From the NCBI RefSeq assembly GCF_000226095.1, contig NC_016474.1:4464001-4528000 (forward strand): a stretch of 64,000 nt of DNA, written 5' to 3'. Positions 1 through 64,000 of this stretch are shown piece by piece; the stretch's first letter is position 1; every line of letters begins with the position of its first letter. The stretch comes from Thermothelomyces thermophilus ATCC 42464. Lineage: Eukaryota; Ascomycota; Sordariomycetes; Sordariales; Chaetomiaceae. The translations under genes were made by a program, and so were the position numbers. The notes beneath the pieces are model-generated. The model saw nothing but the letters and a program-made list of their open reading frames with translations, did no database searches and had not been told where the DNA came from.

Positions 1-51
1 TCTACCTCCGTCTAGACCCTTTTAGAAGAAGTCTAAGTTGGGTTCGTCACA
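1..51 (+). repeat. LTR 3' end (U5), cut by window edge
   Basis: These bases match the last part of the LTR family seen in full at 20947-21368 and 27925-28346, ending in the CGTCACA terminus. Downstream sequence from 52 is the middle of a gag-pol region, not a 5' leader. This LTR is therefore probably a solo LTR, or the end of another element, inserted into element A. Its other end and its TSD lie outside the window. Confidence 0.8.
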
Positions 52-3000
52 ATAGAGGCAGGATGGATCGTAGATAACCGATACCTAAGGAATCGAAAGA
101 CCTAGACCTAATATTCTATTCCTCTAGGAACGAATCGAATGGTACTATAATAAAGTTTTCCGGCTTAATATAGAACTATGTAAATGAGATAGACGCTTGA
201 TTTGACTTGTCTAGTGAAGCGATAAGATAAGGGATAAGACGAGGGAACTTTAATATATTATAAAAACTATCAAAGGAGGATAGCCTATAATATATAATAG
301 GCCTAATAGCTATGCCGAGTACCTTGATAACTAGTAACTTAGTAACGACGTATAGAACCTAGAATACCAATTTATACGTACGAACTGCGGAAAAGATAAG
401 CGTATATAGGGAAGCTATTAGAAAAAATACTCTTACTTTAGCATTAAAGTATCTATAGTCTATATATAGTAGGAAGGATTTAGGAAAGAATTTTAATACC
501 TCCTAGGTGACGCTATATAACTATATCCTTAACACGAGGTATATACGCAAGTGCCCTAGTTCTAGTATATAGCATATAGATGCTAATACTACTTCCATAA
601 CAAATTCGAAAACAATTACTAGCCGACCCGACAAGAAAATAAGGACGGAAGCTTACGCCCTATAGAATAGGTCTATGATATAGAAAATAGAGCAGCCGAA
701 TCACTCTAGAAGATCGAAGCCTACGATCTAGAAGGCATTATAATAGTTCTAAGACGAGCCTAGCCTAGGTACTACGGAATAGGACGAGATATATAGGACG
801 CGTACTAGAGCAACGACTGCCTCTATTATATAGACAAAAAGAAATTACGAATTCGGGAGCTTTAGATAAAGCTATAGCACGTACAATAGAAAGTGGAACG
901 GACCTAATAGTAGGAAGCCGTAAGTACTTAATAGCTTATAGAAATAAGTACGATCGACGAAGCCGCTATTAGCCGAATAACCAAAGAGGTTAGTACTAAC
1001 CTAGGAAACGGGTCAGGGCCCTTCGAGGGGCCTAGAAACTATTAATGCCTGTATAGCGGCAGGTAATAATGTAGTATAGGAGGAACTAGTATAAGAGACT
1101 ACTATATTAAGACCTCCTAGCAAAAATATAGTAAATCACCGCAATCTTTAGACGACAGCGGTAAGACAAGCGACTATAGATAATAGTATAATAGAAATAG
1201 TACGAAATGCTTGTACTAATAGATAGTAGAGCAGAGATAAACCTGATTTTGCTGACACTTATAAATTAGCTATAGATACCCTGGAGAATAAAGCAGAAGT
1301 ATAGTATAGTCAAAGGGCTATTTCCGATATAATAGATATATAGGAAGATTAAACTAATTAATATTACTATAATAAGGAAGACTATAATAGTTATATTTAG
1401 CATCGTAGATATAGGTAATGACAAAGATATAATATTAGGGTTACTATAATATAAAGATTACGACCTAGACATTAGCTAGAGGAATAGTAGCTACCTATAA
1501 CCCTAAATAGAGTTATATTCGACTAGCAAAATAGGGAGTATGTAAGGATTATAAGCAGACAATACTCAAGGGAAGGCATATCCTATAGATCTACTATAAG
1601 AGATAGATAGTAGTAGGCAGACTACTATAGACTCTAGAAGAGGCGGCACAATGACATCGATATTATAATAGGAGGAACGAGCTAAACCGCCGATAGCTAT
1701 TCTCTCTATTAACGAATATGGAGTACTGTAATTAGAGTAGTAGGTTAAGATAGGAGAAATTGCTAGTATTGCTATAGATAGAACCAAGTTCGTATACTAT
1801 TAGAAAACCGAGAGATAAGATAAGACTAGGGAAGTACTAAAGGAATACGAAGGATACCTAGCATTCGAACCGAAGTATCTGGAAGGATTACTAGAATACG
1901 GCCTATAGGATTACAAGATTAAGCTTAAGGAAGGAGCATAATTAAAGTTCTTTAAGATTTACTATACAAGCTAGATATAGAACGAAGAACTTAAGCGATA
2001 TTTAGAAGAGAACCTTCGAAGAGAATATATCTGCCTATTAACATTGCTAGTAGGCTACCTAATCCTATTTATGCCTAAGAAAGACGGAAAGCTATAGTTA
2101 TATATCGATTATTAGCAACTTAATAAATAGACTATAAAAAACTAATACCTATTACCGCTAATCTTACAGCTCTAAGATTAGTTAGTAGGAGCCTAATATT
2201 TTACACGTCTTAACTTACTATCGGCCTATAACTATATATAGATCAAAGAAGGCGACAAGTAGAAAACGGCCTTTAGGATACCCTATAGCTATCATAAGTA
2301 CCTTGTCATGCTATTTGGACTTACGAACGCGCTAGTAACGTTCTAAGCCCTAATTGATCAAGCTATCCGCCCCTTTCTCGACAAATTTGTAGTATATTAT
2401 CTCGACGATATACTTATCTTCTCTAAGACGATAAACAAACACCGGAAGTATATAAAAGTAGTGCTAGACATGCTATACGTGTATAAACTATTAATTAACA
2501 GGGAAAAGAGCGAATTCTATATTAGGAAAACGGTATTTTTAGAATACAAGATATCCTTAGGACAAATTTAGATAGAACCTTTAAAGGTTAAAGCTATTAA
2601 GAATTAGCTATAACTAACGTTAGTTATAGAAATATAGAGCTTTATCGGATTTGCAAACTTCTACCGGATGTTCATTAGAAATTTTGGAGCGATCGTATAA
2701 CCTTTATACGAACTTACTAGGAAGAATGCTAAATTCTAATAGAAAGAATAGCATAAGCAAGTATTTATGTAGATCTGTAACGCTATTACTAAAGATCTAG
2801 TACTAGTATTACTAGACCCTAAGAAGCTATTCAAGGTAGAAATAGACGCTTTAGACTATGCCATTAGAGGACAATTAAGATAACAAGATAAACAAGGAAA
2901 GCTATATCCTATAGCCTTCTTTTTAAAGAAGCTTGACAGACTACATCTTAATTATCCGATCTACGACAAGGAACTACTTACGATTGTTAAAGCTTTTAAA

Positions 3001-3374
3001 GAATGGTAACTATATCTTAGTAGTACGATTAAACTAATATAAATATATATAGATTATAAGAACCTATGATACTTTATAATAATAAAGGAGCTTAATAGAT
3101 AACAAATACAATAGGTAGAATTCCTCGTAGAATTTAACTTTAAGATCCGCTATAAGAAGGGTAAAGAGAACATATAAGCGGATATCTTAAGCCGACGAAC
3201 GGATTATACAGAGGGACGAACGGAAATAATACCACCATTATTTAAGGAACAGACAGACAGAACACTATATTACGAAATATAAATATCTATAGAAGATAAT
3301 CTACTTAACTTATTCCTAGAGTATTATATAATCTTTCGAGAAGAAAGAATTAACAAGGCATAATATTAAGTAGT
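52..3374 (+). mobile_element. Element A, 5' segment: RIPed gypsy gag end, protease, RT, RNase H
   Basis: Plus-strand Ty3/gypsy relic. Reading through RIP stops gives, in order, the end of gag, a protease DSGAE-like site near 1225, reverse transcriptase with an intact YLDD-ILIF box near 2395-2424, and RNase H (DALDYAI then YPIYDKELL) near 2850-2985. The segment stops at 3374 in front of integrase, where element B is inserted with TSD GTAGT (3370-3374 and 18970-18974). The element resumes at 18970. Stops are mainly TAG and TAA where related copies have CAG or TGG, as RIP predicts. Nothing here can encode a protein now. The 5' LTR and most of gag lie outside the window or were lost. Confidence 0.9.
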
Positions 3375-3796
3375 TATAACAAACCTAACTTAGACTTCTT
3401 CTAAAAGGGTTCAGACAAAGGTAGGTTAAGCGGGATAAGTATACAGGTCGTCTAAGGGATTCGGTAAAGCCAAAGGGTTTATAACAACACTAGAGTTACC
3501 TCTTATAGTAATTAGCAATACTTAGTATAAGTACTATAATTATAGGTTACTATCACTAGTAAACTCCTAGAGTCCACCGTAATAAGTGACTATTTATATA
3601 TATATATAATCCTAGGATTACCCTTTACCTAGTAATCCTTTAGTGTCTAGATCACGGCTATAGTAGTGATCCTATAGTATATAGATCACTTTGCCAAGCG
3701 TGATCCTTTCCTAATTGGTCCGTTCGTACCTGCTATCCTATTAGTCTATCGGGGGAGGTAGCTTAGGCGGCGTCCTGTATATATATTTCTATAATA
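3375..3796 (-). repeat. Element B 3' LTR (422 bp)
   Basis: It matches the 7123-7543 LTR along its whole length, with RIP-type substitutions (TGTGACGA reads TATAACAA at the left edge). The sequence after 3796 is the reverse complement of a purine-rich AAAGGAGGGGCATCG-type tract, which marks this as the 3' LTR of a minus-strand element. The length equals that of B's reassembled 5' LTR. Confidence 0.93.
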
Positions 3797-3917
3797 CGAT
3801 GCCCCTCCTTTAAGGCTTTCAACCCGAAAGCCCTCTTAGGCCATTTCAAATAGCGCTAACAACCCTTAGTAAGTTATCTCCTGTGTTTCCCTCTTTCCTC
3901 TGTATACTGCTGATAAT

Positions 3918-4495
3918 ATGTCTTGTATAGTAAAGCGTTTGACAAAAAGGTCTGTGAAGACCGAGGAGTGTATTGCCCTGGCTGCTGCCATTAACGAGCT
4001 AGGGTTCGAAGTAATGCCTTGTTCTTATTGTTTTTCTCGTGGCCTCTGCTGCCGTATAATAGAGAGTTCTTCTTGTTACGGCGAATGCGTTCGTTGTAGG
4101 AGGTTATATGACGGTTCTAGGGTTCTGGTCTCGTCTTGTCTATGTTCCCTTATTAGTATATTTTTCCTGTACTAACTTCTGCAGTGTCTTATATCATAGA
4201 CAAGTCAAAGTGCCTTGACCAGTTAGAATAAGATGCTAAGGAGGCTCTCTATACTAACCGCGATTCGTTAGTAAAAGCGTAGCGTTATCTAGACGAGTCT
4301 CTAGCTTATTTAGACTATATTCGTTATTAAAAGCGATCATTATTATCTCGAGGGTCGGAGATAATTTACCAGGGTCTTGTGTCTTTAGATAAATTAGAAG
4401 AGGTAGAGCAATAGGAATTAGGGGTAGTTCTAGGTATATAGCTTAATGGTAGTATTAACATTATTAACTAGGGCGCCGTCTTCGATTCTGTCCTA
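3918..4495 (+). pseudogene. Antisense ORF (aORF) of element B: Cys-rich, coiled-coil protein remnant
   Basis: This ORF runs opposite to element B, between its chromodomain and polypurine tract. It opens at ATG 3918 and stays open for 85 codons, including a cysteine cluster (PCSYCF, LCC, SSCYGECVRC) at about residues 34-60. A 47-bp intron at 4138-4184, with a CTAAC branch site and GCAG acceptor, restores frame into a charged helical stretch (LDQLE, RSLLSRGSEII, LDKLEEVEQ) up to about 4490. In-frame stops in that second part are all TAG, as expected from RIP of CAG or TGG codons, so it was coding before mutation. Elements A, C, D and E have counterparts at the same place. I recall similar uncharacterised proteins in fungal genomes, but the function is unknown. 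The donor (GTCTAT) is weak, so the exon joint is tentative. Confidence 0.65.
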
Positions 4496-4599
4496 GTTTT
4501 GCCTTTAGTCGATCTAGGTTCTACTAATGGAACTATTCTAGTTTCGTAGGGTAGTTTAAGTTCTTAACTAGTTCCTATAAGTTATCTTCTAGTCTGAAA

Positions 4600-7500
4600 T
4601 CGAGCTATTTAATTAGATACTATAGTTCCCTATTGATAATACGTAAATCTAGAATTTCTTCGATATCCTATTCTTTCTCTTCGTCCTTTGCTTTAATATA
4701 TATGGCAACCTTAGCGTTCTTTAGTACTAGTTTAAGAAGTGAAATATAAAAAACATCCATCTATAGTTATATAGATAATAATAATAATAGTCGGTAGTTA
4801 GATGTCGAAATTCGTTCTTTAATAACAAAGGGTCTGACCTTCTTAAAGTCTAGCTTCGTACTTAGTCATTTAGTTTATAGGTTTTATACGATTAGATAGA
4901 CTTTGTCTCCCCTCTCTAGGCGAGGTCCCTTGAGCCTATGTTTGTTATAGTAGTTCTTTATTCTGGTTCTAATAAACTCGAGTTCCTTTTTGAGCTTTTT
5001 ATATGGTATATATATTTGTTCTACTTTAACTACTACTCTTAGCACTATAACCTCTAGTCTTTGCCTAAGGTCTGCTTTATATCTGTAATTTGTAAAGAAC
5101 AGTATAACTTTAGTCGTTTCTATTAGCATTATATTATAGGTAAGTTATACTATTAGTAATAGTATGACCTAGTCGTCTTACTAGTAGTTAATGTAAGAAT
5201 AGAGGTACTACTTGATAACTTGGTTTAATCGTTCTGTTTGTCCGTTAGTCTATAGGTAATATGCCGTTAATAGCTTGCTATTAATGCCTAATCGTTACAT
5301 TAACGCTTACTAGAACTTCGATACGAACTTGGTATCTCTGTCGGTAATCTATTCTTATAGCTAAGCATATATAGATATAACTTATTAATAGATTATATCT
5401 ACTAGTTATTTAGCTATCTAGGACTCTTTATAGGGAAAAAAGTATACCTATTTAGTTAGGCGATCTACTATAGTAAGAATATTATCGTAGATTACTCCTA
5501 TAGCCATATCCTTAGATTCTAGTAGTTTCGTAATAAAGTCTATCGTAACTAAACTCTATAGTTTGTTAGCTATTAGCAGTAGCTAAAGTAGCCTATATAG
5601 CTTATACCATGCCGTTTTACTTCGATTATAGATATCATAGTTCTATATAACTTCCTTAACTTGTGCCATTAACTGTGGAAAGTTATAGTGTTTCTTGACT
5701 TGTACGATAGTCTTCGTAACTCCTTTGTATCCTCCGAGTTTCGATTTGTAGAGTTCTCGAATCATTTATAGCTATTAATCCCTGTTATAGATATATGCTT
5801 TGCCTCGGTACTAGAGTTTCCTATCTCTTTCTTCTACTGCATTAGGTACTACTAGTCCGGGTGCTGCTTAATACTATATTTTATTAATCCTTTCTTCTCA
5901 AAAGATTATATCATATTCTAGGAACAAGTCGAGTAGATCGTCTTCCACGGGTATCTATATTTTATGATATAGCGTTCCGTCTATTTGTTCCTTAAATAAT
6001 AGTAGCATTGTTTCCGTTTGTCCTTCCATATGATCTGTTTGTTAGCCTAAGGCATCCGCTTATACGTTTTCTTTGCCCTTCTTATAGCAGATTTTAAAAT
6101 TGAATTCTATAAGGGATTCTACCTATCGTATTTATCGTTCGTTAAGCTCCTTTATCGTCGTAAAGTATCGTAAATTCTTATAATCTGTATATACTTATAC
6201 TAGTTTAATTATACCACCAAGATATAGTTACTATTCCTTAAAAGCTTTGACAATTGTAAGTAGTTCTTTATTATAGATTAGATAATTAAGATATAGTCCA
6301 TCAAGCTTCTTTAAAAAGAAGGCTATAGGATGTAGCTTCTCTTGTTTATCTCGTTATCTTAACTATCCTCTAATGGCATAGTCTGAAGCGTCTGTTTCTA
6401 CCTCGAATAGCTTTTTAGGGTCTAGTAATACCAGTACTAGATCTTTAGTAATGGCGTTATAGATTTATATAAATACTTGCTTATATTACTCTTCCTATTA
6501 GAATTTAGCATTCTTCTTAGTAAGTTCGTATAAAGGTCGTACGATCGCTCTAAAGTTCCTAATAAACATCTGGTAAAAGTTTATAAACCTAATGAAACTT
6601 CGTACTTCTATAACTAACGTTAGTCATAGCCAATCCTTGATAGCTTTAACCTTTAAGGGTTCTATCTGGATTTATCCTAGGGATATTTTATATTTTAAAA
6701 ATACCGTCTTCCTAATATAGAATTCGCTCTTTTCCTTGTTAACTAATAGCTTATATACGTATAACGTGTCTAGTACTACTCTTATATACTTCTGGTGTTC
6801 GTCTATCGTCTTAGAGAAGATAAGTATATCGTTAAGATAATATACCGTAAATTTGTCGAGAAAGGGTCAGATAGCTTAATTAATTAGAGCTTAGAACGTT
6901 ACTAACGTGTTTGTAAGTCCGAATAGCATAACAAGGTACTTGTAGTGACTATAGGGTATCTTAAAGGCCGTTTTTTACTTGTTGCCTTCTTTGATCTATA
7001 TATAGTTATAGGCCGATAGCAAGTCAAGATATATAAAATATTAGGCTCCTACTAACTAATCTTAGAGCCGTAAGATTAGCGGTAACAGGTATCGATTTTT
7101 CATAGTCTATTCATTAAATTACTGTGACGAACCCAACTCAGACTTCTTCTAAAAGGGTCCAGACGGAGGTGGGTTGAGCGTGACAAGCAGGCAGGTCGTC
7201 TGAGGGATTCGGTGAAGCCAAAGGGTTCACAACAACACTTAGAGTTGTCTCTCACAGTAATCAGCAATGCTCGGTATAAGTACTGTGATTGTGATTGTTA
7301 CCACTGGTGAACTCCAGAGTCCACCATAACGAGTGACTATCTACATGTATATATAATCCTGAGATCACTCTTCACCTAGTGATTCTTTGCCGTCTGGATC
7401 ACGGCTGCGGTAGTGATCCCATAGTGTATGGATCACTTTGCCAAGCGTGATCCTTTCCTGATTGGTCTGTTCGTGCTTGCTGTCCTATTGGCCTGTCGGG

Positions 7501-10500
7501 GGAGGCGGCTCAGGCGGCGTCCTGCATGCATATTTCCGTGACAATTACCAATAGTTAACGTATAACCGTAGCTTTCTGTCTTTCTTAGGTATAAATAGGA
7601 TTAGATAGCTTACTAGTAATGTCGATAGGTAGATATATCCTCTTTAAAGGTTCTCCTCCAAATATCGCTTAAGTTCTTTGTTCTAAGTCTAGCTTATATA
7701 GTAGATCTTAAAGAACTTTAGTTATGCTCCTTCCTTAAGCTTAATCTTATAATCCTATAGGCCGTGTTCTAGTAATCCTTCTAGATACTTTAGTTCGAAT
7801 GCTAGGTATCCTTTGTATTCCTTCGGTACTTCCCTAGTCTTATCTTATCTCTCGGTTTTCTAATAGTATACGAACTTAGTTCCGTCTATAGCGATACTAG
7901 CGATTTCTCCTATCTTAACCTACTGCTCTAGTTATAATGCTCCGTATTCGTTAATAGAGAGAATAGCTATTAGCGGTTTAGCTTGTTCCTCCTATTATAA
8001 CGTCGGTATTATTATACCGCTTCTTCTAAAGTCTATAGTAGTTTGCCTACTACTATCTATCTCTTATAGTAGATCTATAGGATATGCCTTCCCTTAAGCA
8101 TTATCTGCTCGTAATCCTTATATGTTCCTTATCTTGCTAGTCAAATATAACTCCATTTAAGGTTATAAATAGCTATTATTCTTCTAGCTAATGTCTAGGT
8201 TATAATCTTTATACTATAGTAACCCTAATATTATATCTTTATCATTACCTATATCTATAATACTAAATATAACTATTATAGTCTTCCCTACTATAGTAAT
8301 GTTAATCGGTTCGGTCTCCTTATATACCTATTATATCGGAAATAGCCCTTTAACTATGCTATACTTCTACTTCATTCTCTAGGATATCTATAGCTAATTT
8401 ACAAATGTCGGCGAAATCAGGTTTATCTCTACTCTACTATCTACTAGTATAAGCATTTCATGTTGTTTCCATTGTGCTATTATCTATAATCTCTTGTCTT
8501 GCCGCCGTTATCTAAAGATCGTGGCGATTTCCTATATTTCTACCGGGAGGTCTTGATATAGTAGTCTCTTGTGCCAGTTCCTCCTATACTATGCTACCAC
8601 TTGCCGCTATATAGGCGTTAATGATTTTCGGGCCCCTCGAAGGGCCCTAACCCGTTTCCTAGGTTAGTGCTAACCTCTTTGGTTGTTTGGCTAATAGTAG
8701 CTTCGTCGATCGTACTTATTTCCGTAAGCTATTAAGTGTTTATAGCTTCCTACTATTAGGTCTATTCTGCTTTTTGTCGTACGTATTATAGCTTTATCTA
8801 AAGCTCCCGAATTCGTGATTTCTTTTCATCTATATAATAGAGGTAATCGTTGCTCTAGCACGAGTCTTATATATCTTGTTCTATTCTATAGTGCCTAGGC
8901 TAGGCTCGTTTTAGAACTACTATAATGCCTTCTAGACTCCGAGCTTCGATTTTCTAGAGTAATTTGGCCGCTCTATTTCCTACGTTATAGACCTATTCTA
9001 TAGGGTATAAGCTTCCGTCCCCGTTTTCCTATTAGGTCGGCTAGTGATTATTTTTAAATTTGTCGCGAAAGTGGTATCGGCATTCGTATGCTATATACTA
9101 GAACTAGGGTACTTACGTATATGCCTTGTATTAAGGGTATAGTTACGTAGCGTTGCCTAGGAGGTATTAGAACTCTTTCCTAAATCCTTTTTATTATATA
9201 TAGACTATAGGTACTCTAATACTAAGGTAGAAGTGTTTCTTCTAATAGCTTTCCTACGTATGCTTGTCTTCTCCACGGTTCGTATATATAAACTAGTACT
9301 CGGGGTTCCATACGTTATAGCTAAGTTACTAGTCGTCAAAATACTTGGCATAGTTATCAGGCCTATTATATATTATAGGCTATTCCCCTTTGATAGTTTC
9401 TACGATACGTCGGAGTTCCCTTATCTTGTCCCTTATCTTATTGCTCTACTAGATAAATCAAATTAAGTATCTATCCTATTTGTATAGTTCCGTATTAAGC
9501 TAGAAAACTTAATTATAGTACTATTTGATTCGTTCCTAGAGGAATAGAACATTAGGTCTAGGTCTTTCGATTCCTTAGGTATCGGTCATCTACGATCTAT
9601 CCTATCTCTATGTAACTATAAAGCCCCATTGCCTTAAGGCTAAGAGAATCGAAATTAGTGGTATATACTCTCCTGCCGTGTCCTATTTAGCAAGATCTGT
9701 CTCTAGGTCTATAGTAACTAGTTCGGAGTATAGTACTTATTCGTCTTTACCGTCGCCGTTACGTCTGAGACTATTTATATCACTATCCCTATCTTTGTAG
9801 CTTGTAGCTACTACTTTAATAATATCTTTAGTAGTTTCGTCGATGACTGTAATTTTCTTTTTAGGGACTAGTTTCTACTCTTTCTTTAAGCTTCGACATT
9901 CTCGCTTATAGTGCCCTTTCTTTCTACAGTTATAGTAGGTAATATTAGACTTGTCTTTAGTTATCTTTTTCTTATCTTACTTCTATATTATATCTATATC
10001 TATAGCCCTAGGATACGTTCTATATAAGGTGCTAATATATACTCGTTTTTTCTTATTGTTAGCCTTAACTATAGTTCTATTTATTTAATCTTATTTTTAT
10101 TACTCTTGTATATAGAGTTAATTATCGATCCTAATAGCTTATATAATATATTCATCTAGGGTCTCAGGCTAATTATACTTATATAGCTTATCTTTAACCT
10201 TTTCCTTTAAGCTATTATAGAATAATTATATTAACGCCTCGTCATTAAGCTAAGACTTAAATATGTCCTATCTAAACTATATAGTATAGGAGGCTACTAA
10301 CTTAGTCTATTAGAGACTAGTAAGTCTTTCTTATATATAAATCTTCTTATCTTTATTACTAAAGACCTTCTAAAGCTCTTCTTTAAAATGGTTATAAGAT
10401 CAAAAGACTACCTATATAAACGCATCTCGGTTGTCTTTGTCTTCCTTAGTAAGATAGTCGTTCTATATAGGCTCGAACTATCTAAATACCTTGCCCTCTA

Positions 10501-10880
10501 GTCTCGTAGCTATATAGAGGACTTTGGCTTTATCGTCTAGAAACTTATTATCATTAAGCCAGAAGTAAGATTAGAGGTTCGTTAGGAATCCTATAAGATC
10601 TTCCTTAGTTCCTCTGTATTTACTAGGTAGTTTGATCTTAATATAGCTCGCTTTAGCGCCTTCGAATGCCTTAATTTTGGTATAGGCCTTATTAACTAGC
10701 TTTTACAAGTACTTTTCGCCGTTCTCGAGTTCCTTGATTTAAGCTTAAGTAGCCTTATCTCTCTAGTCTAACTCCTAGATCTGCTACTAGAGTTAACTAA
10801 GCTAGGTAAGTAGTTATTTGGCTGTAACGTTAATAGCTATGTCAATGTCAAGGTCGAAATTACCTTCGTCCTAAACTATA
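4600..10880 (-). pseudogene. Element B gag-pol remnant
   Basis: RIPed gag-pol on the minus strand. The chromodomain lies near 4600-4680 and the integrase C-terminal stretch with GDKVYL at 4884-5129. The integrase core is near 5200-5900, RNase H near 6100-6450 and RT near 6600-7120 and 7549-7700, split by the solo LTR. The protease is near 8400-8470, and gag with a degraded CCHC knuckle (near 9920-9950) extends to about 10880. Many in-frame TAG and TAA codons are present. The order matches Ty3/gypsy elements with a C-terminal chromodomain, which in other fungi bind heterochromatin marks. The two halves around the solo LTR rejoin in frame once one ATTAC copy is removed. Confidence 0.88.
7123..7543 (-). 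repeat. Solo LTR, nearly RIP-free, TSD ATTAC
   Basis: A 421-bp LTR from TGTGACGA to CCGTGACA, flanked by perfect 5-bp duplications ATTAC (7118-7122 and 7544-7548). It lies inside the RT region of element B, and the surrounding pol sequence is continuous when it is removed with one ATTAC. It is visibly richer in GC than its surroundings and keeps CpA and TpG sites that are TpA in the other copies, so it gives the best view of the unmutated LTR. There is no internal sequence beside it, so the element collapsed by LTR-LTR recombination. Confidence 0.96.
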
Positions 10881-10906
10881 ATAGAATAAAGGGAGTGATA
10901 GCAACG

Positions 10907-11175
10907 TATAACGAACCTAACTTAGACTTCTTCTAAAAGAGTTTAGACGAAGGTAGGTTAAGTGGGACAAGTGTATAGGTTGTCTAAGGGATTTAGTGAA
11001 GCTAAAGAGTTTATAATAATACTAGAGTTACCTCTTATAGTAATTAGTAATGCTTGGTATAAGTACTATAATTGTAGGTTACTATTACTAGTAAACTCCT
11101 AGAGTCTACTATAACGAGTGACTATTTATATATATATATAATCCTAGGATTACCCTTTACCTAGTGATCCTTTAG
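10907..11175 (-). repeat. Element B 5' LTR, left part (269 bp)
   Basis: U5-side part of B's 5' LTR, broken at 11175 by element C. With the right part at 18817-18969 (153 bp) it sums to exactly 422 bp, the length of B's 3' LTR. The last five bases, TTTAG (11171-11175), are the left target-site duplication of C and pair with TTTGG at 18812-18816, one RIP-type G-to-A apart. Confidence 0.93.
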
Positions 11176-11632
11176 TATTACGAGCTAACTATATACCACG
11201 ACCTAGTAAGGCGTAGCAGACTAAACGAGCTACTAATTGAAAAGGGCACGGAGCAAGGCTAATATAGGATCGCTAGGGAGCGTGGGCTACTATAGGCAAA
11301 TGATTGCTAAAAGGGAAGGATAATAAAGGATAGCTAGCTACTAAAGGCAATCCTAGGGCAGGCTAGAAGGGGACTATAAGCGACTAACAGAAGTATATAT
11401 ACATATAGATAGTCACTTATTACAATAGACTCTAGGAGTTTACTAGTAATAGCAACCTAACCTATAATTATAGTACTTATACCAAGCATCGCTAACTATT
11501 ATAAGAGATAACTCTAGTGTTATTATAAACCCTTTAGCTTTACTAAATCCCTTAGACAACCTATACGCTCGTCCCACTTAACCTACCTTTATCTAAACCC
11601 TTTCAGAAGAAATCTAAGTTAGGTTCGTCATA
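11176..11632 (+). repeat. Element C 5' LTR (457 bp, U3 type 2)
   Basis: It begins TATTACGAGCTAAC (RIPed TGTYACGAGCTAAC) and ends CGTCATA (RIPed CGTCACA). The first half, with the ATATACCACGACC segment, is not shared with B or D LTRs. From about 11400 on it aligns with them. The same unit recurs at 18355-18811 at equal length. Confidence 0.92.
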
Positions 11633-11649
11633 CGTTACTATCACTCCCT

Positions 11650-14600
11650 TTGTTCTATTATAGTTCAGAACAAAGGTAATTTCAACCTTAATATCGACAT
11701 AACTACTAACATTACGGCCGAATAGCTGCTTACCTAGCTTGGTTAACTCTATTAGCGGATCTAGGAGTTAGACTAGAGAGACAAGGCTGCTTAAGCTCGG
11801 ATCAAGGAACTCAAGAATAGTGAAAAGCACTCGTAGAAGCTAATTAACAAGGCCTACACCAAAATCAAGGCACTCGAAGGCACTAAAGCAAGCCGTATTA
11901 AGATTGAACTACCTAGCAAATATAGAGGAACTAAGGAGGATCTTATAGGATTCCTAACGAACCTCTGATCCTATTTCCGGCTTAATGATAATAAGTTTCT
12001 GGATAATAAGGCTAAAGTCCTCTATATAGCTACGAGACTAGAGGGCAAGGTACTTAGATAGTTTAAGCCTATATAGAATAATTATCTTACTAAGGAAGAC
12101 GAAGATGACCGAGATACGTTTATGTAAGCAGTCTTTCGATCCTACGACCATTTTAAAGAAGAGCTTTAGAAGGTTTTTAGCGATAAAGACGAGAAAATTT
12201 ATATATAAGAAAGACTTGCTAATCTCTAATAGATTAAGTTAGTAGCTTCCTATACTATATAGTTTAGATAGGATATATTTAAGTCTTAGCTTAACGATAA
12301 GGTATTAATATAACTATTCTATAATAGCTTAAAGGAAAAGGTTAAAGACGAGCTATATAAGTACGACCGGCCTAAGACCCTAGATAAATACATCGCGTAA
12401 GCCATTAGAATTGATAATTAACTCTATATATAAGAGTAGTAAAAACGAGGTTAGATAAACGGAACTACAATTAAGGCTAACGATAAGAAGAAACGAGTAT
12501 ATGTTAGTACCTTGTATAGGATATATCCTAGAGCTATAGATATAGATATAGTATAGATGCAGGACCAAAAGAAGATAACTAAAGACAAGTCTAATATTAC
12601 TTACTATAACTATAGAAAGAAAGGGCACTATAAGCAAAAATATTAAAGCCCGAAGAAAGACTAGAAACTAGTCCCTAGAAAGGAAATTACAACTATTAAC
12701 AAAACCGCTAAGGATATTATCAAAGTAGCAGCTATAAGCTACAAAGATAGGGATAGTAATATAGACAGTCTTAGACGCGACGGCGACGGTAAAGACGAAC
12801 AAGCACTATACTCCAAACTAGTTATAGTAGACCTAGAGATAGGTCTTGCCGAATAAGACACGGCAGGAGAATATGTACTACCAATTTCGATTCTCCTAGC
12901 CTTAAGGTAGTAGGGTTTTATAGTTACCTAGAGGCGGGATAGATTATGGATAACCAATACCTAAGGAATCGAGAGATCTAGACCTAATGTTCCATTCCTC
13001 TAGGAACGAATCGAATGGTACCGTAATAAAGTTTTCTAGCTTAATACGGAACTATATAAATAGGATAGACGCTTAATTTGACTTGCCTAGTAGAGCGATA
13101 AGATAAGAGACAAGATAAGAGAACTCTAATATATTATAGAAACTATTAGAGGAGAACGGTCTATGATATATAATAGGCCTAATAGCTATACTAAGTATTT
13201 TAACAATTAGTAACTTAGCTATAATGTATGGAACCCTAAGTACTAGTTTATATATACGAACCAAGGAAAAGATAAACGTATATAGGAAAACTACTAGAAG
13301 AAATATTCCTACCTTAGCATTAGAGTACCTATAGTCTATATATAGTAGGAAGGATTTGGAAAAAAATTCTAATACCTTCTAGGTAATGCTACGTGACTAT
13401 ACCTATAATATAAGGCATATATACAAATGCCCTGGTTTTAATATGTGTTATATAAATGCTGATACCACTTTTACGACAAATTCGAAAATAACCACTGGCT
13501 AACCTGATAAGGAAATGAGGACGGAAGCCTCTACCCTATGGAATAGGTCTATGATACAGGAAATAGAGCGGCCGAATTGCTCTAGAAGATCGAAGCCTAC
13601 AATCTAGAAGGCATTATAGTAGTTCTAAAACGAGCCTGGCCTAGGTACTACGGAATAGGATAAAATATATAGGACTCGTACTGGAGTAACGGTTGCCTCT
13701 ACTACACAAATAAGAAGAAATCGCGAATTCGGGAACTTTAGATAAAGTTATAGCATATATAACAGAAAGCAGAACAGACCTAATAGTAGGAAACTATAAG
13801 CACTTAATGGCTTATAGAAATGAGCATAATTAACAAAGCTACTATTAGCCGAATAACCAAAGAGGTTAGTACTAACCTAGGAAACGGGTCAAGGCCCTTC
13901 AAGGGGCCTAAAAACTATTAACACCTATATAGCGGCGAGTAGTAGCGTAGTATAGGAGGAACTGGCGTAAGAGACCACTATATCAAGACCTCCTGGTAGA
14001 AATATAAGAAATTGCTGTAATCCTTAGATAACGGCGGCAAGACAAGCGACTATAGATAATAGTATAATGGAGATAGCACGAAATGCTTGTACTAGTAGAT
14101 AGTAGAGTAGAGATAAACCTGATTTCGCCGACGCTTGTAAATTAGCTACCGATACCCTAGAGAATAAAGCAAAAGTATAGCATAGTCAAAGGGCCATTTC
14201 TAATGTAATAGGTATATAGGGAGACCGAACCAATCGACATTACTATAGCAAGGAAGACTATAATAGTTATATTTAGCATTATAGATATAGGTAATAATAA
14301 AGATATAATATTAGGGTTACTATAGTATGAAGATTACGACCTAGACATTAACTAGAAGAATAGTAGCTACCTATAACCCTAAACGGAGTCGTATTTAACT
14401 AGCGAGATAGGGAGCGTATAAAGATTACGAGCAGACGATGCTTAGGGGAAGGCATATCTTATAGATCTACCGCAAGAGACAAACAATGGCAGGCAGACTA
14501 TTATAGACTCTAGAAAAAGCGGCATAATGATACCGACGTTACGATAGGAGGAACGAGCTAAATTGCCGATAGCTGTTCTCTCTATTGATAAATGCGGAGC

Positions 14601-17580
14601 ATTATAACCGGAGTAATAGGTTAAGATAGGAGAAATCGCTAGTATTGCTATAGACGGAACCAAGTTTGTATACTATTAGAAAGCCGAGAGATAAGACAAG
14701 ACTAGGGGAGTACCGAAGGAATATAAAAGATACCTAGCATTCGAACTAAAGTATCTAGAAGGATTACTAGAGTATAGCCTATAGGATTATAAGATTAAGC
14801 TTAAGGAAGGAGTATAACTAAAGTTCTTTAAGATTTACTATATAAGCTAGATATAGAACGAAGAACTTAAGCGATATTTAGAGGAGAACCTTTAAAGAGG
14901 ATATATCTGCCTATTAACATCGCTAGTAGGCTACCTAATCCTATTTATGTCTAAGAAGGATGGAAAGCTATAGTTATATATTAACTATCGGTAACTTAAT
15001 AAATAGATTGTAAAAAACCAATACCTATTACTATTAATCTTATGGCTCTAAGATTAGTTAGCAGGAGCCTAATATTTTACATGTCTTAACTTGCTATTAG
15101 CCTATAACTATATACGGATCAAAGAAGGCAACGAGTAGAAAACGGCCTTTAGGATACCCTATAGTTACTATAAGTACCTTGTCATGCTATTTAGACTTAT
15201 AAATGTATCGGTAACGTTCTAAGCCCTAATTAATCAAGCTATCTACTCCTTTCTTGACAAATTTACGGTATATTATCTCGACGATATACTTATCTTCTCT
15301 AAGACGATAGATAAATACTAGAAGTACATAAGAGTAGTGCTAGACGCGTTATATACGTATAAACTATCAGTTAACAAAGAAAAGAGCAAATTCTATATTA
15401 GGAAGATAGTGTTTTTAAGATATAAGATATCCCTAGGACAAATCTAGATAGAACCTTTAAAGGTTAAAGCTATTAAGGATTGGCTACGACCGACGTTAGT
15501 CACGGAAGTACGAAGTTTCATTAGGTTTACGAACTTCTACTAGATATTTATTAGGAACTTTAGAGCGATCGTACGACCTTTATACGAACTTACTAAGAAG
15601 AACGCTAAATTCTAATAGGAAGAGTAATACGAGTAAGCATTTATGTAGATCCGCGATGCCATTACTAAAGATCTAGTACTAGTGCTACCAGACCCTAAGA
15701 AGCTATTTGAGGTAGAAACGGACGCTTTAGACTATACTATCAGAAGATGATTAGGATAACGAGACGAACAAGGGAAGCTACATCCTATAGCCTTCTTTTT
15801 AAAGAAGCTCGATAGACTATATCTTAATTATCTAATCTATAATAAGGAACTACTTACGATTGTTAAAGCTTTTAAGGAATGGTAACTATATCTTAGTAGT
15901 ACGATCAAACTAGTATAAGTATATATAGATTATAAGAATTTATAATACTTTATAATGACGAAGGAGTTTAATAGACAATGAATACAATAGGTAGAATTCC
16001 TTACGGAACTCAATTTTGAGATCTATTATAAGAAGGGTAAAGAGAATATACGAGCGGATACCTTAAGCCGACGAACGGATTATATAGAAGGACAAATAGA
16101 AACAACGCTACCGTTATTCAAGGAACGAATAGATAGAACGCTATATTATAAAACATAGATACCTATAGAAGACAATCTACTCAACTCGTTCCTAGAATAT
16201 TACGTAATCTTTCGAGAAGAAAGAACTAACAAGGTATAGTATTAAGTAATACCTAGACTAGTAGTACCTAATAGAGTAGAAGAAAAAGATAGGAAACTCT
16301 GGTACCGAGGTAAAGCGTATATCTACGATAAAGATTAATAGCTACGAATGATTTAAGAACTCTACGAGTCGAAACTCGGAGGATACAAAGGAGTTACGAA
16401 GACTGTCGTACAAGTCAAGAAACACTACAACTTTCCACAGTTAACAGTATAAGTTAAGGAAGTTATATAGAACTATAACATCTATAGTCGAAGCAAAGCG
16501 GTATAGTATAAGCTATATAGGCTACTTTAGCTACTGCTAATAGCTAACAAACTATGGAGTTTAGTTATAATAGACTTTATTACGAAACTGCTAGAATCTA
16601 AGGATATAGCTATAGGGGTAATCTACGATAGTATTCTTACTATAGTAGACCGCCTAACTAAATAGGTATACTTCTTTCCTTATAAGGAGTCCTAGACAGC
16701 GGAACAGTTAGTAAACGTAATCTATCGGCAAGTTACATTAGTACATGCTTGGCTATAGGAATGGATTACTAATAGAGATACTAAGTTTGTATCGAAGTTC
16801 TGGTAAGCGTTAATGTAACGATTAGGCGTTAATAGTAAGCTGTTAACGGCATATTACCTACAAACCGACGGACAAACGGAGTGACTAAACCAAGTTATCA
16901 AGTAGTACCTCCGTTCTTATGTTAACTACTAGTAAGACGACTAGGTTATACTATTACTAATAGTATAACTCGCTTATAATACAATGCTAATAGAAATAAC
17001 TAAAGTTATACTATTCTTTATAAACTATAGATATAAAGCAGACCTTAGGCAAGGACTAGAGGTTATAGTACCGAGAGCAGCAGTCAAAGTAGAACAAATG
17101 TACGCACTATATAAGAAGCTTAAAAAGGAACTCGAGTTTGTTAGGACTAGAATAAAGAACTACTATAATGAATATAGGCTTAAGGGACCTTGCCTAGAGA
17201 AGGGAGACAAAGTCTACCTAATTATATAAAACTTATAAACCAAACGACTAAATACAAAGCTGGACTTTAAGAAAGTCAGACCCTTCATTATTAAAGAACG
17301 AATCTCGACATCTAACTATCGACTATTATTACTATTATCTATATAATTATAGATAGACATTTTTCATATTTTACTTCTCGAACTAGCGCTAAAGAATGCT
17401 AAGGTTACTATATATATTAAAGTAAAAGACAAAGAGGAAGAATAGGACGTTAAAGAAATCCTAGATTTATATCCTAGATTTATATATTATTAATAGAGAA
17501 CTATAGTACCTAGTTAAATAGCTTAATTTTAGACTAGAAGACAACTTATAGGAACTAGTTAAGATCCTAAGTTACCTTAA
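11650..17580 (+). pseudogene. Element C gag-pol remnant
   Basis: Gag starts soon after the LTR. It contains a TAEQLLTQLGQLYQRI-like coiled segment near 11715-11770 and a CCHC knuckle whose cysteines are now Tyr (YYNYRKKGHYK, near 12600-12650). Then follow the protease near 14095, RT near 14930-15500, RNase H near 15720-15880, integrase near 16300-17250 including the 81-codon open stretch 16984-17229 that ends in GDKVYLI, and the chromodomain near 17440-17600. Stops are frequent. C-to-T and G-to-A changes on the same strand explain both CAG-to-TAG and TGT-to-TAT, as RIP does. No frame is long enough to be expressed. Confidence 0.88.
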
Positions 17581-17699
17581 GAAACTAGAGTAGTTCTACC
17601 GGTAGAATCCTAACCGGCTATAAGAACCGGTTCTAAAGCCTATTCCCTAATAGAAAAAGAGGGGAACCTGCTAGAATTAAGACTAGGATCTAAACCGAT

Positions 17700-18290
17700 T
17701 GACTCCTAATCAAGCACGTCAAAAGCACCTAACGCCTAAGCTTGACCTACAAGGGTCTATATCTCCGATATTAGTAGAGGAGTATCTAGTTCTTCCTCCT
17801 CCTCTAGACGAGCTATACTATAACGAAAAACTTCGGTACCACGATCGCGCAGGGATTGCTACAAACGACGTAATCGACTTAAACGGCTTAGCATCTAAGC
17901 GAGAAGCGCCTTAGTCTTAGCAATCTCTTTCGAAACCTTCTCCTGCTCCGATAAATTCGAAAGGACTAAGACAGTTAGTAACCTAGGACTTTAAAGGAAA
18001 ATAATAAGGAACCTATAGGCATTTATAACATTCGGGTTACTATACTTCTTACCTATATAAATATAGTTCTAATACTTGTTTAAACCCTCTATTATTATAT
18101 AATGCTTTTATAGCTTTGTATTTTAATAACGCTTATAAGGTATAGCAACCTTGTAACCCTCTCGCTTAATCTTAATTATAATGGTATATTGTTTACGCTT
18201 AGGATTACAACAGTTCCTAAGGACACGATCAGCTATAATGGAAGGAAGCTAGTATAAGAAGGACATTACCTATAGGGAAAAGAAGGGGTG
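17700..18290 (-). pseudogene. Antisense ORF remnant of element C (coiled-coil type)
   Basis: Read on the minus strand, this part of element C gives a helical, charged sequence (NLSEQEKVSKEIAKTKALL, then LSRLRRL and SLRDRGTEVF near 17815-17880) followed by acidic residues. It lies at the same place and orientation as the B aORF. It shares the LRRL, RG-E and F-x-x-x-L pattern but differs in sequence, so it belongs to another subfamily. An upstream cysteine region with Cys-to-Tyr changes is likely near 18050-18200. Start, introns and end are not resolved. The 71-codon plus-strand ORF at 17699-17914 is its shadow. Confidence 0.55.
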
Positions 18291-18354
18291 TTAGTGGTAT
18301 TTAAAACAAGTTATAAGAAGCTTTCGGGTTGAAAGCCCTAAAGAAGGGGCATCG

Positions 18355-18811
18355 TATCATAAGCTAACTATATACCACGACCCGGTAGGGCGCAGCAGAC
18401 TAAACGAGCCACTAATCAAGAAGGGCACGGAGCAAGGCTGACACGGGATCGCTAGGGAGCGTAGGCTACTACGGGCGAACAATTGCCAAAAGGGAAGGAT
18501 AGCGGAGGATAGCCAGCTACTAAAGGCGATCCTAGGGCAGGCTAGAAGGGGACTATAAGCGACTGACAGAAGTATATATATATATAGATAGTCACTCGTT
18601 ACGGTGGACTCTAGGAGTTTACTAGTGATAGCAACCTAACCTATAATTATAGTACTTATACTAAGCATCGCTAACTATTGTAGGAGATAACTCTAGTGTT
18701 GTTATGAACTCTTTGGCTTTACCGAATCCCTTAGACGACCTGTATACTCGTCCCGCTTAACCTACCTTTGTCTGAACCCTTTTAGAAGAAGTCTAAGTTG
18801 GGTTTGTCACA
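18355..18811 (+). repeat. Element C 3' LTR (457 bp)
   Basis: It begins TATCATAAGCTAAC directly after the purine tract AAGAAGGGGCATCG and ends GTTTGTCACA. It has the same length and type as the 5' copy at 11176. Five bases TTTGG follow as the right target-site duplication. Differences between the two C LTRs are mostly C/T and G/A, so they cannot be used as a clock. Confidence 0.92.
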
Positions 18812-18816
18812 TTTGG

Positions 18817-18969
18817 CGTTTGGATTACGGCTGTGGTAGTGATCCTATAGTGTATAGATCACTTTGCCAAGTGTGATCCTTTCCTAATTGGTCTATTTAT
18901 GCCTACTGTTTTATTAGTCTGTCAGGGGAGGCAGCTTAGGCAGCGTCCTGCATATATATTTCTATAATA
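18817..18969 (-). repeat. Element B 5' LTR, right part (153 bp)
   Basis: Continuation of B's 5' LTR after element C, ending at 18969 in the RIPed terminus TTCTATAATA. GTAGT (18970-18974) follows as the right target-site duplication of B, and element A's integrase sequence resumes. Confidence 0.92.
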
Positions 18970-20946
18970 GTAGTACCTAGACCACTAGTACCTAATAGAG
19001 TAAAAGAAAGAGATAGGAAACTCTAGTACCAAGGCAAAGTATATATCTATGACAGGGATTAATAGCTGCGAATGATTCGAGAACTCTATAAGTCGAGACT
19101 TGGAGGACATAAAGGAATTACGAAGACTATCGCATAAGTTAGGAAACATTACGACTTTCCATAGTTAATAGCACGAGTTAAGGAAGTCGTATAGAACTAT
19201 AATATCTATAACCGAAGCAAAACGGCATGATATAAGCCGTATAAGCTACTTTAGCTACTACTAATAGCTAATAAACTATAAAGTTCGGTTATAATAGACT
19301 TTATTACAAAGCTACTAGAATCCTAGGATATAGCTATAGGAGTAACCTATGATAGTATTCTTACTATAGTAGATTGCCTGACTAAATAGGTATACTTCTT
19401 TCCCTATAAGGAGTCCTAGATAGCTAAATAGCTAGTAGACGTAATCTATTAGCAAGTTATATTAGTATATACTTAGCTATAAGAATAGATTACCGATAGA
19501 GATACCAAGTTTATATCGAAGTTCTAGCAAGCGTTAATATAACAATTAAGCATTAATAGCAAGCTATCAATAGTATATTACCTATAGACTAACAGATAAA
19601 CGGAGCGACTAAACTAAGTTATTAAATAATACCTCTACTCTTATATTAACTACTAGTAAGACGACTAGGTTATATTATTACTAATAGTATAACTTGCTTA
19701 TAATATAATACTAATAGAAACGACCAAGGCCATACCGTTCTTCGCGAACTATAGATATAAAGCAGACCTTAGACAAGGACTAGAGGTCATAATGCTAAGA
19801 GCAGCAGTCAAAGCAGAACAAATATATATACTATATAAAAAGCTTAAAAAGGAACTCGAGTTTATCAAGACTAGAATAAAGAACTACTACGACAAACACA
19901 GGCTTAAGGGATCTTACCTAGAGAGGGGAGACAAAGTCTACCTAATCGTACAAAACTTATAAACTAAACGACCAAGTATAAAGCTAGACTTTAAGAAGGT
20001 TAGACCCTTCGTTATTAAAAAACGAATTTCGATATCTAACTACCGACTATCGTTACCATTATCTATATAACTATAGACAGATATTTTTCACATTTCACTT
20101 CTCGAACTAGTATTAAAGAATGCTAAGGTTGCTATATATATTAAAGCAAAGGACGAAGAGGAAGAATAGAACGTTAAAGAAATTCTAGATTTATATATTA
20201 TTAATGGAGAACTATAGTACCTAGTTAAGTGGCTTGATTTCGGACTAGAAGACAACTTATAGGAACTAGTCTAGAACTTAAACTGCCCTAAGAAACTAGA
20301 ATAGTTCTACTAGTAGAACCCGGATCGACCGTAGGCACTAGCTCGGACAAAACGGCCAAGTTAGCCTCTGACAAATCTAGGCCTAAAGAAGACTAGTCAA
20401 ATAGGACGTTAGCACCTTAGGACTATACGTCACTAATAACGCGTACCTCGGAATCCTGTACCATCCATTTTTCTGCTTCTATTTCCTCTAGAAACTATAA
20501 GCCTCGCCGAAACAGCTCGGAACCCTGCTCCTTTAAGAAACGTTTCTAGCGACAAAGACGAGCTAATCGGCCGATAGCCATCTAAAGTTAAGTCTAAAGA
20601 ACGAAAAGGGCCTCTTTAGTATTAGCCTCTTCTTGTTCTATATATTTTTGTTTAGATATAATCTTTATTACTATAAAAGATTAGCTATAAATATTAAGGT
20701 AACAAACTAGGTTACGAACAAGTAGACGCTGTATTGGAACTATCGTAAGAACGACCTTAATATATATATTTGCTATAGCAAGAAGAGCCTAACACTATAC
20801 AATAAGCTAAGTTCTACTTAAAACACTATAAATATAGTATAACGTCTATACTAGAAGAATTAATAAAAGAAATAAGCGTAGTATGCTATTAGGATTTCGA
20901 AGAACGGCACTTAGAGATATAATCTACTATCTTATTAGCTACTAGT
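18970..20946 (+). mobile_element. Element A, middle segment: integrase, chromodomain, aORF region
   Basis: The continuation of element A. Integrase reads through stops with DFITKLLES near 19295 and TDRDTKF near 19490, and ends with GDKVYLIV near 19940. The chromodomain, with YLVKWLDFGLEDN, is near 20190-20300. The segment ends at 20946, where element D is inserted (TSD CTAGT, 20942-20946 and 28347-28351). Confidence 0.9.
20400..20946 (-). pseudogene. Antisense ORF remnant of element A
   Basis: On the minus strand the 20490-20620 stretch reads, through TAG stops, as a charged helix with RLARLCR, KRFLKEQGSELFRRGL and FLEEIEAEKW. This is the same kind of C-terminal coiled-coil as the aORFs in B, C and E, at the same place relative to the chromodomain. 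The subfamily differs from that of B and D. The N-terminal part is interrupted by element D and was not resolved. Confidence 0.55.
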
Positions 20947-21368
20947 TATCACGGAAATATACATGTAGGACGCCGCCTAAGCCGCCTTCCCTGACAAGCT
21001 AATGGGATAGCAGGTACAAACAGACCAATCAGGAAAGGATCACGCTTAGCAAAGTAATCTATACACTATAGGATCACTATCACAGCCGTGATCCAGATAG
21101 CAAAAGATCACTAGATAAAGAGTAATCCTAGGATTATATATATATATAGATAGCCACTCGTTATAGTAAACTCCAGGAGTTTACTAGTAATAGTAACACA
21201 CAATCATAGTACTCATACCAAGCATCGTTAACTACTATAAGAGATAACTCTAGTATTATTATAAACCCTTTAGCTTTACTAAATCCCTTAGACAACCTAT
21301 ATACTTGTCCTACTTAACCTACCTTTGTCTAAACCCTTTTAGAAGAAGTCTAAGTTAGGTTCGTCATA
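20947..21368 (+). repeat. Element D 5' LTR (422 bp)
   Basis: It begins TATCACGGAAATAT (RIPed TGTCACGG) and ends CGTCATA (RIPed CGTCACA). It is followed by the leader CGTTGCTATTACTCCC shared with elements B and C. Confidence 0.93.
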
Positions 21369-21389
21369 CGTTGCTATTACTCCCTTTGT

Positions 21390-24300
21390 TCTATCATAGT
21401 TTAGGACAAAGGTGATTTCGACCTTAACATCGATATAACTATTAACGTTACAGCCGAATAGCTGCTTACCTAGCTTAGTTAACTCTATTAGCGGATCTAG
21501 GAGTTAGACTAGAGAGATAAGGCTACTTAAGCTCGGATCAAGGAACTCGAGAATAGCGAAAAGCACTCGTAGAAGCTAGTTAACGAGGTTTACGCCAAAA
21601 TTAAGACACTCGAAGGCGCCAAAGCAAGCTGTATTAAGATCGAACTACCTAGTAAATATAGAGGAACTAAGGAGGATCTTATAGGATTCCTAATAAACCT
21701 CTGATCCTACTTTTGGCTTAATAATGATAAGTTTCTAGATAATAAAGCTAAAGTCCTCTATATAGCTACGAGATTGGAGGGTAAGGCACTTAGATAGTTT
21801 AAGCCTATATAGAATGATTATCTTACTAAGGAAGACAAGGACGACCGAGACGTATTTATATAGGTAGTCTTTCGATCCTACGACTGTTTTAAAGAAGAGC
21901 TTTAGAAGGTTTTTAGTGATAAAGATAAGAAGATTTATATATAAGAAAGACTCGCTAATCTCTAATAGACTAAGTTAGTAGCCTCTTATACTATATAGTT
22001 TAGATAGGATATATTTAAATCTTAGCTTAATAATAAAGTATTAATATAACTATTCTATAATAGCTTAAAGGAAAAGGTTAAAGATAAGCTATATAAGTAT
22101 AACTAACCTAAAATCCTAGACAAATATATTATATAGGCCATTAGGATCGATAATTAACTCTATATATAAGAGTAGTAGAAACGAGGTCAGATAAATAGAA
22201 CTATAGTTAAGGCTAATGATAAGAAAAAACGAGCATATATTAGCACCTCGTGTAGGACGTATCTTAGAGCTATAGATATAGATATAATATAGAAGCAGGA
22301 TAAAAAGAAGACGACCAAAGACAAGTCTAACGTTACTTACTATAACTATAGAAAGAAAGGACACTATAAATAAGAATGTCAAAGCCTAAAGAAAGACTAG
22401 AAACTAGTCCCTAGAAAGGAAATTATAGCTATCGACAAAACCACCAAGGATGTTATCGAAGTAGTAGCTACAAGCTACAAAGATAGGGATAGCAACACAG
22501 ACAGTCTCGGATATAACGATAATAGTAAAGACAAATAAGCACTATACTCTGAACTAGTCATAGTAGACCTAGAGACAGGTCTTACTAAATAGGATACGGT
22601 AGGAGAATATATACTACTAATTTCGATTCTCCTAGCCTTAAGGTAGTAGGGTTTTATAGTTACCTAGAGGTAGGATAGATCGTAGATAACCGATACCTAA
22701 GGAATTAAGAGACCTAGACCTAATATTCTATTCCTCTAGGAACGAATCGAATAGTACTATAACGAAGTTTTCTAGCTTAATATAGAACTACGTAAATGGG
22801 ATAGACATTTGATTCGACTTACCTAGTAGAGCGATAAGATAAGGGACAAGATAAGGGAACTCTAACGTATCGTAGAAACCATTAAAGGGGAATAGCCTAT
22901 AATATATGATAGGCCTAATAGCTACGCCAAGTATTTTGACGATTAGCAACTTAGCTACGATGTATAGAACCCTAAGTACTAGTTTATACGCACGAACCGA
23001 GGAAAAGACAAGCGTACGTAGGAAAGCTATTAGAAGAAATACTCCTACCTTAGTATTAGAGTACCTATAGTCTATATATAGTAGGAAGGATTTAGAAAAG
23101 AATTCTAATACCTTCTAGGCAACGCTATATAACTATACCTATAATACAAGGCATATATATAAGTGCCTTAGTTCTAGTATATGTCATACGAATGCCGATA
23201 CTACTTTCGCGACAAATTCGAAAACAATCACTAGCCGACCTGATAAGGAAATAAGGACAGAAGTCTCCGCCCTATGGAATAGGTCTATAATATAGGAAAT
23301 AAAGCGGCCGAATTGCTCTAGAAGATTGAAGCCTACAATCTAAAAGGCATTATAGTAGTTCTGAAACAAGCCTAGCCTAGGTACTATAGAATAGGACGAG
23401 ATATATAGAACTTATGCTAGAGCAACGATTACCTCTACCATATAGACGAAAAGAAATCGCGAATTTAGGAGCTTTAGATAAAGCTATAGTACGTACGATA
23501 GAAAGCAAAACGGACCTAATAGTAGGAAGCTACTAGCACTTAATAGCTTATAGAAATAAGTACGATTAACGAAGTTACTATTAGTCAAATAACCAAAGAG
23601 GTTAACACTAACCTAGGAAATAAGTTAGGGCCCTTTAAGGGGTCTAAAAATCATTAACGCCCATATAGCGGCGAGTAGTAGCATAATATGGGAAGAACTA
23701 GCATAAGAGACCACTATATTAAGACCTCCCGGCAGAAATATAGGAAATCGCTACAATCTTTAGACGATGGCGGCAAGATAAGCGATTATAGATAATAGTA
23801 CAATGGAAACAGCACGAAATACTCGTACTAGTAGATAGTAGAGCAGAGATAAACCTGATTTCGCTAACGCTTGTAAATTAGCTATAGATACCTTAGAGAA
23901 TAAAGCGGAAGCATAGTATAGTTAAAGGGCCATTTCTAATATAATAGATATATAGGGAGACCGAACTAATTGATATTATTATAGTAAGGAAGACTATGGT
24001 AGTTATATTTAGCATTATAGATATAGGTAATGATAAAGATATAATATTAGGCTTACTATAGTATAAAGATTACGACCTAGACATTAGCTAGAAGAATAGT
24101 AGCTACCTATAACCCTAAACGAAGTTATATTTGACTAGCAAGATAGGGAGGATCGTAAACAGACAATACTTAGGGGAAGGCATATCCTATAGATCTACCA
24201 CAAGAGACGAACAATGGCAGGCAGACTACTACAGACTCTAGAAGAAGCGGTATAACGATACCGATGTTACGATAGGAGGAACGAGCTAAACTGCCGATAG

Positions 24301-27300
24301 CTGTTCTCTCTGTTAACGAATACGGAGCACTACAACCAGAGTAGTAGGTTGAGACAGGAGAAATTGCTAGCATCGCTATAGATGGAACTAAGTTCGTATA
24401 TTACTAGAAAACCGAGAAATAAGACAAGACTAGAAAAGTACTAGAGGAATACAAAGGATACCTAGCATTCGAACTAAAGTATCTAGAAGGGTTACTAGAG
24501 CACGGCCTATAGGATTATAAGATCAAGCTTAAGGAAGGAGTATAACTAAAGTTCTTTAAGATTTACTATACGAGCTAGACTTAGAACGAAGAACTTAAGC
24601 GATATTTAGAGGAGAACCTTTAAAGAGGATATATCTACCTATCGATATTACTAGTAAGCTACCTAATCTTGTTTATACCTAAGAAAGATAGAAAGCTATA
24701 GTTATATATTAACTATTAGTAACTTAATAAATAGACTATAAAAAACCGATACCTATTATTGCTAATCTTATAGCTCTAAGATTAGTTAGTAGGAGCGTAA
24801 TATTTTACGTATCTTAACTTGCTATTAGCCTATAACTATATATGGATTAAAGAAGGTAACGAGTAGAAAACGGCCTTTAGGATACCCTATAGCTACTATA
24901 AGTACCTTGTTATGCTATTTAGACTTATAAACGCGCTAGCAACATTCTAAGCCTTAATCGATCAAGCTATCTAACCCTTTCTTGACAAATTCGTAGTATA
25001 TTATCTCGATAACATATTTATCTTCTCTAAGATAATAAACAAATACTAGAAGCATGTAAGAGTAGTGCTAGACGCGTTATACGTGTACAAGCTATCAATT
25101 AATAAGGAAAAGAGCAAATTCTATATTAGGAAGACGGTGTTTTTAGGATACAAGATATCCCTAGAACAAATCTAGATAGAACCTTTAAAGGTCGAAGGTA
25201 TTAAGGATTAGCTATAACTAACGTTAATTACGGAAGTACAAAGTTTTATCGGGTTTATAAACTTCTACCGGATGTTTATTAAGAACTTTAGAGCGATTAT
25301 ATAACCTTTATACGAACTTACTAAGAAGAATGCTAAATTCTAATAGGAAGAATAGCACGAGTAAGCATTTACATAGATCCGCGACGCCATTACTAAAGAT
25401 CTAGTACTAGTGCTACTAGACCCTAAGAAGCCATTTTAGGTAGAAACAGACGCTTTAGACTACGCTATCGGAGGATAATTAGGATAACGAGACAAACAAG
25501 GGAAGCTATATCCTATAGCCTTCTTTTTAAAGAAGCTTGATAGACTATATCTTAATTATCTAATCTATAATAAGGAACTACTTACAATTGTCGAAGCTTT
25601 TAAAGAATAGCGACTATACCTTAGCGGTATGATCGAACTAATATAAGTATATATAGATTATAAGAATTTACGATACTTTACGATGATAAAGAAGCTTAAT
25701 AGACGATGAATATAATAGGCAGAATTCCTCATAGAATTCAATTTTGAGATCCGTTATAAGAAGGGCAAAGAGAACGTATAAGTAGATGCCTTAAGCCGAC
25801 GAACGGATTATACGGAAGGACGAATAGAAATAATACTACTATTATTTAAGGAACGAATGGACAGAACGCTATATTATGAAATATAGACACCTGTAGAAGA
25901 TGATCTACTTAACTTGTTCCTAGAATGTTATATAATCTTTCGAGAAGAAAGAACTAACGAGGTATAGTATTAAGTAATACCTAGACTAGTAGTACCTAAT
26001 AGAGTAAAAGAAAAAGATAGGAAACTCTAGTACCGAGGCAAAGTATATATCTATAACGGGGATTAATAGCTACGAAAGATTCGAGAACTCTATAAGTCGA
26101 AACTCGGAGGATATAAAGAAGTTATAAAGACTGTCGTATAAGTTAAGAAACATTATAACTTTCTATAGTTAATAGTATAAGTCAAGGAAGTCATATAGAG
26201 CTATAATATTTGTAATCGAAGCAAAACGGCACGATATAAGCTATATAGGCTACTTTAGCTACTACTAATAGCTAATAAACTATAGAGTTTAATTATAATA
26301 GACTTTATTACAAAACTACTAGAATCTAAGGATATAGCTATAAGGGTAATCTACGATAGTATTCTCACTATAGTAGACCGCCTAACTAAATAGGTATACT
26401 TCTTTCCCTACAAGGAGTCCTAGATAGTAGAACAGTTAGTAGACATAATCTACCGGTAAGTTGTATTAGTATACGCTTAGCTATAGGAATAGATTATTAA
26501 TAGAGATACTAAGTTTGTATCGAAGTTCTAGCAAGCGTTAATATAATAATTAGGCATTAATAGCAAGCTATTAACGGCATATTACCTATAAACCGACAGA
26601 CAAATAGAGTAACTAAACCAAGTTATCGAGCAGTACTTCTATTCTTACGTTAACTACTAGTAAGACGACTAGGTCATGCTATTGCTAATAGCACAACTTG
26701 CCTATAATATAATGCTAATGGAAATAACTAAAGTTATATCGTTCTTTATAAACTATAGATACAAAGCAGACCTTAGGTAAGGACTAGAGGTTATAGTGCC
26801 AAGAGCAGCAGTCAAAGCAGAACAAATGTACACATTATACAAAAAGCTTAAAAAGGAACTCGAGTTTGTCAGGACCAAAATAAAGAACTACTACAATAAA
26901 CATAGGCTCAAGGGACCTTACCTAGAGAGGGGAGACAAAGTCTACTTAATTATATAAAACTTACAAACCAAATGACTAAGCACAAAGCTAGACTTTAAAA
27001 AGGTCAGACCCTTTATTATCAAAGAACGAATCTCGACATCTAACTATTAACTATCGTTACCATTATCTATATAACTACAGACAGACATTTTTTATATTTC
27101 ACTTCTCGAACTAGCGCCAAAGAATACTAAGGTTACTATATATATCGAAGCAGAAGACAAAGAGGAAGAATAGGATGTTAAAGAAATTCTAGATTTATAT
27201 ATTATTAATAGAGAACTATAGTACCTAGTTAAATAGCTCGATTTTGGACTAGAAGATAACTTATAGGAACCTATTAAGAACCTAAATTGCCTTAAGAAAC

Positions 27301-27330
27301 TAGAACAGTTCTACTAACAGAACCTAGATC
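21390..27330 (+). pseudogene. Element D gag-pol remnant
   Basis: The order of domains is as in element C: gag with a coiled N-terminal part and a mutated zinc knuckle, protease, RT, RNase H, integrase with DFITKLLES near 26300 and NRDTKF near 26500, GDKVYLI near 26935, and a chromodomain with YLVKWLDFGLEDN near 27220. TAG and TAA codons break every frame. The 67-88 codon minus-strand ORFs inside it are antisense shadows that recur only because the elements are homologous. Confidence 0.88.
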
Positions 27331-27389
27331 GACCAAAGGCAAAACCGGGACAGAATCGAAGACGGCGCCCTAGTTAATAACGTTAACGC

Positions 27390-27830
27390 CACTATTAAGC
27401 TATATATCTAGAACTACCCCTAATTCCTACTACTCTACCTCTTCTAATTTATCTAAAGACGTAAGACCCTGGCAAACTATCTCTGACCCCCGAGATAATA
27501 ACGATCGCTTTAAACGATAGATACGGTCTAAATAAGCTAGAGACTTGTCTAGATAACGCTACGCTTTTACTAACAAATTACAGTTAGTATAGAGAGCCTC
27601 CTTAGCATCTTGTTCTAATTGGTCAAGGCGCTTATTTGCCGTAACGAGAAGAACTCTCTATTATACGGCAGCAGAGGCTATAAGAAAAACAAAAAGAACA
27701 AGGCATCACTTCGAACCCTAGCTCGTTAATAGTAGTAGCTAGGGCAATGTGCTCCTTAGTCTTTATAGACCTTTTTATTAAACGCTTTACTATATAAGAT
27801 ATATTGTCAGCAGTATACAGAAGGAAGATA
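27390..27830 (-). pseudogene. Antisense ORF remnant of element D (same subfamily as B)
   Basis: The minus-strand reading follows the B aORF closely: INELGFEVMPCSFCF, then SLCCRIIESSS, then a jump to LDQLEQDAKEA and a helical end. The start codon is now ATA (RIPed ATG, near 27800). About 100 bp covering the second cysteine group and the intron seen in B are missing here, so the remnant carries a deletion as well as TAG stops. Confidence 0.6.
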
Positions 27831-27924
27831 GAAATATAGAAGATAACTTACCAAGGGATATTAGCACTATTTAAAACAGCCTAAGATAGGCTTTCGGGTC
27901 GAAAGCCTTAAAGGAGGGGCATCG

Positions 27925-28346
27925 TGTCACGGAAATATGTATATAGAACACCGCCTAAGCTGCCTTCCCTAACAAGCTAATAGGATAGTAGGTACAAACG
28001 GACCAATTAGGAAAGGATCACGCTTGGCAAAGTGATCTATACACTATAAGATCACTATTACAGCCGTGATCCAGACAGCAAAGGATCACTAGATGAAGAG
28101 TGATCCTAGGATTATATATATATATAGATAGCCACTTATTATAGTAGACTCTAGGAGTTTACTAGTAATAGTAACGTATAATTACAGTACTTATACTAAG
28201 CATCGTTAACTACCATGAGAGACAACTCTAGTGTTGTTATGAACCCTTTGGCTTTACCGAATCCCTTAGACGACCTGTACGCTTGTCCCGCTTAACCTAC
28301 CTTCGTCTGAACCCTTTTAGAAGAAGTCTGAGTTAGGTTCGTCACA
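27925..28346 (+). repeat. Element D 3' LTR (422 bp)
   Basis: TGTCACGGAAATAT to TTCGTCACA, directly after the purine tract AAAGGAGGGGCATCG. Its last 150 bp look less RIPed than most copies, keeping TGTTGTTATGAACCC and GACGACCTG. It is followed by the target-site duplication CTAGT. Confidence 0.93.
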
Positions 28347-28351
28347 CTAGT

Positions 28352-28890
28352 AGTATAGAAAAAGGAAAAAAATTACGAGGTATATATAGAAGAGGATGTT
28401 AGCGCTATTTAAAATAACCTAAAGAGGGCTTTTAGGTTAAAAGCCTTAGAGGGAGGGCATTATGTTACGGAAATATATATATAGATATTGCCTAAGCTAC
28501 TAGTATAAATAGGCTAATCAAGCCAAAGGAATGATAGACTAATTAGGACAGGATTACACTTGGCAAGAAATAATCCTAGCAAAGGATCACTAGCTTATAA
28601 TATAAGCTAGGTAAGCTAATATAGAGGATTATTATAATTGCTAGTAATCCTAGGATTATATATATATATAGATAGTCACTCGTTATAGTAGACTCTAAGA
28701 GTTTACTAGTAATAGTAACCTATAATTATAGTACTTATACTAAGTATTGTTAACTACTGTAAGAAATAACTCTAGTGTTATTATAAACCCTTTGGCTTTA
28801 CCGAATCCCTTAGACGACCTACCTACTTATCCCACTCAATCTACCTTCATCTGAACCCTTTTAGAAGAAGTCTAAGTTAGGTTCATCATA
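28352..28890 (+). mobile_element. Element A, 3' segment with polypurine tract and 3' LTR
   Basis: Sequence after the second CTAGT continues element A's 3' end. It has the purine-rich tract GAGGGAGGGCATTA near 28450-28462 and then the 428-bp 3' LTR at 28463-28890. The next bases are the integrase C-terminal region of another plus-strand element (E), so A was inserted in E's integrase. Only one side of this insertion is visible, so its TSD cannot be checked. Confidence 0.85.
28463..28890 (+). repeat. Element A 3' LTR (428 bp)
   Basis: It begins TGTTACGGAAATAT and ends TTCATCATA (RIPed TTCGTCACA). U5 matches the other LTRs. The U3 part diverges from B and D after the first 40 bases. Confidence 0.88.
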
Positions 28891-29499
28891 TAAGAGTAGT
28901 AGTCAAAGTAGAACAAATACACACACTATATAAAAAGCTTAAAAAGGAACTCGAGTTTGTTAAGACTAGAATAAAGAACTACTATAATAAATATAGGCTC
29001 GAGAGACCTTACCTAGAGAGGGGAGATAAAGTCTACCTAATCGTACGAAACTTACAAACTAAACGACTAAGTACGAAGCTAGACTTTAAGAAGGTCGGAC
29101 CCTTCGTTATCAAAGAACGAATTTCGACATCTAACTACCGACTATCGTTACCGTCATCTATATAACTATAGATAGATATTTTTTATATTTCACTTCTCGA
29201 ACTAGTACTAAAGAATGCTAAAGTTACTATATATATCGAAGTAGAGAACAAAGAGAAAGAATAGAATATTAAAGAAATTCTAGATTTATATATTATTAAT
29301 GGAGAACTATAGTATCTAATCAAATAGCTCGATTTTAGACTAGAAGATAACTTATAGGAACCTATTAAGAACCTAAATTACTCTAAGAAACTTCAGCAGT
29401 TCTACTAGAGGAACCCTAACTAACCGGAAGTAATAGACCTAAAACTAACCCGAAATCGGCTAGCAAGGACAGATCCAAAGGAACTTTAGGATATACGGA

Positions 29500-30010
29500 A
29501 TCCTAAAGCTGTCCGAAATTGGCAGATAAGCAAGATAGGGTCAAAAAGGGTATAGTAACCCTAGAAGCCTCTGCTACCGCCGCCACCTTAGCCTCTTTAC
29601 GTTCTACTCGCTCTAACTCCTCTATACTATTAATACCCCAAGTAATAGCCCTTATTATCTTCTTAAACTATATTTGCTTCTGTTTCCGGAGATAAAGGAC
29701 CTGCTCCTTAGCAGCTATAAGCTTATCCTTAAGTTTTTAATACTAAGCCGCAATAGATCGAAGCTAAGTAGGAGAAACGCTAAGAACGTCATAATTCAAA
29801 CGCTTATTACGAACATACTCTACGTATTAAGAAGAATTACTTTTCGAAACCTCGTACAAACTAAGGCCTTTGGACTTATATAGCATATAAGGACGTATCG
29901 TTAAAAGATTATCCGAGGAAAGAATCGTAGCTAAGAGATAGTTAGCACGAAGAGTCGATATAACAGGCTTAGACTTTAACTTCTTTCTTATACGATTAGT
30001 TATCTTAACA
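29500..30010 (-). pseudogene. Antisense ORF remnant of element E
   Basis: The minus-strand reading is the best preserved of the series. It contains YDVLSVSP, LRSIAA, KLKDKLIAAKEQVLYLRKQ (near 29667-29735) and a C-terminal helix INSIEELERVERKEAKVAA, with single TAG interruptions. It has a leucine-zipper-like coiled coil with the LRKQK motif. The 69-codon plus-strand ORF at 29674-29883 is its shadow. Start and intron structure are not resolved. Confidence 0.6.
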
Positions 30011-30138
30011 ATATTATAAAAGCAAGAGAAGAGGGAGACTAAGGAACATAACTATATATAAGTAAGGAGAGGGGTATTAGCGTTATTTAAAATAGACCTA
30101 AGTCTTTTAAGGACGAAAGACCTAAGGGAGGGGCATCA

Positions 30139-30573
30139 TGTCACGATTTAGCTATATAAGGCAACCCGACAAGGCATACAGAACCAATCAGGAACCGCAA
30201 GATCCAAGGACCAATTAGGAAGTGATTATAGTGATTATACTTCGATTAAGGCAAGTACCTAAACAATAATCAAAGGATCGTAGTAGCAATTATATAATTA
30301 GAACCTAATAAGGAACACTTAGGAATAAAGGAACTAGACAAGTATATTAGATAGTTAGTCACTTGTTCTAGTAGACTTTAGGAGTTCACCAATAATAGTA
30401 ACTTATAATCATAGTACTTATACTAAGCATCGTTAACTACTGTAAGAGACAACTCTAGTGTTGTTATAAACCCTTTAGCTTTACCAAATCCCTTAGACGA
30501 CCTGCCTACTTGTCCCGCTCAATCTACCTTTGTCTGAACCCTTTTAGAAGAAGTCTGAGTTAGGTTTGTTACA
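30139..30573 (+). repeat. Element E 3' LTR (435 bp, U3 type 3)
   Basis: It begins TGTCACGATTTAGC after the purine tract and ends TTTGTTACA (RIPed TTCGTCACA). U5 aligns with all other LTRs here, while the U3 half (TATATAAGGCAACCCG and following) is unique to this copy. Confidence 0.9.
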
Positions 30574-31150
30574 AATCGTAATATTTGCTAAAAGAACGTC
30601 TTACTAGAGCTGACTATATATATATTCTATAGGGCACCTTATAAAGCTTACTAGTAGTAATATTGCTATATTTAGTTAGCTTAAACGATCCTAATATAAC
30701 TAGCAACGCGCTAGAAAACTATGAAACCGGTATAAAATTAATCAAATAAAGATAATAGGAACATATATAATTTAGAAGCTAGTTTAGAAGCTTTAGCACG
30801 CTTACACTTTTAAGGGGTTATAGGAGTAGGAGTCGACCTACTAGCAGTAATAGTATTTACGGTAGGCATACCTAATAAGTCATCTATTAATTTAAGCATA
30901 GGAGGCGCTATCTTATTAATTACTACGATTAAAACTAGTAATACTATCGCTACTATAGTTATAATAGCTATATTTAATCTATAGCTTCAAAGGAATCGCT
31001 CTACTATACTTAACTCTTTTAGACTTCTAAATACAGAAGGCAGGCCCCTAAAGGAGCTATCAAGGTAAGAGCGACAAAGGACACAATACTAAGAACAGTA
31101 TTACCACAAAGCATAGTTAAACGACTATCGCCTTTAACTAGGGGGGTATG
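30574..31150. other. AT-rich RIPed relic, unidentified
   Basis: TpA-rich sequence like the retroelement nest, but not matching any of the five elements by eye. I see no LTR, no long frame and no recognisable motif. It ends near GGGGGGTATGTC (31141-31152), where base composition changes to that of the gene region. Confidence 0.5.
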
Positions 31151-32098
31151 TCAGAAGCTATAGAGCTTTTAAGAGTATTAGCTACATATATGCCATAGCG
31201 TATAAGGCGTCGTTGCTAACGCATTGGCCAGTTCCTTTGTCTATAAATATCAGTCGTTTTGTCTCCTTTATAGATAGTTTCAATAAGGCACTGTCTCCTT
31301 CGTATAGCCACCCACTGTAGACTGCTTTCAACGCTCCCGGAGCTCCTACTGCGTTCGGCACATGCACTCTAGGGCAACAGCATCGACAGATACACGTACA
31401 CACACACTCGCGTAGTATGCTGGAATAATTATAGGTTTTGTAACTTGGTTAGGGAGTGTGACAATAACACGCCCCAGACGTCCTGCGTTGTAGGTGAGGA
31501 GTTCCCCTAGGTATGTACATACCTATTATTAATTATTAGTTTGTCTTTTTAAGGTCGAACGCTAATGTCGGTGAGCACCGCAAACTAGACTGATGCTTGC
31601 CTTTTCTAGTCGTCGATCGAATGAAAGGATAGGGAGAGAGACCATTGCCCTGTCAGTCAACACAACCCAAACTGAGACCATTGGCTGCATGTCAGGCAGC
31701 CTCTTGTTGACCCTCCCTGCAGTTGTGACGGAGCCTTCAATTTTTTAGGCTTTGTTTTTGTTTCAGTGAGGACGGACAAGTCCAGGTCAGTCTTCCCACC
31801 TTTTTTCCTGGATGTATTCGACGCGTATGTATGTACACTGCAATGCGTAAGGCTATAATGGGATGTCTCGAGAGAACCGGTCTTTATGTTAATTTTTTTT
31901 TTTTTTTTTGAAGCTCCTTATCCCTCTCTCCTAAATCCAGGACTTGACCTGATGTGATTGGCAAACGCTAATTCTTAGCCAATTACCCATTTACTGTGAA
32001 CCCATCCCGGCCAATATGGATCTCGAATAATTAATAAATGGAAAGCAAGGGAGAAGAGCACCAAGGTCAATTCCTGACCGAGACCGGTACGCTTTTAA
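31151..32098. other. Intergenic, no gene seen
   Basis: Composition is normal again. There are a T-run near 31893-31911 and short repeats, but no coding signal I trust. It is the 3' flank of the secreted three-repeat gene and the border of the RIPed block. Confidence 0.5.
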
Positions 32099-33969
32099 TT
32101 AAGGCTCCCATGCGACGGAGGTGACATTGGCGTCCCAGGGGTTCGGGTTCGGAGAAGCGCAGCGTATGTCGTTTCCAGACGTGACGCAGGTAAACTCGGG
32201 CACGCGGGTTTCCAGCTCTCCGCTGAAGGCGATACTGGAAGGCAATCACAAAAAAAAAAAAAAAATCATCCGAGTGTCAGCACAGCAAGAAGCCAGTTTC
32301 CCCTCCCCCCCCCCCCCCTCTCCTCCTTCCTCCTCCAATCAGGGTCAGAGCAGAAAGACTTACGGGTTCTCGGCGTCCAGATCGTTGCATGTCCACTGCA
32401 CCTTGAGAGCGAGGAAGCGGGTAGCCATCCGGTAGCGGAACTCACAGCCGGTGGGCGCGAGCGCGGCGTTGGCGACCGACTCGAGCACGCACTCGTTCCA
32501 CGGCAGCAGCGCGTCGACGGAGCCGTCGGCCGCCGACGAGTAATAATAGCGGACGCCGTCGGCCGCGACGATGGAGAAGCTGCCGGCCGGCGCGGCGGCG
32601 CCGACTCCGCCCCGCCGCTCCAGGCCGAACCGGGCCGTCACCGTGTCGTTGCGCGCCCTCGTCGTGTTGGTCACGAAGTCGTTGAGCCACCATCCCGGCG
32701 CCACGACCGACGAGACCGTGCACCCCTCGGCCGTCGGGAGCGGGTCGCGCAGCGAGTAAGGAGGCAGCGCCGCGGGCCGCCCCGTCGCCTCCCCAGCGAA
32801 CGTGCCGTCCGTCACGCCCGTGCAAAATGTGGTCGTGTTGCCCTCGCCCGTCCCGTCGAAGACCTGGCATTGCAGGTCCAGCGCGGTCGTTCCGTACCCG
32901 GTAATGGCGAATCTTGGATATGGGATTAATGTTGTTAGTTGCCCATTGGCTCGGTTGTCCCAGGTACTCCTCCTAATAAAGCTAACACGTGTTCCAAGGG
33001 GAAGGGGGGAGGGAGGAGGAGGAGTAGCGACGTACGGCTCTGCCGGGTCCTGGTCGTCGCAGTACCAGGTCTGGTTGATGGCGAGCACGAACGTGTCCGG
33101 GTCGAACGAGAGCGCCGTCTCGATCTGGTACTTGTCCGGGCGGCGGCGCGGGACCTGGCCGGTGCAGGTCAACGCTTGCGGTCCGCTGTCCGCGGTGAGC
33201 GGCCCTCCGCACGAGGCTATGTATCCCAGGTTGTCGTTCCTGATGATGACGAAGGCGTTGCCGGACTGCCGCGTGCCCGAGACGTTTCTAAGGTTGATCT
33301 AGCTGGCCGTCACCTCCCAGGCCGGTTTTCCCGACTGCGCGGTGCAGCCTTCTGCGTCGTGCCCCGTCGGCCCGCTGACGTACGAGGGCGTGACCTTGAC
33401 GGGGGACGAGAGAGTCGCTTTGACGAGCACGGGCTTTGTAGGTCGGCAGGTCGTCGTCTTGCTTTTCTCAGCATTGCAGTCGAGGGCTACCGAGCTGTTT
33501 CCAACGGCCGAGAAAGTGATTCTGAAAAACGCATGTGAAGGTTAGCAACGCAGATGTTGTGCCCGGAAGGGTTTTCGGGAAGAACGTGCGGTTCACTCGG
33601 GGTCAGGTCACTACAGGACCAGGTCTCGCTGAACCGGAACCATGCCGTTGCGTTGTCGGCACGGAAAGCGGCCGCGAGCAGGTGCTCTGTTACATTTCTG
33701 ATCCTGCAGCTCTGCCATCCTCCGGCCGTTGGACTACTACTCGATGAGCATTCCAGCTCCAGCGAGACATCGGTGGCTCGATTGAGGGCGTTGAACGAGG
33801 CAACAGTCTGGTTCGCCGCTCTCTGGAGCTCGAGGTTGTCGACCAGCCAACTTGGGGTAGTGAACGAATTCGTCGTGCATCCGCCGGTGGACTGAGCCGA
33901 GGCATGGCCGTCGCCAATGGCTGGTGCAAGCACCGTAGCCAGCACTCCAACAGAGAGAACTCGTGCCAT
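32099..33969 (-). CDS. Secreted three-repeat Cys/Trp protein; GC-AG intron and in-frame TAG
   Basis: Four exons: 33969-33590, 33521-33036, 32912-32364 and 32234-32099, 516 codons plus stop. The start gives a signal peptide (ARVLSVGVLATVLAPAIG, cut near SAQ). The mature part is three diverged modules. Each contains GCT-x2-S-x3-P-x-W, then a W-x-C-x-D segment ending in E/N-P, where an intron always falls in phase 2. The next exon always opens with a hydrophobic strand (ITFSAVG, FAITGYG, IAFSGEL) and a Cys. The first intron (33589-33522) uses a GC donor, which the other two support by position and phase (GTACGT, GTAAGT). Exon 2 has one in-frame TAG (33301-33299). It lies in a 96-bp stretch (33383-33288) with GTACGT and TTAG borders and a length divisible by three, so splicing could remove it; otherwise the gene is broken. 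Family and function are unknown, and an extracellular place is inferred. Confidence 0.75.
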
Positions 33970-35070
33970 TGTATAATTATCCCTGGGTACCGTAGTATGT
34001 ATTCCGTGACCAGCGATGTTTGGGTTGGATTGCCTGGCCTGCCCGGGATCAGAAGCAGCAAGACCCGGGCTTCTAGATTCCAAACATCGCGACCTTTTTA
34101 CTGCGCTCGGGGATATTTCTGGTTTGTTGTCCGTGACCCCGCAGTTTGAAGGAACCAAAAGAAAGACGACGTAAATAGATGAACCTATTCCGGCTGTAGT
34201 AGTCCCTGCGGGTATTACAACTGTTCCAGACGAGCCGGCAATTGCTCTGGCTGGCGACTACCAGACTCTAAAGTGTCATGCCAAGTTGGATATTGAACCC
34301 CGGCAAGGAAATACTGCTGTTAGTTTACTTTGTGCATCTCCGTCGAGTAATTCCTCTCGGGTTCGAGAAGTTCCCTTTCAGTCACGTACCTTGGTATTAA
34401 TTATCTAGGGTAATTAATTTGAATTTCCGCGAAGAACGCGGTTTGCCCTCGGCACACAACCTGTTGACGAGAGCAAAATTCCCTTTTTTTTTTCACCACC
34501 TGGGAGGACATATTTAAAAAATTGTCAGCTCAGTTGCCCAATTAGTGTGATCCAAGACGCTGCGGTGCTGCCATCGTACCGAGCCATCTGTTGGGCACCT
34601 CTGAACTTTGCACTAATAATCAATCATGATGAGAACATCCCGTGCCAAATAATTGTCATTCCGAAACTCAGTGCTCAGTGAAACAAAGGAAGCCTCGATC
34701 ATGAATTTACCCATCCTAAGCCCAGCCCATGTCGTTATAATATAGATGCCCAATCCTTCCAACGCGATAATTAAACCCAACACTGAAGCGAAGAGGCGAC
34801 CTCGAGTCTTGAAACCCCCCTTGAGAAACTCTCTCCAGCGCCTTTTGAACCGACCATTGACTCCGAAACCCGATCATTGACCCCATCCTGCCCTGCAAAG
34901 TGACGACCCATGCTTGGAATTGACAACTTTGGTTCGAGCTCAGAATGCCTCGCCGTTCCTTGTGAAATTGGCTGCCTTGTGTGCGAAGGGGTCGAGCGCT
35001 GATTTCTGTGCTGACTTCGAAGAGCTGGCCGCGTTTCATCCTCGGTCACGGAACTGGAGAAGAGCCAAGG
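33970..35070. other. Intergenic, no gene seen
   Basis: Upstream of the secreted protein gene. It contains short AT-rich patches (TTAATTATCTAGGGTAATTAA near 34398) and no frame with coding character on either strand. Confidence 0.45.
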
Positions 35071-35442
35071 TCATCCTCGGTTACGTGAACGGAGAGGCCG
35101 CATCAGTCGAAACGAGGTCGCTGCCAAGGAACTGAAATCGCGGTCGAGTGCAAGAGACTTGATGAGGAAATGGTCGGAAGCAAGCCAATCTGTAAACTGG
35201 TTCATGGGCTTGAGGAAATTGTCGGAAGCAAGCCAATCCGTAAACTGGTTCATGGGCTTGAGGAAATTGTCGGAAGCAAGCCAGTCCGTGAACTGGTTCA
35301 TGGGCTTGAGGAAATTGTCGGAAGCAAGCCAGTCCGTGAACTGGTTCATGGGCTGCATAGGGTTAAATGCAGCGCCCTGACCGGCCCAAAGAATGCTGGA
35401 GCCCCCCACAGCGGGGTACCCTTGCATTTGGTTAATCGCCAT
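35071..35442 (-). CDS. Possible 123-aa protein with four 16-aa repeats
   Basis: ATG 35442 (context GAGATGGCG) opens a frame with a short neutral N-terminus (AINQMQGYPAVGG). Four copies of a 16-residue unit built around PMNQFTDWLASDNFL follow, then a basic tail. The unit looks amphipathic. The 48-bp DNA repeat leaves more than one frame open, so the frame alone is weak evidence. The start context, the repeat keeping the frame and the absence of stops favour coding. No signal peptide, homologue or splice sites are recognised. It could also be a non-coding minisatellite. Confidence 0.35.
   Translation of the reverse strand: MAINQMQGYPAVGGSSILWAGQGAAFNPMQPMNQFTDWLASDNFLKPMNQFTDWLASDNFLKPMNQFTDWLASDNFLKPMNQFTDWLASDHFLIKSLALDRDFSSLAATSFRLMRPLRSRNRG
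35162..35353. repeat. Tandem repeat, 48 bp x 4
   Basis: Units at 35162-35209, 35210-35257, 35258-35305 and 35306-35353. The unit contains GGAAGCAAGCCARTCCGTRA and CTGGTTCATGGGC. Units 3 and 4 are identical. Unit 2 differs from them by two A/G changes, and unit 1 has more changes at its left end, a pattern of stepwise duplication. Confidence 0.96.
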
Positions 35443-35499
35443 CTCTTGTTGTCTTCTTGTGTTCCGCTTGTCTTTCGCGTTTGGTTGACAGGCAACCAA

Positions 35500-35997
35500 G
35501 ACTAAGCCGCAGCCCTTTCCAGGCTCTTACTCCCTGCATCTCGACAAGGGCACGCTGCTGGTCCGGTTCATCGCTAAAGCGGACCAAGCCGGACCAGCAG
35601 GCAGTGCTCTGTCAGTCACAGGCGCGAAGAGCCGCATCTCTGACGAAGATGCTGTACTCGGGACTGCGGTCGCTGTCACAGGCATTGTCAGTTAACAACC
35701 CGAAGCAAATCAGCATCAGCGAACGAAAAACCTACTCTCGGGTCGCCATGCCTGTGATCGCGAATGTCAGCTGCCAACGAAAACCGGAAAGCAAGCAAAA
35801 GCGATGAACTGAAAAGAAGCCAAACACAAAAAAGGTGCTTTGCCACTTCAAGAATAATAAATACCGGTGGTGGTTCGCGCGGGATGTCATGAGAAAAATA
35901 AAATGAAGAAGTGAAGAATTTCATACCTTCCCTTGCCATCTCTCTTGTGCTCCCCTTCCCCGATCGACTGCGTATGGGGGTCCCCGAGTGTCGTTCT
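35500..35997. other. Intergenic with a 12-bp inverted repeat
   Basis: It contains the perfect inverted repeat CTGCTGGTCCGG (35555-35566) and its complement (35589-35600) with a 22-base loop. No coding frame is convincing. The region lies between two minus-strand genes. Confidence 0.45.
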
Positions 35998-36686
35998 TTA
36001 AGGGATGCCCGCGAGGGCAGCCCCGACAACTGTAATTATACATAGCCACGTTAGCTGAAACAATGTTGCTCTTGGGAAGTTGTCTGAGTCCGAGGCATGC
36101 GGTAGGAAATGATGGTGATTTTGAAGAGAGCGACGGAGAGAGGGCAGGCAAACTGAAAGGAACAGGGAGAATAATGCAATCGATTACGATGGGAGAAAGA
36201 CTTACCTCTCCACCTCAGCTCATCGAGGATGGCATTGTACCACCTCTCTTGTGGGCTGCCATGATCGGCAAGCCACGACTTCAACCGGGCCTCCCGGTAG
36301 ATCCGACCCCAGTAAACGCCGGACGACACCAGGTGGTCAACCAGGTGCCGTGCCTGAGCGTCCACTGGGACGAAGCTTGCCGATTCTGTCAAGTCAGTCA
36401 GCATCGACGATTGAGAGCCAGCAACGAGGGCTGGTTCTCGGCAAAGGGGGGGGACTTACGGCTGTTGAAGTCGAGGACTTCCCGAGATCTGTAATTGAAG
36501 AGGTTCCTTGATTAGTCGCGACAACGGTGGATGGTGGGAGGAAGAGGCGGAGAGTATAAAGATCAAAGGGAGAGGCAGAGAGCAAGGAGGGAATGAGAAG
36601 CAGCGGGAGTGGCCGGGCCGCCGGCGAGAAGAAGCGGCCAAGGGGGAAGGGGACTAGGCAAAGGGTCAAACCATGACTTACGACAT
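35998..36686 (-). CDS. Four-exon 81-aa conserved-looking small protein
   Basis: Built from splice signals: exon 1 36686-36682 (5 nt, ATGTC), exon 2 36488-36460 (29 nt), exon 3 36385-36206 (180 nt) and exon 4 36029-35998 (32 nt). All three donors are GTAAGTC. Acceptors are TTACAG, GACAG and TTACAG, with CTGAC or CTAAC-type branch sites. The phases (2, 1, 1) agree and give one open frame ending TAA. The protein begins MSSREVLDFNS, has a central helical, aromatic and basic part (GVYWGRIYREARLKSWLA, then WYNAILDELRWR) and ends VVGAALAGIP. No signal peptide is seen, and a short hydrophobic C-terminus suggests membrane contact. I do not recognise the family. The agreement of three splice pairs makes chance unlikely. 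Confidence 0.72.
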
Positions 36687-38731
36687 GGTGGTTTCTTCTT
36701 GATATATAGTTTCGTGATCGTTGTTGTCGCCAGAAGTAAGAAAGGCGATGTGATCTTGGTTTTGACTTTTTGTTTGTGGGAGAAAGGGAGAGGAAGAAAG
36801 GCGAGAAAGAAGGCCAATTTATAGACTGCCCTCCCATCGCGTAACGACGAGTTGCTCTCTACCTCGCCCCACTAAAGATCTGGAGGTGTTGAAGGTTCGG
36901 ACGGCAGCCGGGCGCGTCACGGGGGAGGAAATTCTCTGGAGGTGACCGAGCTTCTCCCTGACAACCAACTGGGGGAGGGGGAAGGACGGATAGGCATGGC
37001 GGTATAGCTTTATAACGTATCAGAATATAATGGAACGCAGCAGGATAGAAACCACACGAGATACCCTTAAATACATTTGTTATTGACTTGTTCTTCTTGT
37101 TTGTCTTGCCATCAGCAATGCTTGTCTGCGCGTCATAAAGGACTCAGCGCGCGGGCAGCAAACCACGTCTACGTAGATTTACACCCCGCGTTCTGGCGCG
37201 AAACCCGTTTGCCCGTTTGCCCATACTCTACAACAAAGTCTACCAATTGTCAAGCCAGTACTTTTGCTGTGAAGCGATGTGGTTACGGCCTTGACAGCTG
37301 AACGCTTGTTGATACAAAAGCAAGAAAGAACAGCCGACAGCGAAACAACGTTCAAATTCTGAACATTCGGAGGTGCCACCGACTACTCGAGACGGCCGGG
37401 GATCATCGTGACTCTCATATTATTCCCAGAATTAGTCAGGTAAAGGCTGGTTAAAATCTAATAACTTCGATAAGCAATTGCGAATTAACACCTGAGCAAA
37501 ACAGGGTCAACTGCTCTAGCCGAGACAAGCATGAAGTTAAGTCGCTTAATTGATACGAGTCAATCCTGTTCAGGGAACGCGAAGGCCGAGAAACATTTAA
37601 CGAAGTTACTGTTAAGTTTTACATCGGAGTGCTACGACAATACGAGAGGCACGAGACTAGGACTCTACAGATGCCAACAAGGAAGAAACACATGTTAGGA
37701 CGAGTGGGCTAATTAAACCGGGCATTCGGTATCTTTTATGGTCGGCTAGGTTTGTTGTCGCGACTCAGGGGCTAATTAATTAATCGCGGTCGCTTGGTCG
37801 GCAGGGCGACACAACAGACTCGCACTAACTATACCCGGCAGGCAGAACATGCCTTTACCTAGTGAACCTACTCGCGGTGACAGATGCCGAGAAAGAACGA
37901 TAGGACACAGAGGAGAAAGTTAATAACTCGAGCAAGAGGAGGCTTGGAAGAGAGTTCGGCCAAGAGAAGGATCTAGTGAAGGGAGGGAGATATACTGCCA
38001 AGAGAAGGGTATACAGAAATCATAATTAATACATACAAAAACGGCTGACGAGGAACGAACACAAAATGAACGACAGATTCAAGATTGAAGACCAAACATT
38101 GAAAATAACCTGGAAACGGGAAACAATGAGGTTGGAGACGAGGTTTCAACAATATCGTGAAGGAGGATCGCGATGGCTTTTCGCAGAACAAGAGGGGGGT
38201 CAAAACAAGTGAACATATCTGCGTCGTCACCTATCGCTGCAACATCTGGCCACCGGGCCTCGGTGAAATTGAGGTATGTACATACATCTCCTCGAGATAA
38301 GTGTAAACCGTTCCTAGACACAGGTCGGTTGGTGTAGCCAGGCGAAGGCTAATAATTAGATTGCAATAGCAAGCACCCTGTTCCAACTTCAAGTCCCGCG
38401 ACATCTAATTACTGACTCCAATCGCTAATTACAGCCTGTTTATAGAACGAACCAGCACGCGAATCAGAGTAGAAAGGCTCTCCGTCTCAAAATGGGCCTG
38501 ATGCACTGCATCTTATATGGGGTATGTTTCACAAGAACCCCAAGGGCTCTCTAATAATAACTAATACATATAGACGCCCACCATGTAGAGCATCGCTTCG
38601 CTGATACCAAACAGATCACAGATCACAGACAATCTGAACTCTCAAGAACCGTTCGGAACTAAAACACGGATAAGATATAAAAAAGAACAATAAAAGCAGC
38701 AAACCCCCCTCCCCCTCTATGACCCCCTCAT
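36687..38731. other. 2-kb intergenic region, no gene seen
   Basis: The 5' flank of the 81-aa gene and the 3' flank of the membrane protein gene. Short frames exist on both strands, but none has splice support, codon bias or recognisable motifs. There is no visible repeat or mobile element. Confidence 0.45.
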
Positions 38732-40290
38732 TCATTCAGACCGTCTAAAGTCCGTCTGGACCCGGATGCCGTGCAGGGGGACCTCATCGCCGCTCGAGTT
38801 GTCCGGTTCGGCGGCCTTGGCCTTGCTGCCCTTACTCTTGGTCTTGCCCTCGCCGGCCGGCCGGGTCGTGACGGCATACTGGTAGGCATAGTGCCCGTGA
38901 TCGGGCCGCAGGCCGGCGTCGGCGGCAGCAGGAGCAGCAGCAGCAGCGGCGGCGGCGGCGGCCCGGCCCTTCTTCAGCTTATCCAGCTCCTCCTCGTCCT
39001 CCTCCTCCCCGGAGTTCTGGGGGTCCGGCAGGCGGTAGAAGGCGCCCGCGCCGTCCTTGCGGGTGGTGCCGGTCCGCTGCAGCTCCATCTCGGAGAGGAC
39101 GTCGGCCGGGTTGTTCGTCGTCGTGTTCGTCGATCGCGCCGCGGCAAGGGAGGAGGAAGGGGTCTTGCGGTTGCCGCTGAGGCCGGCGCTGGCGCCGTGG
39201 CTGCGGGAGAGGGAGGAGAGGGGGGTGCGCTTGATGCCCAGCTTGCGGGCGCAGAGACCGACGACGGGGCCGATGGTGGGAAGGCAGGCCGAGACGATGC
39301 CGGCCGACATCTCGATGGCCGTCCAGCCGACCGTGGGCGCGAGACTGTAGGTTGGGTCGGTGTTGGTGTAGGTGAAGAGGACGGTGAAGCGGTAGGCAGA
39401 GGCGAAGACGACACTTTTTTTTTGAAGGGTAATTAAGTCAATTATACAAGTATTGGTTAAAAAGAGACGAGCAGTGTCTGCGGGGAGGAAAAAAAAGGAG
39501 AATCGGTAGACTTACAAGAAGCCGAGGCAGAAGGCCATGGTGACGCCCACCTTCTCCGGCCTCCGTAGCTGCAGCTTCCACACCTGAGGAATGGGCAAGG
39601 CCAGGATGATGACGTCGGTGAGAATGGTGGAGGCGGCATTGGCGATCCAGGTGCCGACCTGATTGATGCAGTGGCCCGGCAGTTCCGGGTACCAGAGCTT
39701 CTCCACGGGCACGCATATGAAGATGAAGAGGAACATGCAGCAGACGCACCAGGCGACGACGAAGCCGCCGACGATGTAGGCCATCTTCTTGAAGTAGGGG
39801 AAGTGGAAGATGCGGTAGTACATGAGCAGGATGGCGAGCTTCGTCCAGACGAGGTTGTAGATGTAGAGGATCTCGGCCACGACGAGGAACTTGGCCATCA
39901 GGACGATCTTGTCCAAGGACACCTTGTCTGCGTGGATGCCCATTCCGGCGCTGTACATGGCGAAGATGAAGCCGACGACGACAAAGTTCCATGACTGTTT
40001 GTTTGGGGGCCAAACCTTAGCATCCGACGTCCGGCCACCGCAACACCGTGCTGCTGACGCCCGCGGACTCCCCCCCCCTCTCCTCCCCGGGGATTACTAC
40101 GCACCATGGAAAACATGATCATGTAATCATCCCACCACAGCTTCTGGGCCTTGATGTATCGACTGAGCAGGCGGAGGGCGACTGCCACCACGGCTAGGAC
40201 GGTCACCGAAGCCACGACGGCGACGGTCCATGGCTGGAGGTTGTCAGGATCGTATCCCGGGATTCCCGGGAGCGCCGAATCGGCGGCCAT
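38732..40290 (-). CDS. Fungal rhodopsin-domain seven-TM membrane protein
   Basis: Three exons: 40290-40105, 39994-39516 and 39413-38732, 448 aa, introns of 110 and 102 bp (GTGCGT...AACAG and GTAAGT...AAAAG). Seven hydrophobic segments are visible. The first is near residues 20-45, followed by the WWDDYMIMF motif typical of the fungal rhodopsin-domain (PTH11-like or SAT4-like) family. Other marks are the KLAILLMYYRIF segment of TM3 and a DVIILALPIP segment near TM5. After TM7 a tail of about 190 residues is hydrophilic and disordered, with an acidic stretch, a run of ten alanines and a lysine-rich end. Family members are plasma-membrane proteins with receptor-like topology; ligand and partners cannot be read here. 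The second acceptor follows a run of A, so its exact base is slightly less sure, though frame and protein continuity (CLGFF-VVFASAYRF) support it. Confidence 0.88.
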
Positions 40291-41960
40291 GGCGGCGTCG
40301 TTGTCGATGGTTGTCGGTCCAGGACGAGGTCAAGGTTGCGAGAGTAGGATTAAGGTAATTACGCCGTTGTGTTGGTTCATCGCCAACAAGGCAGTTGTTG
40401 GAGGTTTTGAGTTTGCCTCCCGTGGGTTGGGGGCTGCGCCACACATAGGGATACCGACAATAGTGAGAAAAGTTTCTTTTTTTTTTCGAGGCGTCTTGGG
40501 TTGCATCTCATGCATACTAGTGTAGTGTAGTAGTTAGAGCTTGTGGAGTTCATAGATCACCTCCAGGGTCTCAACCCCTGGACCGGATACTGACTCCAGT
40601 CTACACTATACTATGTTAGGAGTACGCCCACGCTAATTTAACACCTGCGAGAGAGAGGGAGAGAGACAGAAAACCCTCGCATCTCTGGGATGATACTAGT
40701 AGTCAGCTACTGTTGACGGAATATTCCGGACTTAGGTAGTCGGGGCAGTTAGGTACTAACCCGGTAGCAGGCAGGCCCCAACAGCAGTCTTCAGCAATCG
40801 AGGCATTCCTTGCGCTTCTTTCTTGCAACCCCAATCAGAAGGGTTCGGGACGGGGCGCTGTAAGGGAAGTGGAGGATAGCAATTCCAACGGCTTTTCTAA
40901 AAAATGGGGCAAGACCGGGCATCATCAGAAGGTCCAGGGATGAAGCTGGTCGCCGATGGGGTGGCTCGGGTGATACACCGTCATGGCTCCAGAAACTGGA
41001 CGCCCATTGACATGTCGGTCGAGAATGTCTAGTGCGCCTCGGCATGACAGAGAAGAGAAAAAAGAGACTGGTGCAAGGGGAAGTGGTGCTGCACTAGTGT
41101 GCGCTGCAAGTAATTAGTATGGACTCCACACATGGCGTGAAAGTCTGTGTGTGTAGGGGCATTAACTAACTTGGTGCGAATGTTGCGCATATTGTAGGAA
41201 ACACTAGACTACGATGGGTCTGCTTCTCCGCCCCGGTTCCACCAGGCCGGGATACGCACGGCAGTTGAGAGCGGCTTTGCGGCCAACACGTCGAGCCGCT
41301 TGGTGTCAAGTGCGTCAATTAGTGCCAGCGTTGTATCCAGGTCGGGTGTGTGTCTCTTTATTTTTCGCGGATGTGACCTCTGCTTGTTGTTGGGGGCCGA
41401 AATTTTATTGTGGGAAAGCTAACGCCCCAGACCAGATCTCCGGGCTCTTCCAAATCCATAGAATTAGGTAAATAACCCACGTGGAATTACTGAGCAACTC
41501 CTAGCTGCCTCCACGCAGCAATCCGTGCATAACCGTGACAGATTTTTGATTTCCAGCAATGAGTTGACCAAATGCCGATCAAACACGATGGCGCAAATGC
41601 CGTTCAAACTTCCTTGTACGTACATACTGTGTACACTGCGGAGTGGTAAAGCTGTGAGAGATGACAGACCGAGCTAGCGGAGCACGCCCATGGAGCTAGG
41701 GGCTCTCCGGAACCTCCTCCCGGATTTATAGCGCAGTGGACTAGGCTCCGTACTGTTAGCGAGCGGGCACCTCGGTCCTTTTCGGGGCGTCTTGTCCGGT
41801 CGAGAACCTTTGCTACACTAACCCGCTCTCTTTTCCCGCGCTACTCCGTAGACCCGATCGAATCCACCTCCTGAAGCAGGCCCCTCTCGGCGCTGACTCC
41901 TTGGTAGGTCTCCAAACCGCGTCGAAACGGCTATTAGGTCGATCACTTGTTATTCGTTCT
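40291..41960. other. Intergenic with tRNA-like relic; no gene seen
   Basis: It lies between the divergent membrane-protein and hydrolase genes. Apart from the tRNA-like inverted-repeat unit at 40518-40613 it holds no convincing gene. Short frames at 40791-41045 (minus) and 41214-41471 (plus) lack any recognisable domain. Confidence 0.45.
40518..40613 (+). repeat. tRNA-like sequence framed by 13-bp inverted repeat
   Basis: A TAGTGTAGTAGTTAGAGC segment resembles a tRNA D-arm/A-box with G-to-A changes. CAGGGTCTCAACCCCTG resembles a T-arm with a degenerate loop. The unit is bounded by TAGTGTAGTGTAG (40518-40530) and its near-perfect complement at 40601-40613 (12 of 13). It could be a decayed tRNA gene, a tRNA-derived SINE head or a small hairpin element. 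I cannot draw a normal cloverleaf. Confidence 0.35.
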
Positions 41961-42021
41961 CCGCCCACTCCACCCCCCTCTCCTCCCTCCTTCCCTCCCC
42001 TCCCTCCCTCCCTCCCCACCC
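41961..42021 (+). promoter_or_regulatory. CT-rich promoter tract of the hydrolase gene
   Basis: About 60 bases almost entirely of C and T on the coding strand, 240 bp before ATG 42259. Pyrimidine tracts of this kind are common in strongly expressed fungal promoters. No TATA box is obvious between it and the start. Confidence 0.45.
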
Positions 42022-42258
42022 GCAAAGCCCCCTATTCAGCGAGGAAACCCGGGAGTGCCCTGCGCTGCCCTGCCTTTGTGCCTGCGAGTTGTTGCGTATG
42101 TGTATGTATGCTAAGACAAGCAACAGTTGCACCCCAGATAGGACACGGGATCCTGATCTTACACACAAGCAACACACCCACAAGACCAAGAAAAATAACG
42201 CTCCTAATCACTTCTTGACGTTCGTCTTACGTTACCCAGAGGCTTGACCAACCCCACC

Positions 42259-43280
42259 ATGGCGGCGAAGACGACGATTCGAGTGCCGCACCTGGGCGGC
42301 ATCGAGGCCGGCTACGCCTTCTCGGGCGGGGGCTACGACCCGGCCAAGCCGACGTGCGTGCTCATCAACTCGATGTGCACGACCGTGTCGCTGTACCGGG
42401 ACCAGTTTGCGGACGAGGCGCTCACGTCGGCCGTCAACCTGCTCGCCATCGAGCCGCTCGGCCACGGCGCCACCCGCTGCCCGACCGAGCACTTCACCTA
42501 CTGGGACTCGGCCGTCATGGCCCTGCAGGTCCTGGACCAGCTCGGCATCGACCGCGCCTTCGCCCTCGGCACCAGCCAGGGCGGCTGGATCGTCACCCGC
42601 ATGGCCCTGCTGGCCCCGGACCGCATCCGCGGCCTGGTCCTGCTCGGCACCTCGATGGACTACGAGTCAGCCGACTCGCGCGCCAAGGGCTGCTGGGACC
42701 CCAAGACCCTGCTGGCCTCCTTCTACGACAAGTGGGCCGCCCCCTCGGGCCCGAACCCGGACGACTTCGTCGTCGACGACGTCTGGTGCGGCATGGTCGC
42801 CTCCCTCGGCTTCGGCGCCGCCGGCACCCCCGACCTCGTCTCCTTCTGGACCAGCACCCTCAAGGACGTCTACAGGGGTGACGAGGGGAGGCGCAAGCTC
42901 AAGATGGCCCTCGCCTGCCTGCTCGACCGCGACGGCCTCTGCCGCAGGGTCAGGGACATCACTTGTCCCGTCTACTGGCTTCAGGTGAGTCTTTTTCCTT
43001 AACTACTCTCCCCCTTTCTCTGCCTCTTTTTTTTTTTTTTTTTTACCCCCCTTCTCTGTTTTCCCTACTACTTTTACGATTGCTCACCCTACTCTGTCTT
43101 GCACAGGGATCCGACGACGCGCCCTTTGGGACCACGGTGCCAGCCGAGCAGATCAAGCTGTTCACCTCGTCCAAGGAGGCCACTCTCACCATCATCCCCG
43201 GGGGCAATCACTACCTGAACGCCACAAACCCCAAGGAGGTCAGCGAGGCCTTGCTCAAGCTGGTCAACAAGTACAAGTGA
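42259..43280 (+). CDS. Alpha/beta-fold hydrolase, 299 aa
   Basis: Two exons, 42259-42984 and 43107-43280. The 122-bp intron (GTGAGT...GCACAG) contains a long T run. The start is ATG 42259 in a strong context (CCACCATGGCG); an in-frame TTG upstream is not needed. The nucleophile elbow reads GTSQGG with Ser near residue 106, the catalytic acid is in GSDDAPFG near 245-246, and the His is in GGNHYLN near 277. Length and order fit single-domain alpha/beta hydrolases (enol-lactonase, esterase and epoxide-hydrolase-like). There is no signal peptide, so it is probably cytosolic. Substrate cannot be deduced. It stands alone, with no biosynthetic partners beside it. Confidence 0.9.
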
Positions 43281-44455
43281 AAGAATCGTCCTCGACGCAA
43301 CTAGAGAACAAACATAGAAACATACCTAATATCCAACGTGCACTGTGACCCCCCGCAGCCGAGTCAATAATTATCTCCCCTTTTGCACCCCTTCCCCCCT
43401 CCTCCTAGAGTCCTCTCCCTCTATTGCTTAATTAAGCTCCGAATGCCCTCTTTTGAAGACACAGCGGCAAGTCTGTTAAAATCATGTGGAACATTTTTTG
43501 CGGTATTATTGCTGCAGAATTATGGGGGGCTCGGCGGCTCGGCCGACTCAGGATGAAGACCGTGTTCCAGCTCCATCTCACATTAGTGTTCTCGAGTCGT
43601 GTGGAATAGGAGAAATCCTGATTCTTAACTAGCTAGGTAAGAATGTTCATGAGCGTAACTGCTTTGCCGCATGTCTGCTTGGTCTTGCATCAGCTACCGT
43701 AATGACTTTATTTCAATATTTACCTCTAGTACCTGGTAGTAAGGCAGTTAACTACCCCGAGGTTAATGATGCTCGTTGCAGTAATTACTTGGTGGCTGCT
43801 ATCATAACAACGAGGTCTGTTCCATCCGCGTATTCTCCCCCCCCCCCCCGGCTTTCCCTTTCTCCTTCGCTGTTTATCCCTGCAACCGTATTAACGCGTA
43901 TCTCTTCTCCCTTAAGGGGATAGCACTAACAGATAGCCAGGGAACCGAGCGGTCTCAATATCAAACACCGTCTCGGTGTGTTCACCTGGGCCAGCTCTCG
44001 AGCCTGAAGCCTTTTCAGAGAGTCCGGGTCTATGGTCTTTCACGGGACTCTCTCCGCTGAGAGGGCGATCTGATGAACTTGAAGCTCGAGCTCGAGAAGC
44101 AGAGTCCGCTTTGGGGGCGTAGGTTGGTGATCATTACCAGGGCCAGGTCCGCTTGTGCTTGCTGTCAAGAGCTATTAATTACCGCGATGTGGCCAAGCAA
44201 CACGTGCGACTCTGACGACTCTGAAATGAAGAAATAACAGCTTCGACCCGCTGTGCACGCCGCGAATTTCATGACGCCATTCGTCTTTGCCGAGAACGAA
44301 AACGAACCCTCCTTCAGGTCATGTTCTGGAATAATTACCAAACGCCTGATCCTCATCCCTAAAATTCCCTCATCGCTGTATAATTAAGCTACCCAAAACA
44401 GAGAAACCTAATCATCCCATAATCAACCACCATCCGGTCACGGCATCTCTTCGAA
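43281..44455. other. Intergenic, no gene seen
   Basis: 3' flanks of two convergent genes. It contains a C-run near 43839 and short frames without domain features. Confidence 0.45.
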
Positions 44456-45508
44456 TCATTCAACCAGCGGCTCAACACGTCGGTTGTCAACCGTCTTCGC
44501 CGGCTTGATGTACCGGGCGATCCGCTGCGTGAGGCTGGCCTGTCTGCGCAGCGTTCGCGGGGGCGGAGCCTTGTGCTCGGGAGCGGGAACGAACCCGCCA
44601 GTGGCACCGTGGGGCGCAGTCAGCTGCGGAGACCCTGGTGGCCACGACTGCTGCACGGGTGCGAGTTGGGGGCGAGAAGATGACAGCCTCTTGTTGCTCG
44701 TGGCGTTCTCGGCTACCGGGGTTCCGCTGCTGGTTGAGCCCTGCGCGGGGCCGGGGCGGCGCTGGTCCTGGTCCTGCCTCTGGAGTCGCTGCTCCGGGCC
44801 GTTGGCGCTGCTAGTGGCATGATGATGGCTGCGACTGCTGTTCTTGCGGGGTGGTACCGACTCGTCGCTGCCTTTCTCCACGGACCTTCCGGCCGACGAG
44901 GACACGACCGCGGTTGCGAATTGCTGATGAGGGTTCGGTCTCACCCGGTTGGTCGAGGGGCCGGCGGTGGCCCGCTGGGTAATACTCTGCAGGATCTTTT
45001 CGCGCCACTTGCGGTCTTCGGCTTCGGCGCGGGCGATAAATAGCTCATAGTCCGAAAGGGGCTCAGACCGAGGAGCGGGATCTTGATCCCCTTGGGCTTG
45101 TGCTTCTTTAGGAACTAATACTGGGGGCTGGGTGTTGACTGGGACGCGTGCGGCGGTGTTTGCTGATGGATAAGAGTATTCTGTCGGTGTGTCGGGGTGG
45201 TGGTTTGTCCCAGGCCGAGAATGCCGTCTTGGTGACTGCTCCTCCTCCTCCTCCTCCTCCTCCTTCCCGCACACGCCACCCTGGCTCGGTCGCCTACGGT
45301 CTGGCGGAAATCGGTGCCCAGAACGGCTCAGGGGCGATACTGCCAGACGCGAGAAATCGGCAGCGGCATGTGTGGGGGTGTATACAAACCGCGGTTTGGG
45401 TTCCTCAGTGACAATTTCCAATGGCTGGGGGGGTTTCTGCCATGCCTTCAGACGGTCGCGGAAGCTGGCTTTCTTTTTGAGCTGGGATTGCGGGGTGCCG
45501 CTTGGCAT
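44456..45508 (-). CDS. Disordered 350-aa protein with basic ends
   Basis: A single uninterrupted frame of 350 codons. The N-terminus is a basic helical motif (LKKKASFRDRLKAWQKPP, residues 10-27). The middle is low in complexity, with a run of nine Glu near residue 85, many Pro, Ser and Gln, and one charged helix (SDYELFIARAEAEDRKWREK) near 150-170. The C-terminus has another basic helix (RTLRRQASLTQRIARYIKP). No signal peptide or transmembrane segment is seen. I do not recognise the family. The two conserved-looking basic helices at the ends with a disordered middle suggest a scaffold or adaptor, which is inference only. No intron is needed. Confidence 0.72.
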   Translation of the reverse strand: MPSGTPQSQLKKKASFRDRLKAWQKPPQPLEIVTEEPKPRFVYTPTHAAADFSRLAVSPLSRSGHRFPPDRRRPSQGGVCGKEEEEEEEEQSPRRHSRPGTNHHPDTPTEYSYPSANTAARVPVNTQPPVLVPKEAQAQGDQDPAPRSEPLSDYELFIARAEAEDRKWREKILQSITQRATAGPSTNRVRPNPHQQFATAVVSSSAGRSVEKGSDESVPPRKNSSRSHHHATSSANGPEQRLQRQDQDQRRPGPAQGSTSSGTPVAENATSNKRLSSSRPQLAPVQQSWPPGSPQLTAPHGATGGFVPAPEHKAPPPRTLRRQASLTQRIARYIKPAKTVDNRRVEPLVE

Positions 45509-47653
45509 CTTTTCTGCACCCTGGTGCTACTGTTCGGCTCGGGGCGATTCACTGCAGTCTGCTGCGGCCGGGATGCTCCTGGCGTCCGCTAGTGATTACA
45601 GCAAAAACCAGATTTCCAGGTCCTCTGAAAACCAAAAATGCAAAGGGTGTCGTCGTTTTCGCTCAACATCAGGTCACTTGGGGGCAATCGTTCCTCCGGA
45701 TGTTTCTCCGGTTGAAGTGTGTGTGTTCGTCCGAGGTGCTCCCCGTTCGGTGCAGGAACCGTCCAATGACGCCTGGGAGATCGATCGCGAAAGCGGGCTA
45801 CTAATAAGTTGCCGCTGTGCCACGGCAGCAGTGTCGAATGCCGACCTTGGAACCCCTGCGTGAGGCCCAACCAGTCCAGAACCAAGCGAATGCCGCCGCG
45901 TAGATGCGTCCCTGCAGCGGCCCTGCATCCTTGTCTTGAATCGGGAGTGTCTGGTGTAATGTACTAGAGTACATACATAACTACATACATACATATGGTA
46001 TGTGGTACAAAATGTACGGATTACAGATTCTGTTTCTCATGCATTAGCCATGCTCGCTAGCGTGCTTGAAAATCGCCACCTCGACCACCCAACTCGGTTC
46101 GATAAGTTACCTTTTTTTTTTTTCTTATCGAAATATCGTGGAGGCAGACGAAGGATATCTTGACTGAATCTTGGAGTTCCGCGATTCTAATGACACTCTG
46201 CTATGTGATGGGCTGCGTCCTTACCGAACCAGGGATGGAGTTTCGGGGTCCAGGGTCGGTGCGATCACGAGATGGTCTTTGTTAGCTGGAATACCTAATT
46301 GCACAGTAGATGGTTAAAAACAAGCAACGGATGCACACCTGAGAAATGCGAGCTTGTGTGGGGTAAGATGCCATTTTGGGATTAGGCTGCACTGCACTGG
46401 ACAGCGGGATGCCGACAGGTCGCTTGAGAACGGGGAGGAAGATCGTGATTCGTGAGATTAACCGTTCCGGCGCCGCGAGTCGGCCAAGACATGCCTATTA
46501 ACCCTAAGCCTTTGGCCTCTCCCGGTCTGTTGCATGCCTAAATACTAGGTGTTTTGGTTTCAGTTTACGAAGTACTCTAGTGTGTGTAGCGTATCCCACG
46601 GCATACTTTTGGTATTGTCGATGCACGTTGGTGCTGCAAAGCGGACATGGTTGCGGAGATCGTCAGGCGGGTCCCAGAGATGCTCCAGCTGCCGTTCTCG
46701 TTAGTGGTGCCACCTAACTTCGACGTCTTTCATTCTGCATATGAATCCGTATTTGCATGTAAATAGGTACCTTCCATCCTGGACTTCTTCCCTCCTCATG
46801 TTCAAGTTCCATCCTTTCGGGCAACGAGAGATGGATCAATCAGTATTATTCCCACGCACCAGACTCCGGGGATGTAATTATACATGTTATTTATCCGCGT
46901 ATGTATTAATCCGTACATGCCTTAGGACATCACCAAGTCGTCATCTGAATAGAAACCCTTCAACCGCCTGGTGGTTGCCGTAAGTGTGAATCAAGAGACA
47001 GCATTTGATAACCACAGTGAAGGCATTCATTGGAGAGCATTGTTGATGTGAGCGACTTGTTCTCTAGAGATATCAACTCAAATGGATCCTCTAACTCGAC
47101 GTGACGTTATCGATTCGGATCCCCTGGTTGTCTGTCAGACTCTAACGCAAATCCGAACATTATTATACCACTTATTCGAATGTGAAATGTTGTGCCAATG
47201 TTTATTTGGCTCGGAGAATCTGTATGTAGTACCACATTTTGGGCGGCACTGCAGAGAGGACCGCAGAAGGCCCAGCTGAGGTCCAGCCTAATTATCTAAT
47301 CAGGTATCCATGCTAATCTGTCCGGATAAGCTCTGAGAAAGTGCAGAGATGTAAAAAATTACCTATAAGCACGGAATTGGCTATAGATGACGATATCATT
47401 GCTATAGTGGGAGAAGTTGCACATGGGTAGAGGCACTACATATAGGGTATAGAATATTGAGCGTTTCATCTGGGGCTAGTGGTGTTTTCTGTGAAGATGG
47501 TCGTATAGTGTGGGGAAAGTGGGTGGCTGATATCCTCCATCAGTTGACAATCAGGCACTTGCAGTTCTGATCCAGGTCATTTCCTAACCAACCAAGTTTT
47601 TGCAATCTTCGCAACATTCTCTCGGAGATTCCGACACTGTGCAATTGTCAATC
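45509..47653. other. 2.1-kb intergenic region, no gene seen
   Basis: It lies between divergent genes and holds both promoters. Visible features are CATA repeats near 45971-45996, a T-run near 46112 and AT-rich patches near 46860-46920. I found no gene and no clear copper-responsive site ahead of the ATPase. Confidence 0.45.
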
Positions 47654-50600
47654 ATGGCTTGCAGCTCCGGTTGTTGTGGGAAGCCAGCTTCACCTCCTCC
47701 TCCCGAGCAGCCTAACTCCAACCCCGCTTCCACTCCGGACCAGGATGATGGGGACAGCTGCTGCGACGGCGCGAACACGATAGCCGGCGAGAACTCCGAC
47801 CAGCCCGGCCTTGCTGGCGCCGCGCGTGATGAGCCTATCGAGGAGGACGACTGCTGCGCTCCCAAGCCATCAGCGCCCGGCTGCAACAACAAGGGCTGCT
47901 GCTCTGCGCCTGCGCCTGCGCCTGCGCCTGTGCCGAAGCCGCCGCGACCCGAAGACATACACAAGTCCAGCTGCTGCGAGGGCAAACCAGCTCCCTGCTG
48001 CGACCAGTCCTGCCTCGATCGCCTCGCACTGCGCGAATGCGAGAAGTACGCGTGCGACCTTACAGCCGACAGTAAGCTCTCCACCGCCTCAATTCCCCTT
48101 CTTTTGTTCCCCTCCCGCACGTGTTGATTCGGTGATTGACATGTCTCGCAGGTTCGACTATCTCCACCTGCGGCCGAGCTAAGGACGGCAAGCCGTGCGC
48201 CGAGCATGCGAACAAGGCCCGCCTGACGTACGCAGAGAGACTCGAGGCTCTCGGCTGTATCTGCCGTGCCCTGATCGCCCTCGGACAAGAGTCTTGCTGC
48301 CTGCCTTCTCGCCGTCCGTCCACCGGCAGCGCTCGCCGCCGCCGCCGCCGCTCTAAGGAGTCAGCGTTGCGTTCCCGCACATCTGCCGATTCGTGCTGCG
48401 TTGCTAGCGGCGCGGATGCAGCCTGTTGCTCCACCAAGAAGCGACCGGGCTCAAGGAAAAAGAATGAATGTCGCAGCTCCTCCGATGGGACGGAGGCTGC
48501 CGCTCCTGAGCCTCCTAGAATTGCGGGCTCTTGCGCTGATTCCTGCTGCGCCGAAGAGCGACCGGTCGGTCACGTCAATGAGGTGAAGGAATTTCTTTCG
48601 GACGTAGCGAACGCCACCACCGATCTCGAGAAGGCTTTCGCGCGAAATGAAAAGGAACACGTCATTCTCAGCATCTCTGGTATGACGTGCACTGGTTGTG
48701 AGACAAAACTAGTCCGGACCCTCGGCGTCCACCCGGCGGTCAGGAATCTGAAGACCAGTTTGGTCCTTTCTCGCGCCGAGTTTGACGTGATCGGTGCTGC
48801 TTCTGTGGTCGACGTCATGAAGCATCTCGAGAGAACGACTGAGTTTAAGTGCGAGAGGGTTACGAACAAAGGCTCAAGCCTCGATATCCTCGCTCCGGAT
48901 GGCGATGCGGCCGCTCTCATCAACCGACCTTGGCCGGACGGGGTTACCGAAGTCAGACTCGTGGACAAAAAGACCGTCAATGTCAGCTTCGACCCCAAGA
49001 TCATTGGAGCTCGGGATCTCGTTCGACACGGTTGGGGCGACGGCCAGGTCAATCTCGCGCCGCCCCGCCCCGACCTCACGCTCGAAGCAGGCAGTAGGCA
49101 TGTTCGTCACGTCGGCTACATGACCTTACTCTCCGCGTGCCTTACTGTCCCTGTTCTGGTTATGGCTTGGGCTCCGCTTCCCGAACGCGACATCGCGTAC
49201 GACTCGGCATCCTTGGCATTGGCAACGATCGTTCAGTTCGTCATCGCGGGACCCTTTTACCCGAAGGCCCTCAAGAGTTTCATATTCTCAAGAATCATTG
49301 AAATGGACTTGCTCATTGTTTTGAGCACTAGCACGGCTTACATATTCTCGCTGGTCTCGTTCGGCTACCTCGTATCGGGCCGGCCACTGCCGACGGGCGA
49401 ATTCTTCGAAACGAGCACCCTGCTGGTCACCCTGATCATGGTCGGCCGATGGGTCGCTGCCTTGGCCCGTCAAAAAGCCGTGAAGTCCATCTCCGTACGA
49501 TCTCTGCAGACCCCTACCGCCCTCCTCGTGAACGACGACGGAGAGGAAACGGAGATCGACGCCCGCCTTCTTCAGTATGGGGATGTTTTTAAGGTCGTTC
49601 CTGATTCGAGAATCCCTACCGATGGCACGGTAGTGTCAGGCTCATCCGAAGTAGACGAGTCCATGATCACCGGTGAGTCCAGGCCGGTGGAGAAACACGC
49701 CAGATCTCCAGTCATTGCCGGATCGGTGAACGGATCGGGCACGCTGCGCGTTCGGGTGACGCGACTCCCTGGCGACAATACTATTAGTACCATCGCCGGC
49801 ATGGTCGACGAGGCAAAGTTATCTAAGCCAAAAATCCAGGACCTCGCAGACCGTGTTGCGAGCTACTTTGTCCCGGTTGTCGTTGCCCTGACGATTATCA
49901 CGTTGGCTGTCTGGATTGCCATCGGTGTTGCTGTTCGCCAACAACCGGGAAAGGAGGCTACGGTTCGAGCAATCACCTACGCAATCGCAGTCCTGATCGT
50001 GTCTTGCCCCTGTGCTATTGGCCTTGCGGTCCCTATGGTCATCGTCATTGCGAGCGGTGTTGCCGCCGAGCGAGGTGTCACTTTCAGATCGGCGGAGAGC
50101 ATCGAGGTCGCCCATAGGACGTCTCATGTTATTCTCGACAAAACCGGCACCATCACCGAAGGCAAGCTATCAGTGGCTCGAGAGTGGTATGCGGAAGGTA
50201 ACCAAGACACCACCAAGTCACTGCTTCTCGGCCTGGTAGGGAGCATCAAACACCCCGTCTCTGCTGCCGTAGCAACCCACCTAAAGACGCAAGGCGTGTC
50301 TCCCTCACTGGTATCTGAGCCGAAGACCCTGACAGGAAGGGGTGTCGAAGGCGTTGTCGAGGGGTCTGGCTCGCTCCTTCGGGCGGGTAATTCACGGTGG
50401 CTCAACCTCGATTCCGATCCAGAAGTACAGTCGGTTTTGTCGCAAGGATACACGGCATTCTGCTTCACCATCGCCGGTTCTGTTGCCGCAGTCTTTGGTC
50501 TCCAAGACTCGATTCGACCAGACGCCGCTTCTACGGTCAAGACCTTGCTCGAACGTGGCATATCGGTCCACATCATCTCGGGCGACGACGACGGTGCCGT

Positions 50601-51093
50601 GCGCTCCGTAGGCGCACAGTTGGGCATTGCCGAGACCAACCTCCGATCTCGCTGTACCCCCTCTGACAAGCAAGCGTACATTAAAGGACTTCTTGGGGGC
50701 ACCCTCTCCCCGAATCAAACCACAAAGCGCAAGAAGCCAGTCGTTCTGTTTTGCGGCGATGGTACCAATGACGCGGTTGCGCTAGCCCAGGCCACCATCG
50801 GCGTGCACATGAACGAGGGCGGGACCGACGTCGCCAACTCGGCGGCTGACGTCGTCCTCATGCGCCCCAAGCTCGCCGGTATCCTCACCATCCTCGCCGT
50901 GAGCGAGAAGTCGATTCGAAGGATCGCCTTCAACTTCGGCTGGAGCTTTGTCTACAACCTCTTTGCCATCCTGCTCGCCGCCGGCGCATTTGTCCACGCC
51001 AGGATCCCGCCCGAGCTTGCCGGCTTGGGCGAGCTGGTCAGTGTCTTGCCTGTCATCGCTGCGGCCGTGATGCTACGATGGTCCAAGATCTGA
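47654..51093 (+). CDS. crpA: Cys-rich heavy-metal P1B-type ATPase, CrpA-like copper exporter
   Basis: Two exons, 47654-48071 and 48152-51093, 1119 aa; the 80-bp intron has GTAAGC and CGCAG ends. It pumps monovalent copper (or a similar soft metal) across a membrane, forming an Asp-phosphate. All catalytic marks are present: TGES near 646, CPC in the transport helix at 758-760, DKTGT at 802, HP (KHPVSA) after it and GDGTND near 1008. One HMA domain carries MTCTGC with the first Cys at 319. Before it, residues 1-300 hold at least eight CC pairs and further single cysteines in a Pro/Ala/Lys-rich setting, like a built-in metallothionein. This layout matches fungal Cu-detoxification ATPases (CrpA, Crp1) better than the Golgi CCC2 type, which has tandem HMA domains. 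Copper rather than silver or cadmium is inferred from CPC. Confidence 0.9.
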
Positions 51094-52391
51094 CAAGCAA
51101 TTGGCTGCGTGGTTGGCTTAGAGCGCTACAAACTATTAATACTTAGACCCTGGAGTGCGTACTGGAAACGGGGTTCCTAGGGTGTGTTGTGTACGGGAAT
51201 GATTCAGCGTCCATCTGGTAAGGATAGCCTCTCGCATGGCTCATCCGGAAGAGGCCGTACGGGGAATATTGGCTTCAACATTCGTACTAAAATGTTTACA
51301 CCAACAGGGAGGAGAGTCTGGCCGAGGAGACCGCTCCTCCACACGCACATTGGGCGGGCAGCCTTCGCCGAAGATACCGTTGCCCAAATTGGATCTCGTC
51401 TCCTCTAGTCGCCATTCCTGATGCCCCTGCTCTGCCGTTTCTGAATTCATTTTCACGAACATATCCCACCATGTGACCATGCATGAACTAGTGGATGGAT
51501 GAGCCAAGAGACAGTTAACGAACCGTGGCGCTCGTGCCATTGGTCTCATCAGCACACGAGCTTCTGGAGAGAACAAAGCAGGTTTTTAGATTTAGAAAAC
51601 CCCAGTTGGATAACCCCACTACAGAGCCATCCCTGTTCCGATATCACCTGAGAAAAGAACAGGGCAGCCTTGGAAACGGAGGTGGCTCGATCTAAGCTGA
51701 GCAAAAGTTTCGATTCACGAATCAATCTTTCATTTTCTTGAGATACGAAAGGGGTCCATTATAACCGAATGGGAGCATTCCAACTTGGCCGCACTTAACC
51801 GGTAGGTATCGGCTAGAGGAGTTCGGGAGGGCGAAGGAGGTGGAGGATTTCCTCGAACTATCGAGACGCGAACAGGTGCTGACCACGTCGAAGATTGTGG
51901 AGGTGGTGGTGTGGCTGCACCGTTCCAGAGACTTGGAACTAACACTTTCTTCTCTTCCACCCCCCCCCTCCCCTACCTTTCCCTTTTCTACTCCACGAGA
52001 CCGCAGCGAATCACCGGAAATGTGGCGTTCTCCAATACGAGATTCGGCCCGCCGGCTTGGTATCCTTTTGGCCAATTACCGCCCTTGGAACCCCGCGTCG
52101 TCCTGCCCCGGTCTCTTTGCGCTGTCACTCCACGGCACTTTTGATCGCTGGAGCTAACGGTTGTATAGCGAACCCAACCGCAAATATGGACTCAGAACCA
52201 TCGTCACCGGATGTTCGCATCCAGATTAGCGAGAGAGATGGCTGATAGAATAGGTTGCTTGCCCTTCCAGACTTCTTGGGATAAGATGAGCCGTCCGCCC
52301 CGGATCAGGAGCCATGGAACCCTTCTTCAAACGAAATCGTTACACTCAGGTTTAACGTTTAACTTGACACTCGATATCATATATCATCAAG
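51094..52391. other. Intergenic, no gene seen
   Basis: The 3' flank of the ATPase gene and promoter of the secreted protein gene. Short frames on both strands lack domain or splice support. There is a pyrimidine-rich tract near 51945-51990. Confidence 0.45.
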
Positions 52392-53289
52392 ATGCACTCG
52401 CTTGCAATCCTGCTTATCGTGGGAGCCGGGCTGTAAGTGTCGCCCGTTAAGCGGCCAGCATGCGTCAAATCAGCCTCGCTGACCTCGCTCTCACAGCATC
52501 GCGCCCGCTGCCGCTACCGGAGACCACCATACCACCAAACCTCCCTCGCACACGAGCGGCTGTCCTACCCTCACCGTTACCACGGACCTGTGCCGCACCT
52601 GTGGCTACCTCTACCCATCGTGCTCCGTGGTGAGCACGGTGACACGAAGCTGCGACTGCCCAAATCCGCCGGCGACGTCCTACACAGCTTTCCCTTGCCA
52701 TGAGCCGTGCCGGAGCATTGGGTGTCCAACCAGCTATTCGATCGTGGAGCCGACCGGGTGCGAGTCGTCCACTTCCACCCCGCCCTCCAGCACCAGCACC
52801 AGCACTAGCAGCAGTAGCAGCACCAGCTGCAGCGCGACCTCCACCTCCTCCTCTTCGTCCGAGACCGAGGATTGCTCCTCCACGACGGTGACCAGCTCCC
52901 ACAACCACACCAAATCCCACACCCATACCAAGTCCCATAGTCACAGCAGCTCCAGCAGCGAGCCCCCGTGCAACACCACATCCACATCCATATCCACAAG
53001 CACCTGCACCTGCACCAGCGAGCCGCCGGGCGAGACTAGCACGACCAGCTCTGAGCCGTCAACCAGTCACTCCCATCCGCACTCCCCTCCCCACTCATCC
53101 TCTCAGCCACCCACGTCGACCTCCTCGCCCCCGCCTCCCCCGCCTTCAACCTCGGCTCCGCCCACGAGCGGCGGTGGCGGGGAGGGTGTGCCGTCTTCCT
53201 CTTCCCTGCCGCCGCCGCCGCCGCCGCCGACCAGCAGCGTCGCTACGGCCGGCGCCAACGGCAGGGCGAGACCGTTCCGGCTCTGGTAA
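52392..53289 (+). CDS. Secreted Cys-domain protein with Ser/Thr/His/Pro-rich tail
   Basis: Exons 52392-52432 and 52497-53289, 277 aa; the 64-bp intron (GTAAGT...CACAG) cuts the signal peptide, which reads HSLAILLIVGAGL then IAPAAA. After it comes a compact cysteine domain (residues 33-88) with CPTLTVTTDLCRTC, SCDCPNPPATSY and FPCHEPC-x4-C, a type I know from fungal cell-wall and mucin-like proteins. The rest is a low-complexity stalk of Ser, Thr and Pro with His clusters (SHNHTKSHTHTKSHSHS near 153-170 and SHSHPHSPPH near 220). It is likely heavily O-glycosylated and wall-bound or secreted. The C-terminus (ARPFRLW) is not hydrophobic, so a GPI anchor is unlikely. The His clusters could bind metal, and the copper-pump gene is 1.3 kb away, but a link is speculation. 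Confidence 0.83.
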
Positions 53290-54179
53290 GCATCATCGGC
53301 TGATCGGTCTCTGGCCCTGCTCTCCGTGGGGACAACCCGTAGACAGACCCTAGGGGGTGAGGTGACGGGGAGCGATGACGGCGTGTTGGAATCGGGACCG
53401 GAATCGGGCGGTGGGTCCCTTGCTTGCTTGACCGGAGAGTCGTCAACCGGTTTTTCTCGTTTTCATTTTCTCGTTTTCTTCCTTCTCTTTTTTTTTCGCT
53501 CTAAAAACGCTTTCGCCGATTCTCTTTGTTCTCGCGTTGGGCTAGGCGACTGGGGCAATGAACCTTCCAGGTTGAACTACATACGGATTCCTCCGTACAC
53601 TACCCGGTGGTGTGACTAATTAGTTCAGACTACCACCTGTCTCCCGGCAGGTGGTAGTCCTGAACTAATTAGTCAGCAACTAACCACCGGGTAAAACCAA
53701 ACGAGATTGGCTGCGTTATCGGTGTGGCCTGAGTGCTGATGGCAAGGGTACAGTACCGTGCTGTATGTATGTACAGTACACTACTGGCACGATTTCGTTA
53801 CAGGGAGCGGTCCCGGGCTTATTCTCCTGCCTCGTTCGTACTGGGGTAGCAATGCTAGTAGTTACGTGGTTCGTTCCACTTAAATAAGGTTGTCTGATGT
53901 GCAGGATCATCGTTTCTGTTGTGGGTTTCATTCCACGTTAGTGACCAGCGTCCCGAGGAGAAAATAAAAGAAAACAAGCTCCAGAACACGAAGCGACGAT
54001 GGAGGGTGGAACAACAGGCAGCCCTAGTTATACCCCACCTTTACCCGTCCCGCGGCGGCCCCGCAGGTTTCTTGATGCATCTATCCTTCCTCTCCGATCT
54101 TCCATCGCTGGCAACTTCAAACCTTCATTTCTCGACATTGGCCCATCACACATCTACAGGCCAAAAAAAAAAAAAAATA
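53290..54179. other. Intergenic with hairpin MITE
   Basis: It holds the inverted-repeat element at 53601-53693 and short GTATGTAC-type repeats near 53763. No gene was seen. Confidence 0.5.
53601..53693. mobile_element. Small hairpin MITE-like element, TA-flanked
   Basis: The left arm, 53601-53639, begins TACCCGGTGG and ends CTACCACCTG. The right arm, 53648-53693, is its complement apart from a 6-base insertion and one extra base; the loop is 8 bases. Taking the outer TA on each side as the target duplication leaves an 89-bp element with CCCGGTGG termini, as in MITEs of Tc1/mariner or pogo type. No transposase is present in the window. Confidence 0.65.
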
Positions 54180-54605
54180 ATGGCGTCCGCGCTCACCCGC
54201 TACAAGCTCGTTTTTACTGTGCCGCCCGCTGCCCTCGAGGCGTGCAAGGCAGCCATCTTCGCCGCCGGGGCTGGGCGATACCCCGGCTCAGGGAACTACA
54301 CCGAGTGCTGCTTTACCGTGCTCGGCACCGGGCAATTCCGGCCGGGCGACGCGGCTAACCCACATATCGGCCAGGTCGGTGAGCTGGAGCACGTCGAGGA
54401 AGCGAGAGTCGAGACGCTGTGCGTCGGCGAGGAGGTTGCTCGCAACGCGGTCTCCGCGCTCAAGAAGTGAGTTGGCCTTGGCAGCCTTGGTCTGAAGCTC
54501 GCGCGAGAGAGAGAGAGCATTGGAAGGCTGACGATCGCACAACCACACAGGGCACATCCGTATGAGGAACCTGCATATGAGGTGTATAAGCTGGAGGACT
54601 TTTGA
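54180..54605 (+). CDS. NIF3/YqfO-domain small protein, 113 aa
   Basis: Exons 54180-54466 and 54551-54605; the 84-bp intron runs from GTGAGT to CACAG. The reading joins ALKK to AHPYEEPAYEVYKLEDF, then stops. The protein starts RYKLVFTVPP, has a GAGRYPG loop and the GQFRPG and NPHIG segments, and ends with HPYEEPAYE. It is a free-standing version of the CutA/PII-like domain that is inserted in NIF3-family (YqfO) proteins, with length and motifs as usual for that group. The reaction is not established, and metal or nucleotide binding is only suggested by the fold. It has no targeting signal. Start ATG 54180 directly follows an A-rich leader. Confidence 0.9.
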
Positions 54606-55363
54606 GCCAGCGGCGTGACAAAAAGTCCAGAGAGCATGGGCCATCATTGAAATGGAGCCGTCCTGGGCCAGAAATGGCCATGATTTATGCGCAACCTGAC
54701 GTGATTACCACATGCAACAAGGTCCAAAGAACGCCGTTCTCTTTTTTTTGTTTACGATTTCTTTTTTGGGGGGGTTCCCTCTGCTTGCTTCATCTAGTGC
54801 TGTTCTCCGCAGTTTCTCGAGGTCATCCTGGAGCCGCGTCCTTATCAGTAGCTGTCGACGACAACGATGACGACGACGACGCGATTTCCGAAAAGAGAAG
54901 CGAGCAAAGTCTGATGGTGATTGACTCCGATATTAGGCTAGAGATCATCGGAACCAGCCGCATCCAGACCGCCGCTCATTCGTTGCTTCAAGCCACGGAC
55001 ATGGTGATGATCAACTCGAGCAAATTGGGACGGCGCGGCCAAGACCTCAAAGAGATCAATGCGCCGGCTGGACATTGTTCCGCCAGGGCCGCTGCCGAGC
55101 GGACAGCGCACCTCATCGGCCCCAATCCGTCGCCTTTCTTTGCCGCTCGTTCCCTCCCGCTAAGTTGGGAGTGTTTGGGGAAGAAAGGGGGAAAAAAAGT
55201 AACAGGAAAAAAAAAAAAAAAAAAGAACAAAAAGAACCACATCAGTGCTACCTCCAGTACATTGTATCATGAGTGGTTGCGCGGGCTGCAGCATCTAGGC
55301 ACTGTTGCAATTGAAGCTGTCACACCGCGGTCAGCGACCGGCAGTCCCGGGCCACATTTCGAC
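54606..55363. other. Leader region of the F-box/ankyrin gene
   Basis: The downstream frame stays open backwards through this stretch, but the codons pass through homopolymer runs (T8 and G7 near 54742-54774, A18 near 55207) and have no conserved character. I treat it as promoter and 5' UTR. Confidence 0.5.
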
Positions 55364-57004
55364 ATGGCGTCGCCGTCGTTGTTCTCGTCGTCGCACACCC
55401 TCAACGCCTTACCAATAGAGCTACTTGTTTTTGTCATCAACGACCTGGATCGCGTCGAGGATATCGCGGCCCTCGCGCTCACTAATCGGCGACTCTACGG
55501 CATCGCGAACCCGCTCCTTTACAAGCGCGCAGCCCTGTGCTGCGACGGACGGCCAGTAGCATGGGCCGCAAACCACGGCTTGGTGTCGACGCTGCGAATG
55601 GCGCTGGCCGCCGGCTGCGATCCCAACCAAGGGTTCAGTGAAGAGGTGCCCGCGGAGGAGTGGAAGAGAGCCGCCGCCGCCGCCCGGGCCGATGCCGTCG
55701 CGGGCAGACCCAAGGCGCGATGGGCCACGTGGGACTGGGGGAAGGGACCGACCATCAGCCGTATTCCATGGTCTCCCGGCCCCGGCGCCGAGATCGACCA
55801 TGCCGATACCCCCTCCAGCATATCCACTGTCGGCCCCTCGACACAGGCCCCGAGTTCTTCGGACCTCGACTCGGTGGTCTCGTCCGAGGATGACCAAGAT
55901 CTGTCGCAGCCAAGTGATGCGTCCTCCGTCACAGAGCCGTCACCATCACCAACCCCGGACACGGTGGAACGCTCGTACAATGCGGTCCACCTCGCCGCCC
56001 GTGGCGGCCACAACGAAGTCCTCAGGATCCTCTTGTCCAAGGGGGCCGCGGTCAACGTCGGGTCCCGCCACTTTTGCGCATGCACCCCGCAATACGGCCT
56101 GCTGAACGCGCTGGAGAGTCCCGACCCCGACGCCGACGATCCCAGGTGGACACCCCTCCACGTCGCCATCTGCCACTCGCATACCGACACCGCCAAGCTG
56201 CTCCTCTCGAGCGGCGCATCCATCAAGATGGAGGCGACAAGCGACGGGACGATCTCCGGACCGGGAGACTCGGTGGATATGCCAGGTGCCGACGGCTACG
56301 GGTCGACGGCACTGCACCATGCCGCGGGCATGGGCCTGACCGATCTGGTGCGCCACATCCTCGACAACAAGATCCAGACCGACGTCGACGCCAAGGACGA
56401 CCGCACCACCACGCCCTTCTACCACGCCTACGCCAACCGCCGCTGGGACAGCACCGTGCCCCTCCTCCTGGAGCGCGGCGCCGACATCCACTGCGAGACC
56501 AAGATGTACATCCCCTACACGGCCATCACCCCTCTCGGCGAGGCCTGCCGGCTCGGCCACTTCGACGTCGCCGACCGGCTGCTCGACCTCGGCGCGGACC
56601 CCCGGCGCGGGTTCATCGCCCTCATGAAGGGCGGCTGCCTCACGCCCCTGCACATGTGCTGCATGCGCTCGGCGCAGCCGGTGGGCGAGCCGGCCGAGAA
56701 AGGCGACGACGACGAGACGCGGGGCCGCGCGCGCATGCACACGATCCATAAGCTGATCGCCAAGGGCGCCGCGCTCGACGCGCGCGACTGCTTCGGGGAC
56801 ACGCCGCAGTCGGCGGCGGAGAAGGCGCGCAACACGTTTGCGCTCGAGGCCCTCGCGCGGCTGAACATTTCGGGTGGTGCGGATTTGGAGGAGAAGGAGA
56901 GCCAGCAGATAAGAGCTGGCCGGGATGCTGCTGCCGGGTCAAAACCGGCCCGCGCAGAAACGCCCGCGACGGCTGCTCCATCGGCTGCTGCTTCGGGCCC
57001 ATAG
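55364..57004 (+). CDS. F-box and ankyrin-repeat protein, 546 aa
   Basis: A single exon from ATG 55364 (GACATGGCG). Residues about 12-55 form an F-box (LNALPIELLVFVINDLD, then ALALTNRRLYGIANPLLYK), the site that binds Skp1 in SCF ubiquitin ligases. An acidic, Ser-rich linker near 150-205 follows. Ankyrin repeats run from about residue 205 to 500: NAVHLAARGGHNEVLRILL, TPLHVAICHSHTDTAKLLL, TALHHAAGMGLTDLVRHIL, TPFYHAYANRRWDSTVPLL, TPLGEACRLGHFDVADRLL and a final one ending IAKGAALDARDCFGDTP. The likely role is a substrate adaptor of a ubiquitin ligase; the target is unknown. The gene is convergent with FIP1. F-box/ankyrin proteins are numerous and variable in ascomycetes. Confidence 0.88.
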   Translation: MASPSLFSSSHTLNALPIELLVFVINDLDRVEDIAALALTNRRLYGIANPLLYKRAALCCDGRPVAWAANHGLVSTLRMALAAGCDPNQGFSEEVPAEEWKRAAAAARADAVAGRPKARWATWDWGKGPTISRIPWSPGPGAEIDHADTPSSISTVGPSTQAPSSSDLDSVVSSEDDQDLSQPSDASSVTEPSPSPTPDTVERSYNAVHLAARGGHNEVLRILLSKGAAVNVGSRHFCACTPQYGLLNALESPDPDADDPRWTPLHVAICHSHTDTAKLLLSSGASIKMEATSDGTISGPGDSVDMPGADGYGSTALHHAAGMGLTDLVRHILDNKIQTDVDAKDDRTTTPFYHAYANRRWDSTVPLLLERGADIHCETKMYIPYTAITPLGEACRLGHFDVADRLLDLGADPRRGFIALMKGGCLTPLHMCCMRSAQPVGEPAEKGDDDETRGRARMHTIHKLIAKGAALDARDCFGDTPQSAAEKARNTFALEALARLNISGGADLEEKESQQIRAGRDAAAGSKPARAETPATAAPSAAASGP

Positions 57005-57319
57005 GTTGTCTTGCCCTGGTATATGCGGAAATAGTGTCCACAACCAACCAAACTATATAGTGCAGCTTGTCTCGCAAGGTTGTTCGGTACGAGGAAAGCT
57101 GTGAATAGTACAGCATCGGCCTGCTGCATACGCTCGAAACCGGTTCCTGCGCTAGCCGGTCGGTTCCAATGTATAGTCAGTTCTTCTGTAGTAAAACACC
57201 ACTTGATAAAAAAAAATGTTGGAAAATGATAGACACGGATTGCCACATATGAGTGCGCAAAACAAAAATCTCCTCTTTTTTTTTGTTCTCCTTTTGGGTA
57301 TCGATTAGCCCAAGCTGGC
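57005..57319. other. Convergent 3' flanks of ankyrin gene and FIP1
   Basis: Only terminator and UTR sequence is expected here. The A- and T-rich stretches near 57208 and 57272 fit polyadenylation regions. No gene seen. Confidence 0.5.
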
Positions 57320-58472
57320 CTACCACCTCCTGCCTCTTCCCCTGCCCCCTCTCCCGCCACCACCTCCACCACCTCCCATCTGTTGCCCATAGCCGCCGTA
57401 TCCTTGGCCCTGCCCGTCGCCGAACCCTCCGCCAAAGCCCTGTCCCTGACCGCCTTGTCCCGGCCCGCCGGCACCTCCACCGCCCCCGCCAAACATGCCC
57501 GCCATGGCCCCCATATCCATCTGGCTCGGGTCCATCCCGCCGGCCATCATCTGCTGCATCATGGCCTGCATCTCGGGCGGCATGCCCTCCATGCCGGGCA
57601 TCTGGCCGACCCCACCGACGCCCGGCCCGACCCCGCCCCCGGGTTGCCCCGCCCCGGCGCCGCCCGGTCCCACGGGCCCGCCCGGCACCGGCGGCGGCGG
57701 CAGCCCCAGGCCGCCCATCATCATCATGTTGGTCATGTCCTCGATCATCTTCTTGTTGCTGGCCGCGATCGCCTCGGGGTTGTACTCGCTCCGCAGGGTC
57801 TCCTGCTTCTGCGCGTACAGCGCCCACGTGAACTCGTCGAAGCCGTAGTTGAAGTAGTCCGACAGGTCCGTGCCCGGCTTGCGCCACGGTCTCTCGTGGT
57901 CCTCGGGTAGGTCCGTGTCGATGTTGACCTGCGTGAGCGGCTTGCCGGAGGGCTGGTGGATTGGGATCGCGTTGATGTCGAGCTTGGAGGTGGACACGGG
58001 GGCGGTGGTTTCTGTTGATGGAGCCGAGGTCTGCTGCGCCGATGCGGGTTTCCGACTGGTGGTGGTTGTCGCTCCATCGGAGGTTGCCGTACGTTGAGGT
58101 ATGTTCTTTATCTCGCTGTAGCGGGATTGACTAGACCGCCGGGTTAGTCGGCTTCCTCCGTGCGACGACGGGAGAGCGGGGGTCTCGAGGCTCACGGTGG
58201 AGGGGCCGGGTTTGACCCGTCCTTTCGTTCTGTGATGATGTCGATATCCTGGGCTCTGATTAGCCAATTGATGGGGAAGAATGACGCGGTGCCGCAGTGC
58301 GTACAGAATCCTCATCCTCGTCCATCGCCCCCCCTTCGTCCTCCTCCTCGCCCGACTCTAGTTCTTCGTTTGCATCCTTCTTTGATACCGGGGCAGCTTC
58401 TGCTGGCGCTGGTTGTGAGGGAGGTTGGGGTTCCTCTGGGGCGTAGAAATCGTCTTCGTCATCAATATCCAT
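57320..58472 (-). CDS. FIP1: Pre-mRNA polyadenylation factor Fip1
   Basis: Exons 58472-58305, 58248-58196 and 58130-57320, 343 aa; introns of 56 bp (GTACGC...CCAG) and 65 bp (GTGAGC...TCTAG, CTAAC branch). Fip1 links poly(A) polymerase to the cleavage and polyadenylation factor in the nucleus. The acidic N-terminus (DIDDEDDFYAPEE) leads to DSDIDIITERKDG across the first splice. Then come PPPQSRYSEIKNIPQRT across the second and the signature Fip1 core WRKPGTDLSDYFNYGFDEF near 156-175, followed by ALYAQKQETLR. The C-terminal half is Gly/Met/Pro-rich and ends in an RGG-type tail (GGRGGRGRGRRW). Both splice joints fall inside conserved family motifs, so the model is firm. It is divergent from NUP49, with 385 bp between the starts. 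Confidence 0.95.
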
Positions 58473-58857
58473 GGTTTGATCAGTGCGGGTAAAAGAGTTT
58501 TCACTGGAAGGGTTGTGTTGTAGTTAATTTGTTAAGTGAAGTCGAGAGAGTTCCAAGTTACAGTGGATTGATTGAATGGCCCAGCTGAGCAAGCTGCCGC
58601 TGTTGAATTCGCTTGGCTTTCCAGCTTTCCAGTTGTCGCAGGGGCCCCCCGTTTGGGAAGGCGGTCAACTACTACCCCATGCAACCCGGACCCGGGCCAA
58701 GCTTCTGCAGCTCGCGCAGTGGGGCAGGAAAAGCAATTCGCGACCATCCAAAACACCGAGAGACTGGGCAGCCGTGGCCTGCGAGGTTGACAGACACGCC
58801 ATAGCCGCGTTCCAACGAATTACATTTTGCCAGCCCTTACTTGAAAAGGCCGTTAAT
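58473..58857. promoter_or_regulatory. Shared divergent promoter of FIP1 and NUP49
   Basis: The 385 bp between the two start codons must hold both promoters. I see no TATA box, only short T-rich patches near 58510-58530. Small frames here have no coding character. Confidence 0.5.
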
Positions 58858-60405
58858 ATGGCTTTCGCACGGTCGGCCAGCGGCCCCGGTGGGCTCAGCA
58901 TCAACACGGGCTCGTCCAATCTCTTGTAAGTCGGCAATGAAGCCCAATGTTTCTCAAAATTAAGACACGCATATGGAGCTGATGGACTGATTTGCACACA
59001 GTGGAACAGGCACCAGCCAAGCTCCAGCAGGAGGTGGACTCTTTGGCAGCGCGACTTCCCAGCCTGCCCAGACGGGTTCTTTGTTCGGCACGACCACTTC
59101 GCAGCCGCAGCAGTCCGGATCCCTCTTTGGGTCGACAACAACCCAGACGCCCGCTTCGCAACCCCAACAAACCGGTGGCCTATTCGGCCAGACGACGACG
59201 GCGACTAGCCAACCCCAGCAGACAGGAGGTCTGTTCGGCTCTACTACTACACAAAAACCGCAGCAGACAACCGGAGGCCTGTTTGGAAGCACGACGACAT
59301 CGCAGCCAGCGCAAACGGGCGGCCTATTCGGTGGAACGACGACACAGACCACACAGCCGGCGCAAACGGGCGGTTTGTTTGGCAGTACGACGACGACACA
59401 GCAGCAACCGCAACCCCAGACGACGGGTGGGCTCTTTGGCAGTTCGACCGCAAATACTGGCGGCATGTTTGGGGCAAAACCGGCGACAACGAGCACGGGG
59501 ACTGGCGGGCTCTTGTGAGTTGCGGAGGTCTGCTTCCTCGGATTAGGGTGCGTGGACTAATCATTCTTTCCAGTGGCCAACAAGGGCAGCAAACCCAGCA
59601 GCAGCAACAGCAACCAGCAAGCGGCCTGACGCTCGGCCAATCGACATCCCAACAGCAGGTCGTGCCCGGCGTGCGGATCGATTTGAGCAACATCAAGTCC
59701 ACAACCCGCTTCAACGACTTGGAGGAATCCCTCCAGAAGGAGATTGCCCAGATCGACGAGGCCATCCAGCGGTGCATGAAGGATAAGGATGCCGTCGACG
59801 CCTTCCTTCCCTCGCACGGCGAGCAGCTGGCCGCCATCCCGACCGACGTCAGCTTCGTGACGCGCAAGTCCGAGGGCGCGCACAACGCGCTGTCCAGCGA
59901 CATTCGCGCCATCAACCAGCTCCGTGAGCTGGTCAAGCAGGACGCCGACCACGCGCGCCTGTCGTTCAAGGCGATCGACAACCTCAAGTTGCCGACGCAG
60001 TACCACCAGGCCGGGCTGTGGTCGAACAGAGGGCAGCAGGTCGGGGGCGGGGGAGGCGCTGGCGCTGGCGGCGCCGTGGATGCTCAGAGCAACACGGATC
60101 TGATCAGCTACTTCTCGCGGACGGCGGATGAGATGGACGAGATGATGAAGAAGTTCGAGAAGAACCTGGGCGAGATCGAGGTCCATCTGCACGGCGTGCA
60201 AGGAAGCATGCTGGAGCAGATGCAGCGGGTCGCGGCCCAGAACAAGAGTGCCGCCCAGGGAGGCGTCGACGAGAGGGTTGTTGAGCTCGCCGCCGTGCTG
60301 CGGGATTTCGAGGAGAGCATCCTCAAGGTTGCCGGGGTCGTGGGAGGTGTAAAGGAGGGCGTCACGGAACTGCAATTGAAGGATTTTATGGGCCATGGCA
60401 GCTGA
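58858..60405 (+). CDS. NUP49: Nucleoporin Nup49 (GLFG nucleoporin)
   Basis: Exons 58858-58925, 59002-59514 and 59574-60405, 470 aa; introns of 76 and 59 bp, both phase 2 inside an F codon. Nup49 is the central-channel FG nucleoporin that forms a coiled-coil complex with Nsp1 and Nup57. The N-terminus, AFARSASGPGGLS, is followed by about ten GLFG or FG repeats with T/Q-rich spacers up to about residue 215. The structured part begins at VRIDLSNIKSTTRFNDLEE near 230 and runs as heptad-like helices (EIAQIDEAIQRCMKD, DADHARLSFKAIDNLKLPT, AVLRDFEESILKVAG). Length and order match the fungal Nup49 family. A short Gly/Ala linker near 380 precedes the last helices. It is convergent with RPC31 (276 bp apart). 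Confidence 0.94.
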
Positions 60406-60681
60406 GCGTCCGAGGCCGCAACAGCTGCTGGATTAATGGGACGGGGCGAGTGTACAATAATGTAGCAGACGCAGAAGTAAAGAAGGGCCATGGGGCGCCC
60501 ATCCATCCAACGTGTTTTATTTGTATCTTTGCATGCCGTAAGGACCAGGTTCACTAAACCCGCACAAAAATTGATATCACTCTGCCATGCCTGGCCTTTA
60601 ACCGCTACCTGTCTATCCCCGATATCTTTCGTCGAAGGCCATGGGGTCGCAACGGCCGCTGCCGTTGAACCTGGTGAATAA

Positions 60682-61615
60682 CTAGAAATAGCCCTCCCCA
60701 TCATCGCCACCTTCATCGTAGTCTTCGTCGTCCTGGTTCCCGTCGAAGTATTGTTCCGCGTTATAGTCGTCGCCGGACTCGTCTTCGTAGACATCATCCT
60801 CCTCCGCATCCCCGTCTTCATCATCCTCGCCATTGCCCTTCACCCAGTCGTCATCGTCCTCGCCAGACAGGTAGGCTTCCTTGCCATCCTCATTCTGCTT
60901 CTCCACGGTATTGAGCAGTTCCAGCGCCTTGTCCAAGTTCGCGTTCGCGCCGCTGCCCACCTGCGGCATATCGGTAAGAAACAATTCTTCAGCCGTCTTG
61001 TACGAGGTGATACTGGACAAGCCAAGGGTTTTGGGTCCGACGCGCCGCCGCTTCGTCCCGGGCTCGTCGTCGCCATCCAGCGTACTGTGCAGTTCGGGCG
61101 GGAAAAACTCCTTTGCGAACGGCCGGGAGCCGAGGTCAGGTAATGTGCGGGGAAGCTTTTGAAACTTGTGGGAGTACATCGGCACGGCGGTGAACGGATC
61201 GACGGTGGCCTTGGTGACTTGCCCATAGCGCTTGTTGAGCTGGTCCTGGCCGTAGATGCGTGCCGTAGCCGAAGCCTGTGTCCGACTGCGCGCTTGTGTG
61301 TAAAGGGGGCTGTCTTGGCATTGCTCGCGGAAGAGGAGAAAGAAGGAAACCTGCTTCTCTTCTTTCTTTGTGAGGGGGGGTGCTCTGGGGACGTCGTAGG
61401 GCTGTCGCAATATAAGAGACGAGTCAGCAAGTCAGAACTGGACATTGTGTGTCGTTGGGTTCACTTGCGGGAAACTGCTCCGAGGGCTTGCCGTCCAGGA
61501 CGATATCTGAGTCCATCGTCCAAGGCACGCTGTTTTGGGCGACAGCCCTTCTGCCGTTGGTCGGCGGGCCGCGCCCGCCTCGCCCACGCCCACCTCGCCC
61601 GCCCCTTCCAGACAT
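60682..61615 (-). CDS. RPC31: RNA polymerase III subunit Rpc31
   Basis: Exons 61615-61469 and 61401-60682, 288 aa. The 67-bp intron has a GC donor: CCC|GCAAGT...GCGACAG. The only nearby GT (one codon later) gives the wrong frame, while the GC donor yields EQFP-PYDVP, the family sequence. Rpc31 belongs to the Rpc82-Rpc34-Rpc31 subcomplex that helps Pol III initiate on tRNA and 5S genes. The N-terminus is an RGG-type tract (GRGGRGGRGRGGRG), followed by DIVLDGKPSEQFP, then PLTKKEEKQV and a basic part (TKRRRVGPKTLGLS). The last 75 residues are strongly acidic (Asp, Glu, Tyr), the typical Rpc31 tail. It is divergent from HSM3. Confidence 0.92.
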
Positions 61616-62123
61616 TTTCGGGAGCCGATTGTGTCACGGTTTCACCTCATTGATGTGATTGTGTAATTCTCCTTGCGCAGACCTCGATGGGGTGCCGAAG
61701 TTTAATTCTTTTGTTAGTGATGGGCAAATGGTATGTATGTAAGGTCCGTATACAGTTGGATGATAGGTCAAGCTTTGGCAAAGCCGTGCTTTCAGATGCC
61801 GCCGAAAATTTAGCGGGGCACTCGCAGCCCCGTCAGTCGGGCCCTGCAGCAAACGGCCCACCCCATGCTCCTCTCCGGCAGCAGCGGGCCTCTGGGTGCA
61901 GGCAGAGCGGCAGGTGGCCCCGCCATGCGAAAGCTGCCCCGCATTCCTTTTGCGGCGTTTCCGTTAAGTTAAACACGGAACTGACGACTGACACTGCCGA
62001 CTGCCTTGCAATCTTTATTATGAGCTGGTTCACAACAGCCAAACTTTTACCAACTCTATTTACTGAACTATCTGACTGTCCACTCTCTGAAAAATAGAAC
62101 GTCAATTTCCACAGATAAAGCCC
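61616..62123. promoter_or_regulatory. Divergent promoter region of RPC31 and HSM3
   Basis: 508 bp between two start codons. No RNA gene or long frame with coding character is visible; the 136-codon plus-strand frame at 61687-62097 looks random. Confidence 0.5.
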
Positions 62124-63378
62124 ATGGACACAACACCAATTACCGGGCTGGATGAGCTCGACAAGCACATCGACGATCTCATTCAGGATGTTACTCTAAC
62201 TTTGAACCCGAAACTGTTTGATGATGTTGAGCTTCAACTCACAGGTATGCTCTTCTTTTCCCTGAATCCAATTACGACCACGCAAAGCTGACGGAGAAAC
62301 AGAAAGCAATATCCCGCCTTTGATTCCCCGTTTCCTTCCCCGGCTCACGACACTCCTCAAGCAATACACACAGGACCCCACTGTTATCGTGAGCCTGACA
62401 ATCAAGCTCTTGGGCCCCGTTTCGTTCTCCGATATCTTCTCACTAGCGGAAGCGGACGATCTCGTCGAGGCCCTCGAATCCCCAGCGCCAGCTGCCAACA
62501 TCCTCGCCATGTCCGTCTTGCACAAAGCCGCTGCAAACCCCCAGGATATCTCGTTCTTTTGCTCATACACGAACCTGGTGTCGTCCTTCATCCGCCGTTG
62601 GCTCGCCGCTCCGCAAGTAGAGGTCGGTCAAAAGGGGGGGAAGGTCCTCGGTGACCTGCTCGACATCGATTGCCCCTTACCGCCGCCCCCACCACCAACC
62701 CGCCCCGTCGGCGCATCGTCACACACCCAGCTCGGCCTCCGGAAGACCCCCGGCCATGGCCGGCTCTGGAATCTCCTCTTCAACGACCCGCAGTTCTACC
62801 TGCCCCTTCTCGACCTCATCTCGGGCCGCCACCCGGACACGGCCAGCAACCCGCACCAGCTCTCCCTCGCCCAGGGCCGTGTGCTGCGCCTGCTGCCCCG
62901 GCTGGCAGCCATCAACTTCCGCGCCGTAAGCAGCTCGAACATGACGGCGCCGACGCCCGCGTACTTCACGAACGGAAGCGCAAGCACTGGCGGGCAGCCC
63001 AACGGCGGCGGTGACTCGGAGCAGCAACAGGAGCAGGAGCAGCAGCAGCACCCGCCGTCGCCGAAGCCGCCGCAGCCGGGCGAGGGCCTCCTGCAGTACG
63101 CCGCCCTGAGGATGGTGCAGAGGTCGGACACCCTCATGCACCTCAGCCTAGTCGACTTCTTCGAGACGCTCGTCAGCCTGATGCGCGTCACGGAGCCGTC
63201 TGACGCCAAGCTGGAGACTCTGCGGGCCATCCTCGGCGAGGCGACGGCCGGGGATGGAATTCTGAGGGAGGCGCTCCTTAGCTTGCCCGACCGGACGGTA
63301 GAGGAAGAGGCGGAGGACTTGAGGAGATGGCTGCGGGAAGTGATGCCTGGGGAGGAGGTTCGACTACCGGTAAGGTGA
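62124..63378 (+). CDS. HSM3: Hsm3-like proteasome base chaperone
   Basis: Exons 62124-62244 and 62303-63378, 398 aa; the 58-bp intron has GTATGC and AACAG ends with a CTGAC branch site. Hsm3 (S5b) is a helical-repeat chaperone that holds the Rpt1 C-terminus during assembly of the 19S proteasome base; the yeast gene was first linked to mismatch repair. The protein starts DTTPITGLDELDKHIDDLI, then shows repeated helices: PPLIPRFLPRLTTLL, VIVSLTIKLLGPVSF, ILAMSVLHKAAANP and ISFFCSYTNLVSSFIRRWL. Further on come GRLWNLLFNDPQFYLPLLDLI and QGRVLRLLPRLAAINF. A Gln/Pro-rich low-complexity insert near residues 285-315 (EQQQEQEQQQ, PPSPKPPQPG) precedes the last helices. The family call rests on overall pattern, so it is less firm than for its neighbours. 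Confidence 0.8.
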
Positions 63379-64000
63379 TGATGATGAGCATTGCAGCAAG
63401 GACGCAAAGTCCTGTCTGGTGCTCGGTGGTTCTGTCGCTTCAATGGCTACATTCAACTCCAAGTTCTCTTCTATCGCCCAGGTCAGGCAAGCCTCGTCGA
63501 CTGATGTTTCACTTGCGGCTGGTGTCACGTTCTTTTGAGCAGTAGCTGCTCTTCATGTCTGTAAACACTGCATCCTAGTACCCTCCGAGAACACAGCTCT
63601 GCCACAACTTCTCGCCATGACGGCGCATGCTCGGGATGAGATCCTGACTCCCTGTTTCATTGGCTTGCGGTCAGAGTTTTGCTGAAAAAAAAATTATTCG
63701 AACGCAGAAGAGCCAAGATGTGACTGCGGAATAAGCGAACCAGCCAGACAAGTGAAATAAACCATCACGCAAGGAATCGGTGGTTGTGTTCATAGCAGGG
63801 TGCGATTCTCGATCCTAACCAAGCCTCCGATATGACCACTACAACGGCTCGAGCCAAAATTAACGAGTCAATACAACTTCCGCCTCGGAAGAATAAATGT
63901 TCAACCACAAGAGTATACAACACATGACTCGCTGAGGCAAAGTGTTCACAAAAAAGTCTATGAAACAAGTGGTAGCAACTCATCCACGAGAACTGAACCC
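63379..64000. other. Window end, no gene seen
   Basis: The 3' flank of the HSM3 gene. A 72-codon minus frame (63765-63983) and a plus frame at 63327-63545 have no recognisable features. A neighbouring gene may begin beyond the window. Confidence 0.4.

What the first reader, a model, noticed from the sequence alone, without database searches (positions are those of the whole stretch)
3797..30138. Every retroelement carries an antisense coiled-coil ORF between chromodomain and polypurine tract
Seen: at the same place in elements A (20400-20946), B (3918-4495), C (17700-18290), D (27390-27830) and E (29500-30010), the strand opposite to gag-pol reads as a protein. It has a cysteine cluster in front (clearest in B: PCSYCF, LCC, GECVRC) and a charged coiled coil with an L-R-x-QK / RG-E-x-F pattern behind. 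Stops are almost only TAG, as RIP of CAG or TGG gives, so these were selected frames before mutation. B shows a likely 47-bp intron, which only an antisense transcript would use. Known: some plant LTR elements carry antisense ORFs, and I recall many uncharacterised fungal proteins of this look. Inference: a self-encoded regulator or packaging factor of these chromoviruses, made from an antisense promoter in the 3' LTR or internal region.
Basis: partly seen in the sequence, partly recalled or inferred. Interest (0 to 1): 0.78.

Follow-up and report, generated by a model that had tools for sequence, protein, structure and literature searches.

The report
Swappable antisense zinc-cluster gene in retrotransposons
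Fungal jumping elements in this window carry, on the strand opposite their main genes, a real gene for a small protein that looks like a DNA-binding regulator, and that gene comes in several very different versions on otherwise nearly identical elements.

Summary
A profile built from proteins recorded elsewhere finds the antisense protein in all five elements and in none of five shuffles. Intact relatives exist in this genome (Thermothelomyces thermophilus) and in other fungi. In types A, B and E most stops fall on Gln or Trp codons of intact relatives, as RIP predicts; type C fits poorly. B's 47-bp intron is present in 23 of 23 copies examined.

New here: (1) The cysteines have Zn2Cys6 (Gal4-type) spacing, followed by a predicted long helix and a DW tail: the plan of a small dimeric DNA-binding protein. 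The assignment rests mainly on the Cys spacing. (2) Ignoring RIP transitions, the elements share gag-pol (about 1% transversions or less), but the antisense gene and LTR U3 are two hypervariable modules with a near-identical PPT block between them. Four gene types occur in the window, a fifth in a young family elsewhere. No clean mismatch of gene and U3 type was seen in 68 copies.

The position equals BRTN of Boty; homology to BRTN could not be tested. Best reading: a self-encoded regulator of the element's own transcription; regulation itself is inferred.

The parts
3918..4137 (+). Element B antisense exon 1: start, Zn2Cys6-like cysteine cluster (gag-pol is on -)
   Evidence: tblastn of P0001 residues 1-73 at 3918-4136, 81% identity, no stop; external HMM 3933-4136 E 1.4e-14
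4138..4184 (+). Element B antisense intron, 47 bp (GT...TACTAAC...AG)
   Evidence: same length and AG in 23 of 23 B-type copies examined (this one among them), GT in 19, AT in 4; boundary equals the junction in the annotated protein P0001
4185..4561 (+). Element B antisense exon 2: long helix and tail; 3' part overlaps the pol end
   Evidence: external HMM 4175-4561 E 4.5e-14; P0001 residues 69-168 at 4169-4468
3790..3868 (-). Element B conserved PPT block (with 8-bp dyad) between antisense start and LTR
   Evidence: RY probe match at 3786, 1 mismatch
4467..7115 (-). Element B pol (RT to chromodomain region)
   Evidence: tblastn with the F-type pol, residues 375-1257
20724..20930 (-). Element A antisense front part (start and degraded Cys cluster)
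   Evidence: P0037 residues 1-69, 41% identity, E 2e-10
20282..20665 (-). Element A antisense long helix and tail
   Evidence: P0037 residues 73-200, 62% identity, E 4e-44; HMM 20309-20665
28389..28469 (+). Element A PPT block, displaced by the insertion of element D; A-type LTR follows from about 28463
   Evidence: RY probe at 28420, 2 mismatches; A-type U3 used
17571..17954 (-). Element C antisense long helix and tail
   Evidence: P0037 residues 75-200, E 8e-11; P0032, E 8e-11; HMM 17664-17948 E 3e-9
13876..17466 (+). Element C pol
   Evidence: tblastn residues 1-1197
18282..18360 (+). Element C PPT block
   Evidence: RY probe at 18312, 3 mismatches
27635..27802 (-). Element D antisense exon 1 (incomplete: internal deletion follows)
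   Evidence: P0001 residues 1-56, 70% identity; HMM 27644-27787
27286..27648 (-). Element D antisense exon 2
   Evidence: HMM E 8e-15; P0001 residues 77-168
27853..27931 (+). Element D PPT block
   Evidence: RY probe at 27882, 3 mismatches
29437..30003 (-). Element E antisense gene, one frame without intron
   Evidence: P0065 residues 1-196, 41% identity, E 4e-35; HMM 29548-29820 E 1.8e-7
30070..30147 (+). Element E PPT block (diverged; not found by the RY probe at 6 mismatches or fewer)
   Evidence: alignment to F 6518 onward, 7 transversions in 73
28893..29429 (+). Element E pol end (left-truncated element)
   Evidence: tblastn residues 1067-1245

Best explanation
Each element is a chromodomain Ty3/Gypsy retrotransposon with a genuine accessory gene on the opposite strand between pol and the 3' LTR. 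Supported by data here: the gene was open before RIP; types B and F carry a conserved intron at the same place (splicing is read from sequence and gene models, not from RNA); types F and B differ mainly at synonymous sites; the gene belongs to a fungal protein family of about 190-200 residues with a Zn2Cys6-spaced cysteine cluster, a long predicted helix and a DW tail; gene and U3 are the two hypervariable modules of an otherwise shared element. Inferred: the gene is transcribed from an antisense start in the leader or 3' LTR; the protein enters the nucleus, dimerises through a coiled coil, binds DNA through the zinc cluster, and regulates (activates or restrains) transcription from the element's own U3, with which it is co-inherited. 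Modules are probably exchanged by template switching between co-packaged RNAs, because antisense gene, PPT and U3 are contiguous at the RNA 3' end.
Confidence: 0.55

Rival explanations
1. The antisense gene is real, but its product works after transcription: as a chromatin or nuclear tether, or as a nucleoprotein factor that binds element cDNA or RNA.
For: Cys cluster and long helix suit any nucleic-acid scaffold (inference); no U3 site could be shown; the PPT block beside the gene is highly conserved (1 transversion in 78 between F and a near-intact B copy).
Against: Hypervariability linked to U3 is not expected for a factor that serves the shared gag-pol machinery; it would be expected to evolve with gag-pol, which hardly varies.
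Confidence: 0.22
2. The protein is a copy-number repressor giving immunity between elements, and different types are heteroimmune; diversity is kept by selection, like swapped repressor modules of temperate phages.
For: Five gene types on one backbone; no clean mismatch of gene and U3 type in 68 copies; A, C, E, F and B each score better with a protein recorded elsewhere than with the other types of this genome in the comparison, B and F.
Against: No repression shown; the DW tail looks more like an activation motif (inference); A and B have similar U3 with very different genes; clonal expansion of each family alone can explain the linkage.
Confidence: 0.15
3. The antisense RNA is what matters (double-stranded RNA or interference), and the protein frame is incidental.
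For: Antisense transcripts of LTR elements may act in silencing (passages of PMC7264820).
Against: Protein-level conservation across genera with near-invariant Cys, dN/dS about 0.2 between F and B, and a kept intron.
Confidence: 0.05
4. The frame is an artefact of RIP, AT-rich DNA, or the mirror of a sense gene.
For: Stop density alone does not single out the frame in A, C and E; one opposite-strand frame also has a low pN/pS (0.59-0.61 against 0.52-0.53), its third positions falling on the same sites.
Against: Homology to annotated proteins, no hits in shuffles, stops at Gln/Trp in A, B and E, splice sites; only about 125 nt overlap pol.
Confidence: 0.02

Closest known systems
BRTN, product of the antisense gene brtn of Boty-like retrotransposons (Botrytis cinerea; Zhao et al. 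2011, cited in PMC8365987, PMC7264820, PMC4227169; the original is not held)
   Same: Ty3/Gypsy element with chromodomain, gene antisense to gag-pol between pol and 3' LTR (passages)
   Different: No BRTN sequence was available, so homology is untested. The passages seen mention no zinc cluster or intron for BRTN; [quoted passage not shown]
Plant antisense ORFs between pol and 3' LTR: Grande gene23, RIRE2, Retand (TRP28), PvRetro13 (SMC) (passages of PMC7264820, and PMC11963269)
   Same: Same place and orientation, suspected DNA-binding regulators; nuclear localisation reported for Grande
   Different: Different protein domains (TRP28, SMC-like), longer pol-3'LTR regions in Retand, different hosts; no relation was tested
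Zn2Cys6 fungal transcription factors (Gal4, Put3, Ppr1, Hap1, Pho7; family facts partly recalled)
   Same: Six Cys with the same spacing, then linker and long helix; weak sequence and structure matches
   Different: Lacks most of the classical basic loop, only about 195 residues, carried antisense in a retrotransposon
HTLV-1 HBZ antisense regulator (bZIP nature recalled; named in the passages)
   Same: Antisense accessory gene near the 3' LTR for a nuclear regulator
   Different: bZIP, not zinc cluster; unrelated host; analogy only, sequence not compared

Membership tests
Boty-like brtn antisense gene | Antisense gene between pol (chromodomain) and 3' LTR of a Ty3/Gypsy element | tested here: met
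Boty-like brtn antisense gene | Sequence homology to BRTN | not testable with these tools
   paper not held; no record named Botrytis among the 93 homologues, most of which are unnamed
Zn2Cys6 binuclear cluster (PF00172) | CX2CX6CX5-16CX2CX6-8C (pattern recalled) | tested here: met
   full motif in 66 of 93 proteins, many of the rest being shorter records; Cys invariant or nearly so in 35; in window copies the Cys are partly lost to RIP
Zn2Cys6 binuclear cluster (PF00172) | Pfam Zn_clus score over the curated cut-off | tested here: inconclusive
   9 of 35 members match at E <= 0.1, best 0.0011, bits not listed; P0002 12.4 bits against cut-off 21
Zn2Cys6 binuclear cluster (PF00172) | Fold of the cluster | tested here: inconclusive
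Zn2Cys6 binuclear cluster (PF00172) | Binds two zinc ions and CGG-type DNA sites | not testable with these tools
   needs biochemistry; no CGG excess in F or B U3
Ty3/Gypsy chromovirus | PR-RT-RH-IN order with chromodomain | tested here: met
   in the F-type copy Asp_protease_2, RVT_1, RT_RNaseH, Integrase_H2C2 and Chromo over cut-off, rve just under (30.4 of 32.6); window elements share this pol

The most novel reading that the evidence does not exclude
The antisense gene and the U3 promoter form exchangeable regulator-target cassettes on one shared retrotransposon backbone: a set of old, trans-species types that give each element family its own regulatory identity, so that families with near-identical gag-pol coexist without cross-regulation, comparable to heteroimmunity of temperate phages.
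Probability: 0.25. Interest if true: 0.85.

Novelty: new variant of a known kind. Interest (0 to 1): 0.66.

Why it matters
Antisense genes beside the 3' LTR are known in plants and in Boty, but the review passages read here call their function unknown. A Zn2Cys6-like architecture gives a concrete, testable function (dimeric DNA binding at the element's own promoter), and a set of uncharacterised fungal 'hypothetical' or 'Zn(2)-C6 fungal-type domain' proteins may be retrotransposon genes. The module pattern, a nearly invariable gag-pol with a hypervariable antisense gene and U3, points to selection on regulation rather than on the replication machinery.

Tried and rejected
Pfam and NCBIfam gave no confident name. 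Foldseek found nothing reliable for either model; the rows NadA, Vipp1 (two) and an HNH endonuclease were set aside as common helices. Stop density alone as a coding test was rejected because other frames do as well. pN/pS among near-identical B copies is uninformative. A dyad in the PPT block (GGCTTTCG-GGT-CGAAAGCC) was considered as an RNA hairpin or binding site: energies are unremarkable (z -2.3 to +0.5 in six folds) and E has one compensatory change by eye; left open. CGG sites in U3: no excess. A coding upstream exon in the PPT block was considered and dropped because frames did not join consistently (by eye). A first regex for B introns caught only 8 of 23 copies; the RY match replaces it. 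In one search blocks at other places in L013, L030, L043, L049 and L050, taken to belong to neighbouring elements, were not counted; L009 had no block (cut by D), L017 and L052 could not be assigned, L014 was a weak A match; L001 and L039 are the window copies that supplied the B and C references. E and F copies were not in that test. Two further hits of P0001, fetched to look for more types, proved to be A type. Literature searches listed nothing whose title or abstract start describes a zinc-cluster antisense gene or type switching in fungal retrotransposons; only listings were seen there, plus passages of PMC8365987, PMC7264820, PMC4227169, PMC5987419 and PMC11963269.
Full report
SETTING. 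The window is bases 4464001-4528000 of contig C3 of a 38.74-Mb, 7-contig genome; a protein hit on a contig of the same length as C1 names it Thermothelomyces thermophilus ATCC 42464. Bases 1 to about 31000 are AT-rich (32-41% GC per kb), the rest mostly 47-69%.

THE OBSERVATION. Direct translation shows B's front frame (start at 3918, PCSYC...LCC...GECVRC) and, after a 47-bp gap, a charged coiled-coil-like frame. The read-through B protein (X at stops) found two annotated proteins: MYCTH_77342 of the same species (P0001, 71% identity, E 3e-64) and one of Corynascus similis (P0002, 51%). A profile of P0001 and P0002 found 71 proteins and a wider profile 47, of which 22 were new: 93 in all (both searches scored only the 7997 candidates sharing most words). 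Named sources are Corynascus, Staphylotrichum, Apiospora, Metarhizium, Colletotrichum, Verticillium, Canariomyces, Thyridium, Cryphonectria, Neoarthrinium, a Xylariaceae and Fusarium; most records are unnamed. A profile from 34 of the 71, without P0001, then hit all five window elements in the antisense orientation and none of five shuffles. In 88 genome copies, taken from the best 40 matches to each window gene, the hit rate was A 30/30, B 20/20, C 26/30, E 8/8.

RIP. B against P0001: 105 stops, 83 on Gln, 21 on Arg, 1 on Glu. B against P0003: 142, Gln 62, Arg 40, Trp 20, Glu 11, others 9. A against P0037: 421, Gln 189, Arg 113, Trp 57, Leu 30, Glu 26, others 6. E against P0065: 55, Gln 19, Trp 14, Arg 11, others 11. 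Of Trp cells 20/20, 57/60 and 14/16 are stops. C fits poorly: only 13 of 30 copies align to P0037, and its 52 stops are spread (Arg 11, Lys 11, Trp 7, Asp 6, Gln 2, others 15).

SELECTION AND INTRON. Between F and three B copies dN is 0.52 and dS 2.3-2.5 (near saturation), with about 63/56/100 differences at codon positions 1/2/3 of 159; the two shifted forward frames give pN/pS 1.0-1.3 and the real one 0.52-0.53, but one opposite frame gives 0.59-0.61 because its wobble positions coincide. The B intron has the same length in 23 of 23 copies (20 RIPed, 3 nearly intact), AG in 23, GT in 19 and AT in 4, branch TACTRAC in 22 and TATTAAC in 1. The F gene has a GTAAGC...TAG intron at the same place; six further near-identical F copies show 0-1 mismatch over 615-643 aligned bases while the intron is 66-73 bp by its poly-T; the more divergent L099 has 36 mismatches. 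The Canariomyces gene model P0040 joins at the same point, and P0003 and P0004 seem to read through an intron there. An antisense intron survives retrotransposition because the sense genomic RNA is not spliced at it (inference). E aligns in one frame without an intron.

THE PROTEIN. In an alignment of 35 proteins (chosen from the 71 as fuller ones) C37, C40, C47, C56, C59 and D67 are invariant and C66 nearly so; P0001 has Tyr at the last Cys, as RIP of TGC would give (inference). The full motif is in 66 of 93, 39 of 45 matches had the length of CX2CX6CX8CX2CX6C. AlphaFold gives mean pLDDT 86.8 for P0008: two short helices in the cluster (38-43, 57-62), a helix 73-138 and a helix 143-162; a second model, P0068, has mean pLDDT 69.7 but over 90 in the cluster region. 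Dimerisation was not modelled. Evidence for Zn2Cys6 membership is weak piece by piece but convergent; with the Cys fixed, other residues add little. A DW motif occurs in 58 of 93; that it is an activation motif is inference.

THE MODULES. RIP makes only transitions, so transversions show older differences. Against an un-RIPed F-type copy (L089) the window elements differ by about 20-25% transitions but hardly any transversions: over F 3800-5803, B 4, C 0, D 3; A 3 over its 1303 covered bases; E 1 over 473; in the 500-634-base gag bins 0-7. All pairs among A, B, C, D, E, F and a near-intact B copy have purine/pyrimidine identity 0.98-1.00 over 390-416 bases of the pol end. At F 5855-5886 the alignment of A, C and E to F stops. 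Their antisense genes align as DNA with F and with one another no better than shuffled partners, A with B only distantly (19% transversions, local alignment of A copies); B against F has 26-27% transversions there (118 of 448 for the near-intact B copy). From F 6516 the PPT block is common again (1 transversion in 78 for near-intact B; 1-7 for B, C, D and E), U3 (6593-6850) differs again (50 of 226 for near-intact B), and the last 187 bases of the LTR are common (1-3 transversions; the row labelled A there is D's 5' LTR). So gene and U3 are two variable modules of one element. Types in the window are A, B (= D), C and E; F is a fifth. In 68 copies of types A, B and C the type's own U3 follows cleanly in 64 (8 B, 27 A, 29 C, two of them the reference copies), weakly in 1, unassignably in 2, and is missing in 1; no copy has another type's U3 cleanly. 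Each family probably expanded from one founder, so linkage alone could explain this. F is 79% identical to Canariomyces P0040 but 52% to B of the same genome; B is 71% identical to Corynascus P0002; A copies average 196 bits with P0037 and 121 with Canariomyces P0050 but 60 with B. Only B and F stood for this genome in that comparison. The types are therefore probably older than the species, or have moved horizontally.

MECHANISM. During minus-strand synthesis U3, PPT and antisense gene are copied from the 3' end of one RNA; a switch near the pol end to a partner RNA would exchange exactly this block while R-U5 and gag-pol stay (inference). That the product acts on U3 follows from architecture and linkage only; against it stand the lack of a visible CGG site and the discordant divergence of U3 and gene (A and B closest in U3, F and B closest in gene).

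KNOWN. The position equals brtn of Boty (passages; original paper not held) and the plant antisense ORFs. Eight literature searches listed no zinc-cluster antisense gene and no type switching in fungal retrotransposons (listings only). Verdict: a new variant of a known kind, with an unexpected module structure.

Noticed in passing
L089 (G000 C2:927500-935000) and one search places: A young F-type family: 22 places with an 80-bp PPT block 100% identical to that of L089; seven gene copies examined are near-identical and one copy has LTRs identical over 449 bp, in a genome whose other copies are heavily RIPed.
   Followed up: partly
window 20947-28347: Element D (B type) is inserted 16 bases upstream of element A's aligned antisense start; A's PPT block and LTR lie beyond D at about 28389-28891.
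   Followed up: yes
L089 6516-6594; window 3790-3868, 18282-18360, 27853-27931, 28389-28469: PPT block of about 78 bp conserved between element types that differ on both sides, with an 8-bp dyad GGCTTTCG-GGT-CGAAAGCC; E has a compensatory variant by eye. Function unknown.
   Followed up: partly
L089 and L090, leader between PPT block and antisense start: A GTGAGT donor-like motif in the antisense leader of types F and B and a CTNAC-like motif just before the start codon (by eye): perhaps a 5' UTR intron.
   Followed up: no
window 35163-35354: Four tandem copies of a 48-bp unit, 97% matches, in open frames on both strands.
   Followed up: no
window 48136-51093: PCA1-like heavy-metal P-type ATPase (E1-E2_ATPase, HMA_PCA1).
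   Followed up: no
window 58991-59518: FG-repeat nucleoporin region (Nucleoporin_FG E 1e-25).
   Followed up: no
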